From positions 1,488,001-1,552,000 of the forward strand of contig NZ_CP073239.1 of NCBI RefSeq assembly GCF_009670965.2: a stretch of 64,000 bases of DNA. The letters run 5' to 3'. The notes under the pieces were generated by a model. It saw only the letters and a program-made list of their open reading frames with translations, had not been told where the DNA came from and made no database searches. Every line of letters starts with the position of its first letter. Position 1 is the first letter of the stretch. Shown one piece after another: positions 1 to 64,000 of this stretch. The position numbers were made by a program, and so were the translations under genes. The stretch comes from Riemerella anatipestifer. GTDB lineage: Bacteria; Bacteroidota; Bacteroidia; Flavobacteriales; Weeksellaceae.

Positions 1-34
1 TTTAAAGCTGCCTGTTTTTGACAGTCTATAAGTT

Positions 35-42
35 TACTTTTG
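35..42 (+). promoter_or_regulatory. -7 promoter box (TACTTTTG)
   Basis: The sequence matches the Bacteroidota -7 consensus TAnnTTTG and lies 20 bases before the ATG at 62. A TTG lies only 14 bases upstream, shorter than the usual 17-23 spacer, so only the -7 element is claimed. Confidence 0.4.
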
Positions 43-61
43 CATCAGTAAATTTTTTAGT

Positions 62-1060
62 ATGGAAAATATTCAATTTAAAGTAAAAGTACCAGCTCTT
101 TTGGAAGTCTTTGTCGGATTAAAATCCAAACTATTTTCTGATGGGAATTCTCAAGAAAATAAAGACGCGGCTTTAAAATATTTATCGGAAGTTATTATTA
201 GGAGTGTGGAAATTGGTAGTATACAAATTTTTGATTTTACAGATAACTCAGCTACTCTTGAAAGAGTAAATTGCTTAAAAGTAAAACCTTATATTAACGA
301 TAATGGATTACTCAATTTTCCAAAGTTATTCCAATGTAAAATTAAGTATCGTTATTCTGATAATTTTGTATTTCAGTTGCTTAAATCAAAAATAAAAAAC
401 AAAGAAATAAACAATTTTCTGGAGTCATTGGGCTCAGTTCAATTAAGTCTTTATCTAGAGAATAATCATAGTGAAGTAAATTTAATGTCATTTGATAATC
501 AAACGAACTATAAAAGTTATTCAAATCTAAAGAAAGTATTTAAAAGGATAGGAATAGATTCAATTCTAAATCAGGATGAATTTTTCCAGCAGTACGATTT
601 TAATCTTAAATTGAAAAAAAGAATGAATCTAGATTTATTCCATTCAAATAATTTTTATAATAAAGCTATTTTAGAAAAGCCTTATTTTTTTGAACTAGAG
701 AGTGTATTTCTATCAATGATGAATAATCTCTCTACGATTAATTATATTTATGTCTTTAAAGAACAAGTATCTAATACAGAAGAAATTCTTCAAAGATTAA
801 TACAAACATATAAAACTAATGTTAGGATTAAGATAAAAAAACAAATATCATATCAGGCAAAACAGTATATACTTTTTGAACTTCATAAAAAAGGTAAAAA
901 TCAAACTTATAGTAAGTTCATATATAACCATAAAGGTCAACTTTTCTACCGAAATCTTGAAGGTATTGTGAAAGTAGATGACCAAACTAGTATAGAGAAT
1001 CTAGCACAAGTTCCTCTAGATAAAGACCTTAAAGAGTTTATGGAGGTTGTTAAAAATTGA
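62..1060 (+). CDS. hypothetical protein, 332 aa
   Basis: I do not recognise a family. The protein is soluble-looking, rich in Lys, Asn, Ile and Phe, with no signal peptide, transmembrane segment or evident catalytic motif. It starts with a clear ATG behind a TACTTTTG promoter box. It is the first gene of a four-gene accessory patch (integrase-like fragment, HNH protein and WYL regulator follow) next to a tRNA cluster. The coding region is AT-rich even for this genome, which fits recent acquisition. A role in defence or a mobile element is only a guess from context. Confidence 0.75.
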   Translation: MENIQFKVKVPALLEVFVGLKSKLFSDGNSQENKDAALKYLSEVIIRSVEIGSIQIFDFTDNSATLERVNCLKVKPYINDNGLLNFPKLFQCKIKYRYSDNFVFQLLKSKIKNKEINNFLESLGSVQLSLYLENNHSEVNLMSFDNQTNYKSYSNLKKVFKRIGIDSILNQDEFFQQYDFNLKLKKRMNLDLFHSNNFYNKAILEKPYFFELESVFLSMMNNLSTINYIYVFKEQVSNTEEILQRLIQTYKTNVRIKIKKQISYQAKQYILFELHKKGKNQTYSKFIYNHKGQLFYRNLEGIVKVDDQTSIENLAQVPLDKDLKEFMEVVKN

Positions 1061-1225
1061 AGAGAGGATATTTTTATACAAAAAATTGTAAAATTACCTA
1101 AGACGGAATAAAAATGCTTACTTGGATAAATAAAGATAGGAATAAGGCATTTATATCAAACTATTTAAAATGAAGACTTAGGAAAGAAAAAATATCAACA
1201 CTATTTGAAAGTCTTAGAAAAGTTA

Positions 1226-1567
1226 ATGCTAAAATATGAATATATTATGGAATTACAAAAATTTAAACTTTGGTTAGAATTTAAAGGTAAGTCAAAAAAA
1301 ACAATCCAAAATAGGATCTCTAATTGTAAAAATGTGGAACGATATGAAGGTTGTTTAGACAAACATTATGCTAACGACTATGGAGCAATTATTTTGTATA
1401 AGTTATCATATTCAGCAGAAGATGAAAGAAACAACTTAATCCCTAAACATAGTGTGACAATAAATGGAAAGATAAGAACAGGAACAGCTACATTAAAACA
1501 GGCAGTAAAGCTTTATATTGATTATAAGAGTGATAAAAATTTTGAAGAATTAGTCTTACATAAATAG
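1226..1567 (+). CDS. hypothetical protein, integrase-like N-terminal domain
   Basis: Short protein of about 113 aa from the ATG at 1226; an in-frame TTG at 1205 and a second ATG at 1247 are possible starts. The segment KFKLWLEFKGKSKKTIQNRI resembles the helical SAM-like core-binding domain of tyrosine recombinases, but there is no catalytic domain (no R-HxxR-Y). The rest contains NGKIRTGTATLKQAVKLYIDY, reminiscent of DNA-binding domains that accompany HNH nucleases. The HNH gene follows 42 bases downstream, so the two may be co-transcribed. The function is not established. About 165 bases upstream contain only a 19-codon frame at 1113-1172, possibly decayed sequence. Confidence 0.6.
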   Translation: MLKYEYIMELQKFKLWLEFKGKSKKTIQNRISNCKNVERYEGCLDKHYANDYGAIILYKLSYSAEDERNNLIPKHSVTINGKIRTGTATLKQAVKLYIDYKSDKNFEELVLHK

Positions 1568-1618
1568 AGAAAATTATTTATTTGTATTTTTAAATAGGAA
1601 AATGTAAATTTGAAAAAA

Positions 1619-2368
1619 ATGCTTATGGCTACTTACGAAGGAACAATAGAAGATTTTAAAAAATTTATTGATGGCTACACAAGAAATTTGGTTCAAAAAT
1701 TAACTAGGAAAGTTAAAAAGAATAGAACTTGTTCTTCACCTAAGTGTAAAAATCGTTCAAGATTACAAGCAGCTCATATAAAAGGAAGTGAAAGACCAGT
1801 AATTATAAAAAGTATTTTAGATGATATGAGTTGTAGTCTAGGTGATAACTATATAAAGGTTGATTTAAACGATTTTGAAAAAAGATTTATTGAAGCACAT
1901 ACACCATATGATAAAGTTATAAAAATTTTATGTTTTGATTGCCATAGAAAATATGACAATGATGAGTTTCAAGAAATAGTTCCATTAATTGATGAAGAAA
2001 TAGAAATTGATGCAGATGTAATCACTGAAGAGGATATTCTAAAACCGTTTGAGGAAATTAAACCAGGAAAACTCGCTCAAAAAATTTTTTCTAATAAGAT
2101 AAATACAATCTCTGACGAGGTGTTGTTAAAATTATTAGATGAGACCTATTGTAAATTATGCTTTGGAATTGGTTACAGTGTACTTAAGGAATTTCGTACA
2201 GAAAAGGATATTTATGATGATAAAGGGAAGCAGAGATATTATTCTCCTGAGAATTTACTTTTAGAAAGAATAGGCAAACAAGATGAAATCAGTAAAAAAT
2301 TTATACTTTCCAATCATTGGTTTAAGAATCAAATTCCATTTTTAACTAAATGGAATACTGAAAACTAG
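1619..2368 (+). CDS. HNH-like endonuclease domain protein
   Basis: About 249 aa from the ATG at 1619 (TTG at 1610 and ATG at 1625 also possible). The N-terminal third has a CxxxxC pair (CSSPKC) followed by AAHIKGSERP and later CFDCHRKYDND, the arrangement of a zinc-stabilised HNH/beta-beta-alpha-Me nuclease with AH as first motif and the distal CxxC-H. The Asp/Glu-rich C-terminal half is unrecognised. Proteins like this occur as orphan restriction enzymes or in mobile elements. It lies directly downstream of an integrase-like fragment and ends one base before the stop of the convergent WYL gene. No cognate methyltransferase is visible. Confidence 0.6.
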   Translation: MLMATYEGTIEDFKKFIDGYTRNLVQKLTRKVKKNRTCSSPKCKNRSRLQAAHIKGSERPVIIKSILDDMSCSLGDNYIKVDLNDFEKRFIEAHTPYDKVIKILCFDCHRKYDNDEFQEIVPLIDEEIEIDADVITEEDILKPFEEIKPGKLAQKIFSNKINTISDEVLLKLLDETYCKLCFGIGYSVLKEFRTEKDIYDDKGKQRYYSPENLLLERIGKQDEISKKFILSNHWFKNQIPFLTKWNTEN

Positions 2369-3274
2369 CTAACTTAAATTCCGATTCAAAGCATCTTTCC
2401 ATAGAGAAATCATTTTACATTTTAAGGAAGTTGGTTCAATAATCTTTACGGACCAACTTCTTTTCATTAGCTCCATTAGTAAATCTTCGTTAGGTTTAAC
2501 AAAAAATTCAAAAGTAATGGTTTTATCATCTTCTGAAACTACTTTTTGAGAATTATGTAATGGGTTAGCTTTTAGGTAATGCCCATCTCTGTGGTCATAT
2601 TGAAGAATAATTCTTTCCGCTTCGCCATTGGTAAACATTCCTAGTGCATCTCTGTAGGGTGTTTGAAAATCTATCACCTGAGATTTGAACTTTTTCCCTG
2701 TAGTTATTTCTCCTATTCGTTCTAATGCATAACTTTTAAATTGAATTTCGGGGGTTGAGTTATCTACAGCTAGTACATACCATTTAAAATCTTTCTGTTT
2801 TAATAAATAAGGCTGAATGGTTTTTATTTTTATTTTCTCTGTACTATAATCAAAATAGGAAATATTGACTTCTAAATGATTCTCTATTGCTTGTGAAATA
2901 GAATGAAAATGCTCTAATCCTGTGTTTTTCCGAGTTTCTGGTAATACAAATCTGGGCAAAAGCATATCGGTATTAAGAGAGGATAAGAAAATAGCAGAAT
3001 TGAGCAAATCATTTTGAAAAACACTTTCTAAATCAATATCTATAGTGTATTTCCTTTTGTTACAAACTAAATCTATCTTCCACGCATCTCTAATAGCTCT
3101 TTTATCTTTTTCAAAAGTGTCAATAGGATAAGTATCTAGATACAAATGTTCACAATCTTTATAAGCTTTAAAAGAATTTTCTATCTTTTTACGAATTTCA
3201 GAGGAAGTAAGTTTTCCATTTTCTCGGAGTACCGTTCTTACTAAAAAAATCATTCTTAAAAATTTTCTATCCAT
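2369..3274 (-). CDS. WYL domain transcriptional regulator
   Basis: 301-aa protein with an N-terminal winged-helix-like region (about 1-85, containing LTSSEIRKKIE) and a WYL domain at about 135-205 (YFDYSTEKIKIKTIQPYLLKQ then FKWYVLAVD), followed by a C-terminal WCX-like extension. WYL regulators bind ligands, often nucleic acid-derived, and frequently control phage-defence loci (CapW/BrxR type). It is convergent with the HNH gene with no intergenic gap and sits beside the tRNA cluster. The local context is consistent with a defence or mobile island, but the target is unknown. Confidence 0.85.
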   Translation of the reverse strand: MDRKFLRMIFLVRTVLRENGKLTSSEIRKKIENSFKAYKDCEHLYLDTYPIDTFEKDKRAIRDAWKIDLVCNKRKYTIDIDLESVFQNDLLNSAIFLSSLNTDMLLPRFVLPETRKNTGLEHFHSISQAIENHLEVNISYFDYSTEKIKIKTIQPYLLKQKDFKWYVLAVDNSTPEIQFKSYALERIGEITTGKKFKSQVIDFQTPYRDALGMFTNGEAERIILQYDHRDGHYLKANPLHNSQKVVSEDDKTITFEFFVKPNEDLLMELMKRSWSVKIIEPTSLKCKMISLWKDALNRNLS

Positions 3275-3484
3275 AATTAAATTTCAAAAAGATAAATATG
3301 ATAAGTTTCTATTAACAAAAATGCATTTTTTACAAAAGTAATTTTCCTATTATAAAGTTCTTGTTATATGATTCTACTTTCTTACACCTAAAAAGAAATA
3401 GCAATCTCGTCATAAACAGATAACAATAATAAGATTCTAATCAAAAAACAAATTTATGAGTTTATTTAATGAATAAAAAACAAA

Positions 3485-3510
3485 AAACCTCACTTGAAAA
3501 AGTGAGGTTT
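3485..3510 (-). terminator. Rho-independent terminator of the tRNA cluster
   Basis: An 11-bp perfect stem (3485-3495 with 3500-3510) with a GAAA-type loop, followed on the minus strand by a T-rich run. It sits immediately downstream of tRNA-Arg. Confidence 0.8.
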
Positions 3511-3513
3511 CTG

Positions 3514-3587
3514 TGAGCGCGCCAGGATTCGAACCTGGGACCGTCTGCTTAGAAGGCAGATGCTCTATCCAGCTGAGCTACGCACCC
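3514..3587 (-). tRNA. tRNA-Arg(TCT)
   Basis: A 74-nt cloverleaf on the minus strand. The acceptor stem GGGTGCG pairs with CGCGCTC (with G-T wobbles), the T-loop is GGTTCGAATCC, and the anticodon loop CTTCTAA gives TCT. Last of three tandem minus-strand tRNAs. Confidence 0.95.
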
Positions 3588-3624
3588 ATTTAGAATTTTT
3601 AATGTAAAATTCCGAAAAACATTG

Positions 3625-3699
3625 TCGGGGCGGCAGGATTCGAACCTGCGACCTCCTGGTCCCAAACCAGGCGCGATGACCGGACTACGCTACGCCCCG
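3625..3699 (-). tRNA. tRNA-Pro(TGG)
   Basis: A 75-nt cloverleaf. The acceptor stem CGGGGCG pairs perfectly with CGCCCCG, the T-loop GGTTCGAATCC is present, and the anticodon loop TTTGGGA gives TGG. Middle gene of the Ser-Pro-Arg tRNA cluster. Confidence 0.95.
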
Positions 3700-3718
3700 A
3701 ATATTATTCTCTGAGTTG

Positions 3719-3803
3719 CGGAGGGTATGGGATTCGAACCCATGCGACCCTTGCGAGTCGACAGTTTAGCAAACTGCTCCGTTAACCACTCCGGCAACCC
3801 TCC
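3719..3803 (-). tRNA. tRNA-Ser(GCT)
   Basis: An 85-nt class II tRNA with a long variable arm (GTCGACTCGCAAG region). The anticodon loop reads TTGCTAA, giving GCT. The acceptor GGAGGGT pairs with ACCCTCC. First gene of the minus-strand tRNA cluster. Confidence 0.95.
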
Positions 3804-3912
3804 TTTTCGTTATTATTTTAAGTACTTCTGTTCTGTAATTGCGAGTGCAAATATAGAGCGTTTTTTTGAAACCTCCAAATAAAATACAAAAAAAATCTAA
3901 AATTTTTATCAC

Positions 3913-3920
3913 TATCTTTG
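3913..3920 (+). promoter_or_regulatory. -7 promoter box (TATCTTTG)
   Basis: Perfect TAnnTTTG element 29 bases before the amidase ATG. No TTG is found at the expected spacing, so only the -7 element is supported. Confidence 0.45.
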
Positions 3921-3949
3921 GCAGTCAATTTTAAAAATAAAAGTGAATA

Positions 3950-4948
3950 ATGCGTAATATTTTGTTTATTATAAGTTTAGGTGCTGTGGTGACTTCTTGT
4001 AGCACTCAGCAAAAAATAGTTGCACCTCAACCAAAATTAGATTCAAAAGTTGCAAGTGCACCTCAAAAACCTAAAATGGAGCAATCTACTAAGGGGGATT
4101 TTTATTATAAAACTAATATTAGCGATGTTACAAAAAACGATAATACTATTAGCTATGGTTCTGTAGTTACGGCTAAACCTAAAGGCTATAAGGTAAATTA
4201 TGAGAATTTCCCATCTGTAGCTCAGAATTTTAGACAGCGTTTTCTTATTCTTCATTATACAGCTCTTGATAGCGAGACATCAGTACGAGTGCTTACTCAA
4301 AGAGGCGTGAGCGCCCACTATCTTGTAAGTGATTTACCTGATGATGATATTTGGCAACTTGTTGATGAGAATAAAAGAGCCTACCATGCAGGTATTAGCT
4401 TTTGGAGAAACACCACCGAAATGAATGATAATTCCATAGGGATAGAAATAGTTAATAAAGGTTATACTGTTGGTACAGCAGGAGAGAAAGTCTTTTATCC
4501 ATTTCCTGAACATCAGTTTAAGAAAGTAGCCGCTTTGGCAAAAGATATTGTAGAGCGTTATAATATTCCTCCAACCCAAATTTTAGCCCACTCTGATATT
4601 GCTCCAACTAGAAAGCAAGACCCAGGTCCATTTTTCCCTTGGAAACGCCTCTATGATGAGTATAATCTAGGAATGTGGTATGATGCAACTACTAAGCAAA
4701 ACTTTTATGAAACTGCTTTAAGCGATTTAGAGTTTAATTATAACAATTCTACTTTTATTTCAAAAGTGCAAAATACTTTAAGAAGTTTTGGGTATGATAT
4801 TACTCCTACTGGAACTTGGGATAAATCTTCTCAACAGGTTATTGAGGCTTTTCAATACCATTTTCGTCCAGAGAAATGTGATGGTGTTTTAGATGCAGAA
4901 ACTTGGGCTATATTACAAGCTCTTGTAGTGAAATATCCCAAAAAGTAA
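3950..4948 (+). CDS. N-acetylmuramoyl-L-alanine amidase (AmiD-like lipoprotein)
   Basis: 332 aa. An N-terminal lipoprotein signal ends in TSC, placing it on a periplasmic membrane face. The amidase_2 domain (about 85-230) has HYTALD, an AHYLV segment and HSDIAPTRKQDPGPFFPW, giving the two zinc His and the DPG motif of AmpD/AmiD enzymes. A C-terminal helical peptidoglycan-binding domain (about 265-330, with LRSFGYDITPTGTWD) follows. It should cleave the bond between MurNAc and L-Ala of muropeptides during wall recycling. Monocistronic, convergent with the aminotransferase gene. Confidence 0.92.
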   Translation: MRNILFIISLGAVVTSCSTQQKIVAPQPKLDSKVASAPQKPKMEQSTKGDFYYKTNISDVTKNDNTISYGSVVTAKPKGYKVNYENFPSVAQNFRQRFLILHYTALDSETSVRVLTQRGVSAHYLVSDLPDDDIWQLVDENKRAYHAGISFWRNTTEMNDNSIGIEIVNKGYTVGTAGEKVFYPFPEHQFKKVAALAKDIVERYNIPPTQILAHSDIAPTRKQDPGPFFPWKRLYDEYNLGMWYDATTKQNFYETALSDLEFNYNNSTFISKVQNTLRSFGYDITPTGTWDKSSQQVIEAFQYHFRPEKCDGVLDAETWAILQALVVKYPKK

Positions 4949-4960
4949 AATAATATTATT

Positions 4961-5000
4961 GGAATTTGACTCTGATTTAAACCAAAGTCAAATTCCATTT
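4961..5000. terminator. bidirectional terminator
   Basis: An 11-bp stem, GGAATTTGACT at 4961-4971 with its complement at 4986-4996, followed by T-rich sequence on + and A/T-rich sequence on -. It overlaps the last codons of the convergent aminotransferase gene, whose stop is at 4977. Confidence 0.65.
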
Positions 5001-5792
5001 TTCTATCATTTCAGAGAAACGAGAATTAGTAAATTCTTTATTTCTGATTTTATTTACTGAGAAAATACCCTTTTCGTCAGAAATCATTAAAATTTCATCA
5101 GCTTTTTGGCTTTCAAAAGCAATCATTTCCACTTGTTCTATTTCTGCCAAACGATTTTTATGAACATAGGTAATAAAGCTTTCCATCAATGGGGAAATAT
5201 ATGCCCCTTCCGTTTGCTTAGGGACTTTAATTGTGTTGCCTTCTAAAAACAAAAGATTGCCGTAAATACTTCTAGCAATACGCTTACTAGGATTGAGGAG
5301 AATAACATCATCTAAATCATTTTCCTGAGCGTAAATTTCAGCATAGATATTTTCTGGACAATGCGTATGTATATTGCTTAAAATATGTGTATTAACGCTT
5401 ATTTCCTTAATGATATCTAGTTCTATATTTTTCTTTATTTGAAACAAGTTGTCCTCTCTAACCACTTCGTAAACAAAATGAACAGGGGTTTTAGCGGAAA
5501 AAGTATCTTCTATCTTTCTAAATGCTAACACTTTAATATAACCATTATCAAACGGGAGATTTTGGATAGCTTGAGAAAAAATGTCTGTGAAAAATTCTAA
5601 AGTAAAACTTAATGGAATGTTCATTCTCATTTTTCTCATAGAAGACATCAGAAAGAAATAAACATCTTCTGCTAAAAGCACTTTTTTATTTTTGAAAAAA
5701 AAGTAAACTTTTACAGCGTCTCCGTTCATAAAAGCTCTATTGGCATAGGCTAATGATTGTTCCTGAGAAAGTAAATTGCCATCTAAATACAT
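4977..5792 (-). CDS. aminotransferase class IV family protein
   Basis: 271 aa resembling PLP-dependent fold type IV enzymes (branched-chain aminotransferase / 4-amino-4-deoxychorismate lyase). Visible hallmarks are the N-terminal DGNLL..NRAFMNGDAVKVYFFFKN motif, a central segment with NIHTHCPENIY, and a NPSKRIARSIYGNLLFLEGNTIKVP region. The usual PLP-binding lysine is not placed with certainty. It could be a PabC-type lyase in folate synthesis, but the group is divergent. Encoded downstream of, and in line with, the SRPBCC gene. Confidence 0.75.
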   Translation of the reverse strand: MYLDGNLLSQEQSLAYANRAFMNGDAVKVYFFFKNKKVLLAEDVYFFLMSSMRKMRMNIPLSFTLEFFTDIFSQAIQNLPFDNGYIKVLAFRKIEDTFSAKTPVHFVYEVVREDNLFQIKKNIELDIIKEISVNTHILSNIHTHCPENIYAEIYAQENDLDDVILLNPSKRIARSIYGNLLFLEGNTIKVPKQTEGAYISPLMESFITYVHKNRLAEIEQVEMIAFESQKADEILMISDEKGIFSVNKIRNKEFTNSRFSEMIEKWNLTLV

Positions 5793-5863
5793 GTTGTTCT
5801 ATTTTAATAAAGAAAAAATGAACGATAAAAACCGCTCATTATAATTTGTTAAGTATTAAAAAA

Positions 5864-6250
5864 CTAAGCTGCACCTAGTTTTATTTTTAGGTTTTCTACA
5901 AGGTTTTCCCAATAAAGACGGTTTTCTTCCTCATCTCCTTTTTCGCAAAAGTCTGTAATGTTAAGAGATAGGTCTTCCGTTATTTCATCTATCACAATAG
6001 ACATTTCGAAGAAACTCTTAGTACCTTCATCTTCTTCCCATCTAAAACGAACAAAACTTTCAGGCTTATATCTTATAAGCGTCGCCTTTTCAGCAGGACC
6101 ACCGCCCCAACTGAAATAAAAATCATCTCCTCTCTCTTCTACCTCATCAGCAAACCACTCCGCTAAACCTTCCGCAGTCGCTAGATATTCATACAAAATC
6201 TCTGATAAGCAATGCATTGCAAACTCGTAAGTTACCTTATGTTTCGCCAT
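5864..6250 (-). CDS. START-like/SRPBCC domain protein
   Basis: About 128 aa from the ATG at 6250; the upstream in-frame ATG at 6280 would add ten unlikely residues. The motif LATAEGLAEWFADEV followed by FYFSWGGGPAEKATLIRYKPESFVRFRWEED is the AHSA1-like START fold pattern of small Bacteroidota proteins. Predicted to bind a small hydrophobic ligand or a protein partner; the actual role is unknown. Probably co-transcribed with the aminotransferase gene 71 bases downstream. Confidence 0.8.
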   Translation of the reverse strand: MAKHKVTYEFAMHCLSEILYEYLATAEGLAEWFADEVEERGDDFYFSWGGGPAEKATLIRYKPESFVRFRWEEDEGTKSFFEMSIVIDEITEDLSLNITDFCEKGDEEENRLYWENLVENLKIKLGAA

Positions 6251-6390
6251 AATATATCGTCTTATTATAAAGTCTCGCAATATAGAAATTATTTTTGGAG
6301 AAAAACGATTTTTAGGGACGGAATTTTTTGATTTATGATTTTTTTTAGGTTATTACTGAGGACTATATGATGCAGTACTTTCGTTTTTCA

Positions 6391-6398
6391 TAAATTTG
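6391..6398 (+). promoter_or_regulatory. -7 promoter box (TAAATTTG)
   Basis: TAnnTTTG element 28 bases before the ATG of the phosphoglycerol transferase gene. No TTG lies at the expected spacing. Confidence 0.45.
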
Positions 6399-6425
6399 CA
6401 AACATTATTCAATTCGTAAATAAAT

Positions 6426-8357
6426 ATGAAACATCTCCGCGTAAGAGAAATATTGGTTTTATTATATAGGGTTTTACTGGTATTTGTTTTCTTTCAAATT
6501 GCTAGATTTTTATTTTGGATTTTCAATAAAGATTTAATAAAAATCGAGAGCTTTTCTCAATATTTTAAATTGGCATATTACGGTACCGCGTTTGATACTA
6601 CGGCAATATTGTATGTTAATTCGTTATTTATATTCCTAAGCCTTATTCCGCTCACTATCAATACTAAAAAAGGATATCAAAAATTACTCTTTTGGGTATA
6701 TTTTATTACCAATGGCATTGCTTATTCTATGAATTTTGGCGATTTTATTTATTATCGGTTTAGTCAATCTAGATTAACCTCTGCGGTGCTAGATGTGGTA
6801 GAACACGAGTCTAATCTTTTAAAAGTATTTGGAGTTTCTTTAATAGAAAATCCATTGATTCCTTTGTTTTTTGTTGTTTTATTAGCGGTATGGATATGGC
6901 TTTATAAAAAAGTAAATATACCTTACCAAAAACCTCAAAAATTACCAGCTTATTTTATCGGTTCTATTGTAACTTTGTGTGTGATAGCTACACTTACGGT
7001 GGGTGGTATAAGAGGTGATTTTAAACACAGTACACGACCTATTAATTTGGTAGATGCTAATAGACATACGGAAAACCCAATTCACGCTAATGTTGTGCTT
7101 AATAGCACTTTTTCGTTTTTGAGAACTTTAGGTTCTAACAACTTTAAAGAGGTTCATTTTGTGGAGGAAAACTTTATTAAAGAGCATATAAAACCTTATA
7201 AATTATACCAAAGAGATGTGCCTAAAGAAAGACCCAATATTGTGATTTTTATTGTAGAAAGTTTTGGTAAAGAATATTCTGGTGCATTTAATAGTTCTAG
7301 TAAAATCAAAGACTATGTTTCATATACTCCTTTTATAGATAGCTTAGCGAAAGAAAGTCTTATTTTTACCAATGCTTTCGCTAACGGAAGGCAATCTATA
7401 CACGGTATGAGTAGTATTTTGGCGGGTATCCCAAGTTTAAAAGATGCTTTTACAAGCTCTCCATATTCTAATCAAAAAATACAGTCTATTGTATCTGTGT
7501 GTAACGAATTAGGATACGACACTTCTTTCTACCACGGTGCGCCTAATGGTTCTATGGGCTTTTTGGGATTTGGGAATATCCTTGGGTTTCAAAAATATTA
7601 TGGCAAAACCGAATATAATAATGATGATGATTTTGATGGTATGTGGGCAATTTGGGACGAACCTTTTTTACAATATTTTGCTAAAAATGTGCAGGAAAAA
7701 AGTCCAGAAAAACCCTTTATGGCAACTGTATTCACGGCATCATCTCATCACCCTTTTAAAATCCCTGAAAAATACAATGGGAAATTTAAAAAAGGGCATA
7801 TCCCAATGCACGAGCCTATACAATACACCGATTATGCCATAAAAAAATACTTCGAAACGGCTAAAAAGCAACCTTGGTTTCAGAATACCATTTTCGTAAT
7901 CACAGGGGATCATACCAATCAAACGTTCTACCCAGAGTACGAAAAGGCGATGAACCGATTTGCACTTCCCCTCATTTTCTACTCTCCTAATCTTAAATAT
8001 AACCTAAAAGGAATAGATGAAAGATTAGCACAGCAGTCTGATATCTACCCTACATTAGCCGATATAATAGCTTATAACAAACCTATAAGAAGTTGGGGAA
8101 GAAGTTTAGTTTCTCCTAAAAATGAAGAAGCTATCATTATAAATTCAGATGGAATACAGGAACAATTTATTATTGGCAATTACATTTATCTTTTCAATGG
8201 TAAAGATATTATAGGCATCTACGACAAAACCGATTTAGGGTTAGAAAACAATCTTATAAGCAAGGTTAGTTCGACTGAAATAGATTATGGTAAAAAACTC
8301 TGCAAAGCGTGGTATCAAGACTATATGTATAGAGTTATCAATAGAAAGCTAAACTAA
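6426..8357 (+). CDS. LTA synthase family sulfatase-fold protein
   Basis: 643 aa. The N-terminal part (about 1-200) carries five hydrophobic segments. The extracytoplasmic domain (about 265-600) is of alkaline phosphatase/sulfatase fold: RPNIVIFIVESFGKEYSG (metal-binding Glu), NGRQSIHGMSSILAG (nucleophile region, Ser in place of the Thr of LtaS), SSHHPF and VITGDHTN. The family transfers phosphoglycerol or phosphoethanolamine groups to envelope glycans or lipids, or acts as a sulfatase. A Gram-negative substrate cannot be named. Monocistronic behind a TAAATTTG box. Confidence 0.88.
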   Translation: MKHLRVREILVLLYRVLLVFVFFQIARFLFWIFNKDLIKIESFSQYFKLAYYGTAFDTTAILYVNSLFIFLSLIPLTINTKKGYQKLLFWVYFITNGIAYSMNFGDFIYYRFSQSRLTSAVLDVVEHESNLLKVFGVSLIENPLIPLFFVVLLAVWIWLYKKVNIPYQKPQKLPAYFIGSIVTLCVIATLTVGGIRGDFKHSTRPINLVDANRHTENPIHANVVLNSTFSFLRTLGSNNFKEVHFVEENFIKEHIKPYKLYQRDVPKERPNIVIFIVESFGKEYSGAFNSSSKIKDYVSYTPFIDSLAKESLIFTNAFANGRQSIHGMSSILAGIPSLKDAFTSSPYSNQKIQSIVSVCNELGYDTSFYHGAPNGSMGFLGFGNILGFQKYYGKTEYNNDDDFDGMWAIWDEPFLQYFAKNVQEKSPEKPFMATVFTASSHHPFKIPEKYNGKFKKGHIPMHEPIQYTDYAIKKYFETAKKQPWFQNTIFVITGDHTNQTFYPEYEKAMNRFALPLIFYSPNLKYNLKGIDERLAQQSDIYPTLADIIAYNKPIRSWGRSLVSPKNEEAIIINSDGIQEQFIIGNYIYLFNGKDIIGIYDKTDLGLENNLISKVSSTEIDYGKKLCKAWYQDYMYRVINRKLN

Positions 8358-8422
8358 ATACCGTTTAATTTTTTTTAACAATATAAAATATTGTTTTATA
8401 TGTGTAAAAACGGAATGTTATA

Positions 8423-8452
8423 TTGTTTGTTTAATTAAATTTTATATCTTTA
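8423..8452 (+). promoter_or_regulatory. two-element promoter, TTG-N19-TATCTTTA
   Basis: TTG at 8423-8425 and TATCTTTA at 8445-8452 with a 19-base spacer fit the Flavobacteriia -33/-7 pattern with one mismatch in the -7 box. The ATG of the DUF2147 gene is 26 bases further on. Confidence 0.6.
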
Positions 8453-8477
8453 ACCCATATTTAAATTTAATAAAGCT

Positions 8478-8897
8478 ATGAAAAAATTAATGTTTGCCAC
8501 TATGGCTCTAATGTTTAGTGTGATGTCCTATGCTCAAATAGAAGGAAAATGGAAAACTATTGATGATGAAACAGGACAAGCTAAATCTATTGTAGAAATT
8601 TTCAAAAAGTCTGATGGAAAATACTATGGCAAAGTAGTACAGCTACTTATTAAGCCAGCTGACCCTAACTGCTCTTTATGTAAAGATGATAGAAAAGGAA
8701 AACCTATTTTAGGAATGGAAGTGATTAGAGGAATCAAAAAAGATGGTAATACTTTTGACGGAGGAACTATTACTAACCCTAAAAACGGTAAAGTTTACAA
8801 ATGTTCTATCGAAAGGGAAGGTAATAAGCTAAATGTGAGAGGTTACATAGGTATCTCTATAGCTGGGCGTACCCAAGTTTGGCATAAAGTAGATTAA
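8478..8897 (+). CDS. DUF2147 domain-containing secreted protein
   Basis: 139 aa with a signal peptide ending at SYAQ. The mature part matches the DUF2147 pattern: GKWKTIDDETGQAKSIVEIFK, YYGKVVQLL, PNCSLCKDDRKGKPILGM and GGTITNPKNGKVYKC. The fold is a small beta-barrel, probably periplasmic, of unknown biochemical function. The CxxC pair (CSLC) is typical of the family. It stands alone between its own promoter and a strong terminator. Confidence 0.9.
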   Translation: MKKLMFATMALMFSVMSYAQIEGKWKTIDDETGQAKSIVEIFKKSDGKYYGKVVQLLIKPADPNCSLCKDDRKGKPILGMEVIRGIKKDGNTFDGGTITNPKNGKVYKCSIEREGNKLNVRGYIGISIAGRTQVWHKVD

Positions 8898-8920
8898 AAA
8901 AGATAAATAGATGCAAAATA

Positions 8921-8947
8921 AAAACAGAGAGGATTCCTCTCTGTTTT
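8921..8947. terminator. bidirectional terminator
   Basis: Perfect 12-bp stem AAAACAGAGAGG / CCTCTCTGTTTT with a three-base loop and T-rich tails on both strands, between the convergent DUF2147 and NPP genes. Confidence 0.85.
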
Positions 8948-8982
8948 GCTTTTTATATGATTGTAATTTGAAAAATAGAAAA

Positions 8983-10305
8983 TTACTTCAGCACTTTTCT
9001 AATCAAAGTTTTTTTACCATCAATTTGGTCTAAAGGTTTTAAGCCTAAAATTTCTAAAATAAAAGGGTAAACATCTACATTTCTAAATTCCGAAATCTCT
9101 TTGTTTGATTGAAACTGAACTCCATTAGCAATGAACATCGCGTTCATATCTTTTACTAGATAAGGATTGTAGCCGTGTTTTCCCAAAGTGGTTTTTTGTC
9201 CTTGTTCTAAAAATATTTTTGGAGCTTTGGGCAGAAGGTAAATATCTCCCATTCTGCTAAAACGGTCATCACGAGTAGCGTAATGCAATTTTTGGGGTAG
9301 TCGTTTGGCTAAAACTACCTTGTACTCTGGAGTAGCCTCTTGTTTTAGTTTCTTATAAGTTGCGTTAATATTATGTTTGTCTAAAACAGAAATTCTGACT
9401 AATGTTTGAGAATTAACATATCGGTATTGATTTTTATCCTTCAAAAAAGAGGGTATTTCTAAAGGGTTTTTAATATCTACATTCGTCATTCCGTGGTCCG
9501 ATACAAATACGAAATTCACATTTGGTAGATTTAGCTCTTTTACGCGTTGTATCAGTTCGCCAATGCTTTTATCTACTAGTTGTACGGCATCTCGTGTTTC
9601 AGGAGCTTCTGTTCCGTGGATATGCCCTGCGTGGTCAACTTCGGGATAGTATAGTGTGATAAAATGCGGACGAGTTTCTTCAGGTAGTTTTAGCCAATCT
9701 ATAATTTGGTTTACTTTTTCTTTGGGTGTTACTTTTCCACTATATTTATAAGCGTAGGTAGGTCTTACACCACCAGCATCGCCATCACTTGCAACCCACA
9801 TCATTGCGGCAGAAAGCATACCGCTTCGTTCCGCTAAACCCCAAATAGGATAACCTCCTAACCAAGAGCCGTCACGAATATTTTTGGGATTACCAAAATA
9901 GAAAGCCTCTTTTCTTTTTTCATCATAGAAATGATTATCCACCATACCGTGGTGCGAAGGATACAATCCCGTAACTAAAGTATAGTGGTTGGGACCTGTA
10001 ATAGAAGGATAAGAGGGTATCATAGCTTTGGCACGAACGCCACTTTTACCAAGATTGATGATATTTTCGGCATTATATTTTTCGGGATAGTCGTGGCGAA
10101 ACCCATCGGCAGAAATCAAAATAACATAAGGCTGTTTCATTGCCCATTCGGTATTTTTTCTGTGAGGCTGTACGATTTTTAAACTATCATTTTGTGCAAA
10201 ACATAATACCGAAAACAGAATGGCAATAAGCAAATTCAGTTTACTAGGACTATATGAAAAGATTAGTTTATTCTCCGTAAAATTTAATCTATGAGTTGTA
10301 AACAT
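8983..10305 (-). CDS. ectonucleotide pyrophosphatase/phosphodiesterase (NPP-type)
   Basis: 440 aa of alkaline phosphatase fold. ISADGFRHDY supplies the first metal ligand, SITGPNHYTLVTGLYPSHHG contains the Thr nucleophile in the NPP pattern, and YYPEVDHAGHIHG and VFVSDHGM supply the remaining ligands. A hydrophobic segment LLIAILFSVLCFAQ is preceded by about 22 residues, so the true start may be later (an in-frame TTG encodes the first Leu of this segment). The enzyme should hydrolyse phosphodiester or pyrophosphate bonds in the periplasm or outside. Forms a likely minus-strand unit downstream of nadE. Confidence 0.9.
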   Translation of the reverse strand: MFTTHRLNFTENKLIFSYSPSKLNLLIAILFSVLCFAQNDSLKIVQPHRKNTEWAMKQPYVILISADGFRHDYPEKYNAENIINLGKSGVRAKAMIPSYPSITGPNHYTLVTGLYPSHHGMVDNHFYDEKRKEAFYFGNPKNIRDGSWLGGYPIWGLAERSGMLSAAMMWVASDGDAGGVRPTYAYKYSGKVTPKEKVNQIIDWLKLPEETRPHFITLYYPEVDHAGHIHGTEAPETRDAVQLVDKSIGELIQRVKELNLPNVNFVFVSDHGMTNVDIKNPLEIPSFLKDKNQYRYVNSQTLVRISVLDKHNINATYKKLKQEATPEYKVVLAKRLPQKLHYATRDDRFSRMGDIYLLPKAPKIFLEQGQKTTLGKHGYNPYLVKDMNAMFIANGVQFQSNKEISEFRNVDVYPFILEILGLKPLDQIDGKKTLIRKVLK

Positions 10306-10346
10306 TTTATGAAAATATGGTATTCTTTATCATTATTTTTACGATA

Positions 10347-11138
10347 TTACCTCCATTCTTCAGGAATATCACATATAGGGATTGGGTTCATTTTGTGCTG
10401 GGCTGCTTTGTGCATTCGGTCAAAGATGGTATAGACTTCTCGGTCTCTTCCTGTGTAATCTTCTAGGGTTTTGGTAGGGTATTCTTTCTGTATTTTTTCA
10501 AGTTCTGGGTAGGTAGCTCCTATTTGTTGCTCATCGGTTCTGTCTGTATCCCAAAGCCCATCGGTAGGAATTGCCTCTTGGATACTTTTCACGAGATTCA
10601 AGGCTTTAGAAAGGTGGTAAACCTCCGTTTTGTAAAGGTCAGCGATTGGAGAAACATCTACGCCACCATCGCCATATTTGGTGTAGAAACCAATCCCAAA
10701 ATCTTCCACCTTGTTGCCTGTACCACACACGAGGAGTCCGTTAATTTGTCCGTAATAGTAGAGCGTAAGCATTCTTAATCTACTTCTGGTATTAGCAAAA
10801 GCCAATTTTTCGTTAGGGTAGAGGTCATCTTGGACATTAAAGGTCTTATAAAGCTCCTCAAAGGCAGGAGTGAGGTTTACGCTCATTGCTTCCACATTAT
10901 TAGGAAAGCGTTTTTTGAGGTCTTCTATATGTTCCCACGCACGGCTCACTTGGTCTTGCTGTTGTCTAATGGGCATTTCTAGTAGTAGGGTTTTAAGTCC
11001 CGTCATCGCACATAGTGTAGAAACTACTCCAGAATCTACACCGCCAGAAACTCCCACCACATAGCCTTTTGCATTAGCTTTTTGGGCGTAATCTTTTAAC
11101 CAATTTACAATGTGCTGAATTACTTTATCTGTTTGCAT
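10347..11138 (-). CDS. nadE: NH3-dependent NAD(+) synthetase
   Basis: 263 aa, the usual length for the ammonia-dependent form without an N-terminal glutaminase domain. GYVVGVSGGVDSGVVSTLC is the PP-loop ATP-binding motif, followed by ANTRSRLRMLTLYYYGQ and VCGTGNKVEDFGIGFYTKYGDGGVDVSPIADLYKTEV, the deamido-NAD site. Catalyses the last step of NAD synthesis in the cytosol. Divergent from gldB across an 89-115 base gap. The nadE-gldBC neighbourhood also occurs in other Flavobacteriia, as far as I recall. Confidence 0.95.
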   Translation of the reverse strand: MQTDKVIQHIVNWLKDYAQKANAKGYVVGVSGGVDSGVVSTLCAMTGLKTLLLEMPIRQQQDQVSRAWEHIEDLKKRFPNNVEAMSVNLTPAFEELYKTFNVQDDLYPNEKLAFANTRSRLRMLTLYYYGQINGLLVCGTGNKVEDFGIGFYTKYGDGGVDVSPIADLYKTEVYHLSKALNLVKSIQEAIPTDGLWDTDRTDEQQIGATYPELEKIQKEYPTKTLEDYTGRDREVYTIFDRMHKAAQHKMNPIPICDIPEEWR

Positions 11139-11221
11139 AGTTTTTTGTGGTATTTAAAATTAGAAGTGTAAAAATACAGAAGTTTTTGGATTATGGACTA
11201 AAATAAGCGTTTAAAAATGAT

Positions 11222-11229
11222 TATTTTTG
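11222..11229 (+). promoter_or_regulatory. -7 promoter box of gldB (TATTTTTG)
   Basis: Perfect TAnnTTTG box. It overlaps an upstream in-frame TTG at 11227, so that codon cannot be the start of the mRNA-encoded protein; translation should begin at the ATG pair at 11254/11257. Confidence 0.55.
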
Positions 11230-11253
11230 CGACTTAGAAAAATCTTTAGAACA

Positions 11254-12222
11254 ATGATGAAACACATTAGTTGGTTAATCCTATTACTTGGAGTGCTAGT
11301 TTCTTGCCAAAAGGAAGACAAAGGCTGGAATATAGACCTCAAAGCACCTTTACCTAAGGTAAAAACCGTAGATATTTCTCATCAGTTTTACGATGAAAAT
11401 TACTCTTTGGAAGATTTTAAGAAGGAATACCCTTGGTTTCAAGGGACGGTTTCCGATGAAGATTTTATGCTAAGAAGAAAAGACACCTTGGAGATAAACA
11501 TCTACAAAGAAGCCCTCAAAAAAGTGAATGTGCCAGAGTTAGAAAAAGGTTTGAGCGAACTCTTTGCCCGTGTGCAGCACTATTTTCCTCAATTCAAAAC
11601 GCCTGTGGTTTACCTTTATTCTTCTGCTGTGCAAGATGTGGAAGTTCCCGTCTTTTATCACGCCGAAAAAAATTGGCTCTTTATAGATATTGCCGCCTTT
11701 ATGGGGGAGGGCAACCGCTATTATAGAGGTGTTAATCAGTATTTACAAGTTTCTATGAACCCTCAAAACTTATTACCTAAAGCTGCTTTAGCGTTGTCGG
11801 AACACATCGTGCCGATGGATAGGAGCGAACAAAAATTCATAGACAAAATGATGTACGAAGGAAAACTAATGCTTTTACAAGACGCTCTGTTACCCAACAC
11901 AGCCGATTATTTAAAGATAGGTTACACACCTAAACAATACGAGTGGGCGACTCAAAACAAAAGTAACATTTGGAACTTTTTTGTAGAAAACGATTTGTTG
12001 TTTAGCGACGATATGCAGCTTTCGGGGAGATTTTTAGCACCCGCACCATTCTCTAAGTTTTATACAGAAGTAGATAACGAGTCTTCGCCTAGAGTAGGCG
12101 TTTATACAGGGTGGGAGATTGGCAGAAAGTTCTTTAAAGAAAAGCCAGAAACACCACTTCCTCAATTCTTGAATATGAAGGGCGAGGAGATTTTTAACCA
12201 ATCCAAATATCAAGGTAAGTAG
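11254..12222 (+). CDS. gldB: gliding motility lipoprotein GldB
   Basis: About 322 aa. The lipoprotein signal MMKHISWLILLLGVLVSC fixes Cys as residue 18. The body matches GldB: FPQFKTPVVYLYSSAVQDVEV, a central WLFIDIAAFMGEGNRYYRG, and the C-terminal VGVYTGWEIGRKFFKEKP. GldB is an essential component of the Flavobacterium gliding machinery, and homologues persist in non-gliding T9SS-bearing relatives. The start follows from the signal peptide and promoter position. gldC follows 30 bases downstream as a two-gene unit. Confidence 0.9.
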   Translation: MMKHISWLILLLGVLVSCQKEDKGWNIDLKAPLPKVKTVDISHQFYDENYSLEDFKKEYPWFQGTVSDEDFMLRRKDTLEINIYKEALKKVNVPELEKGLSELFARVQHYFPQFKTPVVYLYSSAVQDVEVPVFYHAEKNWLFIDIAAFMGEGNRYYRGVNQYLQVSMNPQNLLPKAALALSEHIVPMDRSEQKFIDKMMYEGKLMLLQDALLPNTADYLKIGYTPKQYEWATQNKSNIWNFFVENDLLFSDDMQLSGRFLAPAPFSKFYTEVDNESSPRVGVYTGWEIGRKFFKEKPETPLPQFLNMKGEEIFNQSKYQGK

Positions 12223-12252
12223 CATACAATTAAAAAAAATTAAAGATAGATT

Positions 12253-12579
12253 ATGAGAAAAACACAGATAACAGTAAATGTAGAGCTAGACGAAAACCAT
12301 ATTCCAGAGAAAATGACTTGGCACGCCCAAGATGGCGGGATAGAAGCTCAAGAAACCAAAGCCACAATGATTTCTGTTTGGGACGACAAAACGATGGAAG
12401 CACTTAGAATAGACCTCTGGACTAAAGATATGCCTGTGGACCATATGAAACGTTTTTTCCACCAGATATTAGTTTCTTTGGGGCACACTTACCAGAGAGC
12501 CACAGGGGAAGACGATGTTGCCCAATGGCTAGAGGAGAAAGCAGAAGAATTTGCCGTAAAATCAGCCATTAAAATGTAG
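12253..12579 (+). CDS. gldC: gliding motility protein GldC
   Basis: 108 aa, the normal size for GldC. MRKTQITVNVELDENHIPEKMTW is the family opening, followed by AQDGG and LRIDLWTKDMPVDHMKRFFHQIL. A small soluble protein without signal peptide, required for gliding in Flavobacterium together with GldB. Its position directly after gldB supports the assignment. The tsaC/sua5-like gene starts 20 bases after its stop, so the transcript may continue. Confidence 0.92.
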   Translation: MRKTQITVNVELDENHIPEKMTWHAQDGGIEAQETKATMISVWDDKTMEALRIDLWTKDMPVDHMKRFFHQILVSLGHTYQRATGEDDVAQWLEEKAEEFAVKSAIKM

Positions 12580-12599
12580 CGTTTTAAAAAATTAACCCA

Positions 12600-13148
12600 A
12601 TGCAAGAGATAGTAGAAGTTTTAAAGTCTGGGGGAACAGTGCTTTACCCTACAGACACCATTTGGGGGCTAGGTTGCGACGCCACAAACCCAGAAGCTAT
12701 ACAAAAGATTTACAAAATCAAAAAAAGAGAGCCACATAAATCCCTCATTATTTTGGTAGATACCGAAAAAAGGTTGCAAGATTTAGTAGAAGTACCAGAA
12801 ATGGCGTGGGAAATTATAGACCTTAGCGAAAAACCCGTTACGATAATCTACGATGCTCCCAAAGGCTTACCCAAAGAACTCTTGGCAGAGGACGGCAGCA
12901 TAGGAATTAGGCTCGTAAAAGACGCTTTTTGTCAAAAACTCATTGGTAAGCTCAACGCCCCGCTGGTTTCCACATCTGCCAACTTCAGTGGCGACAAAAG
13001 TCCCAAGCAATTTTCGGATATTAGTCCCAAACTCATAAACGCCGTAGACTTTGTAGTAGAAGAACAAAAGGATAAAGTATCCCAATGGGCAGGGTCTTCG
13101 GTCATTAGAATATGGAAAGACAACAGAATAAAAGTCTTGAGAGAATAA
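12600..13148 (+). CDS. L-threonylcarbamoyladenylate synthase (Sua5/YciO/YrdC family)
   Basis: 182 aa. YPTDTIWGLGCDATNP, KSLIILV and NAPLVSTSANFSGDKSP are the YrdC-fold motifs binding ATP, bicarbonate and threonine. The enzyme makes TC-AMP, the precursor of t6A37 in ANN-decoding tRNAs. Short TsaC-type length, lacking the C-terminal Sua5 domain. Lies 20 bases after gldC; its 3' end meets a poly-C/poly-T tract and the convergent flavin reductase gene. Confidence 0.9.
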   Translation: MQEIVEVLKSGGTVLYPTDTIWGLGCDATNPEAIQKIYKIKKREPHKSLIILVDTEKRLQDLVEVPEMAWEIIDLSEKPVTIIYDAPKGLPKELLAEDGSIGIRLVKDAFCQKLIGKLNAPLVSTSANFSGDKSPKQFSDISPKLINAVDFVVEEQKDKVSQWAGSSVIRIWKDNRIKVLRE

Positions 13149-13152
13149 ACGA

Positions 13153-13178
13153 CCCCCCCCCCCCCCCCTTTTTTTTTT
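13153..13178. repeat. C16-T10 homopolymer tract
   Basis: Sixteen consecutive C followed by ten T, four bases after the stop of the Sua5-like gene. It forms part of a C/T...A/G inverted repeat with the AAAAGGGGGGG at 13189-13199. Tracts of this length slip readily. It is outside any coding region. Confidence 0.9.
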
Positions 13179-13199
13179 CTTAAAATAGAAAAGGGGGGG
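13162..13199. terminator. terminator formed by C/T and A/G runs
   Basis: CCCCCCCTTTT pairs with AAAAGGGGGGG at 13189-13199, making a long stem between the convergent Sua5-like and flavin reductase genes. Register is ambiguous because of the homopolymers. Confidence 0.5.
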
Positions 13200-13205
13200 T
13201 AATTT

Positions 13206-14027
13206 TTAATAGATTAAACATTGCCACGCTTCTTCTATTTTTGCTTCGGTAAGTAAGCGTTGAGCCTTCAGATGAGTGGCTTCATCATCGGTATAGTTTC
13301 CTTTAGGCAGTTGCTCTACATTGGCGAGCATTCCTAAATCATTCCCTGTAAATATTTTACTATTTTTTATTTCACAAGGCAGTTGGTCTATGCCAATTCC
13401 TTTAGTTACTAGGGGCTTTGGTACTTCAAATAGGTTGTCTGCATTATTTCTGGAATACCAGTTGCCTCCCAATCTTGCTACTAGGTCTAGTTTGGCTTGG
13501 TCTAGCGTGCCATTTTCGTTCAGATACTCCTCTCGGATATGTATTTTAACCACTTCCGAAATTACCAAGTTCCCCGCACCACCCTCTGTGCCTAGAGGTT
13601 TTACTTCTAAGACCTTACATTCTAGGTTTACGGGACATTCTTCTATAAGTTTGGGAGCAATTAGGTCGGCATCTTTCATTGTAAACCCTGCTTTCACAAA
13701 CTCATTGATGCCCTTATCGTATTCCGTAGAAGAAAGAGACATCTGTTGCACGATAGGGTAATTTACGATACCGATATTAACTTCAGGGACTTGCAGTACA
13801 TTCTCTAAAGTATCTTTAGTGCTGTTATCCCTTACCCTTCTGGCAGGAGAAAAAACCACAATAGGCGGATTAGAGCTAAAAAGATTAAAGAAACTGAAAG
13901 GCGATAGGTTAATGTTCCCTTCTTTGTCTATGGTGGATGCCAAAGCAATAGGTCTAGGAGCAATGGCGTGTTGCAGTAGCATCTGAACCTCAAATGGAGG
14001 AAGTTCTTTTGGATTGATGGATTTCAT
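13206..14027 (-). CDS. flavin reductase family protein (FMN-binding split barrel)
   Basis: 273 aa. AIAPRPIALASTIDKEGNINLSPFSFFN, VVFSPARRVRDNSTKDTLENV and LECKVLEVKPLGTEGGAGNLVISEVVKIHI are the DIM6/NTAB flavin reductase pattern binding FMN. Longer than minimal family members, with an extra C-terminal region (about 190-273). Probably a cytosolic FMN-dependent oxidoreductase; the substrate is unknown. Transcribed leftward after the Smr gene. Confidence 0.85.
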   Translation of the reverse strand: MKSINPKELPPFEVQMLLQHAIAPRPIALASTIDKEGNINLSPFSFFNLFSSNPPIVVFSPARRVRDNSTKDTLENVLQVPEVNIGIVNYPIVQQMSLSSTEYDKGINEFVKAGFTMKDADLIAPKLIEECPVNLECKVLEVKPLGTEGGAGNLVISEVVKIHIREEYLNENGTLDQAKLDLVARLGGNWYSRNNADNLFEVPKPLVTKGIGIDQLPCEIKNSKIFTGNDLGMLANVEQLPKGNYTDDEATHLKAQRLLTEAKIEEAWQCLIY

Positions 14028-14059
14028 TTACATTGATTTAAAGCGTAAAAATACAAACT

Positions 14060-14557
14060 CTAAATGAAATTAACCATAACCGACCCCGATTGATGATAGA
14101 AAAAATCGCTTTCTTCAAATTCAATATTGGTTTTGCTTTTAAGGGTATCAAAGACTAACTTTTGCAAAACGCCATCTCCAATGCCGTGGATTATTTCTAG
14201 CTTTTTTATTTTATTGAATTTACAAAAATCAAGTGTTTCCTCCAGTTTTTGTTTTTGAATAAATAGCCGTTCAAAACTATCGTAATGGTCAGGGGTATTT
14301 ACCAACTGGTCAAAATGAAGGTCTAATATCAAGTGCTGATTTTTCTTTCTAGGTAGTTTAGAGGTGTGATTGGCTTCTGGTTTTCGTACGATGGGTGTTT
14401 GTTCATACAGAGAAGCATCTCTTAAAGTGAGTAGATGCTTAGGATAGCGGTGAGTAAAATGGTATTCGTCTCGGAAAACCACCTCGTTGCCGTGTATAGA
14501 AGTAACGATGCCCCACAAGTCATCATCAATTACAGAAACGTTATCTCCTATTTTCAT
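14060..14557 (-). CDS. Smr domain protein
   Basis: 165 aa. The N-terminal 55 residues look like a small beta domain (MKIGDNVSVIDDDLWGIV) as in Bacteroidota Smr-domain proteins with a DUF2027-like lead, and the C-terminal Smr domain has LILDLHFDQL, IIHGIGDGVLQKLV and GSVMVNF. Smr domains are nicking or RNA-cleaving endonucleases or DNA-junction binders. The start overlaps the stop of the upstream phosphoesterase by four bases, so the two are translationally coupled. Confidence 0.82.
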   Translation of the reverse strand: MKIGDNVSVIDDDLWGIVTSIHGNEVVFRDEYHFTHRYPKHLLTLRDASLYEQTPIVRKPEANHTSKLPRKKNQHLILDLHFDQLVNTPDHYDSFERLFIQKQKLEETLDFCKFNKIKKLEIIHGIGDGVLQKLVFDTLKSKTNIEFEESDFFYHQSGSVMVNFI

Positions 14558-15048
14558 CTTTTACCGAGTTCTATCACTTCCAAATCTTTGATTTCTGCTC
14601 CATCAATCTTAAAACGCATCATAGTTCGCACTTGGTGCCACCCTTGAGTACCTGCTGCTCCAGGGTTGAGGTGTAGGAGTTGATGCTTTTGGTCGTACAT
14701 TGCTTTTAGAATATGTGAGTGCCCACTAATGAACAGTTGAGGTGTTTTTTCTAGAATTTCTTTTCTTGCTAGAGGGCTATATTTGTTGGGGTAACCACCA
14801 ATGTGAATCATCAGAATTTCTACTTCTTCACATTTAAATCTTAATACTTCAGGGAAAATCTTTCTTATTTCGGTACCATCTATGTTGCCATAAACGCCCT
14901 TTAGAGGTTTTATTTTTTCTAGAGTTTCCACCACTTCCATATTTCCAAAATCGCCACAATGCCAAATTTCATCTGCATTTTTAGCATAGTCTAAAATACG
15001 CTGGTCAAGGTAAGAATGTGTATCCGAAAGAAGTAATATCTGTTTCAC
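14554..15048 (-). CDS. metallophosphoesterase, YfcE family
   Basis: 164 aa. LLLSDTHSYLD, WHCGDFGN, GNIDG, ISGHSH and LNPGAAG are the ordered metal-ligand motifs of MJ0936/YfcE-type calcineurin-like phosphodiesterases. Cytosolic, dimetal-dependent, with broad phosphodiesterase activity in characterised relatives. First gene of the minus-strand unit with the Smr protein, divergent from truA. Confidence 0.92.
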   Translation of the reverse strand: MKQILLLSDTHSYLDQRILDYAKNADEIWHCGDFGNMEVVETLEKIKPLKGVYGNIDGTEIRKIFPEVLRFKCEEVEILMIHIGGYPNKYSPLARKEILEKTPQLFISGHSHILKAMYDQKHQLLHLNPGAAGTQGWHQVRTMMRFKIDGAEIKDLEVIELGKR

Positions 15049-15134
15049 GGGGCTAATTTATAAGATTTCTTTTAATTATAGGGATTATAAGTCAATATAT
15101 TTTCCGATTTTTGTGGTCTAAAAATAAGATACAA

Positions 15135-15890
15135 GTGTCAAGATATTGCATAGAATTTTCTTACAACGGCGAAAAGTATTTTGGTTATCAGATACAACCT
15201 AAGCAGATTTCTGTGCAAGAAACCTTAGAGCAAGCACTTTCTACTATTTTAAGAGAAGAAATAAAAACCACAGGAGCAGGGCGTACCGATACGGGCGTAC
15301 ACGCAAAGAAAATGTTTGCTCACTTTGATACAAATTTAGTTTTAGAAGAAGAGTTATTGCCTAAAAGGCTCAATAGTTTTTTGCCACCAGATATTTCGGT
15401 GAAACGATTGTTTAGAGTATCTGATGACTTTCACGCAAGGTTTGATGCTACTTACAGAACTTACGAATATTATATTTCGTTAGAGAAAAATCCGTTTACG
15501 CAAAATTCGGCGTGGGGCTATTGGAGGCGTCCGCTAAACTTAGAAGCGATGAACGAGGCTTGCAAAATCCTTTTTGAATATACCGATTTTACAAGTTTCT
15601 CTAAACTAAATACTGATACTAAAACCAACCTCTGTGAAATTTATAAAGCCTTTTGGGTGCAAGAGGGTACGGAGCTTAAGTTTACCATTTCTGCCAATAG
15701 ATTTTTGCGAAATATGGTGAGGGCTATTGTAGGGACGATGGTGGATATAGGGAGTGGCAAAATAGCACCACAAGATTTAAGAAAGGTAATAGAAGCCAAA
15801 GAGAGAAATGCCGCAGGAACTTCGGCTCCTGCACAAGGGTTATTTTTGGTAGATGTAGGGTATAATTGGGAGCAGATTTTCAGAAATTAA
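15135..15890 (+). CDS. truA: tRNA pseudouridine(38-40) synthase TruA
   Basis: About 251 aa. RYCIEFSYNGEKYFGYQIQP is the family opening, GAGRTDTGVHA contains the catalytic Asp, and RTYEYYI and FLRNMVRAIVGT follow. There is no ATG near the conserved N-terminus: the start is most likely GTG at 15135, with TTG at 15111 as the alternative. Pseudouridylates positions 38-40 in the tRNA anticodon arm. The ABC exporter gene starts six bases after its stop, so they form an operon. Confidence 0.92.
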   Translation: MSRYCIEFSYNGEKYFGYQIQPKQISVQETLEQALSTILREEIKTTGAGRTDTGVHAKKMFAHFDTNLVLEEELLPKRLNSFLPPDISVKRLFRVSDDFHARFDATYRTYEYYISLEKNPFTQNSAWGYWRRPLNLEAMNEACKILFEYTDFTSFSKLNTDTKTNLCEIYKAFWVQEGTELKFTISANRFLRNMVRAIVGTMVDIGSGKIAPQDLRKVIEAKERNAAGTSAPAQGLFLVDVGYNWEQIFRN

Positions 15891-15896
15891 AACGGT

Positions 15897-17648
15897 ATGA
15901 AGAAACAAACTACAGGAACGCTTATTAAACGCTTATTTTTCATCGGAATGAATTTTAGGCGATGGTTTCTGTTGGCGTTATTGGTATCCATTATCTTGGC
16001 GGTGGTTTCTACCTATCGTCCTATTCTCACCAAAAATATTGTTGACCACGATATTATGCAGCTGAAAAGTACTACGCTTTTGATGCAGAGTATCTATTGG
16101 TTAGTTGGTTTGGTGATTGCGGAGACTATTCTTAATTTTTTGCTGGTATTTTTGTCCAATTATATTTCTCAAAATGTAATGAGAGATATAAGAGAGAAGC
16201 TCTACCACAAACTGATTTACTTCAAGACTTCATTTTTTGATAAAACGGCTATTGGGCAATTAGTTACTCGTGCAGTGGGAGATGTAGAAACCATAGCGAC
16301 GGTCTATACAGATGGCTTTCTAATGGTCTTTGGAGATGTGCTAAGGATAGTGATGGTGCTTGTAGCGATGTTTAATGTGAATGTTCAGTTGAGTTTCGTG
16401 GCGTTAGCGATATTGCCAATTATGGTACTCATCACTCGCTTTTTTCAAAAGAAACTTAAACAATCTTTTGGTGATGAAAGGCAATGGACGGCAACACAAA
16501 ATTCATTCGTACAAGAACGGCTCTCGGGTATGTCTATTATTCAAGTATTTAATAGGCAAGATGCAGAATTTGAAAAGTTTGAATCCATCAATGCAAGTCT
16601 TAAAAAAGCGTTGCTAAAAACAGTGTTTTATTTCTCCTTGTTTTTTCCTGTGGTGGAGCTTATTACTTCTTTATTCATTGGGCTTATTTTGTTCTATGCG
16701 GGTTATAATGCTTTGTATAATCAAAATGCTACGCCTGGGGAAGTGATAGCGTTTATACAGTTTGTAAATATGCTGATAAGACCGCTACGCCAAATTGCTG
16801 ACCGTTTTAACAATATTCAAAGAGGATTGGTAGGAGCAGAGAGAGTTCTAGGGATTATGGATCAAGACGAAGCGATGCCTAATGAAGGGAAAGAAATTAT
16901 TACAGATATTAAAGGAGAGATAGACTTTAAGGCGGTGCATTTCTCTTATGATGATAAACAGGAAGTGCTTAAAGGGATTGATTTTAAAGTAAACCAAGGA
17001 GAAACTGTGGCGATTGTAGGAGCTACAGGAGCGGGTAAATCTACTATCATCAATCTTATTACTCGTTTTTATGATGTGAGTTCTGGGCAAATTTTACTAG
17101 ATGGTAAAGACCTTAGAGATTACGACTTGTATAGTTTAAGGCAACATATAGGAGTGGTATTGCAAGATGTTTTCTTATTTCACGGAAGCATTTACGAAAA
17201 TTTAACGTTCGGCGATGAAACCATCACTCTAGAGCAAATTAAAACCATAGCAAAAGAAATAGAGGTGGACGATTTTATAGAAAGTTTGCCTAATGGCTAT
17301 CATTATGTGGTAAGTGAACGAGGGGCTTCTATTTCTTTGGGGCAGCGCCAATTGCTTTCTTTTTTAAGGGCGTATCTTTCTAATCCTAAAATTCTTATTC
17401 TTGATGAAGCCACTTCTTCCATAGACCACGAAAGTGAAAAATTGATACAAAAAGCTACGGAGAAAATTACTAGAAATAGAACTTCTATCATCATTGCTCA
17501 CAGGCTTTCTACCATAGAGAAGGCGGATAAAATTCTGGTGATGGATAAAGGTAAAATAGTAGAAGAGGGGACACATCAGGAATTGCTGGTACTCAATGGT
17601 TATTATGCCTTGCTGTATCAATCTCAACTTGGGACGAAGAAAGAATAG
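15897..17648 (+). CDS. ABC transporter, fused permease and ATPase (MsbA/MdlB type)
   Basis: 583 aa. About 1-315 is a six-helix exporter membrane domain; about 340-583 is the ATPase with Walker A GATGAGKST, Q-loop LQDVF, signature SLGQRQ (variant of LSGGQ), Walker B ILILDEATSSID and H-loop IIAHRLST. A half-transporter acting as homo- or heterodimer in the inner membrane; lipid or drug export is typical. No partner half-transporter is adjacent. Operon with truA. Confidence 0.92.
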   Translation: MKKQTTGTLIKRLFFIGMNFRRWFLLALLVSIILAVVSTYRPILTKNIVDHDIMQLKSTTLLMQSIYWLVGLVIAETILNFLLVFLSNYISQNVMRDIREKLYHKLIYFKTSFFDKTAIGQLVTRAVGDVETIATVYTDGFLMVFGDVLRIVMVLVAMFNVNVQLSFVALAILPIMVLITRFFQKKLKQSFGDERQWTATQNSFVQERLSGMSIIQVFNRQDAEFEKFESINASLKKALLKTVFYFSLFFPVVELITSLFIGLILFYAGYNALYNQNATPGEVIAFIQFVNMLIRPLRQIADRFNNIQRGLVGAERVLGIMDQDEAMPNEGKEIITDIKGEIDFKAVHFSYDDKQEVLKGIDFKVNQGETVAIVGATGAGKSTIINLITRFYDVSSGQILLDGKDLRDYDLYSLRQHIGVVLQDVFLFHGSIYENLTFGDETITLEQIKTIAKEIEVDDFIESLPNGYHYVVSERGASISLGQRQLLSFLRAYLSNPKILILDEATSSIDHESEKLIQKATEKITRNRTSIIIAHRLSTIEKADKILVMDKGKIVEEGTHQELLVLNGYYALLYQSQLGTKKE

Positions 17649-17684
17649 TTATTTTTATACATTTGTTACTGATATTATTGATAT

Positions 17685-18377
17685 ATGATTTTAGATATTG
17701 TAAATCTTACTAAAAAGTTTGGGGAGCAGGTTGCATTAAACCAAATTAACCTTACCATACAAAAAAATGAAATTATAGGTTTGTTAGGACCTAATGGGGC
17801 AGGTAAATCTACTTTAATGAAGACTATTTCTGGGGTTTTGGATATAGAAGAAGGGGAAATTTCTTTCAATGGCTCTTCGTTAGTAGGAACATTAGACGCT
17901 AAGAAAAAGATAGGCTTTTTACCAGAAAATAATCCGCTTTATACGGAAATGTATGTGCGAGAGTATTTAGAGTTGGTGGCAGATATTCATCATATATCTA
18001 AACAGAGGATAGATGAAGTGATAGATTTGGTAGGGATAACACCAGAGAAATCTAAGAAAATAGGACAATTATCCAAAGGGTATAAACAGAGGGTGGGATT
18101 AGCTCAAGCCATTATCCACCAACCAGACTTGTTGATTTTGGACGAGCCAACCAACGGACTAGACCCTAACCAAATTTTAGAGATACGAGAAGTGATTAAA
18201 GAGATTGGGCGTAAAAAAACGGTTATCTTATCTACACATATTATGCAGGAGGTGGAGGCGTTGTGCAGTAGAGTGATATTGATACACAAGGGTAACATTG
18301 TACAAGATTCTCCAATAGAAGAGTTCAAAGGCAAGAATGCTTCCTTAGAAGAAGCCTTTGCGGCATATACTCATTAA
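17685..18377 (+). CDS. ABC transporter ATP-binding protein, GldA-like
   Basis: 230 aa. Walker A GPNGAGKST, IGFLPENNPLYTEMYVREYLEL, signature QLSKGYKQRVGLAQA, Walker B LLILDEPTNGLDPNQ and LSTHIMQEVEALCSRVI closely follow the pattern I associate with GldA, the ATPase of the GldAFG transporter. Flavobacterium GldA is longer (about 297 aa by memory) and the permease genes gldF/gldG are not nearby, so a general ABC-2 exporter ATPase is also possible. Starts 36 bases after the ABC exporter gene and ends at a strong terminator. Confidence 0.8.
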   Translation: MILDIVNLTKKFGEQVALNQINLTIQKNEIIGLLGPNGAGKSTLMKTISGVLDIEEGEISFNGSSLVGTLDAKKKIGFLPENNPLYTEMYVREYLELVADIHHISKQRIDEVIDLVGITPEKSKKIGQLSKGYKQRVGLAQAIIHQPDLLILDEPTNGLDPNQILEIREVIKEIGRKKTVILSTHIMQEVEALCSRVILIHKGNIVQDSPIEEFKGKNASLEEAFAAYTH

Positions 18378-18381
18378 AAAT

Positions 18382-18417
18382 AAAAAAGGAAACTTAAAAT
18401 CTTAAGTTTCCTTTTTT
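18382..18417. terminator. bidirectional terminator
   Basis: A 16-bp perfect stem AAAAAAGGAAACTTAA / TTAAGTTTCCTTTTTT with a four-base loop, between the convergent GldA-like gene and pheS. Confidence 0.9.
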
Positions 18418-18422
18418 GTTAC

Positions 18423-19433
18423 TTATAGCGTTTTAAACTGTTCTAGCATTCTTACATCGTTCTCAAAGAACATACGAATGTCGCTCATTTGGTAGAGAAG
18501 CATTACGATTCGCTCTATTCCCATACCAAAAGCATAGCCACTGTATTTGTCAGGGTCTATATTTACATTTTTAAGTACGGCAGGGTCTACCATACCACAG
18601 CCCATAATTTCTAGCCAACCTGTACCTTTAGTAATTCGGTAGTCTGTTTCGGAGTTAAGCCCCCAATAAACATCAACCTCCGCACTTGGCTCGGTGAATG
18701 GGAAATAAGACGGTCTCATTCTAATTTTAGACTTTCCAAAAAGCTCCGTAGTGAAAAACTGTATGGTTTGCTTTAAATCCGCAAAACTCACCTTTTCATC
18801 AATATAAAGCCCCTCTATCTGATGGAAAATACAATGCGAACGAGAAGAAATAGCTTCATTTCTAAATACTCTACCTGGTGATAGAATACGCATAGGAGGT
18901 TCATTTTGCTCCATATGTCTTATCTGTACAGATGAGGTATGCGTTCTAAGGAGAATATCAGGGTTTTGCTCTATAAAAAAGGTATCCTGCATATCTCTAG
19001 CAGGGTGGTATTCAGGCAGGTTAAGGGCAGTAAAGTTGTGCCAGTCGTCCTCTATTTCAGGACCGTCTGATACCGCAAACCCGATGGACTTAAATATCTC
19101 AATAATCCTATTCTTGACTAAGTTGATAGGGTGTCTGCTTCCTAGTTCCAAAGGATACCCAGGGCGAGTTAAATCTTCTTTTTCTACTACAATATTAGAG
19201 GCAGTTGCATTTTTAAGCTCTTCTAGTTTTTCGGCAACAGCTTGTTTTAGAACATTTATTTTTTGTCCAAAAGCTTTTTTTTGTTCGTTCGGAACTTGTT
19301 TAAACTCATCAAAGATGGCGTTTAAAATTCCTTTTTTACCGTTAAATTTTATCCTGAACTGTTCTATTTCATCTTTATTTGAAGACTGAAATTGTTTTAC
19401 CTCTTGTAGATATGTTTCGATGTGTTCTAACAT
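18423..19433 (-). CDS. pheS: phenylalanine--tRNA ligase alpha subunit
   Basis: About 336 aa from the ATG encoding MLEHIETY. An in-frame start at 19457 lies inside the promoter box and is rejected. Class II synthetase motifs are clear: [20 protein letters not shown] (motif 2 region), [36 protein letters not shown], and [12 protein letters not shown] (motif 3). The N-terminal coiled coil (about 1-85) binds tRNA. Charges tRNA-Phe as an alpha2-beta2 enzyme; pheT is not in the window. Confidence 0.96.
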
Positions 19434-19454
19434 TCTTCGTTTTCTATTTGGGTG

Positions 19455-19462
19455 CAAAAATA
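19455..19462 (-). promoter_or_regulatory. -7 promoter box of pheS (TATTTTTG)
   Basis: TAnnTTTG on the minus strand, about 22 bases before the MLEH start codon. It decides against the longer reading frame starting at 19457. Confidence 0.5.
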
Positions 19463-19636
19463 AGGTTTTCCTACTAAACTTAAAAGATTAGTGTTAGATA
19501 ATCTCTAGCCCATAAAAATGACTGATGATTTAAAAATATGTAAAATTTAACTTATTGTAAAATAATTAGTTATGGTGTTTTTCTTTTTAAGAAAAAAAAA
19601 ACTAATAAAAAAATTTACTTCGAATATCATTTGTTT

Positions 19637-19644
19637 TATATTTG
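19637..19644 (+). promoter_or_regulatory. -7 promoter box (TATATTTG)
   Basis: Perfect TAnnTTTG element 43 bases before the ATG at 19688. The 200 bases between pheS and this gene are otherwise AT-rich with no other feature. Confidence 0.45.
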
Positions 19645-19687
19645 CGGCAAATTTCTAAAGAAACGAATTTAAGCAGAATTTAAGGTT

Positions 19688-20230
19688 ATGGTTTATAAAA
19701 TCAGAGTTATTTTAGACACGAAGGATAATGTTTTTAGAGACATTGAGGTGAGAGGAAAGCAAACCTTGTGGAATTTGCATAACGGTATCAAAAGTGCGTT
19801 CAGCCTTCAGGGAGACGAGTTGTCTTCGTTTTACTTTTCTGATGATGAGTGGACGGAGCTTAATGCGATACCACTAGAAGATATGTCTGATGATGGAGAT
19901 GGGGAAATCATGTCCGATGTATACATCACGGAGGCTTTTCCAGAGAAGGGTAGCAAAATGTTATTCAAATACGGTTTTATAGACCTGTGGGAATTCTATT
20001 GTGAACTTTTAGAAGTGATAAAAGAAAAACCTGCAGTAAACTACCCTATAACTGTATTTAGATACGGTAATATGCCACTAAAGGCTCCTAGTAAAAACAC
20101 TTCATCAAAACCTTCACCTACTATGATGAGTGATGATTTTGACGACTTTGATAGTTTTGAAAACGATTTTGATGATGATGAAGGCTTTGCTGATGATTTT
20201 AGTGATGAGTATTATGACGATGAAGATTAA
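19688..20230 (+). CDS. plasmid pRiA4b ORF-3-like family protein
   Basis: 180 aa. The N-terminal 130 residues (MVYKIRVILDTKDNVFRDIEVRG, LWNLHNGIKSAFSLQGDELSSFYFSDDEW, KMLFKYGFIDLWEFYCELLEV) match the pRiA4b ORF-3-like fold widespread in Bacteroidota chromosomes. The C-terminal 35 residues are an acidic Asp/Glu tail. The family name derives from a plasmid, but this copy looks chromosomal and stable, with no mobile genes nearby. Function unknown. Confidence 0.85.
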   Translation: MVYKIRVILDTKDNVFRDIEVRGKQTLWNLHNGIKSAFSLQGDELSSFYFSDDEWTELNAIPLEDMSDDGDGEIMSDVYITEAFPEKGSKMLFKYGFIDLWEFYCELLEVIKEKPAVNYPITVFRYGNMPLKAPSKNTSSKPSPTMMSDDFDDFDSFENDFDDDEGFADDFSDEYYDDED

Positions 20231-20247
20231 ATAATAATATGACTAAG

Positions 20248-20278
20248 AATAGACTACTTTTTTGTAGTCTATTTTTTT
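20248..20278 (+). terminator. Rho-independent terminator
   Basis: Ten-bp stem AATAGACTAC / GTAGTCTATT followed by a T run. Its T run continues directly into the TATTTTTG promoter box of the next gene. Confidence 0.8.
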
Positions 20279-20285
20279 ATTTTTG
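20278..20285 (+). promoter_or_regulatory. -7 promoter box (TATTTTTG)
   Basis: TAnnTTTG element 24 bases before the DUF2752 ATG, embedded in the T tail of the preceding terminator. Confidence 0.45.
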
Positions 20286-20309
20286 CAGTTATAAATAACT
20301 GATGATTAA

Positions 20310-20588
20310 ATGGCTATAGAAGATTACATGCTCTCATGTCCTAACAAAAAAATATTTGGTATGGAATGTTTTGGTTGTGGTTCACAGAGGGCTTTACTGC
20401 TTATTTCTGAAGGTAAATTTGTAGAGGCGTTTTATATGTTTCCTGCCATTTATCCTTTGATATTATTTGTGTTAGTGAGTGCTATTAACTTTATAGATAA
20501 AAAGAGACATTATGGTAAGGTAATGATTTTTTTGGCTCTTGTTAGTGTAATCACTATGATTATTTCTTATTTTTGTAAAAATTTCTAA
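20310..20588 (+). CDS. DUF2752 domain-containing membrane protein
   Basis: 92 aa. CPNKKIFGMECFGCGSQRALLLI is the Cys-rich DUF2752 signature, followed by two hydrophobic helices (about 41-60 and 68-90). An inner-membrane protein of unknown function. In many Bacteroidota it neighbours a CCC-motif membrane protein, as here (20 bases apart). Confidence 0.9.
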   Translation: MAIEDYMLSCPNKKIFGMECFGCGSQRALLLISEGKFVEAFYMFPAIYPLILFVLVSAINFIDKKRHYGKVMIFLALVSVITMIISYFCKNF

Positions 20589-20608
20589 ACTTAAAAATTC
20601 AAATTACT

Positions 20609-20938
20609 ATGAAACAAAATTTACCAAACGCCACACTAGTGCTTGTCCTTGGGATTTTATCTATTCTAGGTTGTTGTTGTTATGGAGTTCCGGGGATTAT
20701 TTTAGGAGTAGTTGCTTTAGTGATGTACAAAAAAGACAATCAGCTTTATTGGGCTAACCCAGAATTGTATGCTAATTATAGCAATCTAACTACAGGGCGT
20801 ATATTGGCTATTATCGGTATTGTATTGAGTGCCTTAAATGTTTTAGCTTATGTAGTATTGATAGTATTGTTTGGCTTTGAAGCTTTAACAGACCAAGAAC
20901 TTTTACAAGAAAGAATTCAAGAGATGATACAGAACTAA
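20609..20938 (+). CDS. CCC motif membrane protein
   Basis: 109 aa. Two hydrophobic regions; the first is VLGILSILGCCCYGVPGIILGVVALVMYKKDN, with the triple Cys that names the family, and the second is TTGRILAIIGIVLSALNVLAYVVLIVLF. Related to DUF4190 proteins. Function unknown. Operon with the DUF2752 gene, ended by a strong terminator. Confidence 0.88.
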   Translation: MKQNLPNATLVLVLGILSILGCCCYGVPGIILGVVALVMYKKDNQLYWANPELYANYSNLTTGRILAIIGIVLSALNVLAYVVLIVLFGFEALTDQELLQERIQEMIQN

Positions 20939-20962
20939 GATAATTTTAGTATTTAATAATTT

Positions 20963-20995
20963 AAACTCTTTGGAGAAGTCCAAAGAGTTTTTTTT
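20963..20995 (+). terminator. Rho-independent terminator
   Basis: Twelve-bp perfect stem AAACTCTTTGGA / TCCAAAGAGTTT with a GAAG loop and an eight-T tail. Confidence 0.9.
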
Positions 20996-21010
20996 GTGCT
21001 TTGTTTTTCT

Positions 21011-21018
21011 TACTTTTG
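21011..21018 (+). promoter_or_regulatory. -7 promoter box of ppk1 (TACTTTTG)
   Basis: TAnnTTTG element 21 bases before the ATG at 21040. Its position rules out an upstream in-frame TTG at 21001. Confidence 0.5.
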
Positions 21019-21039
21019 GAATTACTAAAATGTTTCGCT

Positions 21040-23106
21040 ATGCCACAATTTAATCCTAGAGATATTACTTGGCTTGCCTTTAACGAAAGGGTAATGCAAG
21101 AGGCTATGGATAAGACTGTTCCGCTCCATTTACGAATTAAATTTTTAGGAATTTTCTCTAATAATTTAGATGAGTTTTTTCGCGTTCGTGTGGCGGGACT
21201 GAAAAGAGCAATGAGTTTTAAACCTAAATACAGAGAAAATTCTTTTTTTGATGAACCACAAAAGATTTTAGATAAAATCAATAAAGTGGTGATTAAGCAA
21301 CAAAACGATTTCAATACCACTTGGGAAGAAATCCAAAAAGAAATGGCTGCCGAAAAGGTTTTTATCAGAACTCCGAAGGATTTATCCGAAGCCCAAAAGC
21401 AGTTTGTAAAAGATTATTTTGATGAAGAGGTGGAAGCTAATGTAATTCCAATCCTTCTTCGGGAAGAGACACCGATGCCTTATCTAAGGGACAAAAGCCT
21501 CTATTTAGGAGTGGCGATGCGTAAAAAAGAGTGGCAATATGAGAGCAATTATGCCATTATAGAAGTGCCGTCTAGGGTAATGGGGCGTTTTGTGATTTTG
21601 CCCTCCGAAGGAGAGGAAACTAGCGTGATGTTGCTAGAAGATGTGATTAGTTTTAATCTTCCTCATATTTTTTCGTATTTTGGGTACGATGTTTTTGAAG
21701 CTCACTCCTTTAAAGTAACTAAAGATGCCGAGTTTGACCTTGATAATGATATTAACACTACTTTGGCGGAGAAAATTAAAAAAGGTGTTAAAAGTAGAAG
21801 AAAAGGCAAGCCCACTCGTTTTGTGTTTGATAAGGATATGGATAAAGCCTTGCTAGAGCTTTTAATCCGAAAGCTAGAACTTACGAAGAAAGATAGTATA
21901 ATACCAGGGCATAAAATTCATAATTTCAAACATTTTATGGATTTTCCTAATGTCTTTAAAACATATAAAACACCAGAGGAAAGAACTTCGTTTAACCACC
22001 CTTACTTTGAAGGACAACAGAGGGTTACCGATGTGATTACCAAAAGAGATGTCTTGCTGACTTTTCCTTATCATAGCTATATGCCTGTGATAGATTTACT
22101 TAGAGAGGCGGCTATGGACCCAGATGTTAAATCTATTCAAATCACAGCGTATCGTTTGGCGTCAAACTCTAAAATAGCCAACGCGCTCATCAATGCTGCT
22201 AGAAACGGGAAAGAGGTTACGGTGATGATAGAACTTAGAGCAAGGTTTGATGAAGAAGCTAACCTCAAATGGAAAGAACGCCTAGAGGTGGAAGGTATCA
22301 AAATTTTGGTGGGTATTCCAGATAAAAAAGTCCACGCAAAGCTTTGTGTAATTAAAAAAAGGGTGGGAGGTAAGACCATTCAATATGGTTTTGTGAGTAC
22401 AGGTAATTTTAACGAAAAAACAGCCAAAGTCTATGGAGACCATCTTTTAATGACTAGCAATAGAGCGATAATGGCGGACATCAATAAAGTGTTTAATTAC
22501 TTTAGGAAACCATCGGAAGACCCTATTCTAGCCCTTAAAAATTGCAAAACTCTGCTGGTGTGTCCTCATTATATGAGAGCAAAGATAGAAGAACTAATAG
22601 ATAGGGAAATAGCAGAAGCTAAGGCGGGAAGAAAAGCCAAAATTATACTTAAAGTCAATTCGTTAAGTGATAAAGGTTTGATAAAAAAACTTTACCAAGC
22701 CGCCGAAGCTGGAGTGAAAATACAAGCCATAGTGAGAGGGATTTTCTGTGTGGTGCAACAGAAAAAATTTAAAACTAAAATAGAAGCCATCAGTATTGTA
22801 GATGAGTATCTAGAACACGCTAGAGTGATGTATTTTTACAATAAAGGCAACGAGGATATTTACATATCTTCTGCGGATTGGATGACGCGTAATTTGGATT
22901 ATAGAGTGGAAGCCGCCGTTAAAATTAACCAACCAGAACTAAAAGAAGAACTGAAAGATTTACTCCAAATTCAGTTAAGTGATAATGTTAAAGCACGAGT
23001 TTTAGATAACGCTCTCAATAACGATTATGTGAAAAAAGGAGCCAAGAAGAATAAAATTCGTTCACAGATAGAGATTTATCATTATCTTAAAAACAAAAAA
23101 TATTAA
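21040..23106 (+). CDS. ppk1: polyphosphate kinase 1
   Basis: 688 aa, the normal Ppk1 length. The N domain opens FNPRDITWLAFNERVMQEAMD and FLGIFSNNLDEFFRVRVAGL. The catalytic domains contain SIQITAYRLASNSKIANALINAA, the autophosphorylated His in KVHAKLCVIKKR (near residue 432), and YGFVSTGNFNEKTAKVYGDH. Makes long-chain polyphosphate from ATP reversibly. Translation starts at the ATG giving MPQFNPRD. The exopolyphosphatase gene follows after six bases. Confidence 0.96.
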   Translation: MPQFNPRDITWLAFNERVMQEAMDKTVPLHLRIKFLGIFSNNLDEFFRVRVAGLKRAMSFKPKYRENSFFDEPQKILDKINKVVIKQQNDFNTTWEEIQKEMAAEKVFIRTPKDLSEAQKQFVKDYFDEEVEANVIPILLREETPMPYLRDKSLYLGVAMRKKEWQYESNYAIIEVPSRVMGRFVILPSEGEETSVMLLEDVISFNLPHIFSYFGYDVFEAHSFKVTKDAEFDLDNDINTTLAEKIKKGVKSRRKGKPTRFVFDKDMDKALLELLIRKLELTKKDSIIPGHKIHNFKHFMDFPNVFKTYKTPEERTSFNHPYFEGQQRVTDVITKRDVLLTFPYHSYMPVIDLLREAAMDPDVKSIQITAYRLASNSKIANALINAARNGKEVTVMIELRARFDEEANLKWKERLEVEGIKILVGIPDKKVHAKLCVIKKRVGGKTIQYGFVSTGNFNEKTAKVYGDHLLMTSNRAIMADINKVFNYFRKPSEDPILALKNCKTLLVCPHYMRAKIEELIDREIAEAKAGRKAKIILKVNSLSDKGLIKKLYQAAEAGVKIQAIVRGIFCVVQQKKFKTKIEAISIVDEYLEHARVMYFYNKGNEDIYISSADWMTRNLDYRVEAAVKINQPELKEELKDLLQIQLSDNVKARVLDNALNNDYVKKGAKKNKIRSQIEIYHYLKNKKY

Positions 23107-23112
23107 AATCGT

Positions 23113-23997
23113 ATGAAATTAGCAGCTATAGATATAGGCAGTAATGCCGCCAGACTTCTCATCAACGAAGTGGTTTTAAATGCCAATCATCAACCCGAAT
23201 TTACCAAACTCAATTTGTTGAGAATTCCGTTGAGGCTAGGTATGGACGTCTTTGTTAAAGGAGAAATAGGAGAGGAGCGGTCTAAAATGGTGGTAGATAC
23301 GATGAAAGTTTTTAGCGATTTAATGAAAATCTACAAGGTAGAACATTACCGTGCTTGTGCCACAAGTGCAATGCGTGATGCTAAAAACGGACAAGAAATA
23401 ATAGAACAAGTGGCAAGAACTTCTGGGATTGAGATAGAAATTATTTCAGGAACTGAAGAGGCTAATTTGGTTTACGAAAATCACATTGCCGAAGGTTTAG
23501 ACGAAGATTACGATTATCTTTATATAGATGTGGGTGGAGGTTCTACGGAGGTTACCTTTTATGAAAACGGAAAGGCTAAATTCTCTCATTCGTTTAATAT
23601 AGGGACAATTAGGCTTCTAAATCATTTGGTAACCGATGCCCATTGGGAGGAGATGAAAAACTTAATCAAGAGCCATATTACGGGCAAAAAACCGATAGTA
23701 GCGATAGGCTCTGGAGGAAATATCAATAAGGTATTTTCTATGAGTAAAACTAAAGATGGTAAGGCTTTGGCAACTTCTAAACTGAAGAAATATTACAAAG
23801 AATTTTCTCAACTAAGCGTAGAGGAAAGAATGGTAAAGTACAAAATCCGTGAAGACCGAGCCGATGTAATTGTACCAGCCCTTAAAATTTTTAATAATAT
23901 TTTAAACTGGGCGGATATTTCTAAAATATTTGTCCCTAAAATATCCGTTGCTGATGGGCTTATACACCACATCTATGAAACGGTGAAGAAAGAATAA
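23113..23997 (+). CDS. Ppx/GppA family exopolyphosphatase
   Basis: 294 aa. AAIDIGSNAARLLI, YRACATSAMRDAKNG, IEIISGTEEANLVYENH and YIDVGGGSTEVTFYENG are the ASKHA phosphatase motifs. Much shorter than E. coli Ppx (about 513 aa), containing only the two catalytic domains as is normal in Bacteroidota. Removes terminal phosphates from polyP or hydrolyses pppGpp. Coupling with ppk1 implies joint control of polyphosphate synthesis and breakdown. Confidence 0.92.
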   Translation: MKLAAIDIGSNAARLLINEVVLNANHQPEFTKLNLLRIPLRLGMDVFVKGEIGEERSKMVVDTMKVFSDLMKIYKVEHYRACATSAMRDAKNGQEIIEQVARTSGIEIEIISGTEEANLVYENHIAEGLDEDYDYLYIDVGGGSTEVTFYENGKAKFSHSFNIGTIRLLNHLVTDAHWEEMKNLIKSHITGKKPIVAIGSGGNINKVFSMSKTKDGKALATSKLKKYYKEFSQLSVEERMVKYKIREDRADVIVPALKIFNNILNWADISKIFVPKISVADGLIHHIYETVKKE

Positions 23998-24021
23998 GTT
24001 TTTCAATCACATTTTATTTTG

Positions 24022-24055
24022 CTCGTTTTCTTATCACTTAAGAAAGCGAGTTTTT
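24022..24055 (+). terminator. Rho-independent terminator of ppk1-ppx
   Basis: CTCGTTTTCTTA pairs with TAAGAAAGCGAG (one G-T wobble) and is followed by TTTTTATTTT. Confidence 0.8.
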
Positions 24056-24094
24056 ATTTTGTGTCTTGTCTTCTTTTTTATCTAATACATCGGT

Positions 24095-24403
24095 GTAACG
24101 AGAAAAAATAGCAAAGCTGTAAGGAAAAATCTCATAGTAACAGAGACACGTATAATTGTAAAGGGTAGAAATTTAATTGTAACGGTGTAAAACTGAATTG
24201 TAATGAGTATAAATAGAAATGTAAAGGGTAAAAACTGAATTGCAACAGGGGAAAATAAAATTGTAATAAGTAAAAATAGAATTGCAGTGGGGGAAAACCG
24301 AATTGTAACGGGGGAAAATAGAAATGTAATAAGAGAAAATACAACTGTAAAGGATAAAAACAAAAATACGGTAGGGGGAAACAAAAAAGCAACGATAAAA
24401 CGT
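24095..24403. repeat. degenerate 21-bp tandem repeat
   Basis: From 24137 to 24403 units start every 21 bases without a single insertion or deletion (24137, 24158, 24179 and so on to 24389), consensus GTAACGGGGGAAAATAGAATT; two upstream units are 24 and 18 bases. The + strand is strongly purine-rich. In the frame of GTA the unit reads V-T-G-E-N-R-I, but stop codons interrupt units three and five. Both remaining minus frames give hydrophobic heptad reads. I see no proof that it is translated. The interval 24056-24470 holds nothing else apart from a possible promoter near 24411-24444. Confidence 0.85.
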
Positions 24404-24470
24404 TGGGAAGTTGAGCAGATATATGACAAAAATCAGTATATTTACACATCAATCCTAAAAAATAAATTCT

Positions 24471-25124
24471 ATGAAAAAGTATTTTTCTAACCAGCAAACC
24501 CTGCAAGACTACGGTATTTTATTTGAAAATATCAAGACCCAAACCGAACTAAAATCTCAACTCGCCGAGTATGGCTACGATGATGCCGAAGTGCAAAAAG
24601 GCAAAGCTCTTTACGACAAAGCACAGGAAGTGTATCAGAAAAACATCAAAGAAGGGCAAGAAGAAACTACTGCTTATGCACAATTCACCACCGAGTTTGA
24701 ACAACTGCTCAAAACCTATAAAACCGACCGAAAAAAAGCCAAAATCATCTACAAAGACCAGCCCGAAACGCTCAAAAACCTTCGTCTAAAGGGGCAAAGT
24801 TCTCGCCAGATGGCGAATTTGCTAGATGAAATAAATATTTTTTACCATAGTTTAAAAGAAGATAGTGCCCTGCTAAGCCCTCTTAACCGACTGAAGATTA
24901 CGGAAGAAAGCGTAGAGGCACAACTCACCCAATTGCAAAAGACTCAAAAAGCCTATGCGACTTATACCCAAGAAAAAGGGGAAAGCCAAGACGCTACTAA
25001 GCAAAAAAATGCTGCTTTTTCTGATTTAGAAAAATGGGTGAAAGAGTTCTATAGTATTGCTAAAATTGCTTTGGAAGACCGTCCGCAGTTGTTGGAGAGT
25101 ATTGCTAAATTTGTAAGGAGTTAA
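24471..25124 (+). CDS. hypothetical helical protein, 217 aa
   Basis: No family recognised. The protein is almost entirely predicted alpha-helical and charged, rich in Gln, Lys and Glu, with heptad-like stretches (QLTQLQKTQKAYATYTQ) suggesting coiled coils. It has no signal peptide or membrane segment. The start ATG at 24471 follows a possible TTG-N23-TATATTTA promoter at 24411-24444. It is monocistronic and lies directly behind the 21-bp repeat array. GC content is higher than that of the repeat. Function unknown. Confidence 0.75.
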   Translation: MKKYFSNQQTLQDYGILFENIKTQTELKSQLAEYGYDDAEVQKGKALYDKAQEVYQKNIKEGQEETTAYAQFTTEFEQLLKTYKTDRKKAKIIYKDQPETLKNLRLKGQSSRQMANLLDEINIFYHSLKEDSALLSPLNRLKITEESVEAQLTQLQKTQKAYATYTQEKGESQDATKQKNAAFSDLEKWVKEFYSIAKIALEDRPQLLESIAKFVRS

Positions 25125-25142
25125 TAAGAACTTAAAAAAATC

Positions 25143-25184
25143 ATTCCCCAAAATTATTATTAAAATAGTTTTGGGGAATTTTAT
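25143..25184 (+). terminator. Rho-independent terminator
   Basis: Eleven-bp stem ATTCCCCAAAA / TTTTGGGGAAT with a 15-base loop and a TTTTATTTT tail, just after the 217-aa gene. Confidence 0.75.
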
Positions 25185-25220
25185 TTTGGGAAACTATTAT
25201 CTCACAAGGATATTGCATTT

Positions 25221-25348
25221 GCGTGAGGGCGGAGGGCATTGTTGGAGCTCCTTTTTTGGGCAAGGGGAGAAGGCTTTGGCAAAAAAGAGCGACTGCCCGA
25301 AGACCGACCCATTAGCCTAGGGAATAGCAATGGCTTGGGACACGCCCT
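25221..25348. repeat. GC-rich Flavobacteriia-type intergenic element
   Basis: A GC-rich island in AT-rich DNA. It opens GCGTGAGGG and ends GGGACACGCCC, so its ends pair (GCGTG with CACGC). It contains GGAGCTCC-TTTTTT, AAAAAAGAGCGACTGCCCGA and CCGACCC. From memory, similar blocks (GCGTGAGGG ... CCGACCC ... GGGACACGCCC) recur between genes in Chryseobacterium and Flavobacterium genomes. No coding frame is convincing. It may be a repetitive element or a structured RNA. Confidence 0.55.
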
Positions 25349-25370
25349 AATGAACCACTAGACTAAATAA

Positions 25371-25404
25371 AAAAGGAGTTTTTAAATTTCTAAAAACTCC
25401 TTTT
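25371..25404. terminator. bidirectional terminator
   Basis: Fourteen-bp perfect stem AAAAGGAGTTTTTA / TAAAAACTCCTTTT. It terminates the minus-strand universal stress gene, whose stop is at 25422. Confidence 0.85.
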
Positions 25405-25421
25405 GTGGTATTATGTAATAG

Positions 25422-25865
25422 CTATTTATGCTGGTGGCAAGGAATTACCAAAACAGGCACTGGGGCACTTTTGGTAAGTTCTTTAGTCAGGCTGCCTACA
25501 AAAACATCATAGATGCCGCTTCTACCGTGAGAGCCCATCACAATATAATCTGCCTTTTTCTCTTGCACATAGTCCAAAATAACCTCTTTGGCGATGCCTT
25601 GCTTTAGGATATGCTCGCAGTCTACATCTTGGGCAATGATTCTCTGTTGTAGCTCGTTGAGTTGTAGAGCTTCTTGCTGTATTTCGTTTTTCTCAATTTC
25701 AGGGAAATACTGGAAGCCCATATCGCCAATCGCAAAGCCTATATCCGAAGGTGCTACATGAATGAGGAATATTTTACCATTGGTCTTTTTTGCAAACTTT
25801 ACAGTCTCATCAAGAAGGAAATCTGTGCTTTCGCCGAAATCAACGGGAAGAATAATATTAGTCAT
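25422..25865 (-). CDS. universal stress protein
   Basis: 147 aa. The UspA fold opens ILPVDFGESTDFLLDETVKFAKKTNGKIFLIHV and ends VMGSHGRSGIYDVFVGSLTKELTKSAPVPVLVIP, where GxxG-(9x)-G(S/T) is the ATP-binding signature. Cytosolic stress-response protein, probably ATP-binding. Monocistronic. The start ATG at 25865 is preceded by a TAACTTTA element on the minus strand. Confidence 0.93.
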   Translation of the reverse strand: MTNIILPVDFGESTDFLLDETVKFAKKTNGKIFLIHVAPSDIGFAIGDMGFQYFPEIEKNEIQQEALQLNELQQRIIAQDVDCEHILKQGIAKEVILDYVQEKKADYIVMGSHGRSGIYDVFVGSLTKELTKSAPVPVLVIPCHQHK

Positions 25866-25927
25866 AACTACTGATTTTTAGTTCTCTAAAGTTACAAAAA
25901 AATGTTGAATTATTAAAGCCTAAAAGC

Positions 25928-26533
25928 CTACAATATCCTAATATCTAAAACTTTTTGGTCTTCCAGATAGCCTTCCAAAAGGTCGTTTTCTTGCACCTTG
26001 CCTACACCTTCGGGCGTTCCTGTAAATATTAAGTCGCCCACTCTTAGAGTAAAATATTTTGATACAAAGGCAATAATATCCTCAAAGCCGAACATCATAT
26101 GTCGAGTGGCTCCGTTTTGCTTTTGGATTTTATTTTGGAAAAGAGAAAAATTGATATTGTTTAAATCAAAGTTTTCCTTTTTATAGAACGAACTTACCAC
26201 TGCCGAGCCATCAAACCCTTTGGAAAGCTCCCAAGGAAGTCCTTTGGATTTGAGTTTAGATTGTAAATCTCTTGCCGTGAAATCTATCCCTAAACCTATT
26301 TCCTCAAAATGTTTGTGGGCATTTTCCCTTTGGATATACTTTCCACCTTTAGATATTTTTAGAACGACTTCCAGCTCGTAGTGTATCTCGTTAGAAAATT
26401 CGGGGATATAGAAATCGTTTCCTTTAAGTAGTGCCGTGTCGGGTTTTATAAAAATAACAGGCTCCTCGGGTATCGCATTGCCAAGTTCTTTGGCGTGTTC
26501 GGTATAGTTTCTTCCGATGCAAAGGATTTTCAT
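25928..26533 (-). CDS. fumarylacetoacetate hydrolase family protein
   Basis: 201 aa. MKILCIGRNYTEHAKELGN, EPVIFIKPDTALL, IHYELEVVLKI (metal-ligand Glu residues), GIDFTARDLQ and LIFTGTPEGVGKV match the FAH superfamily of small hydrolases/oxaloacetate tautomerases/acylpyruvases (YcgM-like). Binds Mg2+ or Mn2+. The exact substrate is undetermined. Follows the exonuclease gene by 25 bases in the same direction. Confidence 0.92.
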   Translation of the reverse strand: MKILCIGRNYTEHAKELGNAIPEEPVIFIKPDTALLKGNDFYIPEFSNEIHYELEVVLKISKGGKYIQRENAHKHFEEIGLGIDFTARDLQSKLKSKGLPWELSKGFDGSAVVSSFYKKENFDLNNINFSLFQNKIQKQNGATRHMMFGFEDIIAFVSKYFTLRVGDLIFTGTPEGVGKVQENDLLEGYLEDQKVLDIRIL

Positions 26534-26558
26534 AAATCAATTATTTTAGATTGAACGA

Positions 26559-27323
26559 TTAAAATTTTCGTCTTAGCTGTATGCTGGTAAGCACCTTCTT
26601 GGTGTAGAGCGGGAAGTCAGCATTTTGCACCCAACCGAAATAACCTGCATCTTTGGCTAAAACTTCTTCTACCAGTTGTCCTTTATATTTCCCAAAAGTA
26701 AAAATCTCTTGTCCTTTATCATCAAAGGCAATAAAACCTGCTAAATCTGCAAATTTCTGATGGTAAGAAAACTCACTTAGACCATTGATGTCTTTAGGTA
26801 ACTCCTCATATTTGCCTACTTGGGCATCTAGCACTTCAAAAGTAGCGAGGGTGTCTGCCTCTGCAGAATGAGCATCTTCTAGGGTTTTGTTACAATAGAA
26901 CTGATAAGCGGCACTTAAATTTCTAGGTTCCATTTTATGGAAAATCACTTGAGCGTCTACTAGTTTCATTTTACTAAGGTCAAAATCTACTCCTGCTCTT
27001 AGCATTTCTTCGGCAAGAAGTGGGACATCAAATCGGTTAGAATTAAATCCGCCCAAGTCTGCTCCTGAAATCATTTCCATAATTTTTGGAGCAATTTCTT
27101 TCAGAGTGGGAGCGTCCTTTACATCTTCGTCGGAAATTCCGTGTACTGCAGTTGCAAACGCCGGAATGTGCATTTCTGGGTTCACAAGCCAAGTTTTGGT
27201 TTCTCTAGAAGCGTCTGGATTTACTTTTAAAATACAAATCTCTACAATTCGGTCTTTAGAAATATTGGTACCTGTGGTTTCCAAATCGAATATGCACAGG
27301 GGTTTATGTAGTTTTAAATTCAT
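26559..27323 (-). CDS. 3'-5' exonuclease (DnaQ/DEDDh type)
   Basis: 254 aa. CIFDLETTGTNISKDRIVEICIL is ExoI (D, E), LGGFNSNRFDVPLLAEEM is ExoII, and DAHSAEADTLATFEVL is ExoIII with H and D, together the DEDDh catalytic set. The C-terminal region (about 185-254, FGKYKGQLVEEVL) resembles the DUF3820-type quarter domain found in putative quorum-sensing-regulated nucleases. May proofread DNA or process RNA; it is not necessarily the replicative epsilon subunit. Lies between the FAH-family gene and pssA. Confidence 0.9.
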   Translation of the reverse strand: MNLKLHKPLCIFDLETTGTNISKDRIVEICILKVNPDASRETKTWLVNPEMHIPAFATAVHGISDEDVKDAPTLKEIAPKIMEMISGADLGGFNSNRFDVPLLAEEMLRAGVDFDLSKMKLVDAQVIFHKMEPRNLSAAYQFYCNKTLEDAHSAEADTLATFEVLDAQVGKYEELPKDINGLSEFSYHQKFADLAGFIAFDDKGQEIFTFGKYKGQLVEEVLAKDAGYFGWVQNADFPLYTKKVLTSIQLRRKF

Positions 27324-27333
27324 TATTGTAAAA

Positions 27334-28053
27334 TTAGTTGAGTTGTTTTTGAAATATTAAAGAAACTAAAATATAATACACCACGATTAAAGGAATGGCA
27401 TATATTTTAAAGAATGCTAGAATGAGCAATCCACCTGCTAATAAAGCTATTTTAGGGTAATTATCACTTAGTTTTTTAGATTTAAACTTCATTGCTATCA
27501 TTTTAATGGGGCTAACTAGCAGCCACGAACTAAGTGCAGTTAAAGTTAAAAGTCCCCAACCGTAGTGAGGTTGCTCTAATATTTTTAACGAAAATACATC
27601 AGCCACGATATAGTAAATACCGAAAATTAAAACGGTATTACTAGGTGTATTCAGTCCTTTAAAGTAGTATTTTTGTTCTTCATCAATGTTGAAAATAGCC
27701 AGTCTTAGACAGGAGAATAGGGTAATGAAAAGCCCCAAGTATTTTATTTCAAATGGAAAGGCAAAACTGCCAATGTTTACGCCATAAGGTTCTAGGAGTT
27801 TATACATTGCCAACCCTGGTATTAGCCCAAAACTTACCATGTCTGCCAAAGAATCTAGCTGAACACCCAAAGGCGAATTGGCGTGTAAGGCACGGGCTAT
27901 AAATCCGTCAAAAAAATCTAATACTAAAGAAATAATGATGCATATAGCGGTAATTTCGTAAGCTCCGTTAACTAAATGGATAGCTCCTACGCACCCCGAA
28001 AACAAATTGCCTAAAGTAAAGGCATTAGCGAGATTATTTTTAATAAAATTCAT
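27334..28053 (-). CDS. pssA: CDP-diacylglycerol--serine O-phosphatidyltransferase
   Basis: 239 aa with about seven hydrophobic segments. The CDP-alcohol phosphotransferase motif DG-x2-AR-x8-G-x3-D-x3-D is exact in DGFIARALHANSPLGVQLDS followed by LAD. Makes phosphatidylserine, the precursor of phosphatidylethanolamine, in the inner membrane. First gene of a minus-strand run with the exonuclease (10-base gap) and FAH-family genes. Confidence 0.93.
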   Translation of the reverse strand: MNFIKNNLANAFTLGNLFSGCVGAIHLVNGAYEITAICIIISLVLDFFDGFIARALHANSPLGVQLDSLADMVSFGLIPGLAMYKLLEPYGVNIGSFAFPFEIKYLGLFITLFSCLRLAIFNIDEEQKYYFKGLNTPSNTVLIFGIYYIVADVFSLKILEQPHYGWGLLTLTALSSWLLVSPIKMIAMKFKSKKLSDNYPKIALLAGGLLILAFFKIYAIPLIVVYYILVSLIFQKQLN

Positions 28054-28101
28054 AGAGCAAAGATAAGGATTTCTTTTGAAGGTGTCTTTTAAGAAATAAA
28101 A

Positions 28102-28134
28102 ATGAGGCTACCCTCTTAAGGTAGCCCCACTCAT
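28102..28134 (-). terminator. Rho-independent terminator of the M13 peptidase gene
   Basis: GGCTACC / GGTAGCC stem at 28106-28126, extended by ATGAG/CTCAT, with a T-rich run on the minus strand (CATTTTTATTTC). Confidence 0.8.
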
Positions 28135-28150
28135 CGTTTTGTAAACTTTA

Positions 28151-30223
28151 TTACCAGATTTTAATTCTATCCTCTGGTTTTTTGTAGTGTTTGTCTTTTG
28201 CTTCTACTTTAAAGGCATCATACCAAGCATCTACATTTACCAACGGTCCAAAACTACGGAAGTAACCTGGAGAGTGTGGGTCAGTTTTTACTTGGTTAAT
28301 CATATATTGCTCGGTAGATTTAGTTCTCCATACAGTTGCCCAGCTCAAAAAGAATCTTTGGTCTTGGTTATAACCACTGATTTCCCCTGGGTTACCTTTA
28401 TCTTTAAGATACATTTTTAACGCGTCGTAAGCAATGGCTACACCACCTAAGTCTGCAATGTTTTCTCCACTAGTGAAGACTCCATTTACGAAACTTCCTT
28501 TTACAGGCTCGTACTTGCTGTATTGGTCTGCTAGCTGTTTTACTTTAATATCAAAGTTTTTACGGTCTGCATCTGTCCACCAGTTGCTAAGGTTTCCATC
28601 ACCATCAAAACGAGAACCACCATCATCAAATCCGTGAGAAATTTCGTGACCGATTACTGCACCAATACCTCCAAAATTAACCGCAGGGTCTGCCTTAAAG
28701 TTGAAGAATGGCGGTTGCAATATCGCTGCCGGGAATACAATCTCGTTGTTGGTTGGGTTATAGTAAGCGTTTACGGTTTGCGGTGTCATTCCCCATTTAG
28801 ATTTGTCCACAGGTTTATTCACTTTTTCGGCTAAAGTTTTTTCGTAAGCCCAAAGAGAAACCTGCTTTAAGTTGTCATAAAGAGAAGAACCGTTATTGAA
28901 GTTAAGTTTAGAGTAGTCTTCCCATTTGTCAGGATAAGCCACTTTTACAGTAAATTTGTTTAGTTTGTCTAACGCTTTAACTTTAGTTTCAGCAGACATC
29001 CAATCTAGGTTTTCTATATGATGCTTGTAAGACTTTTTAAGGTAGCTGATAAGCGTTTCCATTTCTGTTTTAGCTTCAGCAGGGAAATATTTATCTACAT
29101 ACAGTTTACCGAAAGCTTCGCCAAGAACTCCATTGATGAGGCTAAGTCCTCTCTTTTCCATAGCTCTTTGCTCTTTTTGCCCTTGAAGGTATTTGCTATA
29201 AAAGTTGAAATTGATGTCGTCTAATTTCTTATCTAAATTATCTGCATTGCTAGAAAGTAATCTTAATTTAAGATAATCTTTAATTAGAGGTAGATTAGCA
29301 TTGTTGATGAATTTATCCAAGTTTTGATAATAACTTAACTCTCCTAAAATGACTCTATCTGTATTTACACCAGCCTCTTTAAGATAAGTAGAAAGGTTTA
29401 CATTTTTCACTAAACTTGGCAATTCAGAAGTGTTTTTAGGGTTGTAGCGTTTGTTGGCATCTCTACCTTCCTCGTTGGTAAGTAGCGTTTTTGCCATTGT
29501 TTTCTCTAAATCTACTATTTTTTTAGCGGTATCGTTAGAGTTCTTATATCCTAAAACATCTAATAGAGAAGCCACATACTTTTGGTATTCGTTGAGTGTT
29601 TTTGTGTTCTCTGCGTTCTCTTTTTGATAGTAATCTCTTCCTAAACCTAGACGAGGTCCACCTAGATAGATGGTGTTCATCTTAGAGTTTTTAAGGTCGG
29701 TGTAGGCGTACCAACTGTAAAGAGGGTTGTCCCCTGTACGAACTGCCGCTATAAGATAAGTTTGTAGGTCTGCTAAGTTTTTGATAGCCTCAATTTTAGC
29801 TAAATCATTTTTGATAGGGCTGATGCCTTCTGCATTTCTTTTATCCATATTCATAAAAGAAGCGTAGAGGGTCTGGATTTTTTTACCTTCAGTACCTTCA
29901 GCATAGGTTTCAGAAAGGATATTTTTAAGAATTGTAAGAGATGCCTCGTCTGTTTTTTCACGCAATTCGTTGAAACTTCCCCAAGAGGCTTTATCCGAAG
30001 GAATAACCGCCGTACGCATCCAACCTCCATTTACGAAATTGTAAAAATCGTCTTGAGGGCGAACATTGGTATCCATATATTCTAGGCTAATCCCGTGTTC
30101 TTCGTGGTGGTGATGTCCAGCGTGAGAAGTATGCTCCGTGTGAGCTACTTTCTTATTCACAGAGCAAGACTGAAAAGCTAATGCTCCAGAAAGTGCCAAT
30201 AGGCTTAATGTAATTTTCTTCAT
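28151..30223 (-). CDS. M13 family metallopeptidase (neprilysin-like lipoprotein)
   Basis: 690 aa. The lipoprotein signal ends FQSCS; a His-rich stretch (HTEHTSHAGHHHHEEHG) follows at about 30-46 and may bind metal. The zinc site is VIGHEISHGFDDGG (HExxH) plus GENIADLGG (third ligand), and NAYYNPTNNEIVFPAAILQPPFF is the M13 substrate-binding NAY(Y/F) motif. Degrades peptides in the periplasm or at the cell surface. Monocistronic between two terminator-like regions. Confidence 0.95.
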   Translation of the reverse strand: MKKITLSLLALSGALAFQSCSVNKKVAHTEHTSHAGHHHHEEHGISLEYMDTNVRPQDDFYNFVNGGWMRTAVIPSDKASWGSFNELREKTDEASLTILKNILSETYAEGTEGKKIQTLYASFMNMDKRNAEGISPIKNDLAKIEAIKNLADLQTYLIAAVRTGDNPLYSWYAYTDLKNSKMNTIYLGGPRLGLGRDYYQKENAENTKTLNEYQKYVASLLDVLGYKNSNDTAKKIVDLEKTMAKTLLTNEEGRDANKRYNPKNTSELPSLVKNVNLSTYLKEAGVNTDRVILGELSYYQNLDKFINNANLPLIKDYLKLRLLSSNADNLDKKLDDINFNFYSKYLQGQKEQRAMEKRGLSLINGVLGEAFGKLYVDKYFPAEAKTEMETLISYLKKSYKHHIENLDWMSAETKVKALDKLNKFTVKVAYPDKWEDYSKLNFNNGSSLYDNLKQVSLWAYEKTLAEKVNKPVDKSKWGMTPQTVNAYYNPTNNEIVFPAAILQPPFFNFKADPAVNFGGIGAVIGHEISHGFDDGGSRFDGDGNLSNWWTDADRKNFDIKVKQLADQYSKYEPVKGSFVNGVFTSGENIADLGGVAIAYDALKMYLKDKGNPGEISGYNQDQRFFLSWATVWRTKSTEQYMINQVKTDPHSPGYFRSFGPLVNVDAWYDAFKVEAKDKHYKKPEDRIKIW

Positions 30224-30319
30224 TTGAATAGATATTTTTGTCGTTTATTTTTAACTTTAGTATAGTAACAGTTTTTAAGCTGACTCTACAAAGCTACAAT
30301 TTTTTTTGTTAAAAAGTGT

Positions 30320-31588
30320 TTAAGGCTCATTGGGATTAAACATAAGAACTTCCACAACAGACTGTAAAACTCTTTGAGAAACGAAGTTCATAAAGTCCTC
30401 TCTATCTAGATGAGGCAGGTGCAAATGGTAGTTGTAGCTTTTGTTTTTTACTCTTACGGAATAATACACAGAGCCTATTTCGTTTTGATATTGGTCGGTT
30501 TGTGGACCTGCAACGCCTGTGGTAGAGATAGAAATATCTGTTTTAAACAACTCTTGACAACCTCTCGCCATTGCTTCGGCTACTTGTTCCGAAACTACTG
30601 TGTGTTGGTTTATCAGTTGTTCGGGAACTTTTAAGATATTGATTTTTTGATTGACCGCATAGGCAGTAATGCCTCCTTGAAAATAGGCAGAGCTGCCCGA
30701 TATAGAGGTGATTAACCTTGAAATGCCGCCCCCAGTACAGCTTTCGGCGGAAGAGATGCTAAGCCCTCTTTGGGTAAGAATAAATTTAAGGATAGACGCT
30801 ATATCCTCGTTATCCCAAGAAATGACTTTGTCTTGGATTAAAGGTTTTAGCGGTTCTATAATTTGGTTGAGTTGGGCTTCTAAATCGGTTTTATTATTCC
30901 CGATGGCGGTGAGTTTTAGCTTTACTCGGTTTCCTATGGGGAGGTAGGCTAGTTTTATGTTTTCGGGCAGGTGGTTTTCCCAATCTTCTATGGTTTGGGC
31001 TAAAAGACTTTCGGGGAAATCAACCACGGAGATGATTTTTACCACTATATGTGATAAAGAAAACCTTTCAGCTAGTAGCGGAATGATTTGGTCTTTAATC
31101 AAGGGCTTTACTTCATAAGGTACACCAGGGAGAACAAAGGCAATTTTTTCGTTTTCTTCCATCATTAGACAAGGAGCGGTACCATTATGATTTTGTATGA
31201 CTTTGGCTTTTGAAGGGATTTCTGCCTGTGGGCGGTTAATATCAAAGAGATGCACTCTGTTTCGTTTGATTAAAATTTGCTCCAGATGAGCCAAAGTTTC
31301 GGGGTCTGTGATGAGGTTATCATCAAAAAAGTGAGCAATGGCTTTTTTCGTTTTGTCGTCTTTGGTAGGTCCTAGACCGCCTGTGGTTATCACGAGGTTG
31401 GTGATTTTGAAGGCATCGTTTAAAGCCTGTTTAATGCAGTCGGCATCATCTGAAATGGTAAAGATTTCGGCGACTTTAATCCCTATATTATGAAGTTCTT
31501 TAGCAATAAAGTTAGAATTGGTATCAATGGTATTTCCAGCTAAAACTTCATCACCTATTATGATGATTGCGGCATTTGTTACAGTCAT
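30320..31588 (-). CDS. CinA family nicotinamide-nucleotide amidohydrolase
   Basis: 422 aa, two-domain CinA. The N-terminal MoCF-like domain has IIGDEVLAGNTIDTNSNFIAKEL and ITTGGLGPTKDDKTKKA; the C-terminal PncC domain has SSAESCTGGGISRLITSISGSSAYFQGG and STTGVAGP. Hydrolyses NMN to NaMN in pyridine-nucleotide salvage and may act on ADP-ribose; the competence link of its name is historical. Minus strand, divergent from the alkaline phosphatase gene. Confidence 0.93.
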   Translation of the reverse strand: MTVTNAAIIIIGDEVLAGNTIDTNSNFIAKELHNIGIKVAEIFTISDDADCIKQALNDAFKITNLVITTGGLGPTKDDKTKKAIAHFFDDNLITDPETLAHLEQILIKRNRVHLFDINRPQAEIPSKAKVIQNHNGTAPCLMMEENEKIAFVLPGVPYEVKPLIKDQIIPLLAERFSLSHIVVKIISVVDFPESLLAQTIEDWENHLPENIKLAYLPIGNRVKLKLTAIGNNKTDLEAQLNQIIEPLKPLIQDKVISWDNEDIASILKFILTQRGLSISSAESCTGGGISRLITSISGSSAYFQGGITAYAVNQKINILKVPEQLINQHTVVSEQVAEAMARGCQELFKTDISISTTGVAGPQTDQYQNEIGSVYYSVRVKNKSYNYHLHLPHLDREDFMNFVSQRVLQSVVEVLMFNPNEP

Positions 31589-31708
31589 ATTTAGTTAGTA
31601 TTTACGAAACACAAAGTTAGTGAATAACGAGAGGAAACTAAACTATAAAAGAGGAGGAGGCGTTTGTTTTTTTAACTTTAAGTTTACAATGGTATAAGAT
31701 ATAAGTCC

Positions 31709-31716
31709 TATATTTG
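31709..31716 (+). promoter_or_regulatory. -7 promoter box (TATATTTG)
   Basis: Perfect TAnnTTTG element 21 bases before the alkaline phosphatase ATG. Confidence 0.45.
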
Positions 31717-31736
31717 CCCCTATAAGGTTTTAAAAA

Positions 31737-33149
31737 ATGAAAAGAAGAGATTTTTTAAAGAGTGGGTCTATAGCGGCTTTAGGAGGTATGCTTATCAGCC
31801 CATTTGGTTTAAAAGCCAATACAATAAAAGAAGAGTTTAGAGGGAAAAAAGCCAAGAACATCATCTTTATGGTGAGTGATGGTATGAGTGTAGGTACTCT
31901 ACATATGGCAGATATCTACTCTAGAAGAAAACTAGGTAGAGCTTCCCATTGGCTGGGTCTGTATGAGAATAATTTGGTACAAAGAGCAGTAATGGATATG
32001 GCATCGGCGAGTTCTATTGTTACCGATTCTGCGGCGGCAAGTTCTTCGTGGGGTGGGGGAGTGCGTGTAAATAACGGGAGCCTTAACATTAGCCCAGATG
32101 GAAAAGAAAATATGCCGATACTCCAAAAGTTTAAAAAGGCAGGTAAAAAGGTAGGTTGTGTAACTACGGTTCCTATCAACCACGCTACACCAGCGGGGTT
32201 TTGTGTAACTTCTAAAAAGAGAAGTGCAATGGAGGATATTGCGGTAGACTATTTAGATTTAGGTTTTGATGTGATGATGGGAGGTGGGGCTAAATATTTT
32301 GAAGCAGATAAAAGAAAAGACGCCGTAGACTTAGATGCTAAGTTCCGTTCTAAAGGTTATACGGTGGTAAAAAATAAAGCAGAGATGTTGTCCGCTCCTA
32401 AAAATAAACCTATCCTAGGTACTTTTGATGAGGAGGCGTTGCCCTATACCGTAGACCATAATAGCTGTGATAAAATGAAAGCCAATATCCCTACTCTAGC
32501 AGAGATGACGGAGAAGGCTATATCGCAGATGAAAGACCACCCTAAAGGCTTTGTAATGCAAGTAGAAGGCGGTAAGGTGGACTGGGCGGCACACGGTAAT
32601 GATGTGGCGGCTCTGCTATACGACCAGTTGGCTTTTGATGAGGCGGTGAAGGTCGCTATGGATTTTGCAAAGAAAGACGGTAATACTTTGGTGGTGCTTA
32701 CTTCTGACCACGGAAATGCCAACCCAGGGCTTATCTATGGTAAAACTTGTAATGATAATTTTGACCATATACAAAACTTTAAAAACTCTAACGAATGGAT
32801 ATTGCAAGGGATACAGCCTGATAGCACTGTTTCTTTCGTTAAAGAGAGAATAGCCAAGGCGTGTGGAGATATGGTGTTGTCTGATGACCAAGCGAAGCAG
32901 CTATTATCCTACTACTCTAAAGCAAAGCAAGAAGATGGTTTGTATAACCCTCGCCACTTGCCGTTTAAGCTCCTTTCTGAGATGCAAAAAGACTATACCT
33001 CTGTGGGGTGGATAAGTATGGACCACTCCTCGGACTATACAGAACTTGCGATGTTTGGACCAGGAAGCGAACGCTTAAAACCGCTGATGAGAAATACAGA
33101 TATACATACATTCTTACTAGACGCTGCTGAAGTAGAAAATAAGTTTTAG
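31737..33149 (+). CDS. alkaline phosphatase, Tat-exported
   Basis: 470 aa. MKRRDFLKSGSIAALGGMLI is a twin-arginine signal (RRDFLK). The PhoA-family core has IIFMVSDGMSVGTLHMAD (metal Asp), VTDSAAASS with the nucleophilic Ser, VEGGKVDWAAHGND, LTSDHGNANPG and MDHSSDYTELAMFGPGSE, the metal ligands. Releases phosphate from monoesters outside the cytoplasm. Folding before export via Tat fits a metalloenzyme. Transcribed alone from a TATATTTG box and ended by a strong hairpin. Confidence 0.94.
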   Translation: MKRRDFLKSGSIAALGGMLISPFGLKANTIKEEFRGKKAKNIIFMVSDGMSVGTLHMADIYSRRKLGRASHWLGLYENNLVQRAVMDMASASSIVTDSAAASSSWGGGVRVNNGSLNISPDGKENMPILQKFKKAGKKVGCVTTVPINHATPAGFCVTSKKRSAMEDIAVDYLDLGFDVMMGGGAKYFEADKRKDAVDLDAKFRSKGYTVVKNKAEMLSAPKNKPILGTFDEEALPYTVDHNSCDKMKANIPTLAEMTEKAISQMKDHPKGFVMQVEGGKVDWAAHGNDVAALLYDQLAFDEAVKVAMDFAKKDGNTLVVLTSDHGNANPGLIYGKTCNDNFDHIQNFKNSNEWILQGIQPDSTVSFVKERIAKACGDMVLSDDQAKQLLSYYSKAKQEDGLYNPRHLPFKLLSEMQKDYTSVGWISMDHSSDYTELAMFGPGSERLKPLMRNTDIHTFLLDAAEVENKF

Positions 33150-33171
33150 TGGTGTTTTTATTTAATGATAC

Positions 33172-33201
33172 AAAAGCCTCCAAATAACTTTGGAGGCTTT
33201 T
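33172..33201 (+). terminator. Rho-independent terminator
   Basis: Perfect 13-bp stem AAAAGCCTCCAAA / TTTGGAGGCTTTT with a four-base loop, 23 bases after the alkaline phosphatase gene. Confidence 0.9.
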
Positions 33202-33232
33202 ATATAGAAGTCTTATGGTATATCCTTGTTGT

Positions 33233-33268
33233 CAGAGGTGTTCTGCTCGTACGAGCAGAACACCTCTG
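33233..33268. repeat. 36-bp perfect palindrome, core CTCGTACGAG
   Basis: Arms CAGAGGTGTTCTGCTCGT and its exact complement without a spacer. The identical palindrome, with the same flanks (TTATCTAG before, ACAA after, in cassette orientation), is at 55733-55768. It marks the outer end of the left cassette. Confidence 0.95.
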
Positions 33269-33278
33269 CTAGATAAGA

Positions 33279-33314
33279 CAGTTCGCCTCTGCTCGTACGA
33301 GCAGAGGCGAACTG
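33279..33314. repeat. 36-bp perfect palindrome, core CTCGTACGAG
   Basis: Arms CAGTTCGCCTCTGCTCGT and complement. The central 14 bases are shared with the palindrome at 33233, while the outer arms differ, so palindromicity is preserved despite different sequence. Confidence 0.95.
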
Positions 33315-33317
33315 CTA

Positions 33318-33349
33318 AAAAACGGAACACAAATTTGTGTTCCGTTTTT
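33318..33349 (-). terminator. terminator of the left HU-like gene
   Basis: Perfect 32-bp palindrome made of AAAAACGGAACACAAA and its complement, immediately after the HU-like gene stop at 33361. T-rich on both strands, so it can act bidirectionally. Confidence 0.8.
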
Positions 33350-33360
33350 ATGACCTTTAA

Positions 33361-34080
33361 TTAACCAATCACTATAGGCGTAGATAATACCTCTGTTCTT
33401 GGCTCTTTAAGTAGCGTTTTACCATTGCTGTATTGCGTGGTAATGCTGAGTTCGTAGTTCCCTGCTTCTAAATCCGAAGGCACAAGAATGAGTAATCTTG
33501 ATGGCTCGTTAAGCACAATATGCTCGGCTAAGAGTTTCACTTCGTTTTGGTTGTCTAAGTTTTTAAAGACGATACCGTTTTTAAGATTGTCGCCATCTAT
33601 TTTAATGTAAGTACCTTTGATTTCGGCATTCTTGCCTTTGGTAAGTGTGCCGTCTGCTTTGCCTGTAGCTTTGTCGGTAATGCTGAACACGCTCATTGGG
33701 CTGGACTGTTCGCCGAGGATTTCTACCTTGGTGTCGGCTACCGCTTTTCTAAGGTCTAGACCTTGGTTTACATTCACATAAACAGAGTGCTTCTCTTTAT
33801 CCCAAGTTTTATCATAAAATACGCCCTTAATGGCAGGACGCATATACACCAGCCCCGTATTCACACTATAGCCATTGAGTACCAACTCCGAGGCTTTACG
33901 ATTAAAACGAGTAATAATATCTACTGCAGTCTCGGTTTGTATCTCCATACCCTCTTTTTTAAGGGCTTCTATAATTTCTGTAATGCCAAGGCTACCACCT
34001 AGAAGGGGTACGGCTACAAAATCGTTAGGGTCATCTTTAGTCAATAGGTTGGGACGCAACCATGCTTTTAAAGTATTCAT
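33361..34080 (-). CDS. HU-like DNA-binding and Ig-like (DUF4469) protein
   Basis: 239 aa. The N-terminal part (about 1-115; MNTLKAWLRPNLLTKDDPND, then TAVDIITRFNRKASELVLNGYSV and MRPAIKGVF) matches the Bacteroidota HU-DNA_bdg family, distant relatives of HU/IHF. The C-terminal part (about 125-239; KVEILGEQSSPMSVFSITD, PSRLLILVPSDLEAGNYELSITTQ) matches DUF4469, an Ig-like fold. There is no signal peptide, so it is probably a cytosolic DNA-associated protein. Last gene of the left cassette and the intact paralogue of the frameshifted copy at 54736. May act on the adjacent palindromes, but this is inference. Confidence 0.88.
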   Translation of the reverse strand: MNTLKAWLRPNLLTKDDPNDFVAVPLLGGSLGITEIIEALKKEGMEIQTETAVDIITRFNRKASELVLNGYSVNTGLVYMRPAIKGVFYDKTWDKEKHSVYVNVNQGLDLRKAVADTKVEILGEQSSPMSVFSITDKATGKADGTLTKGKNAEIKGTYIKIDGDNLKNGIVFKNLDNQNEVKLLAEHIVLNEPSRLLILVPSDLEAGNYELSITTQYSNGKTLLKEPRTEVLSTPIVIG

Positions 34081-34094
34081 AATATTGATGTTTT

Positions 34095-35258
34095 TTAGTT
34101 TCGTTTTAAAGCAAATAAATAGTTTTCTCTAAATGCCATTGCGGGGTGTAGAGTTGCTGTAGGATTATTACTGAAGCTATTATTAGCCGAAATGTCAAAA
34201 GAAGTTTTTACATAGTAAGTCTTAGATATTGCACTATCATTATTGACCATCCATATTCCATTTGCTACACTATTACCGGAACGTGGTAAATTTACTGATA
34301 CCAATGTAGGACCGCCTTGCATGGCTGCTCCTTGGAAATCCTCTAATTGATTTTTCTTTACTTCAGAAATAATTGCCCTAATCCAAACATTTTGTCCATC
34401 TTTTAGAGCCTCTGTTGCTGTTGCTAAGTAAGCTACATAAACAATCCATTTCCCAGGAGGTAAAGTGATAGATTGTCCTGTATATCTAAAATAGAACAAT
34501 CCAAGATTAGATGGATTTTTCTCTACATCATAAAAAGTTTGCCCTTCCATTATATCTGTATACTCAAAAGTATTTGCGTAAACGATATCTACATTACTTG
34601 GTATGGTAGGGTTGGTTCTACTTACCACTCCTAAAGTACCATCGGGTTTTGCAACTACGGCTTTAGTATATTCGTTTTCTAGCGGTGTAGCATCAGTCAT
34701 TTGGTTGATTTTGGCATTGCCGTTGACCTCTAGTTTTTGTGATGGGCTTTGGGTGCCTATCCCTACATTGCCATCTCCCATAAACGAAAGATTATTAGTC
34801 CCTAGAGTTACCGTTCTGTTACCTGCTAGTGTGCCGTCTGCAGTATAGATATTGGTAGTTATTGGAGAGGTTCCTCCTAGAGGCTTCCAAGTACCCCCAC
34901 TAAGCGTGTTGCTTTTATTTTCATAATAGTAAAACCCAGAGGTAACATCTACATTACCGATAGCAGATTTACCCGTTGCTGTATTATATACTATCATACC
35001 GTCTAAACGGTTAGGGTAAGCTAAAGAAACTCCATTTGGAGTTGCAATTAAGGTATTGAGTTGGGTTAAATCTGTTCTCGGAAAAACTAACCCTTTTCCT
35101 ATGTTGGTGGAGGTATTCCATTGAGGGGTGGACGAAGCGTCTAAAAAAGCAGTCTGATTAGGAATTACATTTTGAGATACTGTTTTGTTCGTCTTAATTT
35201 GAGCATAAGATAAAATATTGATACTTAATGCCACTAATATGAATATTTGTTTTTTCAT
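34095..35258 (-). CDS. secreted surface-type protein, 387 aa
   Basis: Signal peptide MKKQIFILVALSINILSYAQ. The mature protein has low-complexity beta-type sequence with FLDASSTPQWNTSTNIGKGLVFPRTDLTQL and GDGNVGIGTQSPSQKLEVNGNAKI, the VGIGT/LEVNG motif seen in trimeric fibre and tail-spike-like surface proteins of Bacteroidota. The C-terminal 170 residues are unrecognised and contain no obvious T9SS sorting domain. Lies 12 bases downstream of the 216-aa gene and 14 bases upstream of the HU-like gene, clearly one operon. Likely extracellular; function unknown. Confidence 0.82.
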   Translation of the reverse strand: MKKQIFILVALSINILSYAQIKTNKTVSQNVIPNQTAFLDASSTPQWNTSTNIGKGLVFPRTDLTQLNTLIATPNGVSLAYPNRLDGMIVYNTATGKSAIGNVDVTSGFYYYENKSNTLSGGTWKPLGGTSPITTNIYTADGTLAGNRTVTLGTNNLSFMGDGNVGIGTQSPSQKLEVNGNAKINQMTDATPLENEYTKAVVAKPDGTLGVVSRTNPTIPSNVDIVYANTFEYTDIMEGQTFYDVEKNPSNLGLFYFRYTGQSITLPPGKWIVYVAYLATATEALKDGQNVWIRAIISEVKKNQLEDFQGAAMQGGPTLVSVNLPRSGNSVANGIWMVNNDSAISKTYYVKTSFDISANNSFSNNPTATLHPAMAFRENYLFALKRN

Positions 35259-35270
35259 AATAATATAAAA

Positions 35271-35921
35271 TTAAAGACCTGTTGTATTGAGCCATTTTGT
35301 TCCTGTGGATATATAACAAGAAGAGTAACCTGCTGTTAAAGATTGTTGTTGCCCTATAGGTTGTGGGGAAATAGAAACATCATTTTCAGGGCTAAAGAAA
35401 CATAACATTCTTCCTTTATTATCTGCAGTAGGAGCAGGTAAAGTTAAACTACTAGGATTAGTTAAATAGACAAAATAATCGTCATCTTTTATAGTTGGAA
35501 TAGGGGTATCGTCTTCCCTGTAATTTCGTGTGAAAGATTTTGTTTCTGTGGCAGTGGCTGGTCTAACCCATTTAGTCCCATTATAAAAGTAATAGCCCTT
35601 TTCTGTAATATCTGTTACTCTAACATCGGTACCAGTGTAAGACGCTATTGTGCCACCTCCATCTTCTGCATTGGCATCATCTACTACATAGACTAATGTT
35701 CCCTCTTGAGGGGAAGGCATTTTAGCGACTCTTGTTTTAGATAACTTAGGCACAATAATGCCCTCGTTAGTTGCGCCTAATAAGTTAGTTGTATTGGGTT
35801 TTATCTCTAAAGTAGCATTGGGAGATGAGGTGTTAATCCCCACTTTACCATCGGTTTGTCCGTAAGCTATTAGACTTAGACCTAAAAAGGCACTTACACT
35901 TAGTTTGGTTGTTTTTTTCAT
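35271..35921 (-). CDS. secreted VGINT-type surface protein, 216 aa
   Basis: Begins with signal peptide MKKTTKLSVSAFLGLSLIAYGQ at the ATG at 35921. An upstream in-frame extension to 36239 reads through the conserved leader and is rejected. The mature N-terminus GKVGINTSSPNATLEIKP is shared in kind with the right-cassette cargo (RVGINTDKPKATLEIS), and IIVPKLSKTRVAKMPSPQEGTLVYVVDDANAEDGG also resembles it. The C-terminal half has FYNGTKWVRP and a Ser/Pro-rich tail. First cargo gene behind the leader. Confidence 0.82.
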   Translation of the reverse strand: MKKTTKLSVSAFLGLSLIAYGQTDGKVGINTSSPNATLEIKPNTTNLLGATNEGIIVPKLSKTRVAKMPSPQEGTLVYVVDDANAEDGGGTIASYTGTDVRVTDITEKGYYFYNGTKWVRPATATETKSFTRNYREDDTPIPTIKDDDYFVYLTNPSSLTLPAPTADNKGRMLCFFSPENDVSISPQPIGQQQSLTAGYSSCYISTGTKWLNTTGL

Positions 35922-36243
35922 AATGTTTAATTTTAAAAGTTGATATTTAAAGTTTATAGATGTTAGATATTGGATTTTAGATTTTAGAGATTGTATTCTA
36001 GACTTAAAGGTTGAGGAGATACTAAGCTCTAACCTCTCATATCTCACCTCTAACCTAAAAAAATGCCTTTCCCCTCTAAACACACACAAAACGAGAGGAA
36101 AGGCTGAAGCAGAAAGAAAGTAAAAACTCCCTCTCTGAACGCTAAAAGCACCTAACAAAAACGACCATGTTATGAGACAAAACAATGGTGCTTTTAGCAT
36201 GTATTTATGAAAGCTAAATTTAGAATGGTATAAACGCAAAAAG

Positions 36244-36263
36244 CCCCCAACAAAAGTTGGTGG
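36244..36263 (-). terminator. leader hairpin followed by T run (possible attenuator)
   Basis: On the minus strand CCACCAAC pairs with GTTGGGGG (one mismatch), then CTTTTTTGCG. The equivalent hairpin in the right leader pairs perfectly. It lies between promoter and cargo, as an attenuator would. Confidence 0.5.
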
Positions 36264-36434
36264 AATTATATTTACAATTAACGATAAAAGTTGAAGTAAT
36301 TTTCTAGATAATACGACGCATACCCACGAAACTATTTGTGTGTGTTTACGAAATTATTTGAGATAGCCAAATAATCTTGTAACTTTTTTATACTTGTTTG
36401 TATGTAATTGGTATCGTGTATCATAAAACTGAAG

Positions 36435-36465
36435 CAAACTTATTACCTTTTGGGGAAGTATGCAA
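36435..36465 (-). promoter_or_regulatory. cassette promoter, TTG-N20-TAAGTTTG (left)
   Basis: On the minus strand TTG (36465-36463), a 20-base spacer and TAAGTTTG (36442-36435). Both elements and the exact spacing are conserved in the right cassette, although the spacer sequence differs. Confidence 0.75.
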
Positions 36466-36571
36466 ATTTTTGAGAGAAATTTTAATGATACCCACTTCTA
36501 ATTGATTATTGAAAGAGGAGCTAAAAGGGGACAGGTTTGGCTACACTATTTACCTGTCTACTCTAACTAAA

Positions 36572-37516
36572 CTAAAAATCTAGACTCACACTGATTTTTT
36601 TTACAGTTAATTCTGCTTCGGAATACATAATGAGGTCTACATTCATAATATCAATTTTATTCCAATAGAATCCTCCAGAAAATCTACTTTCTAGCACTGT
36701 GGCGGTGTATGTTCCGTTTGGGGATTCTTTGATTTCGTTAGGATAATAGAAGTTTTTAGAACATTGTAGAATTTCTTTCTGTTGTTCGGTTAGGATATTT
36801 ACCTCTCCAAATAATTTGGCAACATAGCTGTTGCTAGGCTTTTTATATAACTCTTGTGGTGTGCCATTTTGAACAATTTGCCCATCTTTTAAAATTAAAA
36901 TTTCATCTAGCCAAGGCATTACTTCCTGTAAATCGTGGGTAGAGATTAGAAGCGTGATGTTTTGTTCTTTAACATAATTAAACAATTTCTTTCTAATATC
37001 TATCGTTCTAGAAACATCTAAATTACTGAAAGGTTCGTCTAGTAATAAGAGTTTTGGTAATAGAGAAAGGGCTCTTGCAATGGCAACTCTCTGTTGTTGT
37101 CCACCGCTGAGGAATTTAGGCTTTTTATCTATTTCATTACTAAGACCCACAATGTCTAAAAGCTGATTGACTTTGTTCTTTTTCTCTTCAAGATTGATGT
37201 TAGAAATAAATTTACCCACATTATCATACACCGTTCCGTAGGGCATCAAATCGTAGTTTTGAGCCACCAATTTCATTTCTTTTTCACCAGGGACGATGTT
37301 GGCTTTTGGACCAAATAAGGGTTTGCCTTCAAAATAGATATGCCCTTCTTGCCAATCCATAAGACCATAGATAAGGCTTAGGAGAGTGGATTTTCCGCAA
37401 CCGCTTTCTCCAGCTATGGCAATGATTTTCCCTTTCTCAAAACTCCAATTGAAATTAGTGAAAATAGAGCGTTCCGAATGATACGAAAAAGATAGATTCT
37501 TTATTTCTAAAAACAT
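36572..37516 (-). CDS. ABC transporter ATP-binding protein
   Basis: 314 aa. Walker A GESGCGKST, Q-loop LVAQNYDLMPYGTVYDN, signature FLSGGQQQRVAIARAL, Walker B LLLLDEPFSNLD and STHDLQEVMPWLDEILIL. The C-terminal 80 residues (TATVLESRFSGGFYWNKI) look like a TOBE-type regulatory domain, as in FbpC/PotA-like importers. No permease or binding protein is adjacent, so the substrate is unknown. Divergent from recG. About 85 bases separate its stop from the left leader and hold a GACAGGT...ACCTGTC inverted repeat. Confidence 0.88.
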   Translation of the reverse strand: MFLEIKNLSFSYHSERSIFTNFNWSFEKGKIIAIAGESGCGKSTLLSLIYGLMDWQEGHIYFEGKPLFGPKANIVPGEKEMKLVAQNYDLMPYGTVYDNVGKFISNINLEEKKNKVNQLLDIVGLSNEIDKKPKFLSGGQQQRVAIARALSLLPKLLLLDEPFSNLDVSRTIDIRKKLFNYVKEQNITLLISTHDLQEVMPWLDEILILKDGQIVQNGTPQELYKKPSNSYVAKLFGEVNILTEQQKEILQCSKNFYYPNEIKESPNGTYTATVLESRFSGGFYWNKIDIMNVDLIMYSEAELTVKKISVSLDF

Positions 37517-37633
37517 AAGGGCAAAAGTAAGGATTTTTACCTTCGGAGATGAGGTTATTGTAGGTTTTTGAGTGTTGAAATTTCATATTAGTTGTAAAAC
37601 CCCTATTTTAGCGGTCTAATAGTTTTCTTGTAA

Positions 37634-39724
37634 TTGACTTTAGAAACTTCCATAGAATACCTTAAAGGAGTAGGTCCAGAGCGGGCAAAACTCATCAAAA
37701 ATCTGCTGGGAATAAGTACGGTGGAAGACTTGCTTACATTCTACCCAATAAGATATTTAGATAAAAGCCGATTGTATAGAGTAGCAGATTTGCAGAAAGA
37801 TGCAGATGTTGAGATGCAATTAAAGGGTAAGATAAGAGAATTACAAGAAGTGGTTTATGGTAAGGGACAAAAGCGATTGTCTGCAAAATTCTACGATGAA
37901 ACAGGCGTGATAGAACTGGTTTGGTTTAGATATACCAAATGGATGGTGGAGCAGATGCCCCTTAATAAAGAAGTATTTATTTTTGGTAAGGTCAATTGGT
38001 TTAATGGAGTTTTTTCTATGCCTCATCCAGAGATAGAGCTGGACGAGAAAAAAGCCTTGTCAGAAACTCTATTACCCATCTATTCAGGGAGTGAAAAGCT
38101 CATTAAAAGAGGGGTTAATAATAAATTTTTCCAAACCATTATTAGGGAAGTTATTAAACAGACTTCTTTCTTTTTAGAAGAAAATTTGCCGAGTAATATC
38201 CTTAGTTCGCTTAAACTAATTGGTAGAAGAGAGGCTTATCAAAATATCCATTTTCCTCAAAATATAAATTGGATAGATGAGGCTAATAAACGACTGAAAT
38301 TTGAGGAAGCCTTTTTCTTTCAGCTAGGATATGGTCTTAAAAAGCAATATCAAAAAGTATCCAATGTAGGGATTCCCTTTCCGTTGGTGGGAGATTATTT
38401 TAATAGTTTTTATCAAAATAAATTACCTTTTGAACTCACTAATGCCCAAAAGCGAGTTCTAAAAGAAATCAGGAATGATATGAAAAAGCCTATCCAAATG
38501 AACAGGCTTTTGCAGGGCGATGTAGGCTCGGGTAAAACTATGGTGGCGTTGCTTTCAATGCTATTGGCGTTGGATAATGGGACACAGGCGTGCCTTATGG
38601 CTCCTACGGAAATTTTGGCTCAACAACATTATAATAGCATCGCTCAACTTTTGGAAGGAACAGGCATCGAAGTAAGACTTTTAACAGGTTCTACAAAAAA
38701 ATCGGAACGAAAAGACATTCACGAGGGATTAGAATCTGGGAGATTATCTATCTTGGTAGGAACCCACGCGATATTAGAAGATGCGGTTAAGTTTAAAAAT
38801 TTGGGCTTGGGCATTATAGATGAGCAACATCGTTTTGGGGTGGCACAAAGAGCGAAACTTTGGTCTAAAAATAAAATTCCACCACATATTTTAATTATGA
38901 CGGCAACGCCTATCCCTAGAACTTTAGCGATGAGTTTTTATTCGGATTTAGATGTCTCGGTAATAGATGAGTTGCCGATGGGGAGAAAGCCTATCATTAC
39001 AGCTCATAGGAGAGAAAAAGACAGGCTTTCGGTTTACCAGTTTGCAAAGGAAGAAATCCAAAAAGGAAGGCAAATTTATTTTGTGTATCCACTAATAGAA
39101 GAATCTGAGACTTTAGACTATAAAAACTTGATGGAAGGCTTTGAAATAGTACTAGACTATTTTAAAGATTACGAGGTTACGATGCTACACGGCAAAATGA
39201 AACCTCACGAAAAAGATGAAGCGATGAATTATTTTGCTTCAGGTAAGGCTCAAATTATGGTGGCTACTACGGTTATAGAGGTTGGGGTAAATGTACCCAA
39301 TGCTTCGGTAATGGTAATAGAAAGTGCCGAAAGGTTTGGGCTTTCGCAGTTGCATCAGCTTAGAGGTAGAGTAGGGCGAGGGGCAGAGCAGAGCTATTGT
39401 ATTTTGATGTCCTCGGACAAACTATCCACGGAAGGACGAAAACGAATTAAAACGATGTGCGAAACCAATGACGGGTTTAAAATCTCGGAGGTAGATATGC
39501 AACTTAGAGGTCCTGGGGATATATTGGGAACTCAGCAAAGTGGTATTGTAGATTTTAAAAAGTTGGATTTAACTAAAGATGCTTCGGTAATTAAAGTAGC
39601 ACAGAAAATAGTAACCCTATTGGTACAAAGCGACCCTAATTTAACTCACCCAGCACACGCTCAATTAAGAAATTACTACATAAAGCAATATAAGGGTAAA
39701 AACAAATGGGGAAAAATTAGTTGA
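37634..39724 (+). CDS. recG: ATP-dependent DNA helicase RecG
   Basis: 696 aa. The wedge domain opens TSIEYLKGVGPERAKLIKNLLG with an OB fold (about 55-160). Helicase motifs: RLLQGDVGSGKTMVALL (Walker A), LVGTHAILED, GLGIIDEQHRFGVAQR (DEQH), MTATPIPRTLAMSF, LHGKMKPHEKDEAM, STVIEVGVNVP-like ATTVIEVGVNVPNA and QLRGRVGRG. Start is TTG at 37634, since no ATG precedes the conserved N-terminus. Remodels stalled forks and Holliday junctions. Confidence 0.95.
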   Translation: MTLETSIEYLKGVGPERAKLIKNLLGISTVEDLLTFYPIRYLDKSRLYRVADLQKDADVEMQLKGKIRELQEVVYGKGQKRLSAKFYDETGVIELVWFRYTKWMVEQMPLNKEVFIFGKVNWFNGVFSMPHPEIELDEKKALSETLLPIYSGSEKLIKRGVNNKFFQTIIREVIKQTSFFLEENLPSNILSSLKLIGRREAYQNIHFPQNINWIDEANKRLKFEEAFFFQLGYGLKKQYQKVSNVGIPFPLVGDYFNSFYQNKLPFELTNAQKRVLKEIRNDMKKPIQMNRLLQGDVGSGKTMVALLSMLLALDNGTQACLMAPTEILAQQHYNSIAQLLEGTGIEVRLLTGSTKKSERKDIHEGLESGRLSILVGTHAILEDAVKFKNLGLGIIDEQHRFGVAQRAKLWSKNKIPPHILIMTATPIPRTLAMSFYSDLDVSVIDELPMGRKPIITAHRREKDRLSVYQFAKEEIQKGRQIYFVYPLIEESETLDYKNLMEGFEIVLDYFKDYEVTMLHGKMKPHEKDEAMNYFASGKAQIMVATTVIEVGVNVPNASVMVIESAERFGLSQLHQLRGRVGRGAEQSYCILMSSDKLSTEGRKRIKTMCETNDGFKISEVDMQLRGPGDILGTQQSGIVDFKKLDLTKDASVIKVAQKIVTLLVQSDPNLTHPAHAQLRNYYIKQYKGKNKWGKIS

Positions 39725-39762
39725 TTTTTCCCCAAGTATTAAGTGTTTTATTTCTTGTAAAA

Positions 39763-40482
39763 TTAATCGCTAGTTCTAGCAGAAGTTTTATAAACTTGGA
39801 AGTTGAATACAAAAGTTCTGTCGTTTAAAGAGTAACCAGCATAATTAAAATGAGCATCTCTAGCAAAAGCCGCTTTTGATGGCACTATAATTACTCCTTG
39901 TAAGTTGTAAGCTGCTTCAGCTCCTTGATTAAAACTTTTAAAATATTTCAAAGCCTCCTGGAAACCTTCTATTTCGTAGTAACTTCTAGTCTTTCCGCTA
40001 CTTGTTAGCACCGAGTTTTTAACATAATAGAAAGAAGGATCTTCTTGTGGTGTCCCTGTACCACTAATAGTGTTGTAGAAAGTATATGGACTTCTGAGTT
40101 TTACACTTTCATTTTCTTTAGTAGCAACATAGGTCATTGTCTTATGCATTAGGCTTATGTTGTCTGTAGCACCTATAGTGGTGCCATTGTCAGGTTGTGC
40201 GTTTGGTCTTACAATGTATACCACTCCAGATTCTAAAGTTTGAGGATTATAATCAGATAAAGGTTTCTCATTATCATCAGTTGTACTACTAGAGTCGAAA
40301 GCCACAATATTTCCTCTAGAATCAAAATAATTGTCCTTTAGAAATTGCTGAATGGCTTGTGCATCATAATCGTTTTGTACACTAATATCTACTGTTGTAG
40401 TGGTAGTAGTGGTAGTGTCTCTTTTACAAGAGGTAGCGGTAAGTCCTATAGCCAAAAGGCTGAGTGCAATGCTTTTTTTCAT
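39763..40482 (-). CDS. FKBP-like lipoprotein
   Basis: 239 aa from the ATG at 40482 (an in-frame start at 40509 precedes the signal). The lipoprotein signal ends ATSCKRD, followed by a Thr8 stretch. The C-terminal 100 residues (EGFQEALKYFKSFNQGAEAAYNLQGVIIVPSKAAFARD and SLNDRTFVFNFQVYK) follow the FKBP peptidyl-prolyl isomerase pattern (bury-type VIPS..A, then TLVFxVE) but are divergent. Such FKBP lipoproteins (GldI-like) occur with T9SS in this phylum. Isomerase activity is uncertain. Confidence 0.7.
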   Translation of the reverse strand: MKKSIALSLLAIGLTATSCKRDTTTTTTTTVDISVQNDYDAQAIQQFLKDNYFDSRGNIVAFDSSSTTDDNEKPLSDYNPQTLESGVVYIVRPNAQPDNGTTIGATDNISLMHKTMTYVATKENESVKLRSPYTFYNTISGTGTPQEDPSFYYVKNSVLTSSGKTRSYYEIEGFQEALKYFKSFNQGAEAAYNLQGVIIVPSKAAFARDAHFNYAGYSLNDRTFVFNFQVYKTSARTSD

Positions 40483-40562
40483 TAGAATATCTTTTTGCTT
40501 AATAAGCAATTTTCTTAAATTGCGATTTTATTTTTTAGTAACGACAAAAATATAAATAAAAT

Positions 40563-40997
40563 ATGAGAATAGATAAATTTTTGTGGAGTGTGAGGTTTTT
40601 TAAGACAAGAAGTATAGCGGCAGAAGAAATAAAAAAGAATAGAGTTTCAGTAGGAGAGCAAGTTGCAAAGCCTTCTAGAGAAGTGATGGAGGGCGATATA
40701 ATTAAAATTAGAAAAAACCAAATTGATTATAAAATAAAGGTAATTCAAATCCCTAAAAGTAGGATAGGAGCTAAGTTAGTTCCACTTCACATCAAAGATA
40801 TGACGGATAAAGAGCAGTACGAAATCCTAAAAATGCGAAAATTATCACAGGACTACTATCGCCAAAAAGGAGAGGGAAGACCTACGAAGAAAGACCGTAG
40901 AGATATGACCGAATTTATCAATACAGATGATGAGACTTTCTTCGATGAAGACGATTGGGACTCGTTTTTTAATGAAGCTGAAGATTTAGAAGACTAA
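40563..40997 (+). CDS. RNA-binding S4 domain protein (HslR-like)
   Basis: 144 aa. MRIDKFLWSVRFFKTRSIAAEEIKKNRVSVGEQVAKPSREV is an S4 RNA-binding domain as in Hsp15/HslR, which rescues stalled 50S subunits carrying nascent chains. The C-terminus is basic, then a strongly acidic tail (DDETFFDEDDWDSFFNEAEDLED). The acidic 3' end overlaps the 3' end of the convergent aroK gene by 29 bases. Confidence 0.88.
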   Translation: MRIDKFLWSVRFFKTRSIAAEEIKKNRVSVGEQVAKPSREVMEGDIIKIRKNQIDYKIKVIQIPKSRIGAKLVPLHIKDMTDKEQYEILKMRKLSQDYYRQKGEGRPTKKDRRDMTEFINTDDETFFDEDDWDSFFNEAEDLED

Positions 40998-41496
40998 TAA
41001 TTTCATTAACGATTTCGTCGGGAGATTTATCATCAGTATCTACAATATATTTTGCTTTGAAGTAGTAGGCTTGTCTTTCAAACAAGTGTTTTGCAATAAA
41101 TTCTAGCAGTTGGTCACTGTCTTCTATATGAGCTATAAGTGGTCGGCTGCTTTTTTCTTTTATTAACCTTTTATGAAGGTTTTTCACAGAAGTTCTTAGA
41201 TAAATACTTTCAGAAAGGGCGTTAATGGCATCTATGTTATTATAATAAACAGGTGTGCCACCTCCCAAACTAAGGATAGTAGATTTTTGAGTGTTGAGTA
41301 GGTGTTCTAAGGTTTCTTTTTCTCTTTTTCTGAAATAAATTTCACCCTTTTCTTTAAAAATTTGAGGAATTTCTCTCATTTCTTGCTCAGAAATTACCTT
41401 ATCTAGGTCTAATAAATTAAAATTTATTTTTTCTGATAATTTTTTGGAAATTAGTGATTTACCACTTCCCATGTAGCCTATTAGAGAAATAATCAT
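40969..41496 (-). CDS. aroK: shikimate kinase
   Basis: 175 aa. ISLIGYMGSGKSLISKKLSEK is the Walker A, followed by NLLDLDKVI (shikimate-binding Asp), GEIYFRKREKETL (binding Arg), STILSLGGGTPVYY and KSSRPLIAH (lid). Phosphorylates shikimate in aromatic amino acid synthesis; aroC elsewhere in this window catalyses a later step. The 3' end overlaps the convergent S4 gene by 29 bases. Confidence 0.95.
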   Translation of the reverse strand: MIISLIGYMGSGKSLISKKLSEKINFNLLDLDKVISEQEMREIPQIFKEKGEIYFRKREKETLEHLLNTQKSTILSLGGGTPVYYNNIDAINALSESIYLRTSVKNLHKRLIKEKSSRPLIAHIEDSDQLLEFIAKHLFERQAYYFKAKYIVDTDDKSPDEIVNEIISLLNLQLH

Positions 41497-41528
41497 GATT
41501 TATTTTTAAACAAAATTGCAGAAAAATT

Positions 41529-41557
41529 TTGAGAAAACAAAAAAAGCCGTATCTTTG
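41529..41557 (+). promoter_or_regulatory. two-element promoter, TTG-N18-TATCTTTG
   Basis: TTG at 41529-41531 and TATCTTTG at 41550-41557 give a canonical Flavobacteriia promoter 37 bases before the first tRNA-Lys. Confidence 0.75.
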
Positions 41558-41593
41558 CACCACTTTTGAGAACGGAATTATCCTAACTCAAAT

Positions 41594-41666
41594 GACTCGG
41601 TAGCTCAGCTGGTAGAGCAATACACTTTTAATGTATGGGTCCTGGGTTCGAATCCCAGCCGAGTCA
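41594..41666 (+). tRNA. tRNA-Lys(TTT)
   Basis: 73 nt. The acceptor GACTCGG pairs with CCGAGTC; D-arm AGCTCAGCTGGTAGAGC; anticodon loop CTTTTAA; T-loop GGTTCGAATCC. Identical to the copy at 41795. Confidence 0.96.
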
Positions 41667-41695
41667 CAAGATAAAAATCTTAATAAAAGATTTTT

Positions 41696-41779
41696 GCCTG
41701 TGTGGTGAAATTGGTAGACACGCCATCTTGAGGGGGTGGTATCCTTAAGGATGTGCTGGTTCGAGTCCAGTCGCAGGCA
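41696..41779 (+). tRNA. tRNA-Leu(GAG)
   Basis: 84-nt class II tRNA. The acceptor GCCTGTG pairs with CGCAGGC (one G-T); anticodon stem CCATC/GGTGG with loop TTGAGGG gives GAG; long variable arm; T-loop GGTTCGAGTCC. Lies between the two tRNA-Lys genes. Confidence 0.95.
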
Positions 41780-41794
41780 CACAGAAAAAACTTA

Positions 41795-41867
41795 GACTCG
41801 GTAGCTCAGCTGGTAGAGCAATACACTTTTAATGTATGGGTCCTGGGTTCGAATCCCAGCCGAGTCA
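41795..41867 (+). tRNA. tRNA-Lys(TTT), second copy
   Basis: 73 nt, base-for-base the same as the tRNA at 41594. Third gene of the Lys-Leu-Lys unit, a local duplication. Confidence 0.96.
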
Positions 41868-41923
41868 CAATTTGCTGAAAAGTAAATTTTTTTCATATTA
41901 ATATTTTGTGATTTGGTGTTCAG

Positions 41924-41955
41924 AAGTCTCCTTGTTTATTATAAGGAGACTTTTG
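41924..41955 (+). terminator. terminator of the Lys-Leu-Lys tRNA unit
   Basis: Ten-bp stem AAGTCTCCTT / AAGGAGACTT with a TTTT tail. The 150 bases from here to the next tRNA hold no other recognisable feature. Confidence 0.75.
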
Positions 41956-42108
41956 GTTCTTGTATATGTTTGTAGACTTAGTAAAAAGTGGGTAATCTAA
42001 AATTAATAATGAGTAACCTAATTGTAGGCCTTTTTAGGTAAAGTTTGATAATAGAAGTAAGGTGAAAATATTAGAAGATAATATATAAAAGCTTGATTTT
42101 CAAACATG

Positions 42109-42140
42109 AAAAAAGCACCAACTAATTATTGGTGCTTTAT
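42109..42140 (-). terminator. terminator of tRNA-Met
   Basis: Ten-bp stem AAAGCACCAA / TTGGTGCTTT. On the minus strand it is followed by TTTTTTC, right after the tRNA. Confidence 0.8.
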
Positions 42141-42143
42141 ATG

Positions 42144-42217
42144 TGGTCCCACCTGGGCTCGAACCAGGGACCACCTGATTATGAGTCAGGTGCTCTAACC
42201 AACTGAGCTATAGGACC
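42144..42217 (-). tRNA. tRNA with CAT anticodon (elongator Met or Ile2)
   Basis: 74-nt cloverleaf on the minus strand: acceptor GGTCCTA with TGGGACC; anticodon stem CCTGA/TCAGG; loop CTCATAA giving CAT; T-loop GGTTCGAGCCC. It lacks initiator features. Distinguishing elongator Met from lysidine-modified Ile2 needs a covariance-model comparison. The 265 bases upstream (42218-42483) are AT-rich and contain only the rbfA promoter box. Confidence 0.9.
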
Positions 42218-42467
42218 TATAAAATTCAGTGGTTGAATTTTGTGTTTGCAAAAATACGCTTTTTTATTTAATCTCCAAATTTTTTATTACTTTATTTAAT
42301 GTGTTTTTACTGAAAATCTATAAGCATAATAAGTAATAAATATATAATTATTTTATTATCAGTTTTTTATTTGATGCTGTGGCTAAAATAAAAATTATAT
42401 ATTAAACAATCGTTTTGTTATTGTAGGTTCATTTTGGTGATTTTCCATATATTTAAAACAAATATGC

Positions 42468-42475
42468 TAACTTTG
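42468..42475 (+). promoter_or_regulatory. -7 promoter box of rbfA (TAACTTTG)
   Basis: Perfect TAnnTTTG ending nine bases before the ATG, so transcription would begin within a few bases of the start codon and the mRNA would be nearly leaderless. Confidence 0.5.
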
Positions 42476-42483
42476 CACTAGTT

Positions 42484-42843
42484 ATGGAAAGTAATAGACA
42501 AAGAAAGATAGCTCAAATTATACAGGAAGATTTTTCCGAGCTTTTTAGAAAACAAGCGGCTGATAGTAAAGCACAATTTTTAATATCTGTTTCTGATGTA
42601 AAGGTAACAGCCGATTTAGGAATTGCTAAGATTTATCTAAGCATTTTTCCTCAGAATTATCGCGAAGCAATAATGAAAGAAATAGAGGCGAATAAATCTC
42701 AATATCGTCATTTTATAGGCAATAAAATGGCAAAGCAGGTTCGTGTAATTCCTCAGTTAAGCTTTTATTTAGACACTAGTTTAGACGAAGTAGAAAGAAT
42801 AGAAAAAGAACTAAAAGGAGAAGGTGATAACCCTATACTCTAA
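42484..42843 (+). CDS. rbfA: 30S ribosome-binding factor RbfA
   Basis: 119 aa. SNRQRKIAQIIQEDFSELFRKQ opens the KH-like domain, then ISVSDVKVTADLGIAKIYLSIFP and VRVIPQLSFYLDTSLDEVERIEKEL, the typical RbfA ending. Assists late 30S maturation at the 5' end of 16S rRNA. An FtsX-type permease gene starts 11 bases later, so they form an operon. Confidence 0.93.
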   Translation: MESNRQRKIAQIIQEDFSELFRKQAADSKAQFLISVSDVKVTADLGIAKIYLSIFPQNYREAIMKEIEANKSQYRHFIGNKMAKQVRVIPQLSFYLDTSLDEVERIEKELKGEGDNPIL

Positions 42844-42854
42844 AAAGTAAAACA

Positions 42855-44057
42855 TTGAAAAACACTCCTTTTTATATAGCAAAGCGTTATTTGTTGGCAA
42901 AAAAAGGTAGCCAAGCAGTAAGTTTTATTACTGGTTTGGCAGCTATAGCTATGATGGTGGCGGTAGCAGCTATGTTTATTATTGTGTCTGTTTTTTCAGG
43001 TTTAGAAGAACTCAATAAGGATTTAGTAGAAGATTTACACGCCGATTTAACCATTACTAGCACTCGTGGAAAGACTTTAGAGAATATAGATAAAATCACA
43101 GATGCATTAAAACAGAACCAATCCATATTATTTTTTTCTAAAATTATAGAAGAAAAGGTCTACCTAGACTATAATAATAATGGAGAAATAGCCTATATAA
43201 GAGGCGTAGATTCGGTTTACACTAAAGTTAATCCTATACAGAATAGTATTTTTTTCGGAAGCTATCTCTCGTTTGATTATACCAATGATATTGTTATGGA
43301 GAATGGGCTTAACTCTAGGCTTTCCATTCCTGTAGGGTCTGATAGAGATTATGCACAGCTTTTTATGCCTAAACCTGGGAAAGGTATTATAAACAAAGAG
43401 TCTGATATATTTAACAAAAAAGAAGTTTTTGTGACGGGGGTTTTTAATGGTAAAGACCAACTTAATAGTTATATTATAGCTCCTATAGAGCTGACTCAGG
43501 AACTTCTAAACCTGCCCAAAGGTACCGCTTATAGCATTGTGATTAAACTGAAAGATAGTACTGATGCTAACTTTATTAAAAAAGATTTAGAGGGCAGACT
43601 TACAAATGTTAAAATAAGTACCAAAGAGGAAGAAAATGCAGCTTTTTGGAAGATGATAAACACCGAAAAATTGATGATTTATCTCATTTTCGGGCTGGTA
43701 ATTTTCATTACAACATTCAATTTGGCTGGAGCTATTATTATTCTTCAGTTAGATAAAAAAGAACAATCTAGAACTTTAGTTTCTTTGGGAATGACCAAGC
43801 AGGAACTGAGAAGAATTTACTTCTATACCGGAAGTCTTGTAGTTATTTTTGGTGTTATTATGGGGCTTGTTATAGGAAGTTTAATTTGCTTATTTCAAAT
43901 CCAAACGGGATTGTTTAAAGCGGGGGAATTATTACCTTTCCCTGTAAAAATAGAATTAAGAAACTATTTGATAGTTACAGGGATAGCCTTATTTTTTGGA
44001 TTGCTAATCTCTTTTATATTTTCAAAAATAAATAAGAACTACTTAAACTATAAGTAA
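42855..44057 (+). CDS. FtsX-like ABC transporter permease (LolC/E type)
   Basis: 400 aa from a TTG start giving MKNTPFYIAKRYLLAKKGS. Topology: one N-terminal helix (about 21-48), a large periplasmic MacB-like domain (about 50-270), then three helices (about 275-295, 325-350, 370-390) with the FtsX domain motif LGMTKQELRRIYFYTGSLVV. Resembles the permease of the lipoprotein release (Lol) system. No LolD ATPase is adjacent. Operon with rbfA. Confidence 0.88.
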   Translation: MKNTPFYIAKRYLLAKKGSQAVSFITGLAAIAMMVAVAAMFIIVSVFSGLEELNKDLVEDLHADLTITSTRGKTLENIDKITDALKQNQSILFFSKIIEEKVYLDYNNNGEIAYIRGVDSVYTKVNPIQNSIFFGSYLSFDYTNDIVMENGLNSRLSIPVGSDRDYAQLFMPKPGKGIINKESDIFNKKEVFVTGVFNGKDQLNSYIIAPIELTQELLNLPKGTAYSIVIKLKDSTDANFIKKDLEGRLTNVKISTKEEENAAFWKMINTEKLMIYLIFGLVIFITTFNLAGAIIILQLDKKEQSRTLVSLGMTKQELRRIYFYTGSLVVIFGVIMGLVIGSLICLFQIQTGLFKAGELLPFPVKIELRNYLIVTGIALFFGLLISFIFSKINKNYLNYK

Positions 44058-44099
44058 TTTATAATCACTAAATTTGTACAAGATTAAATTCAATAGGTT

Positions 44100-45152
44100 A
44101 TGAAGAATATTTATTTAATAGTAGCTTTTCTGATAGGAGGATTCGGATTGGCTCAAATCCCAGATGGTTATTATGACAGTGCAGAAGGACTTTCGGGATA
44201 CACTCTTAAAAGTAAATTAAGCGAAATTCTCAATGACAAACACAAAGACAAAGGATACGATGCACTTTGGACGGCTTATGCTACGGCAGATATAGATAAA
44301 TATTATGAAAACGACAATACCATCTTAGATATTTACTCTGAAAATCCTAGTGGGAAAGACCCTTATTCGTATAGATATAGAACTAACCAATGTGGCAATT
44401 ATTCTGGAGAAGGGAGTTGCTATAACAGAGAACATATAGTGCCTCAAAGTTTGTTTAGTAAAGCAGCTCCTATGAGAAATGATGCTCATTTCGTGATTCC
44501 TACAGATGGTTATGTTAATGGTAAAAGAAGTGATTATCCATTTGGAGTAGTAGGCAACGCTAGTTGGACTTCCAAGAATGGTTCTAAACTAGGCAAAAGT
44601 AGCACTAGTGGGTATGGAGGAACTGTTTTTGAACCCATAGATGAGTTTAAAGGCGATGTGGCAAGAATGGTATTCTATTTTGTAACAATGTACGAAAAAC
44701 GAATTCCTAACTTCAAGTTGGGTGATATGCTTAATGGGACCACTACACAAGGTTTAGAAGATTGGCAGTTAGCAGTTTTACTCACTTGGCACAACCAAGA
44801 CCCTGTGAGTAAAAGAGAAATAGACAGAAATAATGCTGTTTACAATTATCAGGGGAATAGAAACCCTTTTATAGACCACCCAGAATGGGTTAATCTAATT
44901 TGGAAGAAAGAGCTTTCCACCCAAGAAGTGTCTAAAAAAGACAATATTTTGAGTATTTATCCCAATCCAGTAACTGGAGGAAAACTGTATTTTTCTAATT
45001 GGAACGATTATGATAAAATAGATATTTTCAGTACAGAAGGGAAGAAAGTGAAATCAGTTAAGTCTTCTAATGAAATAGATGTTTCTAATCTTCCAAAAGG
45101 AGTTTATTTATTAAAAGCAGACTCAAAGACTATAAAATTCATAATTAAGTAA
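44100..45152 (+). CDS. endonuclease I (NucM family) with T9SS sorting domain
   Basis: 350 aa. Signal peptide to GLAQ. The nuclease domain (about 30-270) has SCYNREHIVPQSLF (catalytic His of the beta-beta-alpha-metal fold) and RNDAHFVIPTDGYVNGKRSDYPFG. The C-terminal 75 residues (ILSIYPNPVTGGKLYFSNW ... LPKGVYLLKADSKTIKFIIK) are a type A T9SS sorting domain, so the enzyme should be secreted across the outer membrane by type IX secretion. Probably degrades extracellular DNA/RNA for nutrition or to counter DNA traps. Confidence 0.94.
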   Translation: MKNIYLIVAFLIGGFGLAQIPDGYYDSAEGLSGYTLKSKLSEILNDKHKDKGYDALWTAYATADIDKYYENDNTILDIYSENPSGKDPYSYRYRTNQCGNYSGEGSCYNREHIVPQSLFSKAAPMRNDAHFVIPTDGYVNGKRSDYPFGVVGNASWTSKNGSKLGKSSTSGYGGTVFEPIDEFKGDVARMVFYFVTMYEKRIPNFKLGDMLNGTTTQGLEDWQLAVLLTWHNQDPVSKREIDRNNAVYNYQGNRNPFIDHPEWVNLIWKKELSTQEVSKKDNILSIYPNPVTGGKLYFSNWNDYDKIDIFSTEGKKVKSVKSSNEIDVSNLPKGVYLLKADSKTIKFIIK

Positions 45153-45173
45153 TATATTTTTTATAGCTAATCT

Positions 45174-45205
45174 AACCGCATAACCACAGTGTTGTGCGGT
45201 TTTTC
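45174..45205 (+). terminator. Rho-independent terminator
   Basis: AACCGCA / TGCGGTT stem with a long loop, followed by TTTTTCTTTTT, 22 bases after the nuclease stop. Confidence 0.75.
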
Positions 45206-45232
45206 TTTTTACACTCATATTACAATATATAT

Positions 45233-45246
45233 GTAACTAAAGTTAC
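45233..45246. promoter_or_regulatory. inverted repeat GTAACT-AA-AGTTAC, possible operator
   Basis: A perfect 6-2-6 inverted repeat at the expected -33 region of the efflux operon promoter (the -7 box is 22 bases downstream). A regulator could bind here; no regulator gene is adjacent. Confidence 0.4.
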
Positions 45247-45268
45247 GCTCTAGACCAACTAATAAGGA

Positions 45269-45276
45269 TAGTTTTG
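45269..45276 (+). promoter_or_regulatory. -7 promoter box (TAGTTTTG)
   Basis: TAnnTTTG element 18 bases before the ATG of the TolC-family gene. Confidence 0.45.
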
Positions 45277-45293
45277 TCCTAAAATAAAATAAT

Positions 45294-46601
45294 ATGAGAC
45301 GATTCTTTTTTACAGGAATAACATTACTAGCTTCATCACTTATGTATTCTCAAGAAGTGGTTAGTGTTTCCCAAGAGGATTTAGAAAGAAAAATAGGACA
45401 GCAGAATCTACAGCTAAAACTAGCAGAAGCAGAAGTTAATTCTGCCAAGGCAGATTTACTTATGTCTAGAGCGATGTATTTGCCTAATGTCAACCTTTCT
45501 TATACGGGTATTTCTACCAATAATCCTTTAATGGCATTTGGTTCAAGGCTTAATCAGGAGCGTGTCACTATGATAGATTTTGAGCCTAAAAGACTCAATA
45601 ACCCTGATAATATTTTCAATTTTGCTACTAAGCTAGAGGTGCAACAACCCATCTTTAATCAAGATGCGATTTATCAAAAAAAAGCTGGAGAAGTGCGAGT
45701 AGAGGCATTAACTCTAAAGCAAGAACGAACTAAAGACTATCTTCTCTTTGAAATTAAAAAAGCCTATATGCAACTACAAATGGCCTATAAAGCAGTTGCG
45801 GTGCTAGAAGGAGCTAGAGAAACCGTCTTATCAAATAAAAAAGTTATTGATAACTATTATAAAAACGGAATGCTACAAAAATCTGATGTTTTGGATATGA
45901 ATGTGAGAGTTGCTGAAATAGAGAGCCAAATTCAGTTTTCAAAGTCCAATGTTAAAAACGCTTCAGATTATCTTTATTTTTTATTAAATGAAAATTCCCA
46001 AGGCAAAGTATTAAAACCAACAGAAAGTTTAAACTATAAAGGTGATGCTCTTGTAAATACTCCAGAGCTTAAAAAAGATAGAAAAGATTTACAAGCCTAT
46101 CAAAAATCTTTAGATGCTTACGATTATATGATAAAATCAGCTAAGTCCAAACTATTACCTAGATTAAATGCCTTCGGAAGTTTTGAAATGTATGACAATA
46201 AGCCTTATCAGTTTGATGCCAACGGCTATCTAGTAGGCGTTCAGTTATCGTGGAATGTATTTGATGGCATGAAGTCTAATAGCGAAATCGCTAAGCAAAA
46301 AGCCGAAATATTAAAAACTCAAACCGAAATACAACAATACCAAAAACAAGCAGAATTAGAATTAGTGAAAGCTTACAGGCAAGTACAAGATACTGATAAT
46401 AAAGTGAATCTAACCAAATTAGCATGGGAGCAAAGTGCAGAGGCGTACAGAATCAGAAAAAATAGATACGAACAAGGTCTAGAAAAGGTCTCCGACCTTT
46501 TGAATACCGAAACCGCAATGTCTAAAAAAGAATTAGAATACCAACAAACTATTTTTGAATATAACATCGCATTAGAATACTTTAATTTTTTAAATAAATA
46601 A
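45294..46601 (+). CDS. TolC family outer-membrane efflux protein
   Basis: 435 aa. Signal peptide to MYSQ. Long helical stretches with two repeated OEP halves: LQLKLAEAEVNSAKADLLMSRAMYLPNVNLSYTG and DYMIKSAKSKLLPRLNAFGSFEMYDN are the beta-strand/helix transitions typical of TolC/CusC. Forms the trimeric outer-membrane channel of the tripartite pump encoded with the next two genes, which start two bases and about 1.1 kb further on. Confidence 0.93.
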   Translation: MRRFFFTGITLLASSLMYSQEVVSVSQEDLERKIGQQNLQLKLAEAEVNSAKADLLMSRAMYLPNVNLSYTGISTNNPLMAFGSRLNQERVTMIDFEPKRLNNPDNIFNFATKLEVQQPIFNQDAIYQKKAGEVRVEALTLKQERTKDYLLFEIKKAYMQLQMAYKAVAVLEGARETVLSNKKVIDNYYKNGMLQKSDVLDMNVRVAEIESQIQFSKSNVKNASDYLYFLLNENSQGKVLKPTESLNYKGDALVNTPELKKDRKDLQAYQKSLDAYDYMIKSAKSKLLPRLNAFGSFEMYDNKPYQFDANGYLVGVQLSWNVFDGMKSNSEIAKQKAEILKTQTEIQQYQKQAELELVKAYRQVQDTDNKVNLTKLAWEQSAEAYRIRKNRYEQGLEKVSDLLNTETAMSKKELEYQQTIFEYNIALEYFNFLNK

Positions 46602-46603
46602 TT

Positions 46604-47689
46604 ATGAATAAAATAAAAACAGGCATCTTAGTGGTGGCAGTAGCCGTTTTGGGCAGTTGCTCTTCCGATTCAAAAACAATTACAGATAACAGCCAACTTA
46701 TTAAGGTACAACTCAGTAACTCTTCAGTTACAAACAATTTGGGTTACGCTATGGCAAGTGGCAAGCTGGTTGCCAAAAAATCAGTAAATATTTCTACAAG
46801 AATGATGGGCTACATTACTGGTCTAACGGTAGAAGTAGGTGATTTCGTAAAAGCAGGACAAGGTCTCGTAAGTATTAACAATACTGATATCCAAGCTAAA
46901 GGCGGACAGGTAAACGCCCAAATTGCACAAGCCAAAGCCAATTTTGAAATCGCTCAAAAAGACTATCAGCGTTTTCAAAATCTATACAAAAACCAGAGTG
47001 CTTCTCAGAAAGAGTTAGACGATATGAAAGGGAGATACGATATGGCAAAAGCAGGACTAGACGCAGCCCAAATGATGAAGTCTGAAGTAAACTCACAATA
47101 CAAATATACCAATATCACTGCTCCTATTTCTGGAGTAGTAACTGCTAAATATGCTAACCAAGGAGATATGGCAAGCCCAGGAATGCCTATTTTAACTATT
47201 GAAAGTTCAGGCGATTTACAAGCTCAGGTTTTAGTTTCGGAGCAAGATATTACTTTAGTTAAGAGTGGTATGCCCGTTAAAGTTTTAATGAAATCTACCA
47301 ACCAAGAAATAGCTGGCACCGTGGCAGATGTGAGCCTTTCCGCTACGAATACAGGTGGACAATATTTAGTAAAAATCAACCTTCCACAAAGTAGCAGTTA
47401 TTTACCAGGTATGTTTGTGAATGTTCAGTTTCCATTCAAAAGGAACGGAAAACTTAACCAAGATTTACCAGAGTCTGTAAGTATCCCAAAATCAGCTCTA
47501 GTAGAACAAGGACAGCTTACAGGAGTTTACACCGTAAGTGCTAATAATACCGCAATGCTCCGTTGGATAAAGGTAGGGAAAGTAATGGGAGATCAAGTAG
47601 AAGTTCTTTCAGGGTTATCCTCTCAAGAGCCTTATATTATTTCCTCTCAAGGAAAACTCTATAACGGTGCTAAAGTAAGTATAAAATAA
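46604..47689 (+). CDS. RND efflux periplasmic adaptor subunit (MFP)
   Basis: 361 aa. Lipoprotein signal ending LGSC. A lipoyl/barrel-sandwich half-motif (ARMMGYITGLTVEVGDFVKAGQGLVSI-like, about 65-95), an alpha-helical hairpin (about 100-165), the second half YTNITAPISGVVTAKYANQGDMASPG, then a beta-barrel. Bridges the inner-membrane RND pump and the TolC channel. Same operon, two-base gap from the preceding gene. Confidence 0.94.
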   Translation: MNKIKTGILVVAVAVLGSCSSDSKTITDNSQLIKVQLSNSSVTNNLGYAMASGKLVAKKSVNISTRMMGYITGLTVEVGDFVKAGQGLVSINNTDIQAKGGQVNAQIAQAKANFEIAQKDYQRFQNLYKNQSASQKELDDMKGRYDMAKAGLDAAQMMKSEVNSQYKYTNITAPISGVVTAKYANQGDMASPGMPILTIESSGDLQAQVLVSEQDITLVKSGMPVKVLMKSTNQEIAGTVADVSLSATNTGGQYLVKINLPQSSSYLPGMFVNVQFPFKRNGKLNQDLPESVSIPKSALVEQGQLTGVYTVSANNTAMLRWIKVGKVMGDQVEVLSGLSSQEPYIISSQGKLYNGAKVSIK

Positions 47690-47746
47690 AGCGTTTAACA
47701 GCGGAATAAATTTAATATTTAAACCGCTAAAAAATTAATTAAAAAT

Positions 47747-50700
47747 ATGGAAAAAGGATTTGCAGGACGCATTGCCGAATTTTTCATCAATTCCAAACTC
47801 ACCATTTTATTGATGATTGCATTGATGATAATAGGCGTATATAGCTCTACCCTAATACCTAGGGAAGAAGAACCACAGATTATAGTTCCGATGGCAGATG
47901 TTATGGTAGGCTATCCTGGAGCTAACCCTACAGAAGTAGAAAATAGAGTGGTAAAACCGCTTGAAAAGATAATATCCAACATCAAAGGAGTTGAGCATGT
48001 ACATTCTATGGCAATGAATGGAAAAGCCATGCTTATCGTACAATTTTATGTAGGTGAAGATACAGAACGCTCTTATGTAAAACTCTATGACGAGCTTATG
48101 AAACATAAAATGATGTTTCCTAAAGGAGTTTACGAACCTATAGTTAAAACAAGGTCTATAGATGATGTCCCAATGCTAGGGCTTACACTTTGGAGCGAAA
48201 ACTACAATGATTATCAGTTAAGACAAATAACAGAGGAATTAGCTTCAGAAATAAAAAAAGTAAAAGATGTTTCTCTTACGAATGTTATTGGAGGAAGAGC
48301 CCGCCAACTCAAAGTAATTTTAGATAAAGCTAAAATGGCAGAATCTAGTGTAGATGCTCTTTCTGTAATGCAAATGATACAAGCGAGTAATGGTAGCTCT
48401 CAAACAGGAAGTTTTGTTAATAATAATCAGGAATATTTACTGACTACAGGACAATTTTTAACCTCTAAAGAAGATGTAGAAAACCTTGTCGTAGGGACTT
48501 CTCAAAATATGCCTGTGTACCTAAAGCAAATTGCTAAGGTAGAAGATGGTGCTTCTTCTCCTGCCAATTATGTAAGTATGGGGTTTGGTCAAAATACTGA
48601 AAAAGGACAGAAAAACCCTTCGGAATATCCAGCCATCACACTATCTGTTTCTAAAGTAAAGGGGGCTGATGCTATGAAAATATCAGAACAAATTCTAGAA
48701 AAAGTAGAACATTTAAAGAAAAATCTTATTCCTGCAGATGTACATGTGGAAGTAACTAGAAACTATGGTGAAACAGCTTCCCATAAAGTATCCGAGCTAC
48801 TCATGCACTTAGGCGTTGCTATTTTAGCAGTGACTATTTTGGTAATGCTTGCTATGGGTTGGAGAGGCGGTTTAGTGGTCTTCCTTTCGGTACCTCTTAC
48901 ATTTGCACTTACACTGTTTAGTTATTATGTTTTAGGGTACACTCTTAATAGGATTACACTATTTGCATTAGTATTTGTAGTGGGTATCGTGGTAGATGAT
49001 AGTATTATTATCGCAGAAAATATGCACCGCCACTTCCACATGAGAAAGCTCCCATTTAAAGAAGCGGCTATCTATGCTATCAACGAGGTAGGAAACCCTA
49101 CTATCTTAGCGACTTTTACCGTAATTGCTGCTATTTTACCAATGGCTTTTGTTTCTGGAATGATGGGACCTTACATGAGTCCAATGCCAATAGGAGCTTC
49201 TATAGCAATGTTACTCTCACTTTTTGTGGCACTTACAATCACTCCTTATTTAGGCTATCATCTGCTTAAAGTAAAAGATGATGAGGAACATAAAGAAGAA
49301 CAAGGTCTAGAAACGAGCTTAATTTATAAATGGTACAAAAAAATAGAACAGCCACTATTAGATAGTTCCAAGAAACGATGGACAATATTAGGAGTTACTA
49401 CAGTATTATTGCTGATTTCTGTATTGGCATTTTTCACCAAATGGGTAGCGGTTAAGATGCTTCCTTTTGATAATAAAAATGAAATTCAGGTTGTAATAGA
49501 TATGCCAGAAGGTACACCTTTAGAAAAAACGGCAGCTGTTACCAAAGATGTTGCACAGTATTTAAGAACCGTCCCTGAAGTAGTAAACTATCAAAATTAT
49601 ATTGGAGCTTCATCACCCATTACCTTTAATGGTTTAGTAAGACACTACGATATGAGAGGGCAAAGCAATACCGCAGATATTCAAGTGAATCTTTTGGATA
49701 AATCGGCTCGTTCCAAACAAAGTCATGATGTAGCTAAAACCATTAGACCAGAAATACAAAAGATAGCGAAAAAGTACGGTGCTAATATCAAAATTGTAGA
49801 GGTGCCACCAGGTCCACCTGTGCTTTCTACCATAGTAGCTGAAGTCTATGGTCCTAATTATGAGGAACAGGTAAAAATTGCCGACCAAGTACAACAAATT
49901 TTAAAACAAGCAGATGATGTAGTAGATGTAGATTGGATGGTAGAAGCTCCACAAACAGAGTTTAAAATAATCCCTGACAATGAGAAAAGTATGCTAAATG
50001 GCATCGCACCTCAGCAGTTGGTGGGTAACCTTACTTATCTTATGGGAGAGTATCCTATCTCTACATTGTACGATGAAAAGTCCAATCAGCCTGTTAATAT
50101 GGTTATGAAGCTAGATGATGCCGAAAAAGCTACGCTACAAGACATCACTGCTCTTAAAGTAAAGGGACAAATGGGTAACATGCTTCCTATAAGCGATATT
50201 GCTAAAGTGGAAAAACACACCTTAGAGAAGAGTATTTATAGAAAAGATCAAAAGCGAGTAGTTTATGTTTTAGCTGATATGGCAGGTGTCTTAGAAAGTC
50301 CAGCCTACGCTATATTGGGTATGGAAGAAAAACTCAAAAAAATGAATCTCCCTGAAGGATATAGCATCAATGAGTTGTATATGGCACAGCCTTCTGATGA
50401 AAGCGATTTTACCGTAAAATGGGACGGAGAGTGGCAAATCACTTTAGAAGTATTTAGAGACTTAGGAGCTGCTTTTTTAGTAGTTATCATCATTATTTAT
50501 ATGTTGATTGTAGGTTGGTTTCAGAACTTTAAAACACCTATTGTTATGATGGTTGCTATACCTCTTTCTTTAGTGGGTATTGTACTAGGGCATTGGTTGT
50601 TAGGAGCATTCTTTACCGCCACTTCATTTATCGGAATGATAGCCTTAGCTGGTGTAATGGTAAGGAACTCAGTATTGTTAATAGACTTTATAGAAATTAG

Positions 50701-50971
50701 ATTGAAAGAAGGTGTACCTATGAAACAAGCAATTATAGAAGCTGGAGCGGTAAGAACAACGCCTATCTTGTTAACTACTGGAGCAGTTGTGATAGGAGCG
50801 GTAATTATTCTCTTTGACCCTATTTTCCAAGGTCTAGCAATATCATTGGTTTTTGGAGCTATAGTTTCTACAGTTCTTACCCTTCTTGTAGTCCCTTTGG
50901 TATATTATATGACAGAGAAAAAGAAATGGGATAAAATCCAATCGGAACAATCTGCAGAAATACCAGAGTAA
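47747..50971 (+). CDS. RND efflux pump permease (AcrB/CzcA superfamily)
   Basis: 1074 aa with the expected 12 transmembrane segments in two repeats and two large periplasmic loops. IPREEEPQIIVPMADVMVGYPGANPTEVENRV is the porter-domain start; VFVVGIVVDDSIIIAENMHR contains the paired Asp of TM4 that carry the proton relay; GMIALAGVMVRNSVLLIDFIEIR is the second-repeat counterpart. Substrate (drug or metal) is not predictable from sequence reading; a hydrophobic-compound HAE-like pump is likely. Third gene of the efflux operon. Confidence 0.94.
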   Translation: MEKGFAGRIAEFFINSKLTILLMIALMIIGVYSSTLIPREEEPQIIVPMADVMVGYPGANPTEVENRVVKPLEKIISNIKGVEHVHSMAMNGKAMLIVQFYVGEDTERSYVKLYDELMKHKMMFPKGVYEPIVKTRSIDDVPMLGLTLWSENYNDYQLRQITEELASEIKKVKDVSLTNVIGGRARQLKVILDKAKMAESSVDALSVMQMIQASNGSSQTGSFVNNNQEYLLTTGQFLTSKEDVENLVVGTSQNMPVYLKQIAKVEDGASSPANYVSMGFGQNTEKGQKNPSEYPAITLSVSKVKGADAMKISEQILEKVEHLKKNLIPADVHVEVTRNYGETASHKVSELLMHLGVAILAVTILVMLAMGWRGGLVVFLSVPLTFALTLFSYYVLGYTLNRITLFALVFVVGIVVDDSIIIAENMHRHFHMRKLPFKEAAIYAINEVGNPTILATFTVIAAILPMAFVSGMMGPYMSPMPIGASIAMLLSLFVALTITPYLGYHLLKVKDDEEHKEEQGLETSLIYKWYKKIEQPLLDSSKKRWTILGVTTVLLLISVLAFFTKWVAVKMLPFDNKNEIQVVIDMPEGTPLEKTAAVTKDVAQYLRTVPEVVNYQNYIGASSPITFNGLVRHYDMRGQSNTADIQVNLLDKSARSKQSHDVAKTIRPEIQKIAKKYGANIKIVEVPPGPPVLSTIVAEVYGPNYEEQVKIADQVQQILKQADDVVDVDWMVEAPQTEFKIIPDNEKSMLNGIAPQQLVGNLTYLMGEYPISTLYDEKSNQPVNMVMKLDDAEKATLQDITALKVKGQMGNMLPISDIAKVEKHTLEKSIYRKDQKRVVYVLADMAGVLESPAYAILGMEEKLKKMNLPEGYSINELYMAQPSDESDFTVKWDGEWQITLEVFRDLGAAFLVVIIIIYMLIVGWFQNFKTPIVMMVAIPLSLVGIVLGHWLLGAFFTATSFIGMIALAGVMVRNSVLLIDFIEIRLKEGVPMKQAIIEAGAVRTTPILLTTGAVVIGAVIILFDPIFQGLAISLVFGAIVSTVLTLLVVPLVYYMTEKKKWDKIQSEQSAEIPE

Positions 50972-51078
50972 CTTTAAAACAAATTTTCACATAAACATTG
51001 CTAGGTGTTTTTTAAAATAACTTAGCAATGTTTTCTAATTTAAGAGATAAATAACAACAGAAATACATTAGTTAAAAA

Positions 51079-51285
51079 ATGAAAACAAGAATAATACACG
51101 CTGTAGCAGGAACTATGGTTTTAACCAGCTTACTACTGGGACTTTATGTGCACGAAAATTGGTTTTTCCTTACAGGTTTTGTGGGGCTTAACTTATTACA
51201 ATCCTCTGTAACTAACTGGTGTTTACTCAAAACTATTTTAGAAAAAATAGGTATTGAAGATGATAGCAATAGTTGTGGCTATTAG
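51079..51285 (+). CDS. DUF2892 (YgaP-like) membrane protein
   Basis: 68 aa. Two hydrophobic segments, VAGTMVLTSLLLGLYV and WFFLTGFVGLNLLQSSVTNWC, followed by LLKTILEKIGI, the YgaP-type DUF2892 pattern. In rhodanese-linked or efflux contexts this small inner-membrane protein is common, function unknown. Positioned 107 bases after the RND gene and ended by a terminator, so probably the last gene of the efflux operon. Confidence 0.85.
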   Translation: MKTRIIHAVAGTMVLTSLLLGLYVHENWFFLTGFVGLNLLQSSVTNWCLLKTILEKIGIEDDSNSCGY

Positions 51286-51310
51286 ATGTTGCTAGACACT
51301 TAAATAAAAA

Positions 51311-51335
51311 TAGGCTACCTTTTAAGGGTAGCCTA
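51311..51335. terminator. bidirectional terminator
   Basis: TAGGCTACC / GGTAGCCTA nine-bp stem between the convergent DUF2892 and lipoprotein genes. Confidence 0.8.
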
Positions 51336-51352
51336 TGCTTATTAGAAACAAT

Positions 51353-52186
51353 TTATTTATTGTAGGTGATGGTATAGGTATTAGTATCACTGCTACTGCC
51401 ATTGCTGTTATTTGAGTAAGTATAAGTACTAACTATATTAGTAGGGTAGCTATTTGAGTTATAGGTATTTTGATATGTTGTTTTATAGGTATTGCCGTTG
51501 CTATCAATTGAGGTATAGGTAGTATAATTATTTTGTGTAAAAGATAATTCGCCCTCCATAATAAGATTTAGACCTAATAGAGCTTCCTTAAACCCAGCTA
51601 TATTCTTGAAAATACCATTTTTATCATCATAAGAAATAGTGCTATTAAAAACACTTGTGGAATATTGAGATGTATGTGTACTTACATATTTAGAAACCTG
51701 TCCGTCTGTGAGTGTGTAGACATAAGACCCACTACTAGTGTAAGTGCCACTTGGATAGGTATAAACTTGAGTTTCTTCAGTTGTTACAGTACCATCGGTA
51801 TTATAGGTATAATTAGTTTCTATCTTTAAACTATATTGTTTGTTGTTTTTAGTTCCTGTTGATATGGTTTTGGTAAGTCTACCATTGAGGTATTCAAAGG
51901 TAGTAGTAGTAATATCTACATCTTTTTTTTCAATAATTTTAGAAATAAGGTTGTTAGAGTACTCAAAATTGATAGTGTTAGTATCTGAACCATAAGCTCC
52001 AACTATTTCTAATAGTTTATTTCCGTTATAGGTAAGAGTGATAGTGGAATCGTCGCCGTCTTCTGATGTAGAATGAATTTTAGTAGGAAGTATAGGGATA
52101 CTTTCGGTTACGGTTTCATCATTTTCACTTCTGTTACAAGACATTAGGGCTGCTGCCATAGCAGTCATTAGGATATATTTTTTCAT
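51353..52186 (-). CDS. hypothetical Thr/Ser/Asn/Tyr-rich lipoprotein
   Basis: 277 aa. The lipoprotein signal MKKYILMTAMAAALMSC is clear. The mature protein is made of short beta-type segments (ITLTYNGNKLLEIVG, INFEYSNNLISKIIEK, TTTFEYLNGRLTKTIS, YTYNTDGTVTTEETQ) resembling the degenerate YD/RHS-like repeats of DUF4595-type Bacteroidota lipoproteins. Probably exposed in the periplasm or on the surface; function unknown. Its promoter region (52187-52265) abuts the start of the right cassette. Confidence 0.8.
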   Translation of the reverse strand: MKKYILMTAMAAALMSCNRSENDETVTESIPILPTKIHSTSEDGDDSTITLTYNGNKLLEIVGAYGSDTNTINFEYSNNLISKIIEKKDVDITTTTFEYLNGRLTKTISTGTKNNKQYSLKIETNYTYNTDGTVTTEETQVYTYPSGTYTSSGSYVYTLTDGQVSKYVSTHTSQYSTSVFNSTISYDDKNGIFKNIAGFKEALLGLNLIMEGELSFTQNNYTTYTSIDSNGNTYKTTYQNTYNSNSYPTNIVSTYTYSNNSNGSSSDTNTYTITYNK

Positions 52187-52285
52187 AGTAAATATTTTTC
52201 TACAAATTTAAGAATAATATAGACCTTATAAAACCTACCTAACAGAAAAATTAAGAGAGTTTTGCATAAAATTTCTCTCAAAAAC

Positions 52286-52316
52286 TTGCATACTTGCTTA
52301 AAAGGTTATAAGTTTG
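52286..52316 (+). promoter_or_regulatory. cassette promoter, TTG-N20-TAAGTTTG (right)
   Basis: TTG at 52286-52288, a 20-base spacer and TAAGTTTG at 52309-52316. Matches the left cassette promoter in elements and spacing. Confidence 0.75.
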
Positions 52317-52403
52317 CTCCAGTTTTATGACACACGATACCAATTACATACAAACAAGTATAAAAAAGTGCCCGAATTATTTGGCTATTTCAAATAATTT
52401 CAT

Positions 52404-52440
<37 letters not shown>

Positions 52441-52511
52441 TAGTTTCGTGGGTATGCGTCGTATTATCTAGAAAATTACTTCAACTTTTATCGTTAATTA
52501 TAAATATAATA

Positions 52512-52537
52512 CCGCCAACTTTCGTTGGCGGGTTTTC
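52512..52537 (+). terminator. leader hairpin (possible attenuator)
   Basis: Perfect 8-bp stem CCGCCAAC / GTTGGCGG with a TTTC loop, followed by GTTTTCG. It lies upstream of the cargo gene, where an attenuator would act; the T run is short. Confidence 0.5.
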
Positions 52538-52930
52538 GTATTTACACCATTCTAAATTTAGCTTTCATAAATATCTACTAAAAGCACCATTGTTTTGTCT
52601 TAAAACATGGTCGTTCTTGTTGGGTGCTTTTAGTGTTCAGGGGGAGCGTTATGCTCTTTCTGTCTTAGCCTTCCTCCTCGTTTTGTGTGTGTTTAGAGGG
52701 GGGAGGCGTTTTCTCATTGGTTCAAGAGTTCAAGGTTTAAAGTTCAAATATTCAAGGGGTAAGGGTTTAAGGTTTAAAGTTCAAAAATTCAAGGAATCAT
52801 CGGAGCTATTGAACTACGCCCCCAGAACTTTAAACTTTTTTACAACTTCACCATTAGCAATTTTACAATTTCACAACCAACAACTAGCAATTAACAATTT
52901 CACAACTTAACATCTATAAACTTTAACATT

Positions 52931-54676
52931 ATGAAAAAAACTTTGTTATGCGCGGTGTTTCTGCCTTTGGTGCTGAACGCCCAAGATTACAGTGGCAGAG
53001 TGGGCATCAATACCGATAAGCCCAAAGCTACTTTAGAAATTTCTAAGGTGGCAGTAAGCCCCACAATGCCTGCCACTAAAGCACAGGGAGTGCTATTTCC
53101 TAAATTTACCTCGGAGGAGCGTACGAAATTTTCGGGGACTGCCGAAGAGGGAACTATAATCTACAACATAGAGAAACGCTGTCTAGAAATGTACTTGGGT
53201 CTAGTCTCAGGCGTGCCCCACTGGGCGTGTTTGCCCGATGTGGCATCGGCAAAATCTCAAAGTGTAGCGGTAACGGCGGCAGGTTTTGAGGGCTCTTATG
53301 TGGGAGGCGTTCCGTTTACTGGCGCCAACAAAGCCAAATTTAAACTAGAGAACAACTCGTTTTCTACTGTTAGCTCGTCTTTTGCCGATGCGGTTACGGT
53401 GCAGAATGGTATGGCTACTATTTCGGCAGGTAATTGCCAATGGCAAAAGCTCAATGGTTCTACGCTCATAGGTAGTGCGGCATCGTGTGCCTCGCCCAAC
53501 CTTATCACTTTGAACTCGGGGGAGTCGGCATTATTAACGTATACGATGAGTGGCACGCCAGCCACAGGTACTTTGACGGCAAACTTTAGCAAGTTGGGAG
53601 CTCAAGCCGACCAACAGACCCAAGTAGGCTTAGGCACTGCCACCATTACCAGCCCTAAAACGGAGTATGTGGTTTCGCTCACTTATGACGGAACGACCCC
53701 AAAAACAGAAGTTCAAGGCAAAATCAACAATACCTCCAATAAACTCATTGTAAAAATACCTTACGAAAATGGTAGTGGTTCTTATAATGCCGTAACCTCT
53801 CAACCAGTAGCTACCACTGCAGGACAAGGTAATGATACCAATACGCTTACACTTAATATCCCAGCAGGAAACTTTGGCGTGAATGGGGTTTTAGAAGCCA
53901 CTATAAGTGTAGATGGCGATGGGGAGTATCTCGTAAAAATGTTACCACCAGGGGAAGAGTACATTATTGCTACCATACCTTACACGCTTAATGGTAATAA
54001 TTACGAAGTGGTGCTTAAAGGTATTGGGGGTGTTCCAGATAAGAAGTTTAATGTCCTAACCAACGGAAAATTAGAGCATCAGTTTATCTATATTCCTATA
54101 AAAGGGAGTGATGGTAGAACGTGGCTTAATAATAACTTAGGGGCAGACTATGCTAACCTCAATTCTCCTGTTTTTAACCCTTTACAGCAAGCCACTAGTA
54201 TAAGAGATAAAAACGCTTATGGTTCTCACTTCCAGTGGGGGCGTGATGCTGATGGGCACGAGCTGGTAACTTATCCAACGGAAACCACAGGAAATAGAGT
54301 GTATCCTAATATTCCGTTGTATGATGAGGTCCAGTTGTGGACTTATACTAATAATCCTTGCCCTAATGGTTATCGTATGCCTACCACAACCGAATGGAAT
54401 GCATATAGGGCTTTACTTCCTTCACCAGCCAATGCCCCTGTTTGGTTTAACGACCCATTAAAACTGACGGCTACTGGTATGGCAGACTACCCTGGGGGAT
54501 GGATGCTAACTCCAGGTAACTATGAATTGTGGGCTAGGTATGGCTCATCAACTGTGAGAGAGAATAAGTTTTGGCAATCTTTGACTATATTTTACCAAAC
54601 CTCATATGCTAACTATGATGCGGCGGGTCCTTATTATTTAAAGTACCCACGAACAATCCGCTGCGTTAAGGATTAG
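52931..54676 (+). CDS. secreted VGINT and FISUMP domain protein, 581 aa
   Basis: Signal peptide MKKTLLCAVFLPLVLNAQ. The N-terminal RVGINTDKPKATLEISK module is followed by KAQGVLFPKFTSEERTKF, similar in type to the left-cassette cargo. The middle is beta-rich (about 100-370). The C-terminal 210 residues (GRTWLNNNLGADYAN, YGSHFQWGRDADGHEL, CPNGYRMPTTTEWNAYRAL, and the final RTIRCVKD) are a Fib_succ_major (FISUMP) domain with C-type-lectin-like fold. Extracellular adhesin or binding protein is likely. No T9SS sorting domain is obvious. Confidence 0.85.
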   Translation: MKKTLLCAVFLPLVLNAQDYSGRVGINTDKPKATLEISKVAVSPTMPATKAQGVLFPKFTSEERTKFSGTAEEGTIIYNIEKRCLEMYLGLVSGVPHWACLPDVASAKSQSVAVTAAGFEGSYVGGVPFTGANKAKFKLENNSFSTVSSSFADAVTVQNGMATISAGNCQWQKLNGSTLIGSAASCASPNLITLNSGESALLTYTMSGTPATGTLTANFSKLGAQADQQTQVGLGTATITSPKTEYVVSLTYDGTTPKTEVQGKINNTSNKLIVKIPYENGSGSYNAVTSQPVATTAGQGNDTNTLTLNIPAGNFGVNGVLEATISVDGDGEYLVKMLPPGEEYIIATIPYTLNGNNYEVVLKGIGGVPDKKFNVLTNGKLEHQFIYIPIKGSDGRTWLNNNLGADYANLNSPVFNPLQQATSIRDKNAYGSHFQWGRDADGHELVTYPTETTGNRVYPNIPLYDEVQLWTYTNNPCPNGYRMPTTTEWNAYRALLPSPANAPVWFNDPLKLTATGMADYPGGWMLTPGNYELWARYGSSTVRENKFWQSLTIFYQTSYANYDAAGPYYLKYPRTIRCVKD

Positions 54677-54735
54677 CCAACCTTATAAATTAGACTTTAT
54701 GATAAAAAATATTTAACCTTTAAATACTATATATT

Positions 54736-55456
54736 ATGAATACTTTAAAAGCGTGGTTGCGTCCCAACCTACTCACCAAAGACGACCCTAACGATTTTGT
54801 AGCCGTGCCACTTCTAGGCGGCAGCCTTGGCATTACAGAAATTGTAGAAGCTCTTAAAAAAGAAGGTATGGAGATAAAAACCGAAACTGCGGTAGGATAT
54901 TATCACCCGTTTTAACCGTAAAGCCTCAGAGCTGGTACTCAACGGTTATAGCGTAAATACTGGGTTAGTCTATATGCGTCCTGCCATTAAGGGTGTGTTT
55001 TACGACAAAACTTGGGATAAAGAGAAGCACTCCGTTTATGTCAATGTAAACCAAGGCACCGACCTAAGAAAAGCCGCCAACGATACCAAAGTAGAAATCC
55101 TCGGCGAGCAGTCCAGCCCAATGAGTGTGTTCAGCATCACCGATAAAGCTACAGGCAAAGCAGACGGCACACTTACCAAAGGTAAGAATGCGGAAATCAA
55201 AGGTACATTCATTAAAATAGACGGCGATAACCCTAAGAACGGCATCGTCTTCAAAAACCTAGACAACCAAAATGAGGTCAAGTTGGCTAAAGACAGTATC
55301 GTAATCAACGAGCCGTCAAGGGTGCTTATCCTTGTGCCTTCGGATTTAGAAGCAGGTAACTATGAGCTAAGCATCACTACGCAAAGCAGTAAAGGTTCTA
55401 TTTTATTAAAAGAGCCAAGAACCGAAACTCTAAACACGCCTATTACTATTGTGTAG
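54736..55456 (+). pseudogene. frameshifted HU-like/DUF4469 gene
   Basis: Paralogue of the gene at 33361-34080, nearly identical in translation over its length. An extra G at 54895-54896 (GTAGGATATT against GTAGATATT in the intact copy) shifts the frame, and the first frame stops at 54913-54915. The original frame resumes from 54896 and continues to 55456. The insertion is not in a long homopolymer, so it is either a real mutation or a sequencing error. If real, only truncated products of about 59 aa and up to about 160 aa are possible. Confidence 0.85.
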
Positions 55457-55480
55457 TGTATTTTTGGCACTTCTAATAAC

Positions 55481-55529
55481 GAATGCCCTTCCTTAATATT
55501 AAGGAAGGGCATTCCCCTTATAAGGGGAA
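55481..55529. repeat. adjacent palindromes after the right HU-like gene
   Basis: A perfect 34-bp palindrome at 55481-55514 (GAATGCCCTTCCTTAAT and its complement) overlaps an 18-bp palindrome TTCCCCTTATAAGGGGAA at 55512-55529. Could act as a terminator for the cassette. The interval 55457-55807 carries no gene. Confidence 0.85.
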
Positions 55530-55571
55530 GACACCTCACTGCCTAAGGCGAAGCCTCTTCCCTCGGTAAGG

Positions 55572-55607
55572 GGAAGACGCTTCACTCGTACGAGCGAAGC
55601 GTCTTCC
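55572..55607. repeat. 36-bp near-perfect palindrome, core CTCGTACGAG
   Basis: Arms GGAAGACGCTTC-A-CTCGT and complement with a single A/C mismatch. Same length and core as the palindromes at 33233, 33279 and 55733, but different outer arms. Confidence 0.9.
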
Positions 55608-55732
55608 GTTTGGGACAAGGCTATCCCCCTCCAAATAAAATGAAATGCCAACATCCCAACGGATAAGGTCAATGGGGTACTATTACCACCTCCGTTCTGC
55701 CTTACCGAGCAGAGAGGTCCTGCCTTATCTAG

Positions 55733-55768
55733 CAGAGGTGTTCTGCTCGTACGAGCAGAACACCTCTG
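55733..55768. repeat. 36-bp perfect palindrome, core CTCGTACGAG
   Basis: Identical to 33233-33268, with the same flank TTATCTAG before and ACAA after. Marks the outer end of the right cassette. Short CTGCCTTAYCKAGCAG-like hairpins precede it at about 55697-55735. Confidence 0.95.
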
Positions 55769-55807
55769 ACAATAGGGATAATTCTATAAGAAATACTTCC
55801 ACAAAAT

Positions 55808-55836
55808 AAGGCTACCTTTGGGGTAGCCTTTGTTTT
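55808..55836 (-). terminator. terminator of the YkvA gene
   Basis: AAGGCTACC / GGTAGCCTT nine-bp stem immediately downstream of the minus-strand YkvA stop at 55835. Confidence 0.75.
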
Positions 55837-56158
55837 AGTTTATCTCAATAGTTTTCACTATTTTTTTATTGCTTTCCCATTCGGAGAATTGGTTGAGTTC
55901 TTTCATTAAGAGCGGAAGCACCAATGCCAAAATACCCAAGTCGTCCACAACACCAATAGCAGGTATAAAATCTGGTAAAATGTCTATAGGCGAAATAATA
56001 TAAACTAAGGCTATGGCAGGAAGTAAAACATTCTTAACCGAAGGTTTATACTGTTTGCTAATGATGGCTTTTATCATTCGCAAAAGCTCGGGCATTCTTC
56101 TTAAAAGCCCTTTGTTTTGAAACAAAGCCAATCCCAAAAACTTTAATCTAGATTTCAT
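55835..56158 (-). CDS. YkvA family protein (DUF1232)
   Basis: 107 aa. The signature NVLLPAIALVYIISPIDILPDFIPAIGVVDDLGILALVL is the YkvA/DUF1232 core, a membrane-associated segment. Function unknown in the family. Minus strand; transcribed in the same direction as the thioredoxin genes upstream, with a 55-base gap. Confidence 0.9.
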   Translation of the reverse strand: MKSRLKFLGLALFQNKGLLRRMPELLRMIKAIISKQYKPSVKNVLLPAIALVYIISPIDILPDFIPAIGVVDDLGILALVLPLLMKELNQFSEWESNKKIVKTIEIN

Positions 56159-56213
56159 TTTTTATATGATTAAATAATTCGGGAGCAGAATACTCAAAAT
56201 CCGTTCCAAAATA

Positions 56214-56771
56214 TTATTTGGCTATTGTTTCTACCAGTTGGTGTACATTGGCAGAGTTCCAATCGTTGGCGGTATCGTCCTTTTCTACAATTCTCCCCAT
56301 TTTGTCTATAATAAAAGTGGTAGGGAAAGATTTGGGCAGTAGCTTGTCTAAAATAGGGCTTTGGGCAATATAGACAGGAGCGGTGTAGTGGTTATCCGCT
56401 AGAAATTGCTTCACTTTTTCCTCATCGTCTTGCATAGCGATAAGTACAAAGCTCATTTTGTCATTTTGTTTATCGTAGAGTTTTTGGATAGAACCCCATT
56501 CTGCACGGCAAGGCGGGCACCAGCTCCCCCAAAAGTTAAGAAACAGCGTTTTACCTTTAAAGTTTTTTAGATTGGTATCGGGTACATTAACGCCTTTTAG
56601 ACTAATGTCAAACTCTTCATCAGTAATGAGTAAAGCATTGTCTAGCTTTTCTATGGCAGGTTTCATAAGAAGCTGACTCCTTACAAAATCTCCAAATTTA
56701 GGAAATAAAAACACCGACAATAGCAAGGCGGTAAGTAGTAAGAAAATGAAATTCTTTTTTAGAAAATTCAT
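56214..56771 (-). CDS. TlpA family thioredoxin-fold protein
   Basis: 185 aa. An N-terminal membrane anchor (FIFLLLTALLLSVFLF) then the thioredoxin fold with LFLNFWGSWCPPCRAEW (CPPC active site) and FPTTFIIDKMGRIV (cis-Pro region). Periplasmic disulfide reductase, possibly for cytochrome c or other oxidised Cys. Same direction as the following thioredoxin gene upstream (20-base gap). Confidence 0.92.
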   Translation of the reverse strand: MNFLKKNFIFLLLTALLLSVFLFPKFGDFVRSQLLMKPAIEKLDNALLITDEEFDISLKGVNVPDTNLKNFKGKTLFLNFWGSWCPPCRAEWGSIQKLYDKQNDKMSFVLIAMQDDEEKVKQFLADNHYTAPVYIAQSPILDKLLPKSFPTTFIIDKMGRIVEKDDTANDWNSANVHQLVETIAK

Positions 56772-56791
56772 AGCAGGTATATTTAATTAAA

Positions 56792-57355
56792 TTATAGCAG
56801 TTCTAAAATTTCGTTTAGGGTATCTTTACCTTTGTTTTTGGCGTAATAGACTTGCAAATCGTTGTGGAATTGCTCTTTAGAATAAGTTTCAGGAGAGGTT
56901 TTAAACTTTTCAAATAGCTCTACACCATATTTAGGGCGAGGTCCCCAAGTTTTAATCACATTAAAGGTTTCATCTAAGATTAAGACTTTCGGGATAGACC
57001 TGCCTCCGTTGGTTAAAAATTGGTCTATAAGGGAAGTGTCAGAATCTCTATAAAATAGTCTTACATCATTTCTACCTTCAAAAAAACGAGCCAATACAGG
57101 CACAAGCTGACTGGCATCTCCACACCAAGGCTCCGAAATAATGAGTATTTTACCATTGAATTTTTTGGATTCTAAAGTTTTAAAATCTTCGTCCGTAGGC
57201 TTAAATACCTTCAGCATCCGGTTCATTCTTTGGAGCCCCAGTTCGTAGTAAGGTTTTTTCTCTGCCTCTTCTTCTGTTTTGGGGTGGTCTATTCTGTGGT
57301 AAGTTTCTTCTAAATAAGCCTCAAAAGAAACGGCTTTATCCCAATAGTTTTTCAT
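56792..57355 (-). CDS. thioredoxin family protein (Thioredoxin_9-like)
   Basis: 187 aa. ILIISEPWCGDASQLVPVLARFFEGRNDVRLFYRDSD carries a WCGDxxQ motif with one active-site Cys instead of CxxC, and GGRSIPKVLILD supplies the cis-Pro. Such Bacteroidota proteins lack the usual dithiol, so a simple disulfide oxidoreductase role is doubtful. No signal peptide. Two bases separate it from aroC upstream. Confidence 0.85.
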   Translation of the reverse strand: MKNYWDKAVSFEAYLEETYHRIDHPKTEEEAEKKPYYELGLQRMNRMLKVFKPTDEDFKTLESKKFNGKILIISEPWCGDASQLVPVLARFFEGRNDVRLFYRDSDTSLIDQFLTNGGRSIPKVLILDETFNVIKTWGPRPKYGVELFEKFKTSPETYSKEQFHNDLQVYYAKNKGKDTLNEILELL

Positions 57356-57357
57356 AG

Positions 57358-58422
57358 TTACCTTCTTCTTATTTGGTTAATTAAAAATAAATCGGCAAGT
57401 ACAAAAGCGGTAAGATTTTCTACCACAGGTACTGCACGAGGAAGTACGCAAGGGTCGTGTCTGCCTTTACCTTCCACTGTTACTTTATTGCCTAGTTTAT
57501 CCACGCTTTCTTGCGGTCTTAAAATAGTTGCCACAGGCTTAAAAGCCACACGGAAATAAATATCCATTCCGTTGGAGATACCGCCTTGTATGCCACCTGA
57601 TAGATTGGTTTTGGTAGAAAAATCAGTGTTAAATAAATCGTTGTGTTCTTTACCCGTCATAGAGGCTCCGCAAAACCCACTGCCGTACTCGAAGCCTTTA
57701 GCTGCATTGATGTTGAGCATTGCCTTAGCAAGTTCTGCCTGAAGTTTGCCAAACACAGGTTCGCCTATGCCTACAGGTAGATTTTTAATCACGCAAGTAA
57801 TGGTGCCTCCTATGGTGTTGCCTTCTTTTTTAATCTCTTTAATTCGGTCAATCATTTTCTTTGCGACATTCTCGTCTGGGCAACGGATTTCGTTGTTTTC
57901 TGTTTTAGAAAAATCCAAATCTTGGTAAGGTTTTTCGCAAAAGATATTTCCTACGGAAGACACATAGGCGTGTATTTCAACCTCTTTAGGGAGAATGTTT
58001 TTTGCTAAAGCTCCAGCGGCTACCCAATTGATGGTTTCTCTAGCCGATGATTTGCCACCACCACGGTGGTCTCTATGTCCGAATTTTTGGTCGTAAGTAA
58101 AATCGGCGTGGCTAGGGCGATAAGCTGCCGCTAAGTGGTCGTAATCTTTACTTTTTTGATTTTCATTTTCTATAATAAAGCCGATTGGAGTGCCTGTGGT
58201 TTTACCTTCAAAAATACCAGACAGAAATTTCACTGTATCGCTTTCCTTTCTTTGGGTTACAATGGCAGACTGCCCAGGTTTTCTTCTGTCTAATTCTCTC
58301 TGTACGGCGTCTAAATCTACTTCTATTCCCGCAGGAAAATTGGTGATGATGCCTCCGTAAGCTAAACCGTGACTTTCTCCAAAGGTATTCAAAGAAAGAA
58401 AATTACCTAATTGATTATGCAT
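57358..58422 (-). CDS. aroC: chorismate synthase
   Basis: 354 aa. [58 protein letters not shown] and [25 protein letters not shown] are the FMNH2- and EPSP-binding motifs. Converts EPSP to chorismate, downstream of aroK in the shikimate pathway. The ATG is five bases from a TAACTTTG box, so the mRNA may be leaderless. First gene of a likely minus-strand operon. Confidence 0.96.
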
Positions 58423-58426
58423 ATTG

Positions 58427-58434
58427 CAAAGTTA
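58427..58434 (-). promoter_or_regulatory. -7 promoter box of aroC (TAACTTTG)
   Basis: Perfect TAnnTTTG on the minus strand, ending five bases before the aroC ATG. Confidence 0.5.
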
Positions 58435-58463
58435 ATATTTTATAAGGTTATAATTAAGGATAT

Positions 58464-59390
58464 TTATCCTTTGGCTAAAGATTCAAATTCTACTAATACA
58501 GGGAAATGGTCGCTATAACCGCCCAAATACCTCGTCCCAGAGTAGGTTCTGAAAGGTCTGTTTTTCATTTTATCCCAATTTTTTATCTCGGTTGGGTTAA
58601 ATATCTCTGCTTTTTTATAGGTTAGCCCGAAAGAAGTTTGAAAAAAATCTCTTGAAAACATAATTTGGTCAAATAGCAATCCTTCTTTTTTGTGATAAGT
58701 GGAGTAGTCTCCTAAATAATATAATGCTGAAAACGGATTGTGTAATAGTTCTAAAATCCCCTCGTGGTAAGTAAATTGAATGAGGTTGTCTTCGTTAGGG
58801 TTTTCATTAAAATCTCCCAATACGAGTACCGCTTCTTTGTCTTTGATGATGATGTTTTCTATCAAAGTATTGATTTTTTCTAAAATTTCATTTCGTTTAG
58901 GGAGGTTGATGTCTTGCTCTCTTTTGGAAGGTAGATGCATCACAAAACAATGGAATGTTGCTCCGTTATATTCTAATACAGAATGTAGAACATCTCTGGT
59001 GGTGTCTTCATAAAGCTCTCCTTGTTCGTTTTTCATTTCAAACTTAAACCTGATGGGTTCAGAGTGCTTCACCGTGATTTTGTTCTTGTCGTAAAGAAGA
59101 GCGACATCTATGCCTCTTTCGTCAGGAGATTCGTAGTGCAGGTAGTGATAGTTTCCTCCGAAAACAGGTTTCGCCAATAAGTCTTCTAGCACTGTTTTAT
59201 TTCCTATTTCAGCTAGTCCTACTAGCATCGGTAGGGTATTATTATATTGCTTTATAAGTTCAAAAATGTGTGCGGTTTTATGGAGTTTATTGTGGTATTT
59301 GTAATTATCCCAGTGAGGCAAATATGTCGTGTGTGGCGGAAAAAAATTCTCCACATTATAAAAAGCAACAATTTCTTTTTTTATGTTCAT
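58464..59390 (-). CDS. endonuclease/exonuclease/phosphatase family protein
   Basis: 308 aa. VAFYNVENFF (metal Asn/Glu), VGLAEIGNK, DERGIDVALLYDKNKI, LVLGDFNENPNEDN and YSDHFPVLVEF are the EEP superfamily motifs of DNase I/Mg-dependent phosphodiesterases. No signal peptide is apparent. The cellular target (DNA, nucleotides or phospholipid) is uncertain. Minus strand, 41 bases upstream of aroC. Confidence 0.9.
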   Translation of the reverse strand: MNIKKEIVAFYNVENFFPPHTTYLPHWDNYKYHNKLHKTAHIFELIKQYNNTLPMLVGLAEIGNKTVLEDLLAKPVFGGNYHYLHYESPDERGIDVALLYDKNKITVKHSEPIRFKFEMKNEQGELYEDTTRDVLHSVLEYNGATFHCFVMHLPSKREQDINLPKRNEILEKINTLIENIIIKDKEAVLVLGDFNENPNEDNLIQFTYHEGILELLHNPFSALYYLGDYSTYHKKEGLLFDQIMFSRDFFQTSFGLTYKKAEIFNPTEIKNWDKMKNRPFRTYSGTRYLGGYSDHFPVLVEFESLAKG

Positions 59391-59435
59391 TATTTAAAGA
59401 CTTTTGTGGTCTTATGACTAAGTGAAAAGTTTAAA

Positions 59436-59465
59436 AAAGCCCTCAAATCATCGAGAGCTTTTTTT
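59436..59465 (-). terminator. terminator of pepD
   Basis: On the minus strand AAAGCTCTC pairs with GAGGGCTTT (one mismatch), followed by TTTAAAC. Lies ten bases after the pepD stop. Confidence 0.7.
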
Positions 59466-59474
59466 TTAGTTTGA

Positions 59475-60917
59475 TTATTTCTTTTCTGGGATATTGGCTA
59501 AAATTTCTTTCAGGAACTTCCAAAACTTCTGTGTTGAAGAAATACTTGCTCTTTCATCAGGAGAGTGAGCCCCTTTGATGGTTGGTCCAAAACTTACCAT
59601 TTCCATTTTAGGGTAATTAGCACCAATAATTCCGCACTCTAGACCAGCGTGGCAAGCCACTACATTAGGTTTAGAATTAAATTCTCTTTGGTAGATTTCT
59701 TCCATTACTTTAATGATTTCAGCTCCTGGCTTTGGCTTCCACCCAGGATATGAACCACTGAATTTTACTTCCATTCCTGCCAGTTCAAAACTTGCTCGGA
59801 GTTGGTTGGCTACTGCCAACTTGCTAGACTCCACAGATGAGCGAGAAAGGTTGAGGATTTGTAAAGCTCCATCTTTGAGTTCCACTCTAGCGATATTATT
59901 AGAAGCCTCCACCAAGTCTTCTACATCTGGAGACATACGGTAAACGCCATTGTGAGCAGCATTAAGTGCTAAAATAACTTTAGTGCTATCCTCTACGCTT
60001 AGAGCGTTACCTTCTATATCACAAGATTCTATGCTGATGTTTAAGTCTTTTTCTAGTGTAGCAAATTCCTCTAATATTTCAGACTTTAAAGTTTCAAATT
60101 CGGTAGCAAATACCTCCTTATTAGCGACTAAAATAGACACGCTACCTTCTCTTGGGATAGCGTTTCTAAGGCTTCCTGCGTCTATACTTACTAATCTAGG
60201 CTCGTGAGCAATGGCTAACATTAAGAACCTTGCCAAAATCTTGTTAGCGTTACCTAAACCTTTGTGTATATCCATTCCAGAATGTCCGCCTTTAAGACCT
60301 TTTACTGTAATTCTGAAGCCGTTTTCTGTTACTTTTTGAGTATTGTATTTTTGAGTGGCGGTAACATCTATCCCTCCAGCGCAGCCTATATCAATCTCAT
60401 CGTCTTCTTCTGTATCTAAGTTGAGGAGAATCTCTCCGTTTAGAGTGTTAGGCTCTAGTCCAAACGCTCCAGTCATACCTGTTTCTTCATCTATTGTAAA
60501 TAGGGTTTCTAATGCAGGATGGGCAATATCTGTACTTTCTAGAATACTCATCATTGCTGCAACGCCTAGACCATTATCTGCTCCTAGAGTGGTTCCTTTA
60601 GCTCTTACCCAATCGCCATCTACATACATTTCAATCCCTTGGTTGTCAAAATCAAAATTAACATCATTATTTTTTTGGCAAACCATATCTAAGTGAGATT
60701 GGAGGACAATAGGCTGTCTGTTCTCCATACCTTGTGTGGCAGGCTTTCTAATGATGACGTTTCCTGTTTTATCTACAGAAGTTTCTAAGCCTAAGTTTTC
60801 TCCAAAATTTTTGATGAAATTTATAACCCTTTCCTCCTTTTTTGAAGGTCTAGGGACTGCATTAAGAGCAGAGAAATTTTTCCAAATTATTTGTGGTTCT
60901 ATTTGTGATAAACTCAT
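59475..60917 (-). CDS. pepD: aminoacyl-histidine dipeptidase
   Basis: 480 aa, the normal PepD length. IVLQSHLDMVCQKN (first Zn His), GTTLGADNGLGVAAMM (bridging Asp), LFTIDEETGMTGAFGL (catalytic Glu-Glu), GGHSGMDIHKGLGNAN and VACHAGLECGIIG are the M20C metallopeptidase motifs. Hydrolyses Xaa-His and other dipeptides in the cytosol. Behind a TAACTTTG box at 60944-60951. Confidence 0.95.
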   Translation of the reverse strand: MSLSQIEPQIIWKNFSALNAVPRPSKKEERVINFIKNFGENLGLETSVDKTGNVIIRKPATQGMENRQPIVLQSHLDMVCQKNNDVNFDFDNQGIEMYVDGDWVRAKGTTLGADNGLGVAAMMSILESTDIAHPALETLFTIDEETGMTGAFGLEPNTLNGEILLNLDTEEDDEIDIGCAGGIDVTATQKYNTQKVTENGFRITVKGLKGGHSGMDIHKGLGNANKILARFLMLAIAHEPRLVSIDAGSLRNAIPREGSVSILVANKEVFATEFETLKSEILEEFATLEKDLNISIESCDIEGNALSVEDSTKVILALNAAHNGVYRMSPDVEDLVEASNNIARVELKDGALQILNLSRSSVESSKLAVANQLRASFELAGMEVKFSGSYPGWKPKPGAEIIKVMEEIYQREFNSKPNVVACHAGLECGIIGANYPKMEMVSFGPTIKGAHSPDERASISSTQKFWKFLKEILANIPEKK

Positions 60918-61006
60918 AATTGATATATCTTTTTTTATTTTTCCAAAGTTACAAAAAATCCGCTGATGTCCAGATGTTCTAGTTGAAATGAGAAGATATC
61001 AAACGG

Positions 61007-61555
61007 TTAGTTCATAGAAACATCTTCGGGCGTATTTGCCCAAATTAAGTGAAGCCCTCCCAAGTTCTCCATAATATTCTTCCAAAGAGTGTGGCTGAAA
61101 CTTGCAGTTAAATCTATCTCATAGTTTTCTACAGGAATCCAATATTTATTCTCTATTTCTGTGTCCAATTGCATGGCTCCCCAACCAGAATAACCATAGA
61201 ATATTTTTATATCCTCAGGGGCGATAGTTCCCATCATGATTGCACCGATGACTTTAGAGGCATTTTCTGTAAAGGTGTAACCTTCTGTAATCTTTTCGGC
61301 GTCTAAGGCAGGTTCATTTCCTTTAATAATAAAAAACATTTGAGTAGTACCCACAGGACCACCTGAATAAACTTCTAGTTGTGGTGATAAGGATTTTTGA
61401 AAATGGTGACTTAACACAGGGTTTTTCTTGTTGAGAATAAGTCCGAATGCTCCTTCCTCGTCATGATTGATGATTAAAACGACCGAACGAGAAAATATAT
61501 CCCCAGAAACATCAGGAGTAGAAATTAAAATTTTACCTTTGTAAGACCGATTCAT
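61007..61555 (-). CDS. YqgE/AlgH family protein
   Basis: 182 aa. GKILISTPDVSGDIFSRSVVLIINHDEEGAFGLILNK and YSGGPVGTTQMFFI, then IFYGYSGWGAMQLDTEIENKYW match UPF0301 (YqgE/AlgH). A conserved soluble protein of undefined biochemical role. Divergent from pdxH with a 22-base gap. Confidence 0.93.
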   Translation of the reverse strand: MNRSYKGKILISTPDVSGDIFSRSVVLIINHDEEGAFGLILNKKNPVLSHHFQKSLSPQLEVYSGGPVGTTQMFFIIKGNEPALDAEKITEGYTFTENASKVIGAIMMGTIAPEDIKIFYGYSGWGAMQLDTEIENKYWIPVENYEIDLTASFSHTLWKNIMENLGGLHLIWANTPEDVSMN

Positions 61556-61577
61556 AACCCAAAAATAAATAAAATTT

Positions 61578-62222
61578 ATGGAAAATCTACACGATAAAAG
61601 AAAAGTTTATGATAAAGGTGCTTTGTTAGAAGAGCAAGTGAAACCTAACCCAATAGAGCAGTTTAGAGATTGGTTTTCTGATGCTGAAGAACACCCTGCC
61701 ATTGCTGAGGCTAATGCTATGAGTATTTCTACCATAGATAAAGACGGTTGTCCTAGAACGAGAATGGTACTGCTAAAGGCGTACACTTGGGAAGGTTTTA
61801 TTTTTTACACCAACTATGATAGCCAAAAAGGGAAAGCCATAGAGGAGCATCATAAAGCGTGTTTACATTTCTTTTATCCACCGTTAGAGCGTCAAATTAC
61901 AATTAAAGCCAATATAGAACGCTTGGCAGAAAATTTAAGTGATGGTTATTTCCATTCTCGTCCTAGAGGAAGCCAGTTGGGAGCGGTAGTATCGCCACAA
62001 AGTCAAGTGATACCTGATAGAAATTTTCTAGAAAATAAACTTCAATTACTAGAAAAAGAACTAGAAGGAAAAGAAATCCCAAGACCCGAAAACTGGGGTG
62101 GCTACTTAGCAAAACCTTACGAAATAGAGTTTTGGCAGGGAAGACCTAACAGGTTACACGATAGAATAGTCTATAAATTAATTGATGATTTTGATTGGCA
62201 AATAGTTAGGTTAGCACCATAA
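61578..62222 (+). CDS. pdxH: pyridoxamine 5'-phosphate oxidase
   Basis: 214 aa. NPIEQFRDWFSDAEEHPAIAEANAMSISTID, CPRTRMVLLKAYTWEGFIFYTNYDSQKGKAIEEH, SRPRGSQLGAVVSPQSQVI and WGGYLAKPYEIEFWQGRPNRLHDRI are the FMN- and PLP-binding motifs. Oxidises PNP/PMP to PLP in the cytosol. Monocistronic on the plus strand, divergent from yqgE. Confidence 0.96.
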   Translation: MENLHDKRKVYDKGALLEEQVKPNPIEQFRDWFSDAEEHPAIAEANAMSISTIDKDGCPRTRMVLLKAYTWEGFIFYTNYDSQKGKAIEEHHKACLHFFYPPLERQITIKANIERLAENLSDGYFHSRPRGSQLGAVVSPQSQVIPDRNFLENKLQLLEKELEGKEIPRPENWGGYLAKPYEIEFWQGRPNRLHDRIVYKLIDDFDWQIVRLAP

Positions 62223-62273
62223 AAATTTTGAGTACCCAAGCAGAATAATGTAGGTATATATTGTTGGTGTAAT

Positions 62274-62393
62274 TTGAAAATTAATTTCTTATGGGGTACA
62301 AACTGTAATTTAAAAGAGTTATTATCTAATAGATTACCTCTGATTTTTGAAAGTGATTATGTAGGAGGTCTATCAGGTAGTGTTAAAAACTAA
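62274..62393 (+). other. short open frame, possible gene remnant
   Basis: A 39-codon frame from TTG at 62274 reading ...NLKELLSNRLPLIFESDYVG and GLSGSVKN. The composition looks protein-like but no family is recognised and no ATG start exists. May be the decayed end of a lost gene. It is the only content noticed in the 248-base gap 62223-62470 besides the terminator at its end. Confidence 0.2.
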
Positions 62394-62421
62394 ACTTTAT
62401 ATAAAAAACTTATAAATAAAA

Positions 62422-62446
62422 GTCGCTTCTGTAAAACAAAAGCGAC
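62422..62446 (-). terminator. terminator of the HU gene
   Basis: GTCGCTT / AAGCGAC seven-bp stem, followed on the minus strand by TTTTATTTAT. Lies 25 bases after the HU stop. Confidence 0.75.
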
Positions 62447-62470
62447 CTATTATTTCGTTGATGAAATAAA

Positions 62471-62761
62471 TTATTTTTTCTTAGCACCTGCTACAGCGTC
62501 AGCAAGTTCAGAACCAGCTTTAAATTTAGCTACTTTTTTAGCAGGGATTTTAATAGCTTTCTTAGTTGCAGGGTTGATACCTTGTCTAGCAGCTCTTTCA
62601 GCTACAGAAAAAGTTCCAAAACCAACTAAAGAAACTTTACCATCTTTTTTCTTAAGAGTTTCAGTTACAGCGTTAACGAAAGATTCTAGAGCTTTCTTAG
62701 CTGCTACTTTTGTGATTTCGGCATCTTTTGCCATTACGTCGATTAATTCAGACTTGTTCAT
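62471..62761 (-). CDS. HU family DNA-binding protein
   Basis: 96 aa. MNKSELIDVMAKDAEITKVAAKKALESFVNAVTETLKKKDGKVSLVGFGTFSVAERAARQGINPATKKAIKIPAKKVAKFKAGSELADAV is a complete HU/IHF sequence with the beta-arm RxGxNPxT. Nucleoid-associated DNA bending and compaction. Its own promoter (TTG-N19-TATATTTG) and terminator flank it. Unrelated in sequence length to the HU-like cassette proteins. Confidence 0.96.
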   Translation of the reverse strand: MNKSELIDVMAKDAEITKVAAKKALESFVNAVTETLKKKDGKVSLVGFGTFSVAERAARQGINPATKKAIKIPAKKVAKFKAGSELADAVAGAKKK

Positions 62762-62796
62762 AATGTTATAATTAAAAGTTAAGTTCTTATTGATAG

Positions 62797-62826
62797 CAAA
62801 TATAAAAGTTTTTTTGAAGTTTACAA
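62797..62826 (-). promoter_or_regulatory. two-element promoter of the HU gene, TTG-N19-TATATTTG
   Basis: On the minus strand TTG (62826-62824), a 19-base spacer and TATATTTG (62804-62797), 35 bases before the HU ATG. The 230 bases from here to the panD box are very AT-rich with no gene. Confidence 0.75.
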
Positions 62827-63046
62827 ATTTTTTATAGAAAAATAATTTTAAATTGATAAAATATACCTTTTTTCTTCTAAATATTTTAAATTCATTTTTT
62901 TGTTTTATATAGGCTTTACATATGGTGTTTTGTTTTTAAGTAGTTGTTTTATAGTTGTTTAATTATATTTAATTTAATTGTTGTTAAATTGAATAATACA
63001 AAAAAATACCACATCTAAAAATAGAGACTGTTTTGATAATTTGGTT

Positions 63047-63054
63047 TAAATTTG
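63047..63054 (+). promoter_or_regulatory. -7 promoter box of panD (TAAATTTG)
   Basis: Perfect TAnnTTTG ending four bases before the panD ATG at 63059, implying a leaderless transcript. Confidence 0.5.
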
Positions 63055-63058
63055 CAGC

Positions 63059-63409
63059 ATGTTAATAGAAGTATTTAAATCAAAGATTCATAGAGTAAAG
63101 GTAACAGAGTCTGACCTTAACTATATGGGTAGTATTACAATAGATGAGGAGCTTATAGAAGCGGCAGGTATTGTAGTTGGTGAAAGAGTTTATATTGTAA
63201 ATGTGAACAATGGTGAGCGTTTTGATACCTATGTAATTAAAGGTAAGAGAAAATCTGGAGAGGTTTGCCTCAATGGTCCTGCGGCGAGAAAGGTGCAGAA
63301 GGGAGATATCATCATTATTATTTCTTATGCACAGATGACTCCAGAAGAAGCACAGAATTTCCAACCTAAAATTGTTTTCCCTAACGAAGAAACTAACCTA
63401 CTTACTTAG
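63059..63409 (+). CDS. panD: aspartate 1-decarboxylase
   Basis: 116 aa. [32 protein letters not shown] contains the YMGS self-cleavage site (Gly-Ser near residues 24-25) that generates the pyruvoyl cofactor. [20 protein letters not shown] and [19 protein letters not shown] follow. Makes beta-alanine for pantothenate/CoA. The next gene's ATG directly abuts its stop, so the two are co-transcribed. Confidence 0.96.
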
Positions 63410-64000
63410 ATGACGGCTAAAAGTAATCATAATCCGCTTAAGACATTACTTACCATAGTTATATCTATTGGTTTTGCAGGATTGTTTATGTGGTTGGCTG
63501 TAAAAGGGTTAGATTTAGAAAGTATTAAGCAATCTCTTGCCAAAGCAAATTACTTTTGGGTAGCGGTGGCCGCTTTTTTTGGAGTGCTGGCGTATTGGGT
63601 AAGAGCGATACGCTGGAATTTACTGCTAGAACCTATGGGATACACTATTTCTAATGCCAATGCACTTTGGACTTTATCCTTTGGTTATTTAATGAACCTT
63701 ACCATTCCTAGAAGTGGCGAAGTAGCAAGAGCGACCGCCCTCTATGGTGTTGAAAAAGTGCCTGTGGATAAATCGTTTGGGACTATTATTCTAGAGAGAG
63801 TGGTAGATTTAGTGTGTATGGGGCTTTTTTTAGCATTGACTCTATTGTTTAAATACGATGCTATACTTTCTTTCTACAAAATGGCATCGGCACAAAAACA
63901 AGAACAGCAATCCTTACAAGAAGGGAACTCATATAGTATGATTATTTCTTTAGTTTTATTGATGTTGGGTACTTTGGCTTTAATTCTTTTTAGAAAAAAA
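63410..64000 (+). CDS. flippase-like/YbhN family membrane protein (3' truncated by window)
   Basis: At least 197 aa, running off the window. Hydrophobic segments at about 11-30, 46-60, 75-100, 130-147 and 175-193. AYWVRAIRWNLLLEPMGYTISNANALWTLSFGYLMNLTIPRSGEVARATALYGVEKVPVDKSFGTIILERVVDLVCM is the lysylphosphatidylglycerol synthetase TM/YbhN (UPF0104) signature. Likely an inner-membrane lipid or polyprenyl flippase-like protein. Its ATG is adjacent to the panD stop. Confidence 0.88.
   Translation, partial: MTAKSNHNPLKTLLTIVISIGFAGLFMWLAVKGLDLESIKQSLAKANYFWVAVAAFFGVLAYWVRAIRWNLLLEPMGYTISNANALWTLSFGYLMNLTIPRSGEVARATALYGVEKVPVDKSFGTIILERVVDLVCMGLFLALTLLFKYDAILSFYKMASAQKQEQQSLQEGNSYSMIISLVLLMLGTLALILFRKK

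What the first reader, a model, noticed from the sequence alone, without database searches (positions are those of the whole stretch)
33233..55768. Two inverted cassettes with constant ends and different secreted cargo
Seen: the regions 33233-36487 (minus) and 52266-55768 (plus) share a leader, an HU-like/DUF4469 gene and an identical terminal 36-bp palindrome, in the same order, while the genes in between encode different secreted proteins. The copies are inverted and enclose about 15.8 kb of ordinary genes. Known: FISUMP and VGINT-type proteins are surface molecules; HU-like proteins structure DNA. Inferred: this is a modular system in which constant leader and HU-like/palindrome ends allow cargo exchange, or inversion of the enclosed segment, giving surface variation. 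I do not know of it being described as a unit.
Basis: partly seen in the sequence, partly recalled or inferred. Interest (0 to 1): 0.88.

Follow-up and report, generated by a model that had tools for sequence, protein, structure and literature searches.

The report
Repeat-switched leaders driving swappable surface-gene cassettes
The two inverted cassettes belong to a family with up to dozens of copies in related genomes: each starts with a stuttering DNA repeat that probably switches a surface-protein operon on or off, and between genomes the surface genes at one site have been swapped.

Summary
In detail: units at 36487-33233 (-) and 52266-55768 (+) share leader, HU/DUF4469 gene and end palindrome around different secreted proteins. 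The host is Riemerella anatipestifer.

The leader is the real find. It holds a Bacteroidota-type promoter, a short upstream ORF (uORF) containing a (CA)n tract, then T-tailed hairpins, then cargo. After the tract one frame stays open towards the cargo while the other two stop early (72 of 78 leaders, three genera). Neutral simulation breaks that frame in 53.4 of 54 copies on average; 3 are broken. Terminator-like hairpins end beyond both early stops (60 of 60) and are reached by the long frame (56 of 60). I infer a phase-variable attenuator: CA-repeat number decides whether ribosomes cover the terminators. Both window units read as OFF.

Cargo differs at 3 of 4 sites shared by two genomes, with the break between leader and HU start. 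Flanks of three units form a closed permutation between two genomes. The 15.8-kb segment is not inverted in G004.

The mechanism is known from Streptococcus gallolyticus Pil1. Apparently new: its use in Bacteroidota, the copy number, the link to cassette exchange, and a reading of Ornithobacterium's "450-bp noncoding" repeats.

The parts
36435..36465 (-). unit A promoter: -33 TTG (36465-36463), -7 TAAGTTTG (36442-36435)
   Evidence: motif in leaders; Bacteroidota consensus recalled
36332..36424 (-). unit A leader uORF, 30 codons + stop, out of the long frame (read as OFF)
36337..36344 (-). unit A (CA)4 tract inside the uORF
   Evidence: n = 24 at the same site in G004 (L051)
36244..36264 (-). 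unit A hairpin HP1 followed by T run
36141..36198 (-). unit A hairpin HP2
36065..36104 (-). unit A terminator-like hairpin HP4 (-21.2 kcal/mol) with T run
35271..35921 (-). unit A cargo 1, VGINT protein with signal-like N terminus, 216 aa; the long leader frame reads into it in frame
34095..35258 (-). unit A cargo 2, protein with signal-like N terminus, 387 aa, no Pfam match
33361..34080 (-). unit A HU-DNA_bdg + DUF4469 gene, 239 aa
   Evidence: median omega 0.073 over 25 copies
33318..33349 (-). unit A 32-nt palindrome of terminator type (AAAAACGG..CCGTTTTT)
33279..33314 (.). unit A 36-nt palindrome with TCGTACGA core
33233..33268 (.). unit A terminal 36-nt palindrome, identical to that of unit B
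52286..52316 (+). unit B promoter: -33 TTG (52286-52288), -7 TAAGTTTG (52309-52316)
   Evidence: consensus recalled
52327..52443 (+). unit B leader uORF, 38 codons + stop, out of the long frame (read as OFF)
52407..52438 (+). unit B (CA)16 tract inside the uORF
52439..52910 (+). unit B long open frame after the tract, ends 20 nt before the cargo ATG
   Evidence: 0 of 1000 shuffles as long
52512..52531 (+). unit B hairpin HP1 (-15 kcal/mol) followed by T run
52577..52634 (+). unit B hairpin HP2
52668..52707 (+). unit B terminator-like hairpin HP4 (-23 kcal/mol)
52931..54676 (+). unit B cargo, FISUMP-like protein with signal-like N terminus, 581 aa
   Evidence: TIGR02145 5.6e-4, below cut-off; relatives named FISUMP
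54736..55456 (+). unit B HU-DNA_bdg/DUF4469 gene, reading frame broken near 54895
55733..55768 (.). unit B terminal 36-nt palindrome

Best explanation
Each unit is an independently promoted operon of secreted (probably surface) proteins under a phase-variable transcription attenuator. Transcription starts just before a uORF. RNA polymerase then passes T-tailed hairpins that would stop it. A (CA)n tract inside the uORF changes length by slippage. In one of three frames ribosomes translate through the hairpins towards the cargo gene, keep the terminators from forming and let transcription continue (ON). In the other two they leave within about 5-50 nt, before the hairpins, and transcription stops (OFF). 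Leader and HU/DUF4469 gene are also long homology blocks, so recombination, within the genome or with DNA taken up, swaps the cargo between them and sometimes rearranges the chromosome. Shown by sequence: promoter motif, tract, selection for one open frame, covarying hairpins, cargo differences at shared sites, flank permutation. Inferred: slippage in culture, termination and its relief by translation, homologous recombination as the agent, surface location. The role of the HU-like protein is open; I guess a DNA-binding regulator made together with the cargo.
For: One frame open at least 180 nt and two closed by 100 nt in 72 of 78 leaders. Shuffles match the open frame in 0 of 1000 for 16 of 24 leaders, worst case 43 of 1000. 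Neutral simulation: mean 53.4 of 54 copies broken, 3 observed; with branches cut to a tenth the mean is 38.1 and the lowest of 200 runs 6. T-tailed hairpin at or below -15 kcal/mol in 57 of 71 leaders against 16 of 852 shuffles; among 60 leaders with one at or below -12, its end lies beyond both OFF stops in 60 and the long frame reaches it in 56. Hairpin cells paired 218/224, 308/314, 341/342, with two-sided changes in 7, 27 and 11 cells, on 32 leaders. Long frame ends -11 to +64 nt from the cargo start in 46 of 65. Same layout in Bergeyella zoohelcum and Ornithobacterium rhinotracheale (names). Tract length differs at 4 of 4 shared sites: 4/24, 16/14, 15/11, 15/39. Cargo differs at 3 of 4. 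Precedent: S. gallolyticus Pil1, PMC3894217 (abstract and passages).
Against: No expression or slippage data. Tract lengths come from assemblies, which can be wrong at repeats (5 of 78 leaders have gaps at the tract). Of 73 ungapped leaders 22 have n below 7 and may be frozen. R. columbina has a strong T-tailed hairpin in 1 of 3 leaders and B. zoohelcum in 0 of 6 (about -12). A looser hairpin scan did not separate leaders from shuffles. Median omega of the leader frame is 0.56, so some constraint on the peptide itself is not excluded. Six of 78 leaders break the frame pattern, two of them through gaps; in 15 of 65 the long frame ends 96-682 nt before the first gene found and in 4 it runs on into it. 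L027 has no usable uORF. ON frames are rarer than one third (10 of 51 with n of 7 or more). Copies are related, so counts are not independent.
Confidence: 0.76

Rival explanations
1. The long frame encodes a real small protein whose own synthesis is phase variable; cargo expression is not controlled by it.
For: omega 0.56 in the leader frame; a conserved hydrophobic stretch (LLGAFSVQ..LAFPLVLCVFRGE) in many leaders of the R. anatipestifer group.
Against: By eye the peptides of R. columbina, Bergeyella and Ornithobacterium look unrelated while layout and openness persist; the frame overlaps covarying hairpins and mostly ends beside the cargo start or fuses with it.
Confidence: 0.12
2. One reading: shared ends and palindrome form an invertible or recombinase-driven cassette whose inversion gives surface variation.
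For: Units lie in both orientations; flanks of units are permuted between genomes.
Against: Same orientation of the 15.8-kb segment in G004; units carry their own promoter motif (24 of 25; the 53 leaders were selected for the box); no recombinase domain in the five unit proteins scanned; palindrome missing from 13 of 24 units.
Confidence: 0.05
3. The (CA)n tract acts on mRNA stability or translation start, without attenuation, and the open frame is inherited from recent duplication.
For: Copies are related, so they are not independent.
Against: Neutral simulation on the copies' own tree, even at a tenth of the branch lengths; the pattern recurs in other genera.
Confidence: 0.07

Closest known systems
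Streptococcus gallolyticus Pil1/Pil3 phase-variable attenuation (PMC3894217)
   Same: Repeat inside a leader-peptide ORF; OFF stop 39-49 bp before a stem-loop terminator, ON stop within or beside it; surface operon downstream.
   Different: GCAGA unit, two pilus loci described in the passages read, a Firmicute, tested experimentally. Here CA unit, 27 and 25 leaders tabulated in G001 and G004, Bacteroidota, several stacked hairpins, cargo exchange, HU-like genes; untested.
Ornithobacterium hominis FSD genes with 450-bp noncoding repeats (PMC10353427, PMC13183296)
   Same: FISUMP/FSD family; repeated sequence of similar size beside the genes; a 'putative phase variation mechanism' is mentioned.
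   Different: The texts seen give no mechanism and call the repeat noncoding. The 9 leaders of the O. rhinotracheale genome examined here contain a (CA)n uORF and terminator-like hairpins; O. hominis itself was not examined.
Cassette or gene-conversion antigenic variation (e.g. Borrelia vls, Neisseria pilE; recalled)
   Same: Constant flanks with recombining variable interior.
   Different: No single expression site with silent donors: units carry their own promoter motif and switch.
Invertible-promoter phase variation of Bacteroides (recalled)
   Same: Bacteroidota surface variation, many loci.
   Different: No invertible promoter or recombinase found in the window units; the proposed switch lies in a dinucleotide tract.

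Membership tests
Repeat-switched leader-peptide attenuator (Pil1 type) | Promoter followed by a short ORF holding a repeat whose unit is not a multiple of three | tested here: met
   full motif in 24 of 25 leaders; 53 of 60 loci fitted box + ATG + (CA)n (selected by that pattern); promoter consensus recalled
Repeat-switched leader-peptide attenuator (Pil1 type) | Alternative frames stop before versus within or after a terminator | tested here: met
   60 of 60 and 56 of 60 leaders with a hairpin at or below -12 kcal/mol
Repeat-switched leader-peptide attenuator (Pil1 type) | Stem-loop with T run between leader ORF start and first gene | tested here: met
   57 of 71 at -15 kcal/mol or below against 16 of 852 shuffles; 14 of 71 without, among them all 6 of B. 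zoohelcum
Repeat-switched leader-peptide attenuator (Pil1 type) | Repeat number varies | tested here: inconclusive
   differs at 4 of 4 shared sites between genomes; not looked at within one strain
Repeat-switched leader-peptide attenuator (Pil1 type) | Downstream transcription depends on leader translation | not testable with these tools
   needs RNA experiments
Invertible DNA phase variation | Segment found in both orientations | tested here: not met
   same orientation in G004; not contiguous in the other five genomes searched
FISUMP (TIGR02145/PF09603) for unit B cargo | Score above curated cut-off | tested here: not met
   20.6 bits against 41.65, 12.3 against 33.9; most listed close relatives carry PF26696, several PF09603

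The most novel reading that the evidence does not exclude
Several genera of Weeksellaceae run a genome-wide array of stochastic RNA attenuators, in some genomes two dozen or more independent dinucleotide-switched leaders with most switched OFF, each steering one exchangeable surface operon and often an HU-like DNA-binding protein. Surface repertoire is thus set jointly by leader switching and recombinational cargo exchange, and the genera share the design although their leader sequences differ.
Probability: 0.6. Interest if true: 0.85.

Novelty: new variant of a known kind. Interest (0 to 1): 0.78.

Why it matters
It would give Weeksellaceae of birds and people a large contingency-locus system. 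Among the papers listed by my searches (lists capped) I saw none that describes it for Riemerella. It offers an explanation for repeats that break short-read assemblies of Ornithobacterium. The ON/OFF state can be read from sequence, so existing long reads can test it. It also warns that a surface gene cloned from one isolate may be silent or exchanged in the next.

Tried and rejected
Palindrome as constant end or recombination site: rejected, missing from 13 of 24 units and of terminator type; its 16-base core was found at 2 sites in G001 and 4 in G004 and in none of the other four genomes of the genus. Inversion of the 15.8-kb segment: no support. The CA tract as a promoter spacer: dropped, because the promoter lies complete upstream of it. 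A permissive terminator scan at -6 kcal/mol had no power, since most shuffles passed too; the -15 test was set after seeing this. The HP4 loop is complementary to the CA tract, but the strongest hairpin of the Ornithobacterium leader shown has another loop, so this is left unexplained. Own genome: not held. Rfam: only tRNAs at gathering threshold. Rows dropped: 7 of 60 loci had no leader by my regular expression; one search left out 4 of 25 leaders; of the matches, I took 20 of 25 G001 sites that I counted as new (short matches aside), 20 in G004, 1 in G005 and 1 in R. columbina; one search used 32 of the 54 leaders listed; one search examined 71 of 78. The blast list was cut at 40 lines.
Full report
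What the window is. The host is Riemerella anatipestifer: the unit B cargo protein lies on a 2,095,203-base contig, and another protein on a contig of that length (P0009) is named from this species. Its own assembly is not held. G004, G005, G002 and G006 are unnamed members of the genus.

Observation. Both units are real. Each reads leader, cargo with signal-like N termini (by eye), HU-DNA_bdg/DUF4469 gene, palindromic 3' end. The unit B HU gene is broken by one base. The HU/DUF4469 gene is under strong purifying selection (median omega 0.073 over 25 Riemerella copies without stops or N), so it is a working protein and not only a homology arm.

Distribution. PF14848 over its cut-off was seen in 8 of 31 genomes, with ten full-strength copies each in G001 and G004, two in G005 and none in G002 and G006. 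In the R. anatipestifer group (G001, G004, G005, window) 20 of 24 HU/DUF4469 units have the leader upstream. The four without (L043, L046, L047, L049) all have upstream a repeated 292-aa ORF that I take, from memory, for an IS transposase. The leader is commoner: a DNA search gave 37 matches in G001, 34 in G004, 3 in G005, 23 in G003, 3 in G002 and 0 in G006, some being pieces of one site. A pattern for box-ATG-(CA)7 hit 9 of 197 family genomes: four Riemerella, G042, G066, and three more of G066's genus whose matched sequences differ and may be chance.

The leader. It starts with a TTG ... TAnnTTTG promoter (consensus recalled; motif in 24 of 25 leaders), then an ATG mostly 9-11 nt after the box, then (CA)n, mostly 80 nt further, inside that uORF. 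I tabulated 78 leaders: 25 and 53 (27 G001, 25 G004, 3 G005, 3 G003, 2 window, 9 G042, 9 G066). In 72 of 78 one frame after the tract is open for at least 180 nt and the other two close by 100 nt (median of the second 33). Exceptions are L128, L135, L140, L171 and the gapped L165 and L166. Where a first gene was found, the long frame ends -11 to +64 nt from it in 46 of 65, runs on into it in 4 and ends 96-682 nt before it in 15. Shuffles rarely reproduce the frame: 0 of 1000 for 16 of 24 leaders, 43 of 1000 at worst. On the copies' own tree, neutral drift from an open ancestor breaks it in 53.4 of 54 on average; 3 of 54 are broken. With branches cut to one tenth the mean is 38.1 and the minimum of 200 runs 6. 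So an open frame in one register is kept by selection, while the peptide is only weakly kept (omega 0.56 over 207 pairs of 21 leaders).

Hairpins. On 32 aligned leaders of the R. anatipestifer group three helices show two-sided changes: HP1 with a T run, HP2, and HP4, a 12-bp stem with T run, mostly at -20 to -23 kcal/mol. T-tailed hairpins at or below -15 kcal/mol occur in 57 of 71 leaders and in 16 of 852 shuffles: G001 20/23, G004 22/25, G005 3/3, window 2/2, G003 1/3, G042 0/6 (about -12), G066 9/9. Among 60 leaders with a hairpin at or below -12, its end lies beyond both OFF stops in 60, and the long frame reaches it in 56. An earlier loose scan did not discriminate.

Reading. This is the logic shown experimentally for the pil1 operon of Streptococcus gallolyticus (PMC3894217; abstract and passages): repeats in a leader peptide move its stop relative to a terminator. 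By frame, 11 of 73 ungapped leaders are ON: G001 0/24, G003 1/3, G004 3/25, G005 1/3, window 0/2, G042 2/7, G066 4/9. Both window units are OFF (n = 4 and 16). At 4 of 4 sites shared between two genomes the tract length differs.

Cargo exchange. Four sites share both flanks between two genomes. WA/L051 keep the same cargo apart from its 3' end. WB/L052, L021/L054 and L024/L053 differ: homology runs through the 5' flank into the leader, stops there (at the end of the shared leader for WB and L024, earlier in the shorter L021 leader) and resumes 8, 1 and 2 nt before the HU start codon. Among the loci compared, the WB cargo is closest to L022 of G001 at another site (80% over 1,804 nt) and its HU gene to L037 (93%), while its positional partner L052 ranks 15th for the HU gene (85.5%). 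R. anatipestifer is naturally competent (PMC8459023, passages), so uptake and homologous recombination are a ready source; this is inference.

Chromosome breakpoints. G005 has no unit between nuclease and alkaline phosphatase (L072), LpxK and HPD (L064), or metB-like and MNIAS genes (L060). G001 has a unit at each of nuclease-HPD (L073), LpxK-MNIAS (L031) and metB-AlkPhos (L039). The L073 unit ends in an HU-like gene of 128 aa instead of HU/DUF4469. The three left and three right flanks form a closed permutation, as expected if units recombined with each other; which order is ancestral I did not establish. The gene names are my reading of the sequences, except alkaline phosphatase. The window's 15.8-kb segment is collinear in G004 and in pieces in G001 and G005, so it has not been seen inverted.

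Prior work. The O. [quoted passage not shown] In the 2019 description (PMC6421346, passages) the word phase does not occur in the main text. For Riemerella, one search listed 9 papers with 'phase variation'; the one genome announcement checked has it only in a reference (PMC4335342, passage). Searches listed none that describes this system, from titles and abstracts; the lists were capped and most subscription journals are outside the library.

Noticed in passing
36337-36344 with 36077-36092; 52407-52438 with 52680-52695: The loop of hairpin HP4 (GTTTTGTGTGTGTTTA) is complementary to the CA tract (AAACACACACAAA); possible pairing within the leader RNA.
   Followed up: partly
45294-50971: Genes that read as a TolC/HlyD/RND efflux operon lie between the two units; of six Riemerella genomes only G004 has a real nucleotide match.
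   Followed up: no
L125, L128, L130, L132, L133, L139, L143, L147, L152: In nine of the 53 leaders the first gene found is a 127-aa HU-like protein (HU-HIG, PF18291, 3e-34, tested on L133 only).
   Followed up: partly
54890-54896: Unit B HU/DUF4469 gene has one extra base compared with unit A, breaking its frame.
   Followed up: no
L043, L046, L047, L049, L050, L052, L059, L063: A repeated 292-aa ORF (MNNIEQIYERILEV..., taken from memory for an IS transposase) lies in or beside these G004 units.
   Followed up: no
41594-41667 and 41795-41868: Two identical tRNA-Lys genes flank a tRNA-Leu; the segment's collinearity with G005 breaks just beyond them, about 41966-42142.
   Followed up: no
78 leaders: ON frames are rarer than one third (10 of 51 tracts with n of 7 or more), suggesting OFF is favoured in sequenced cultures.
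   Followed up: partly
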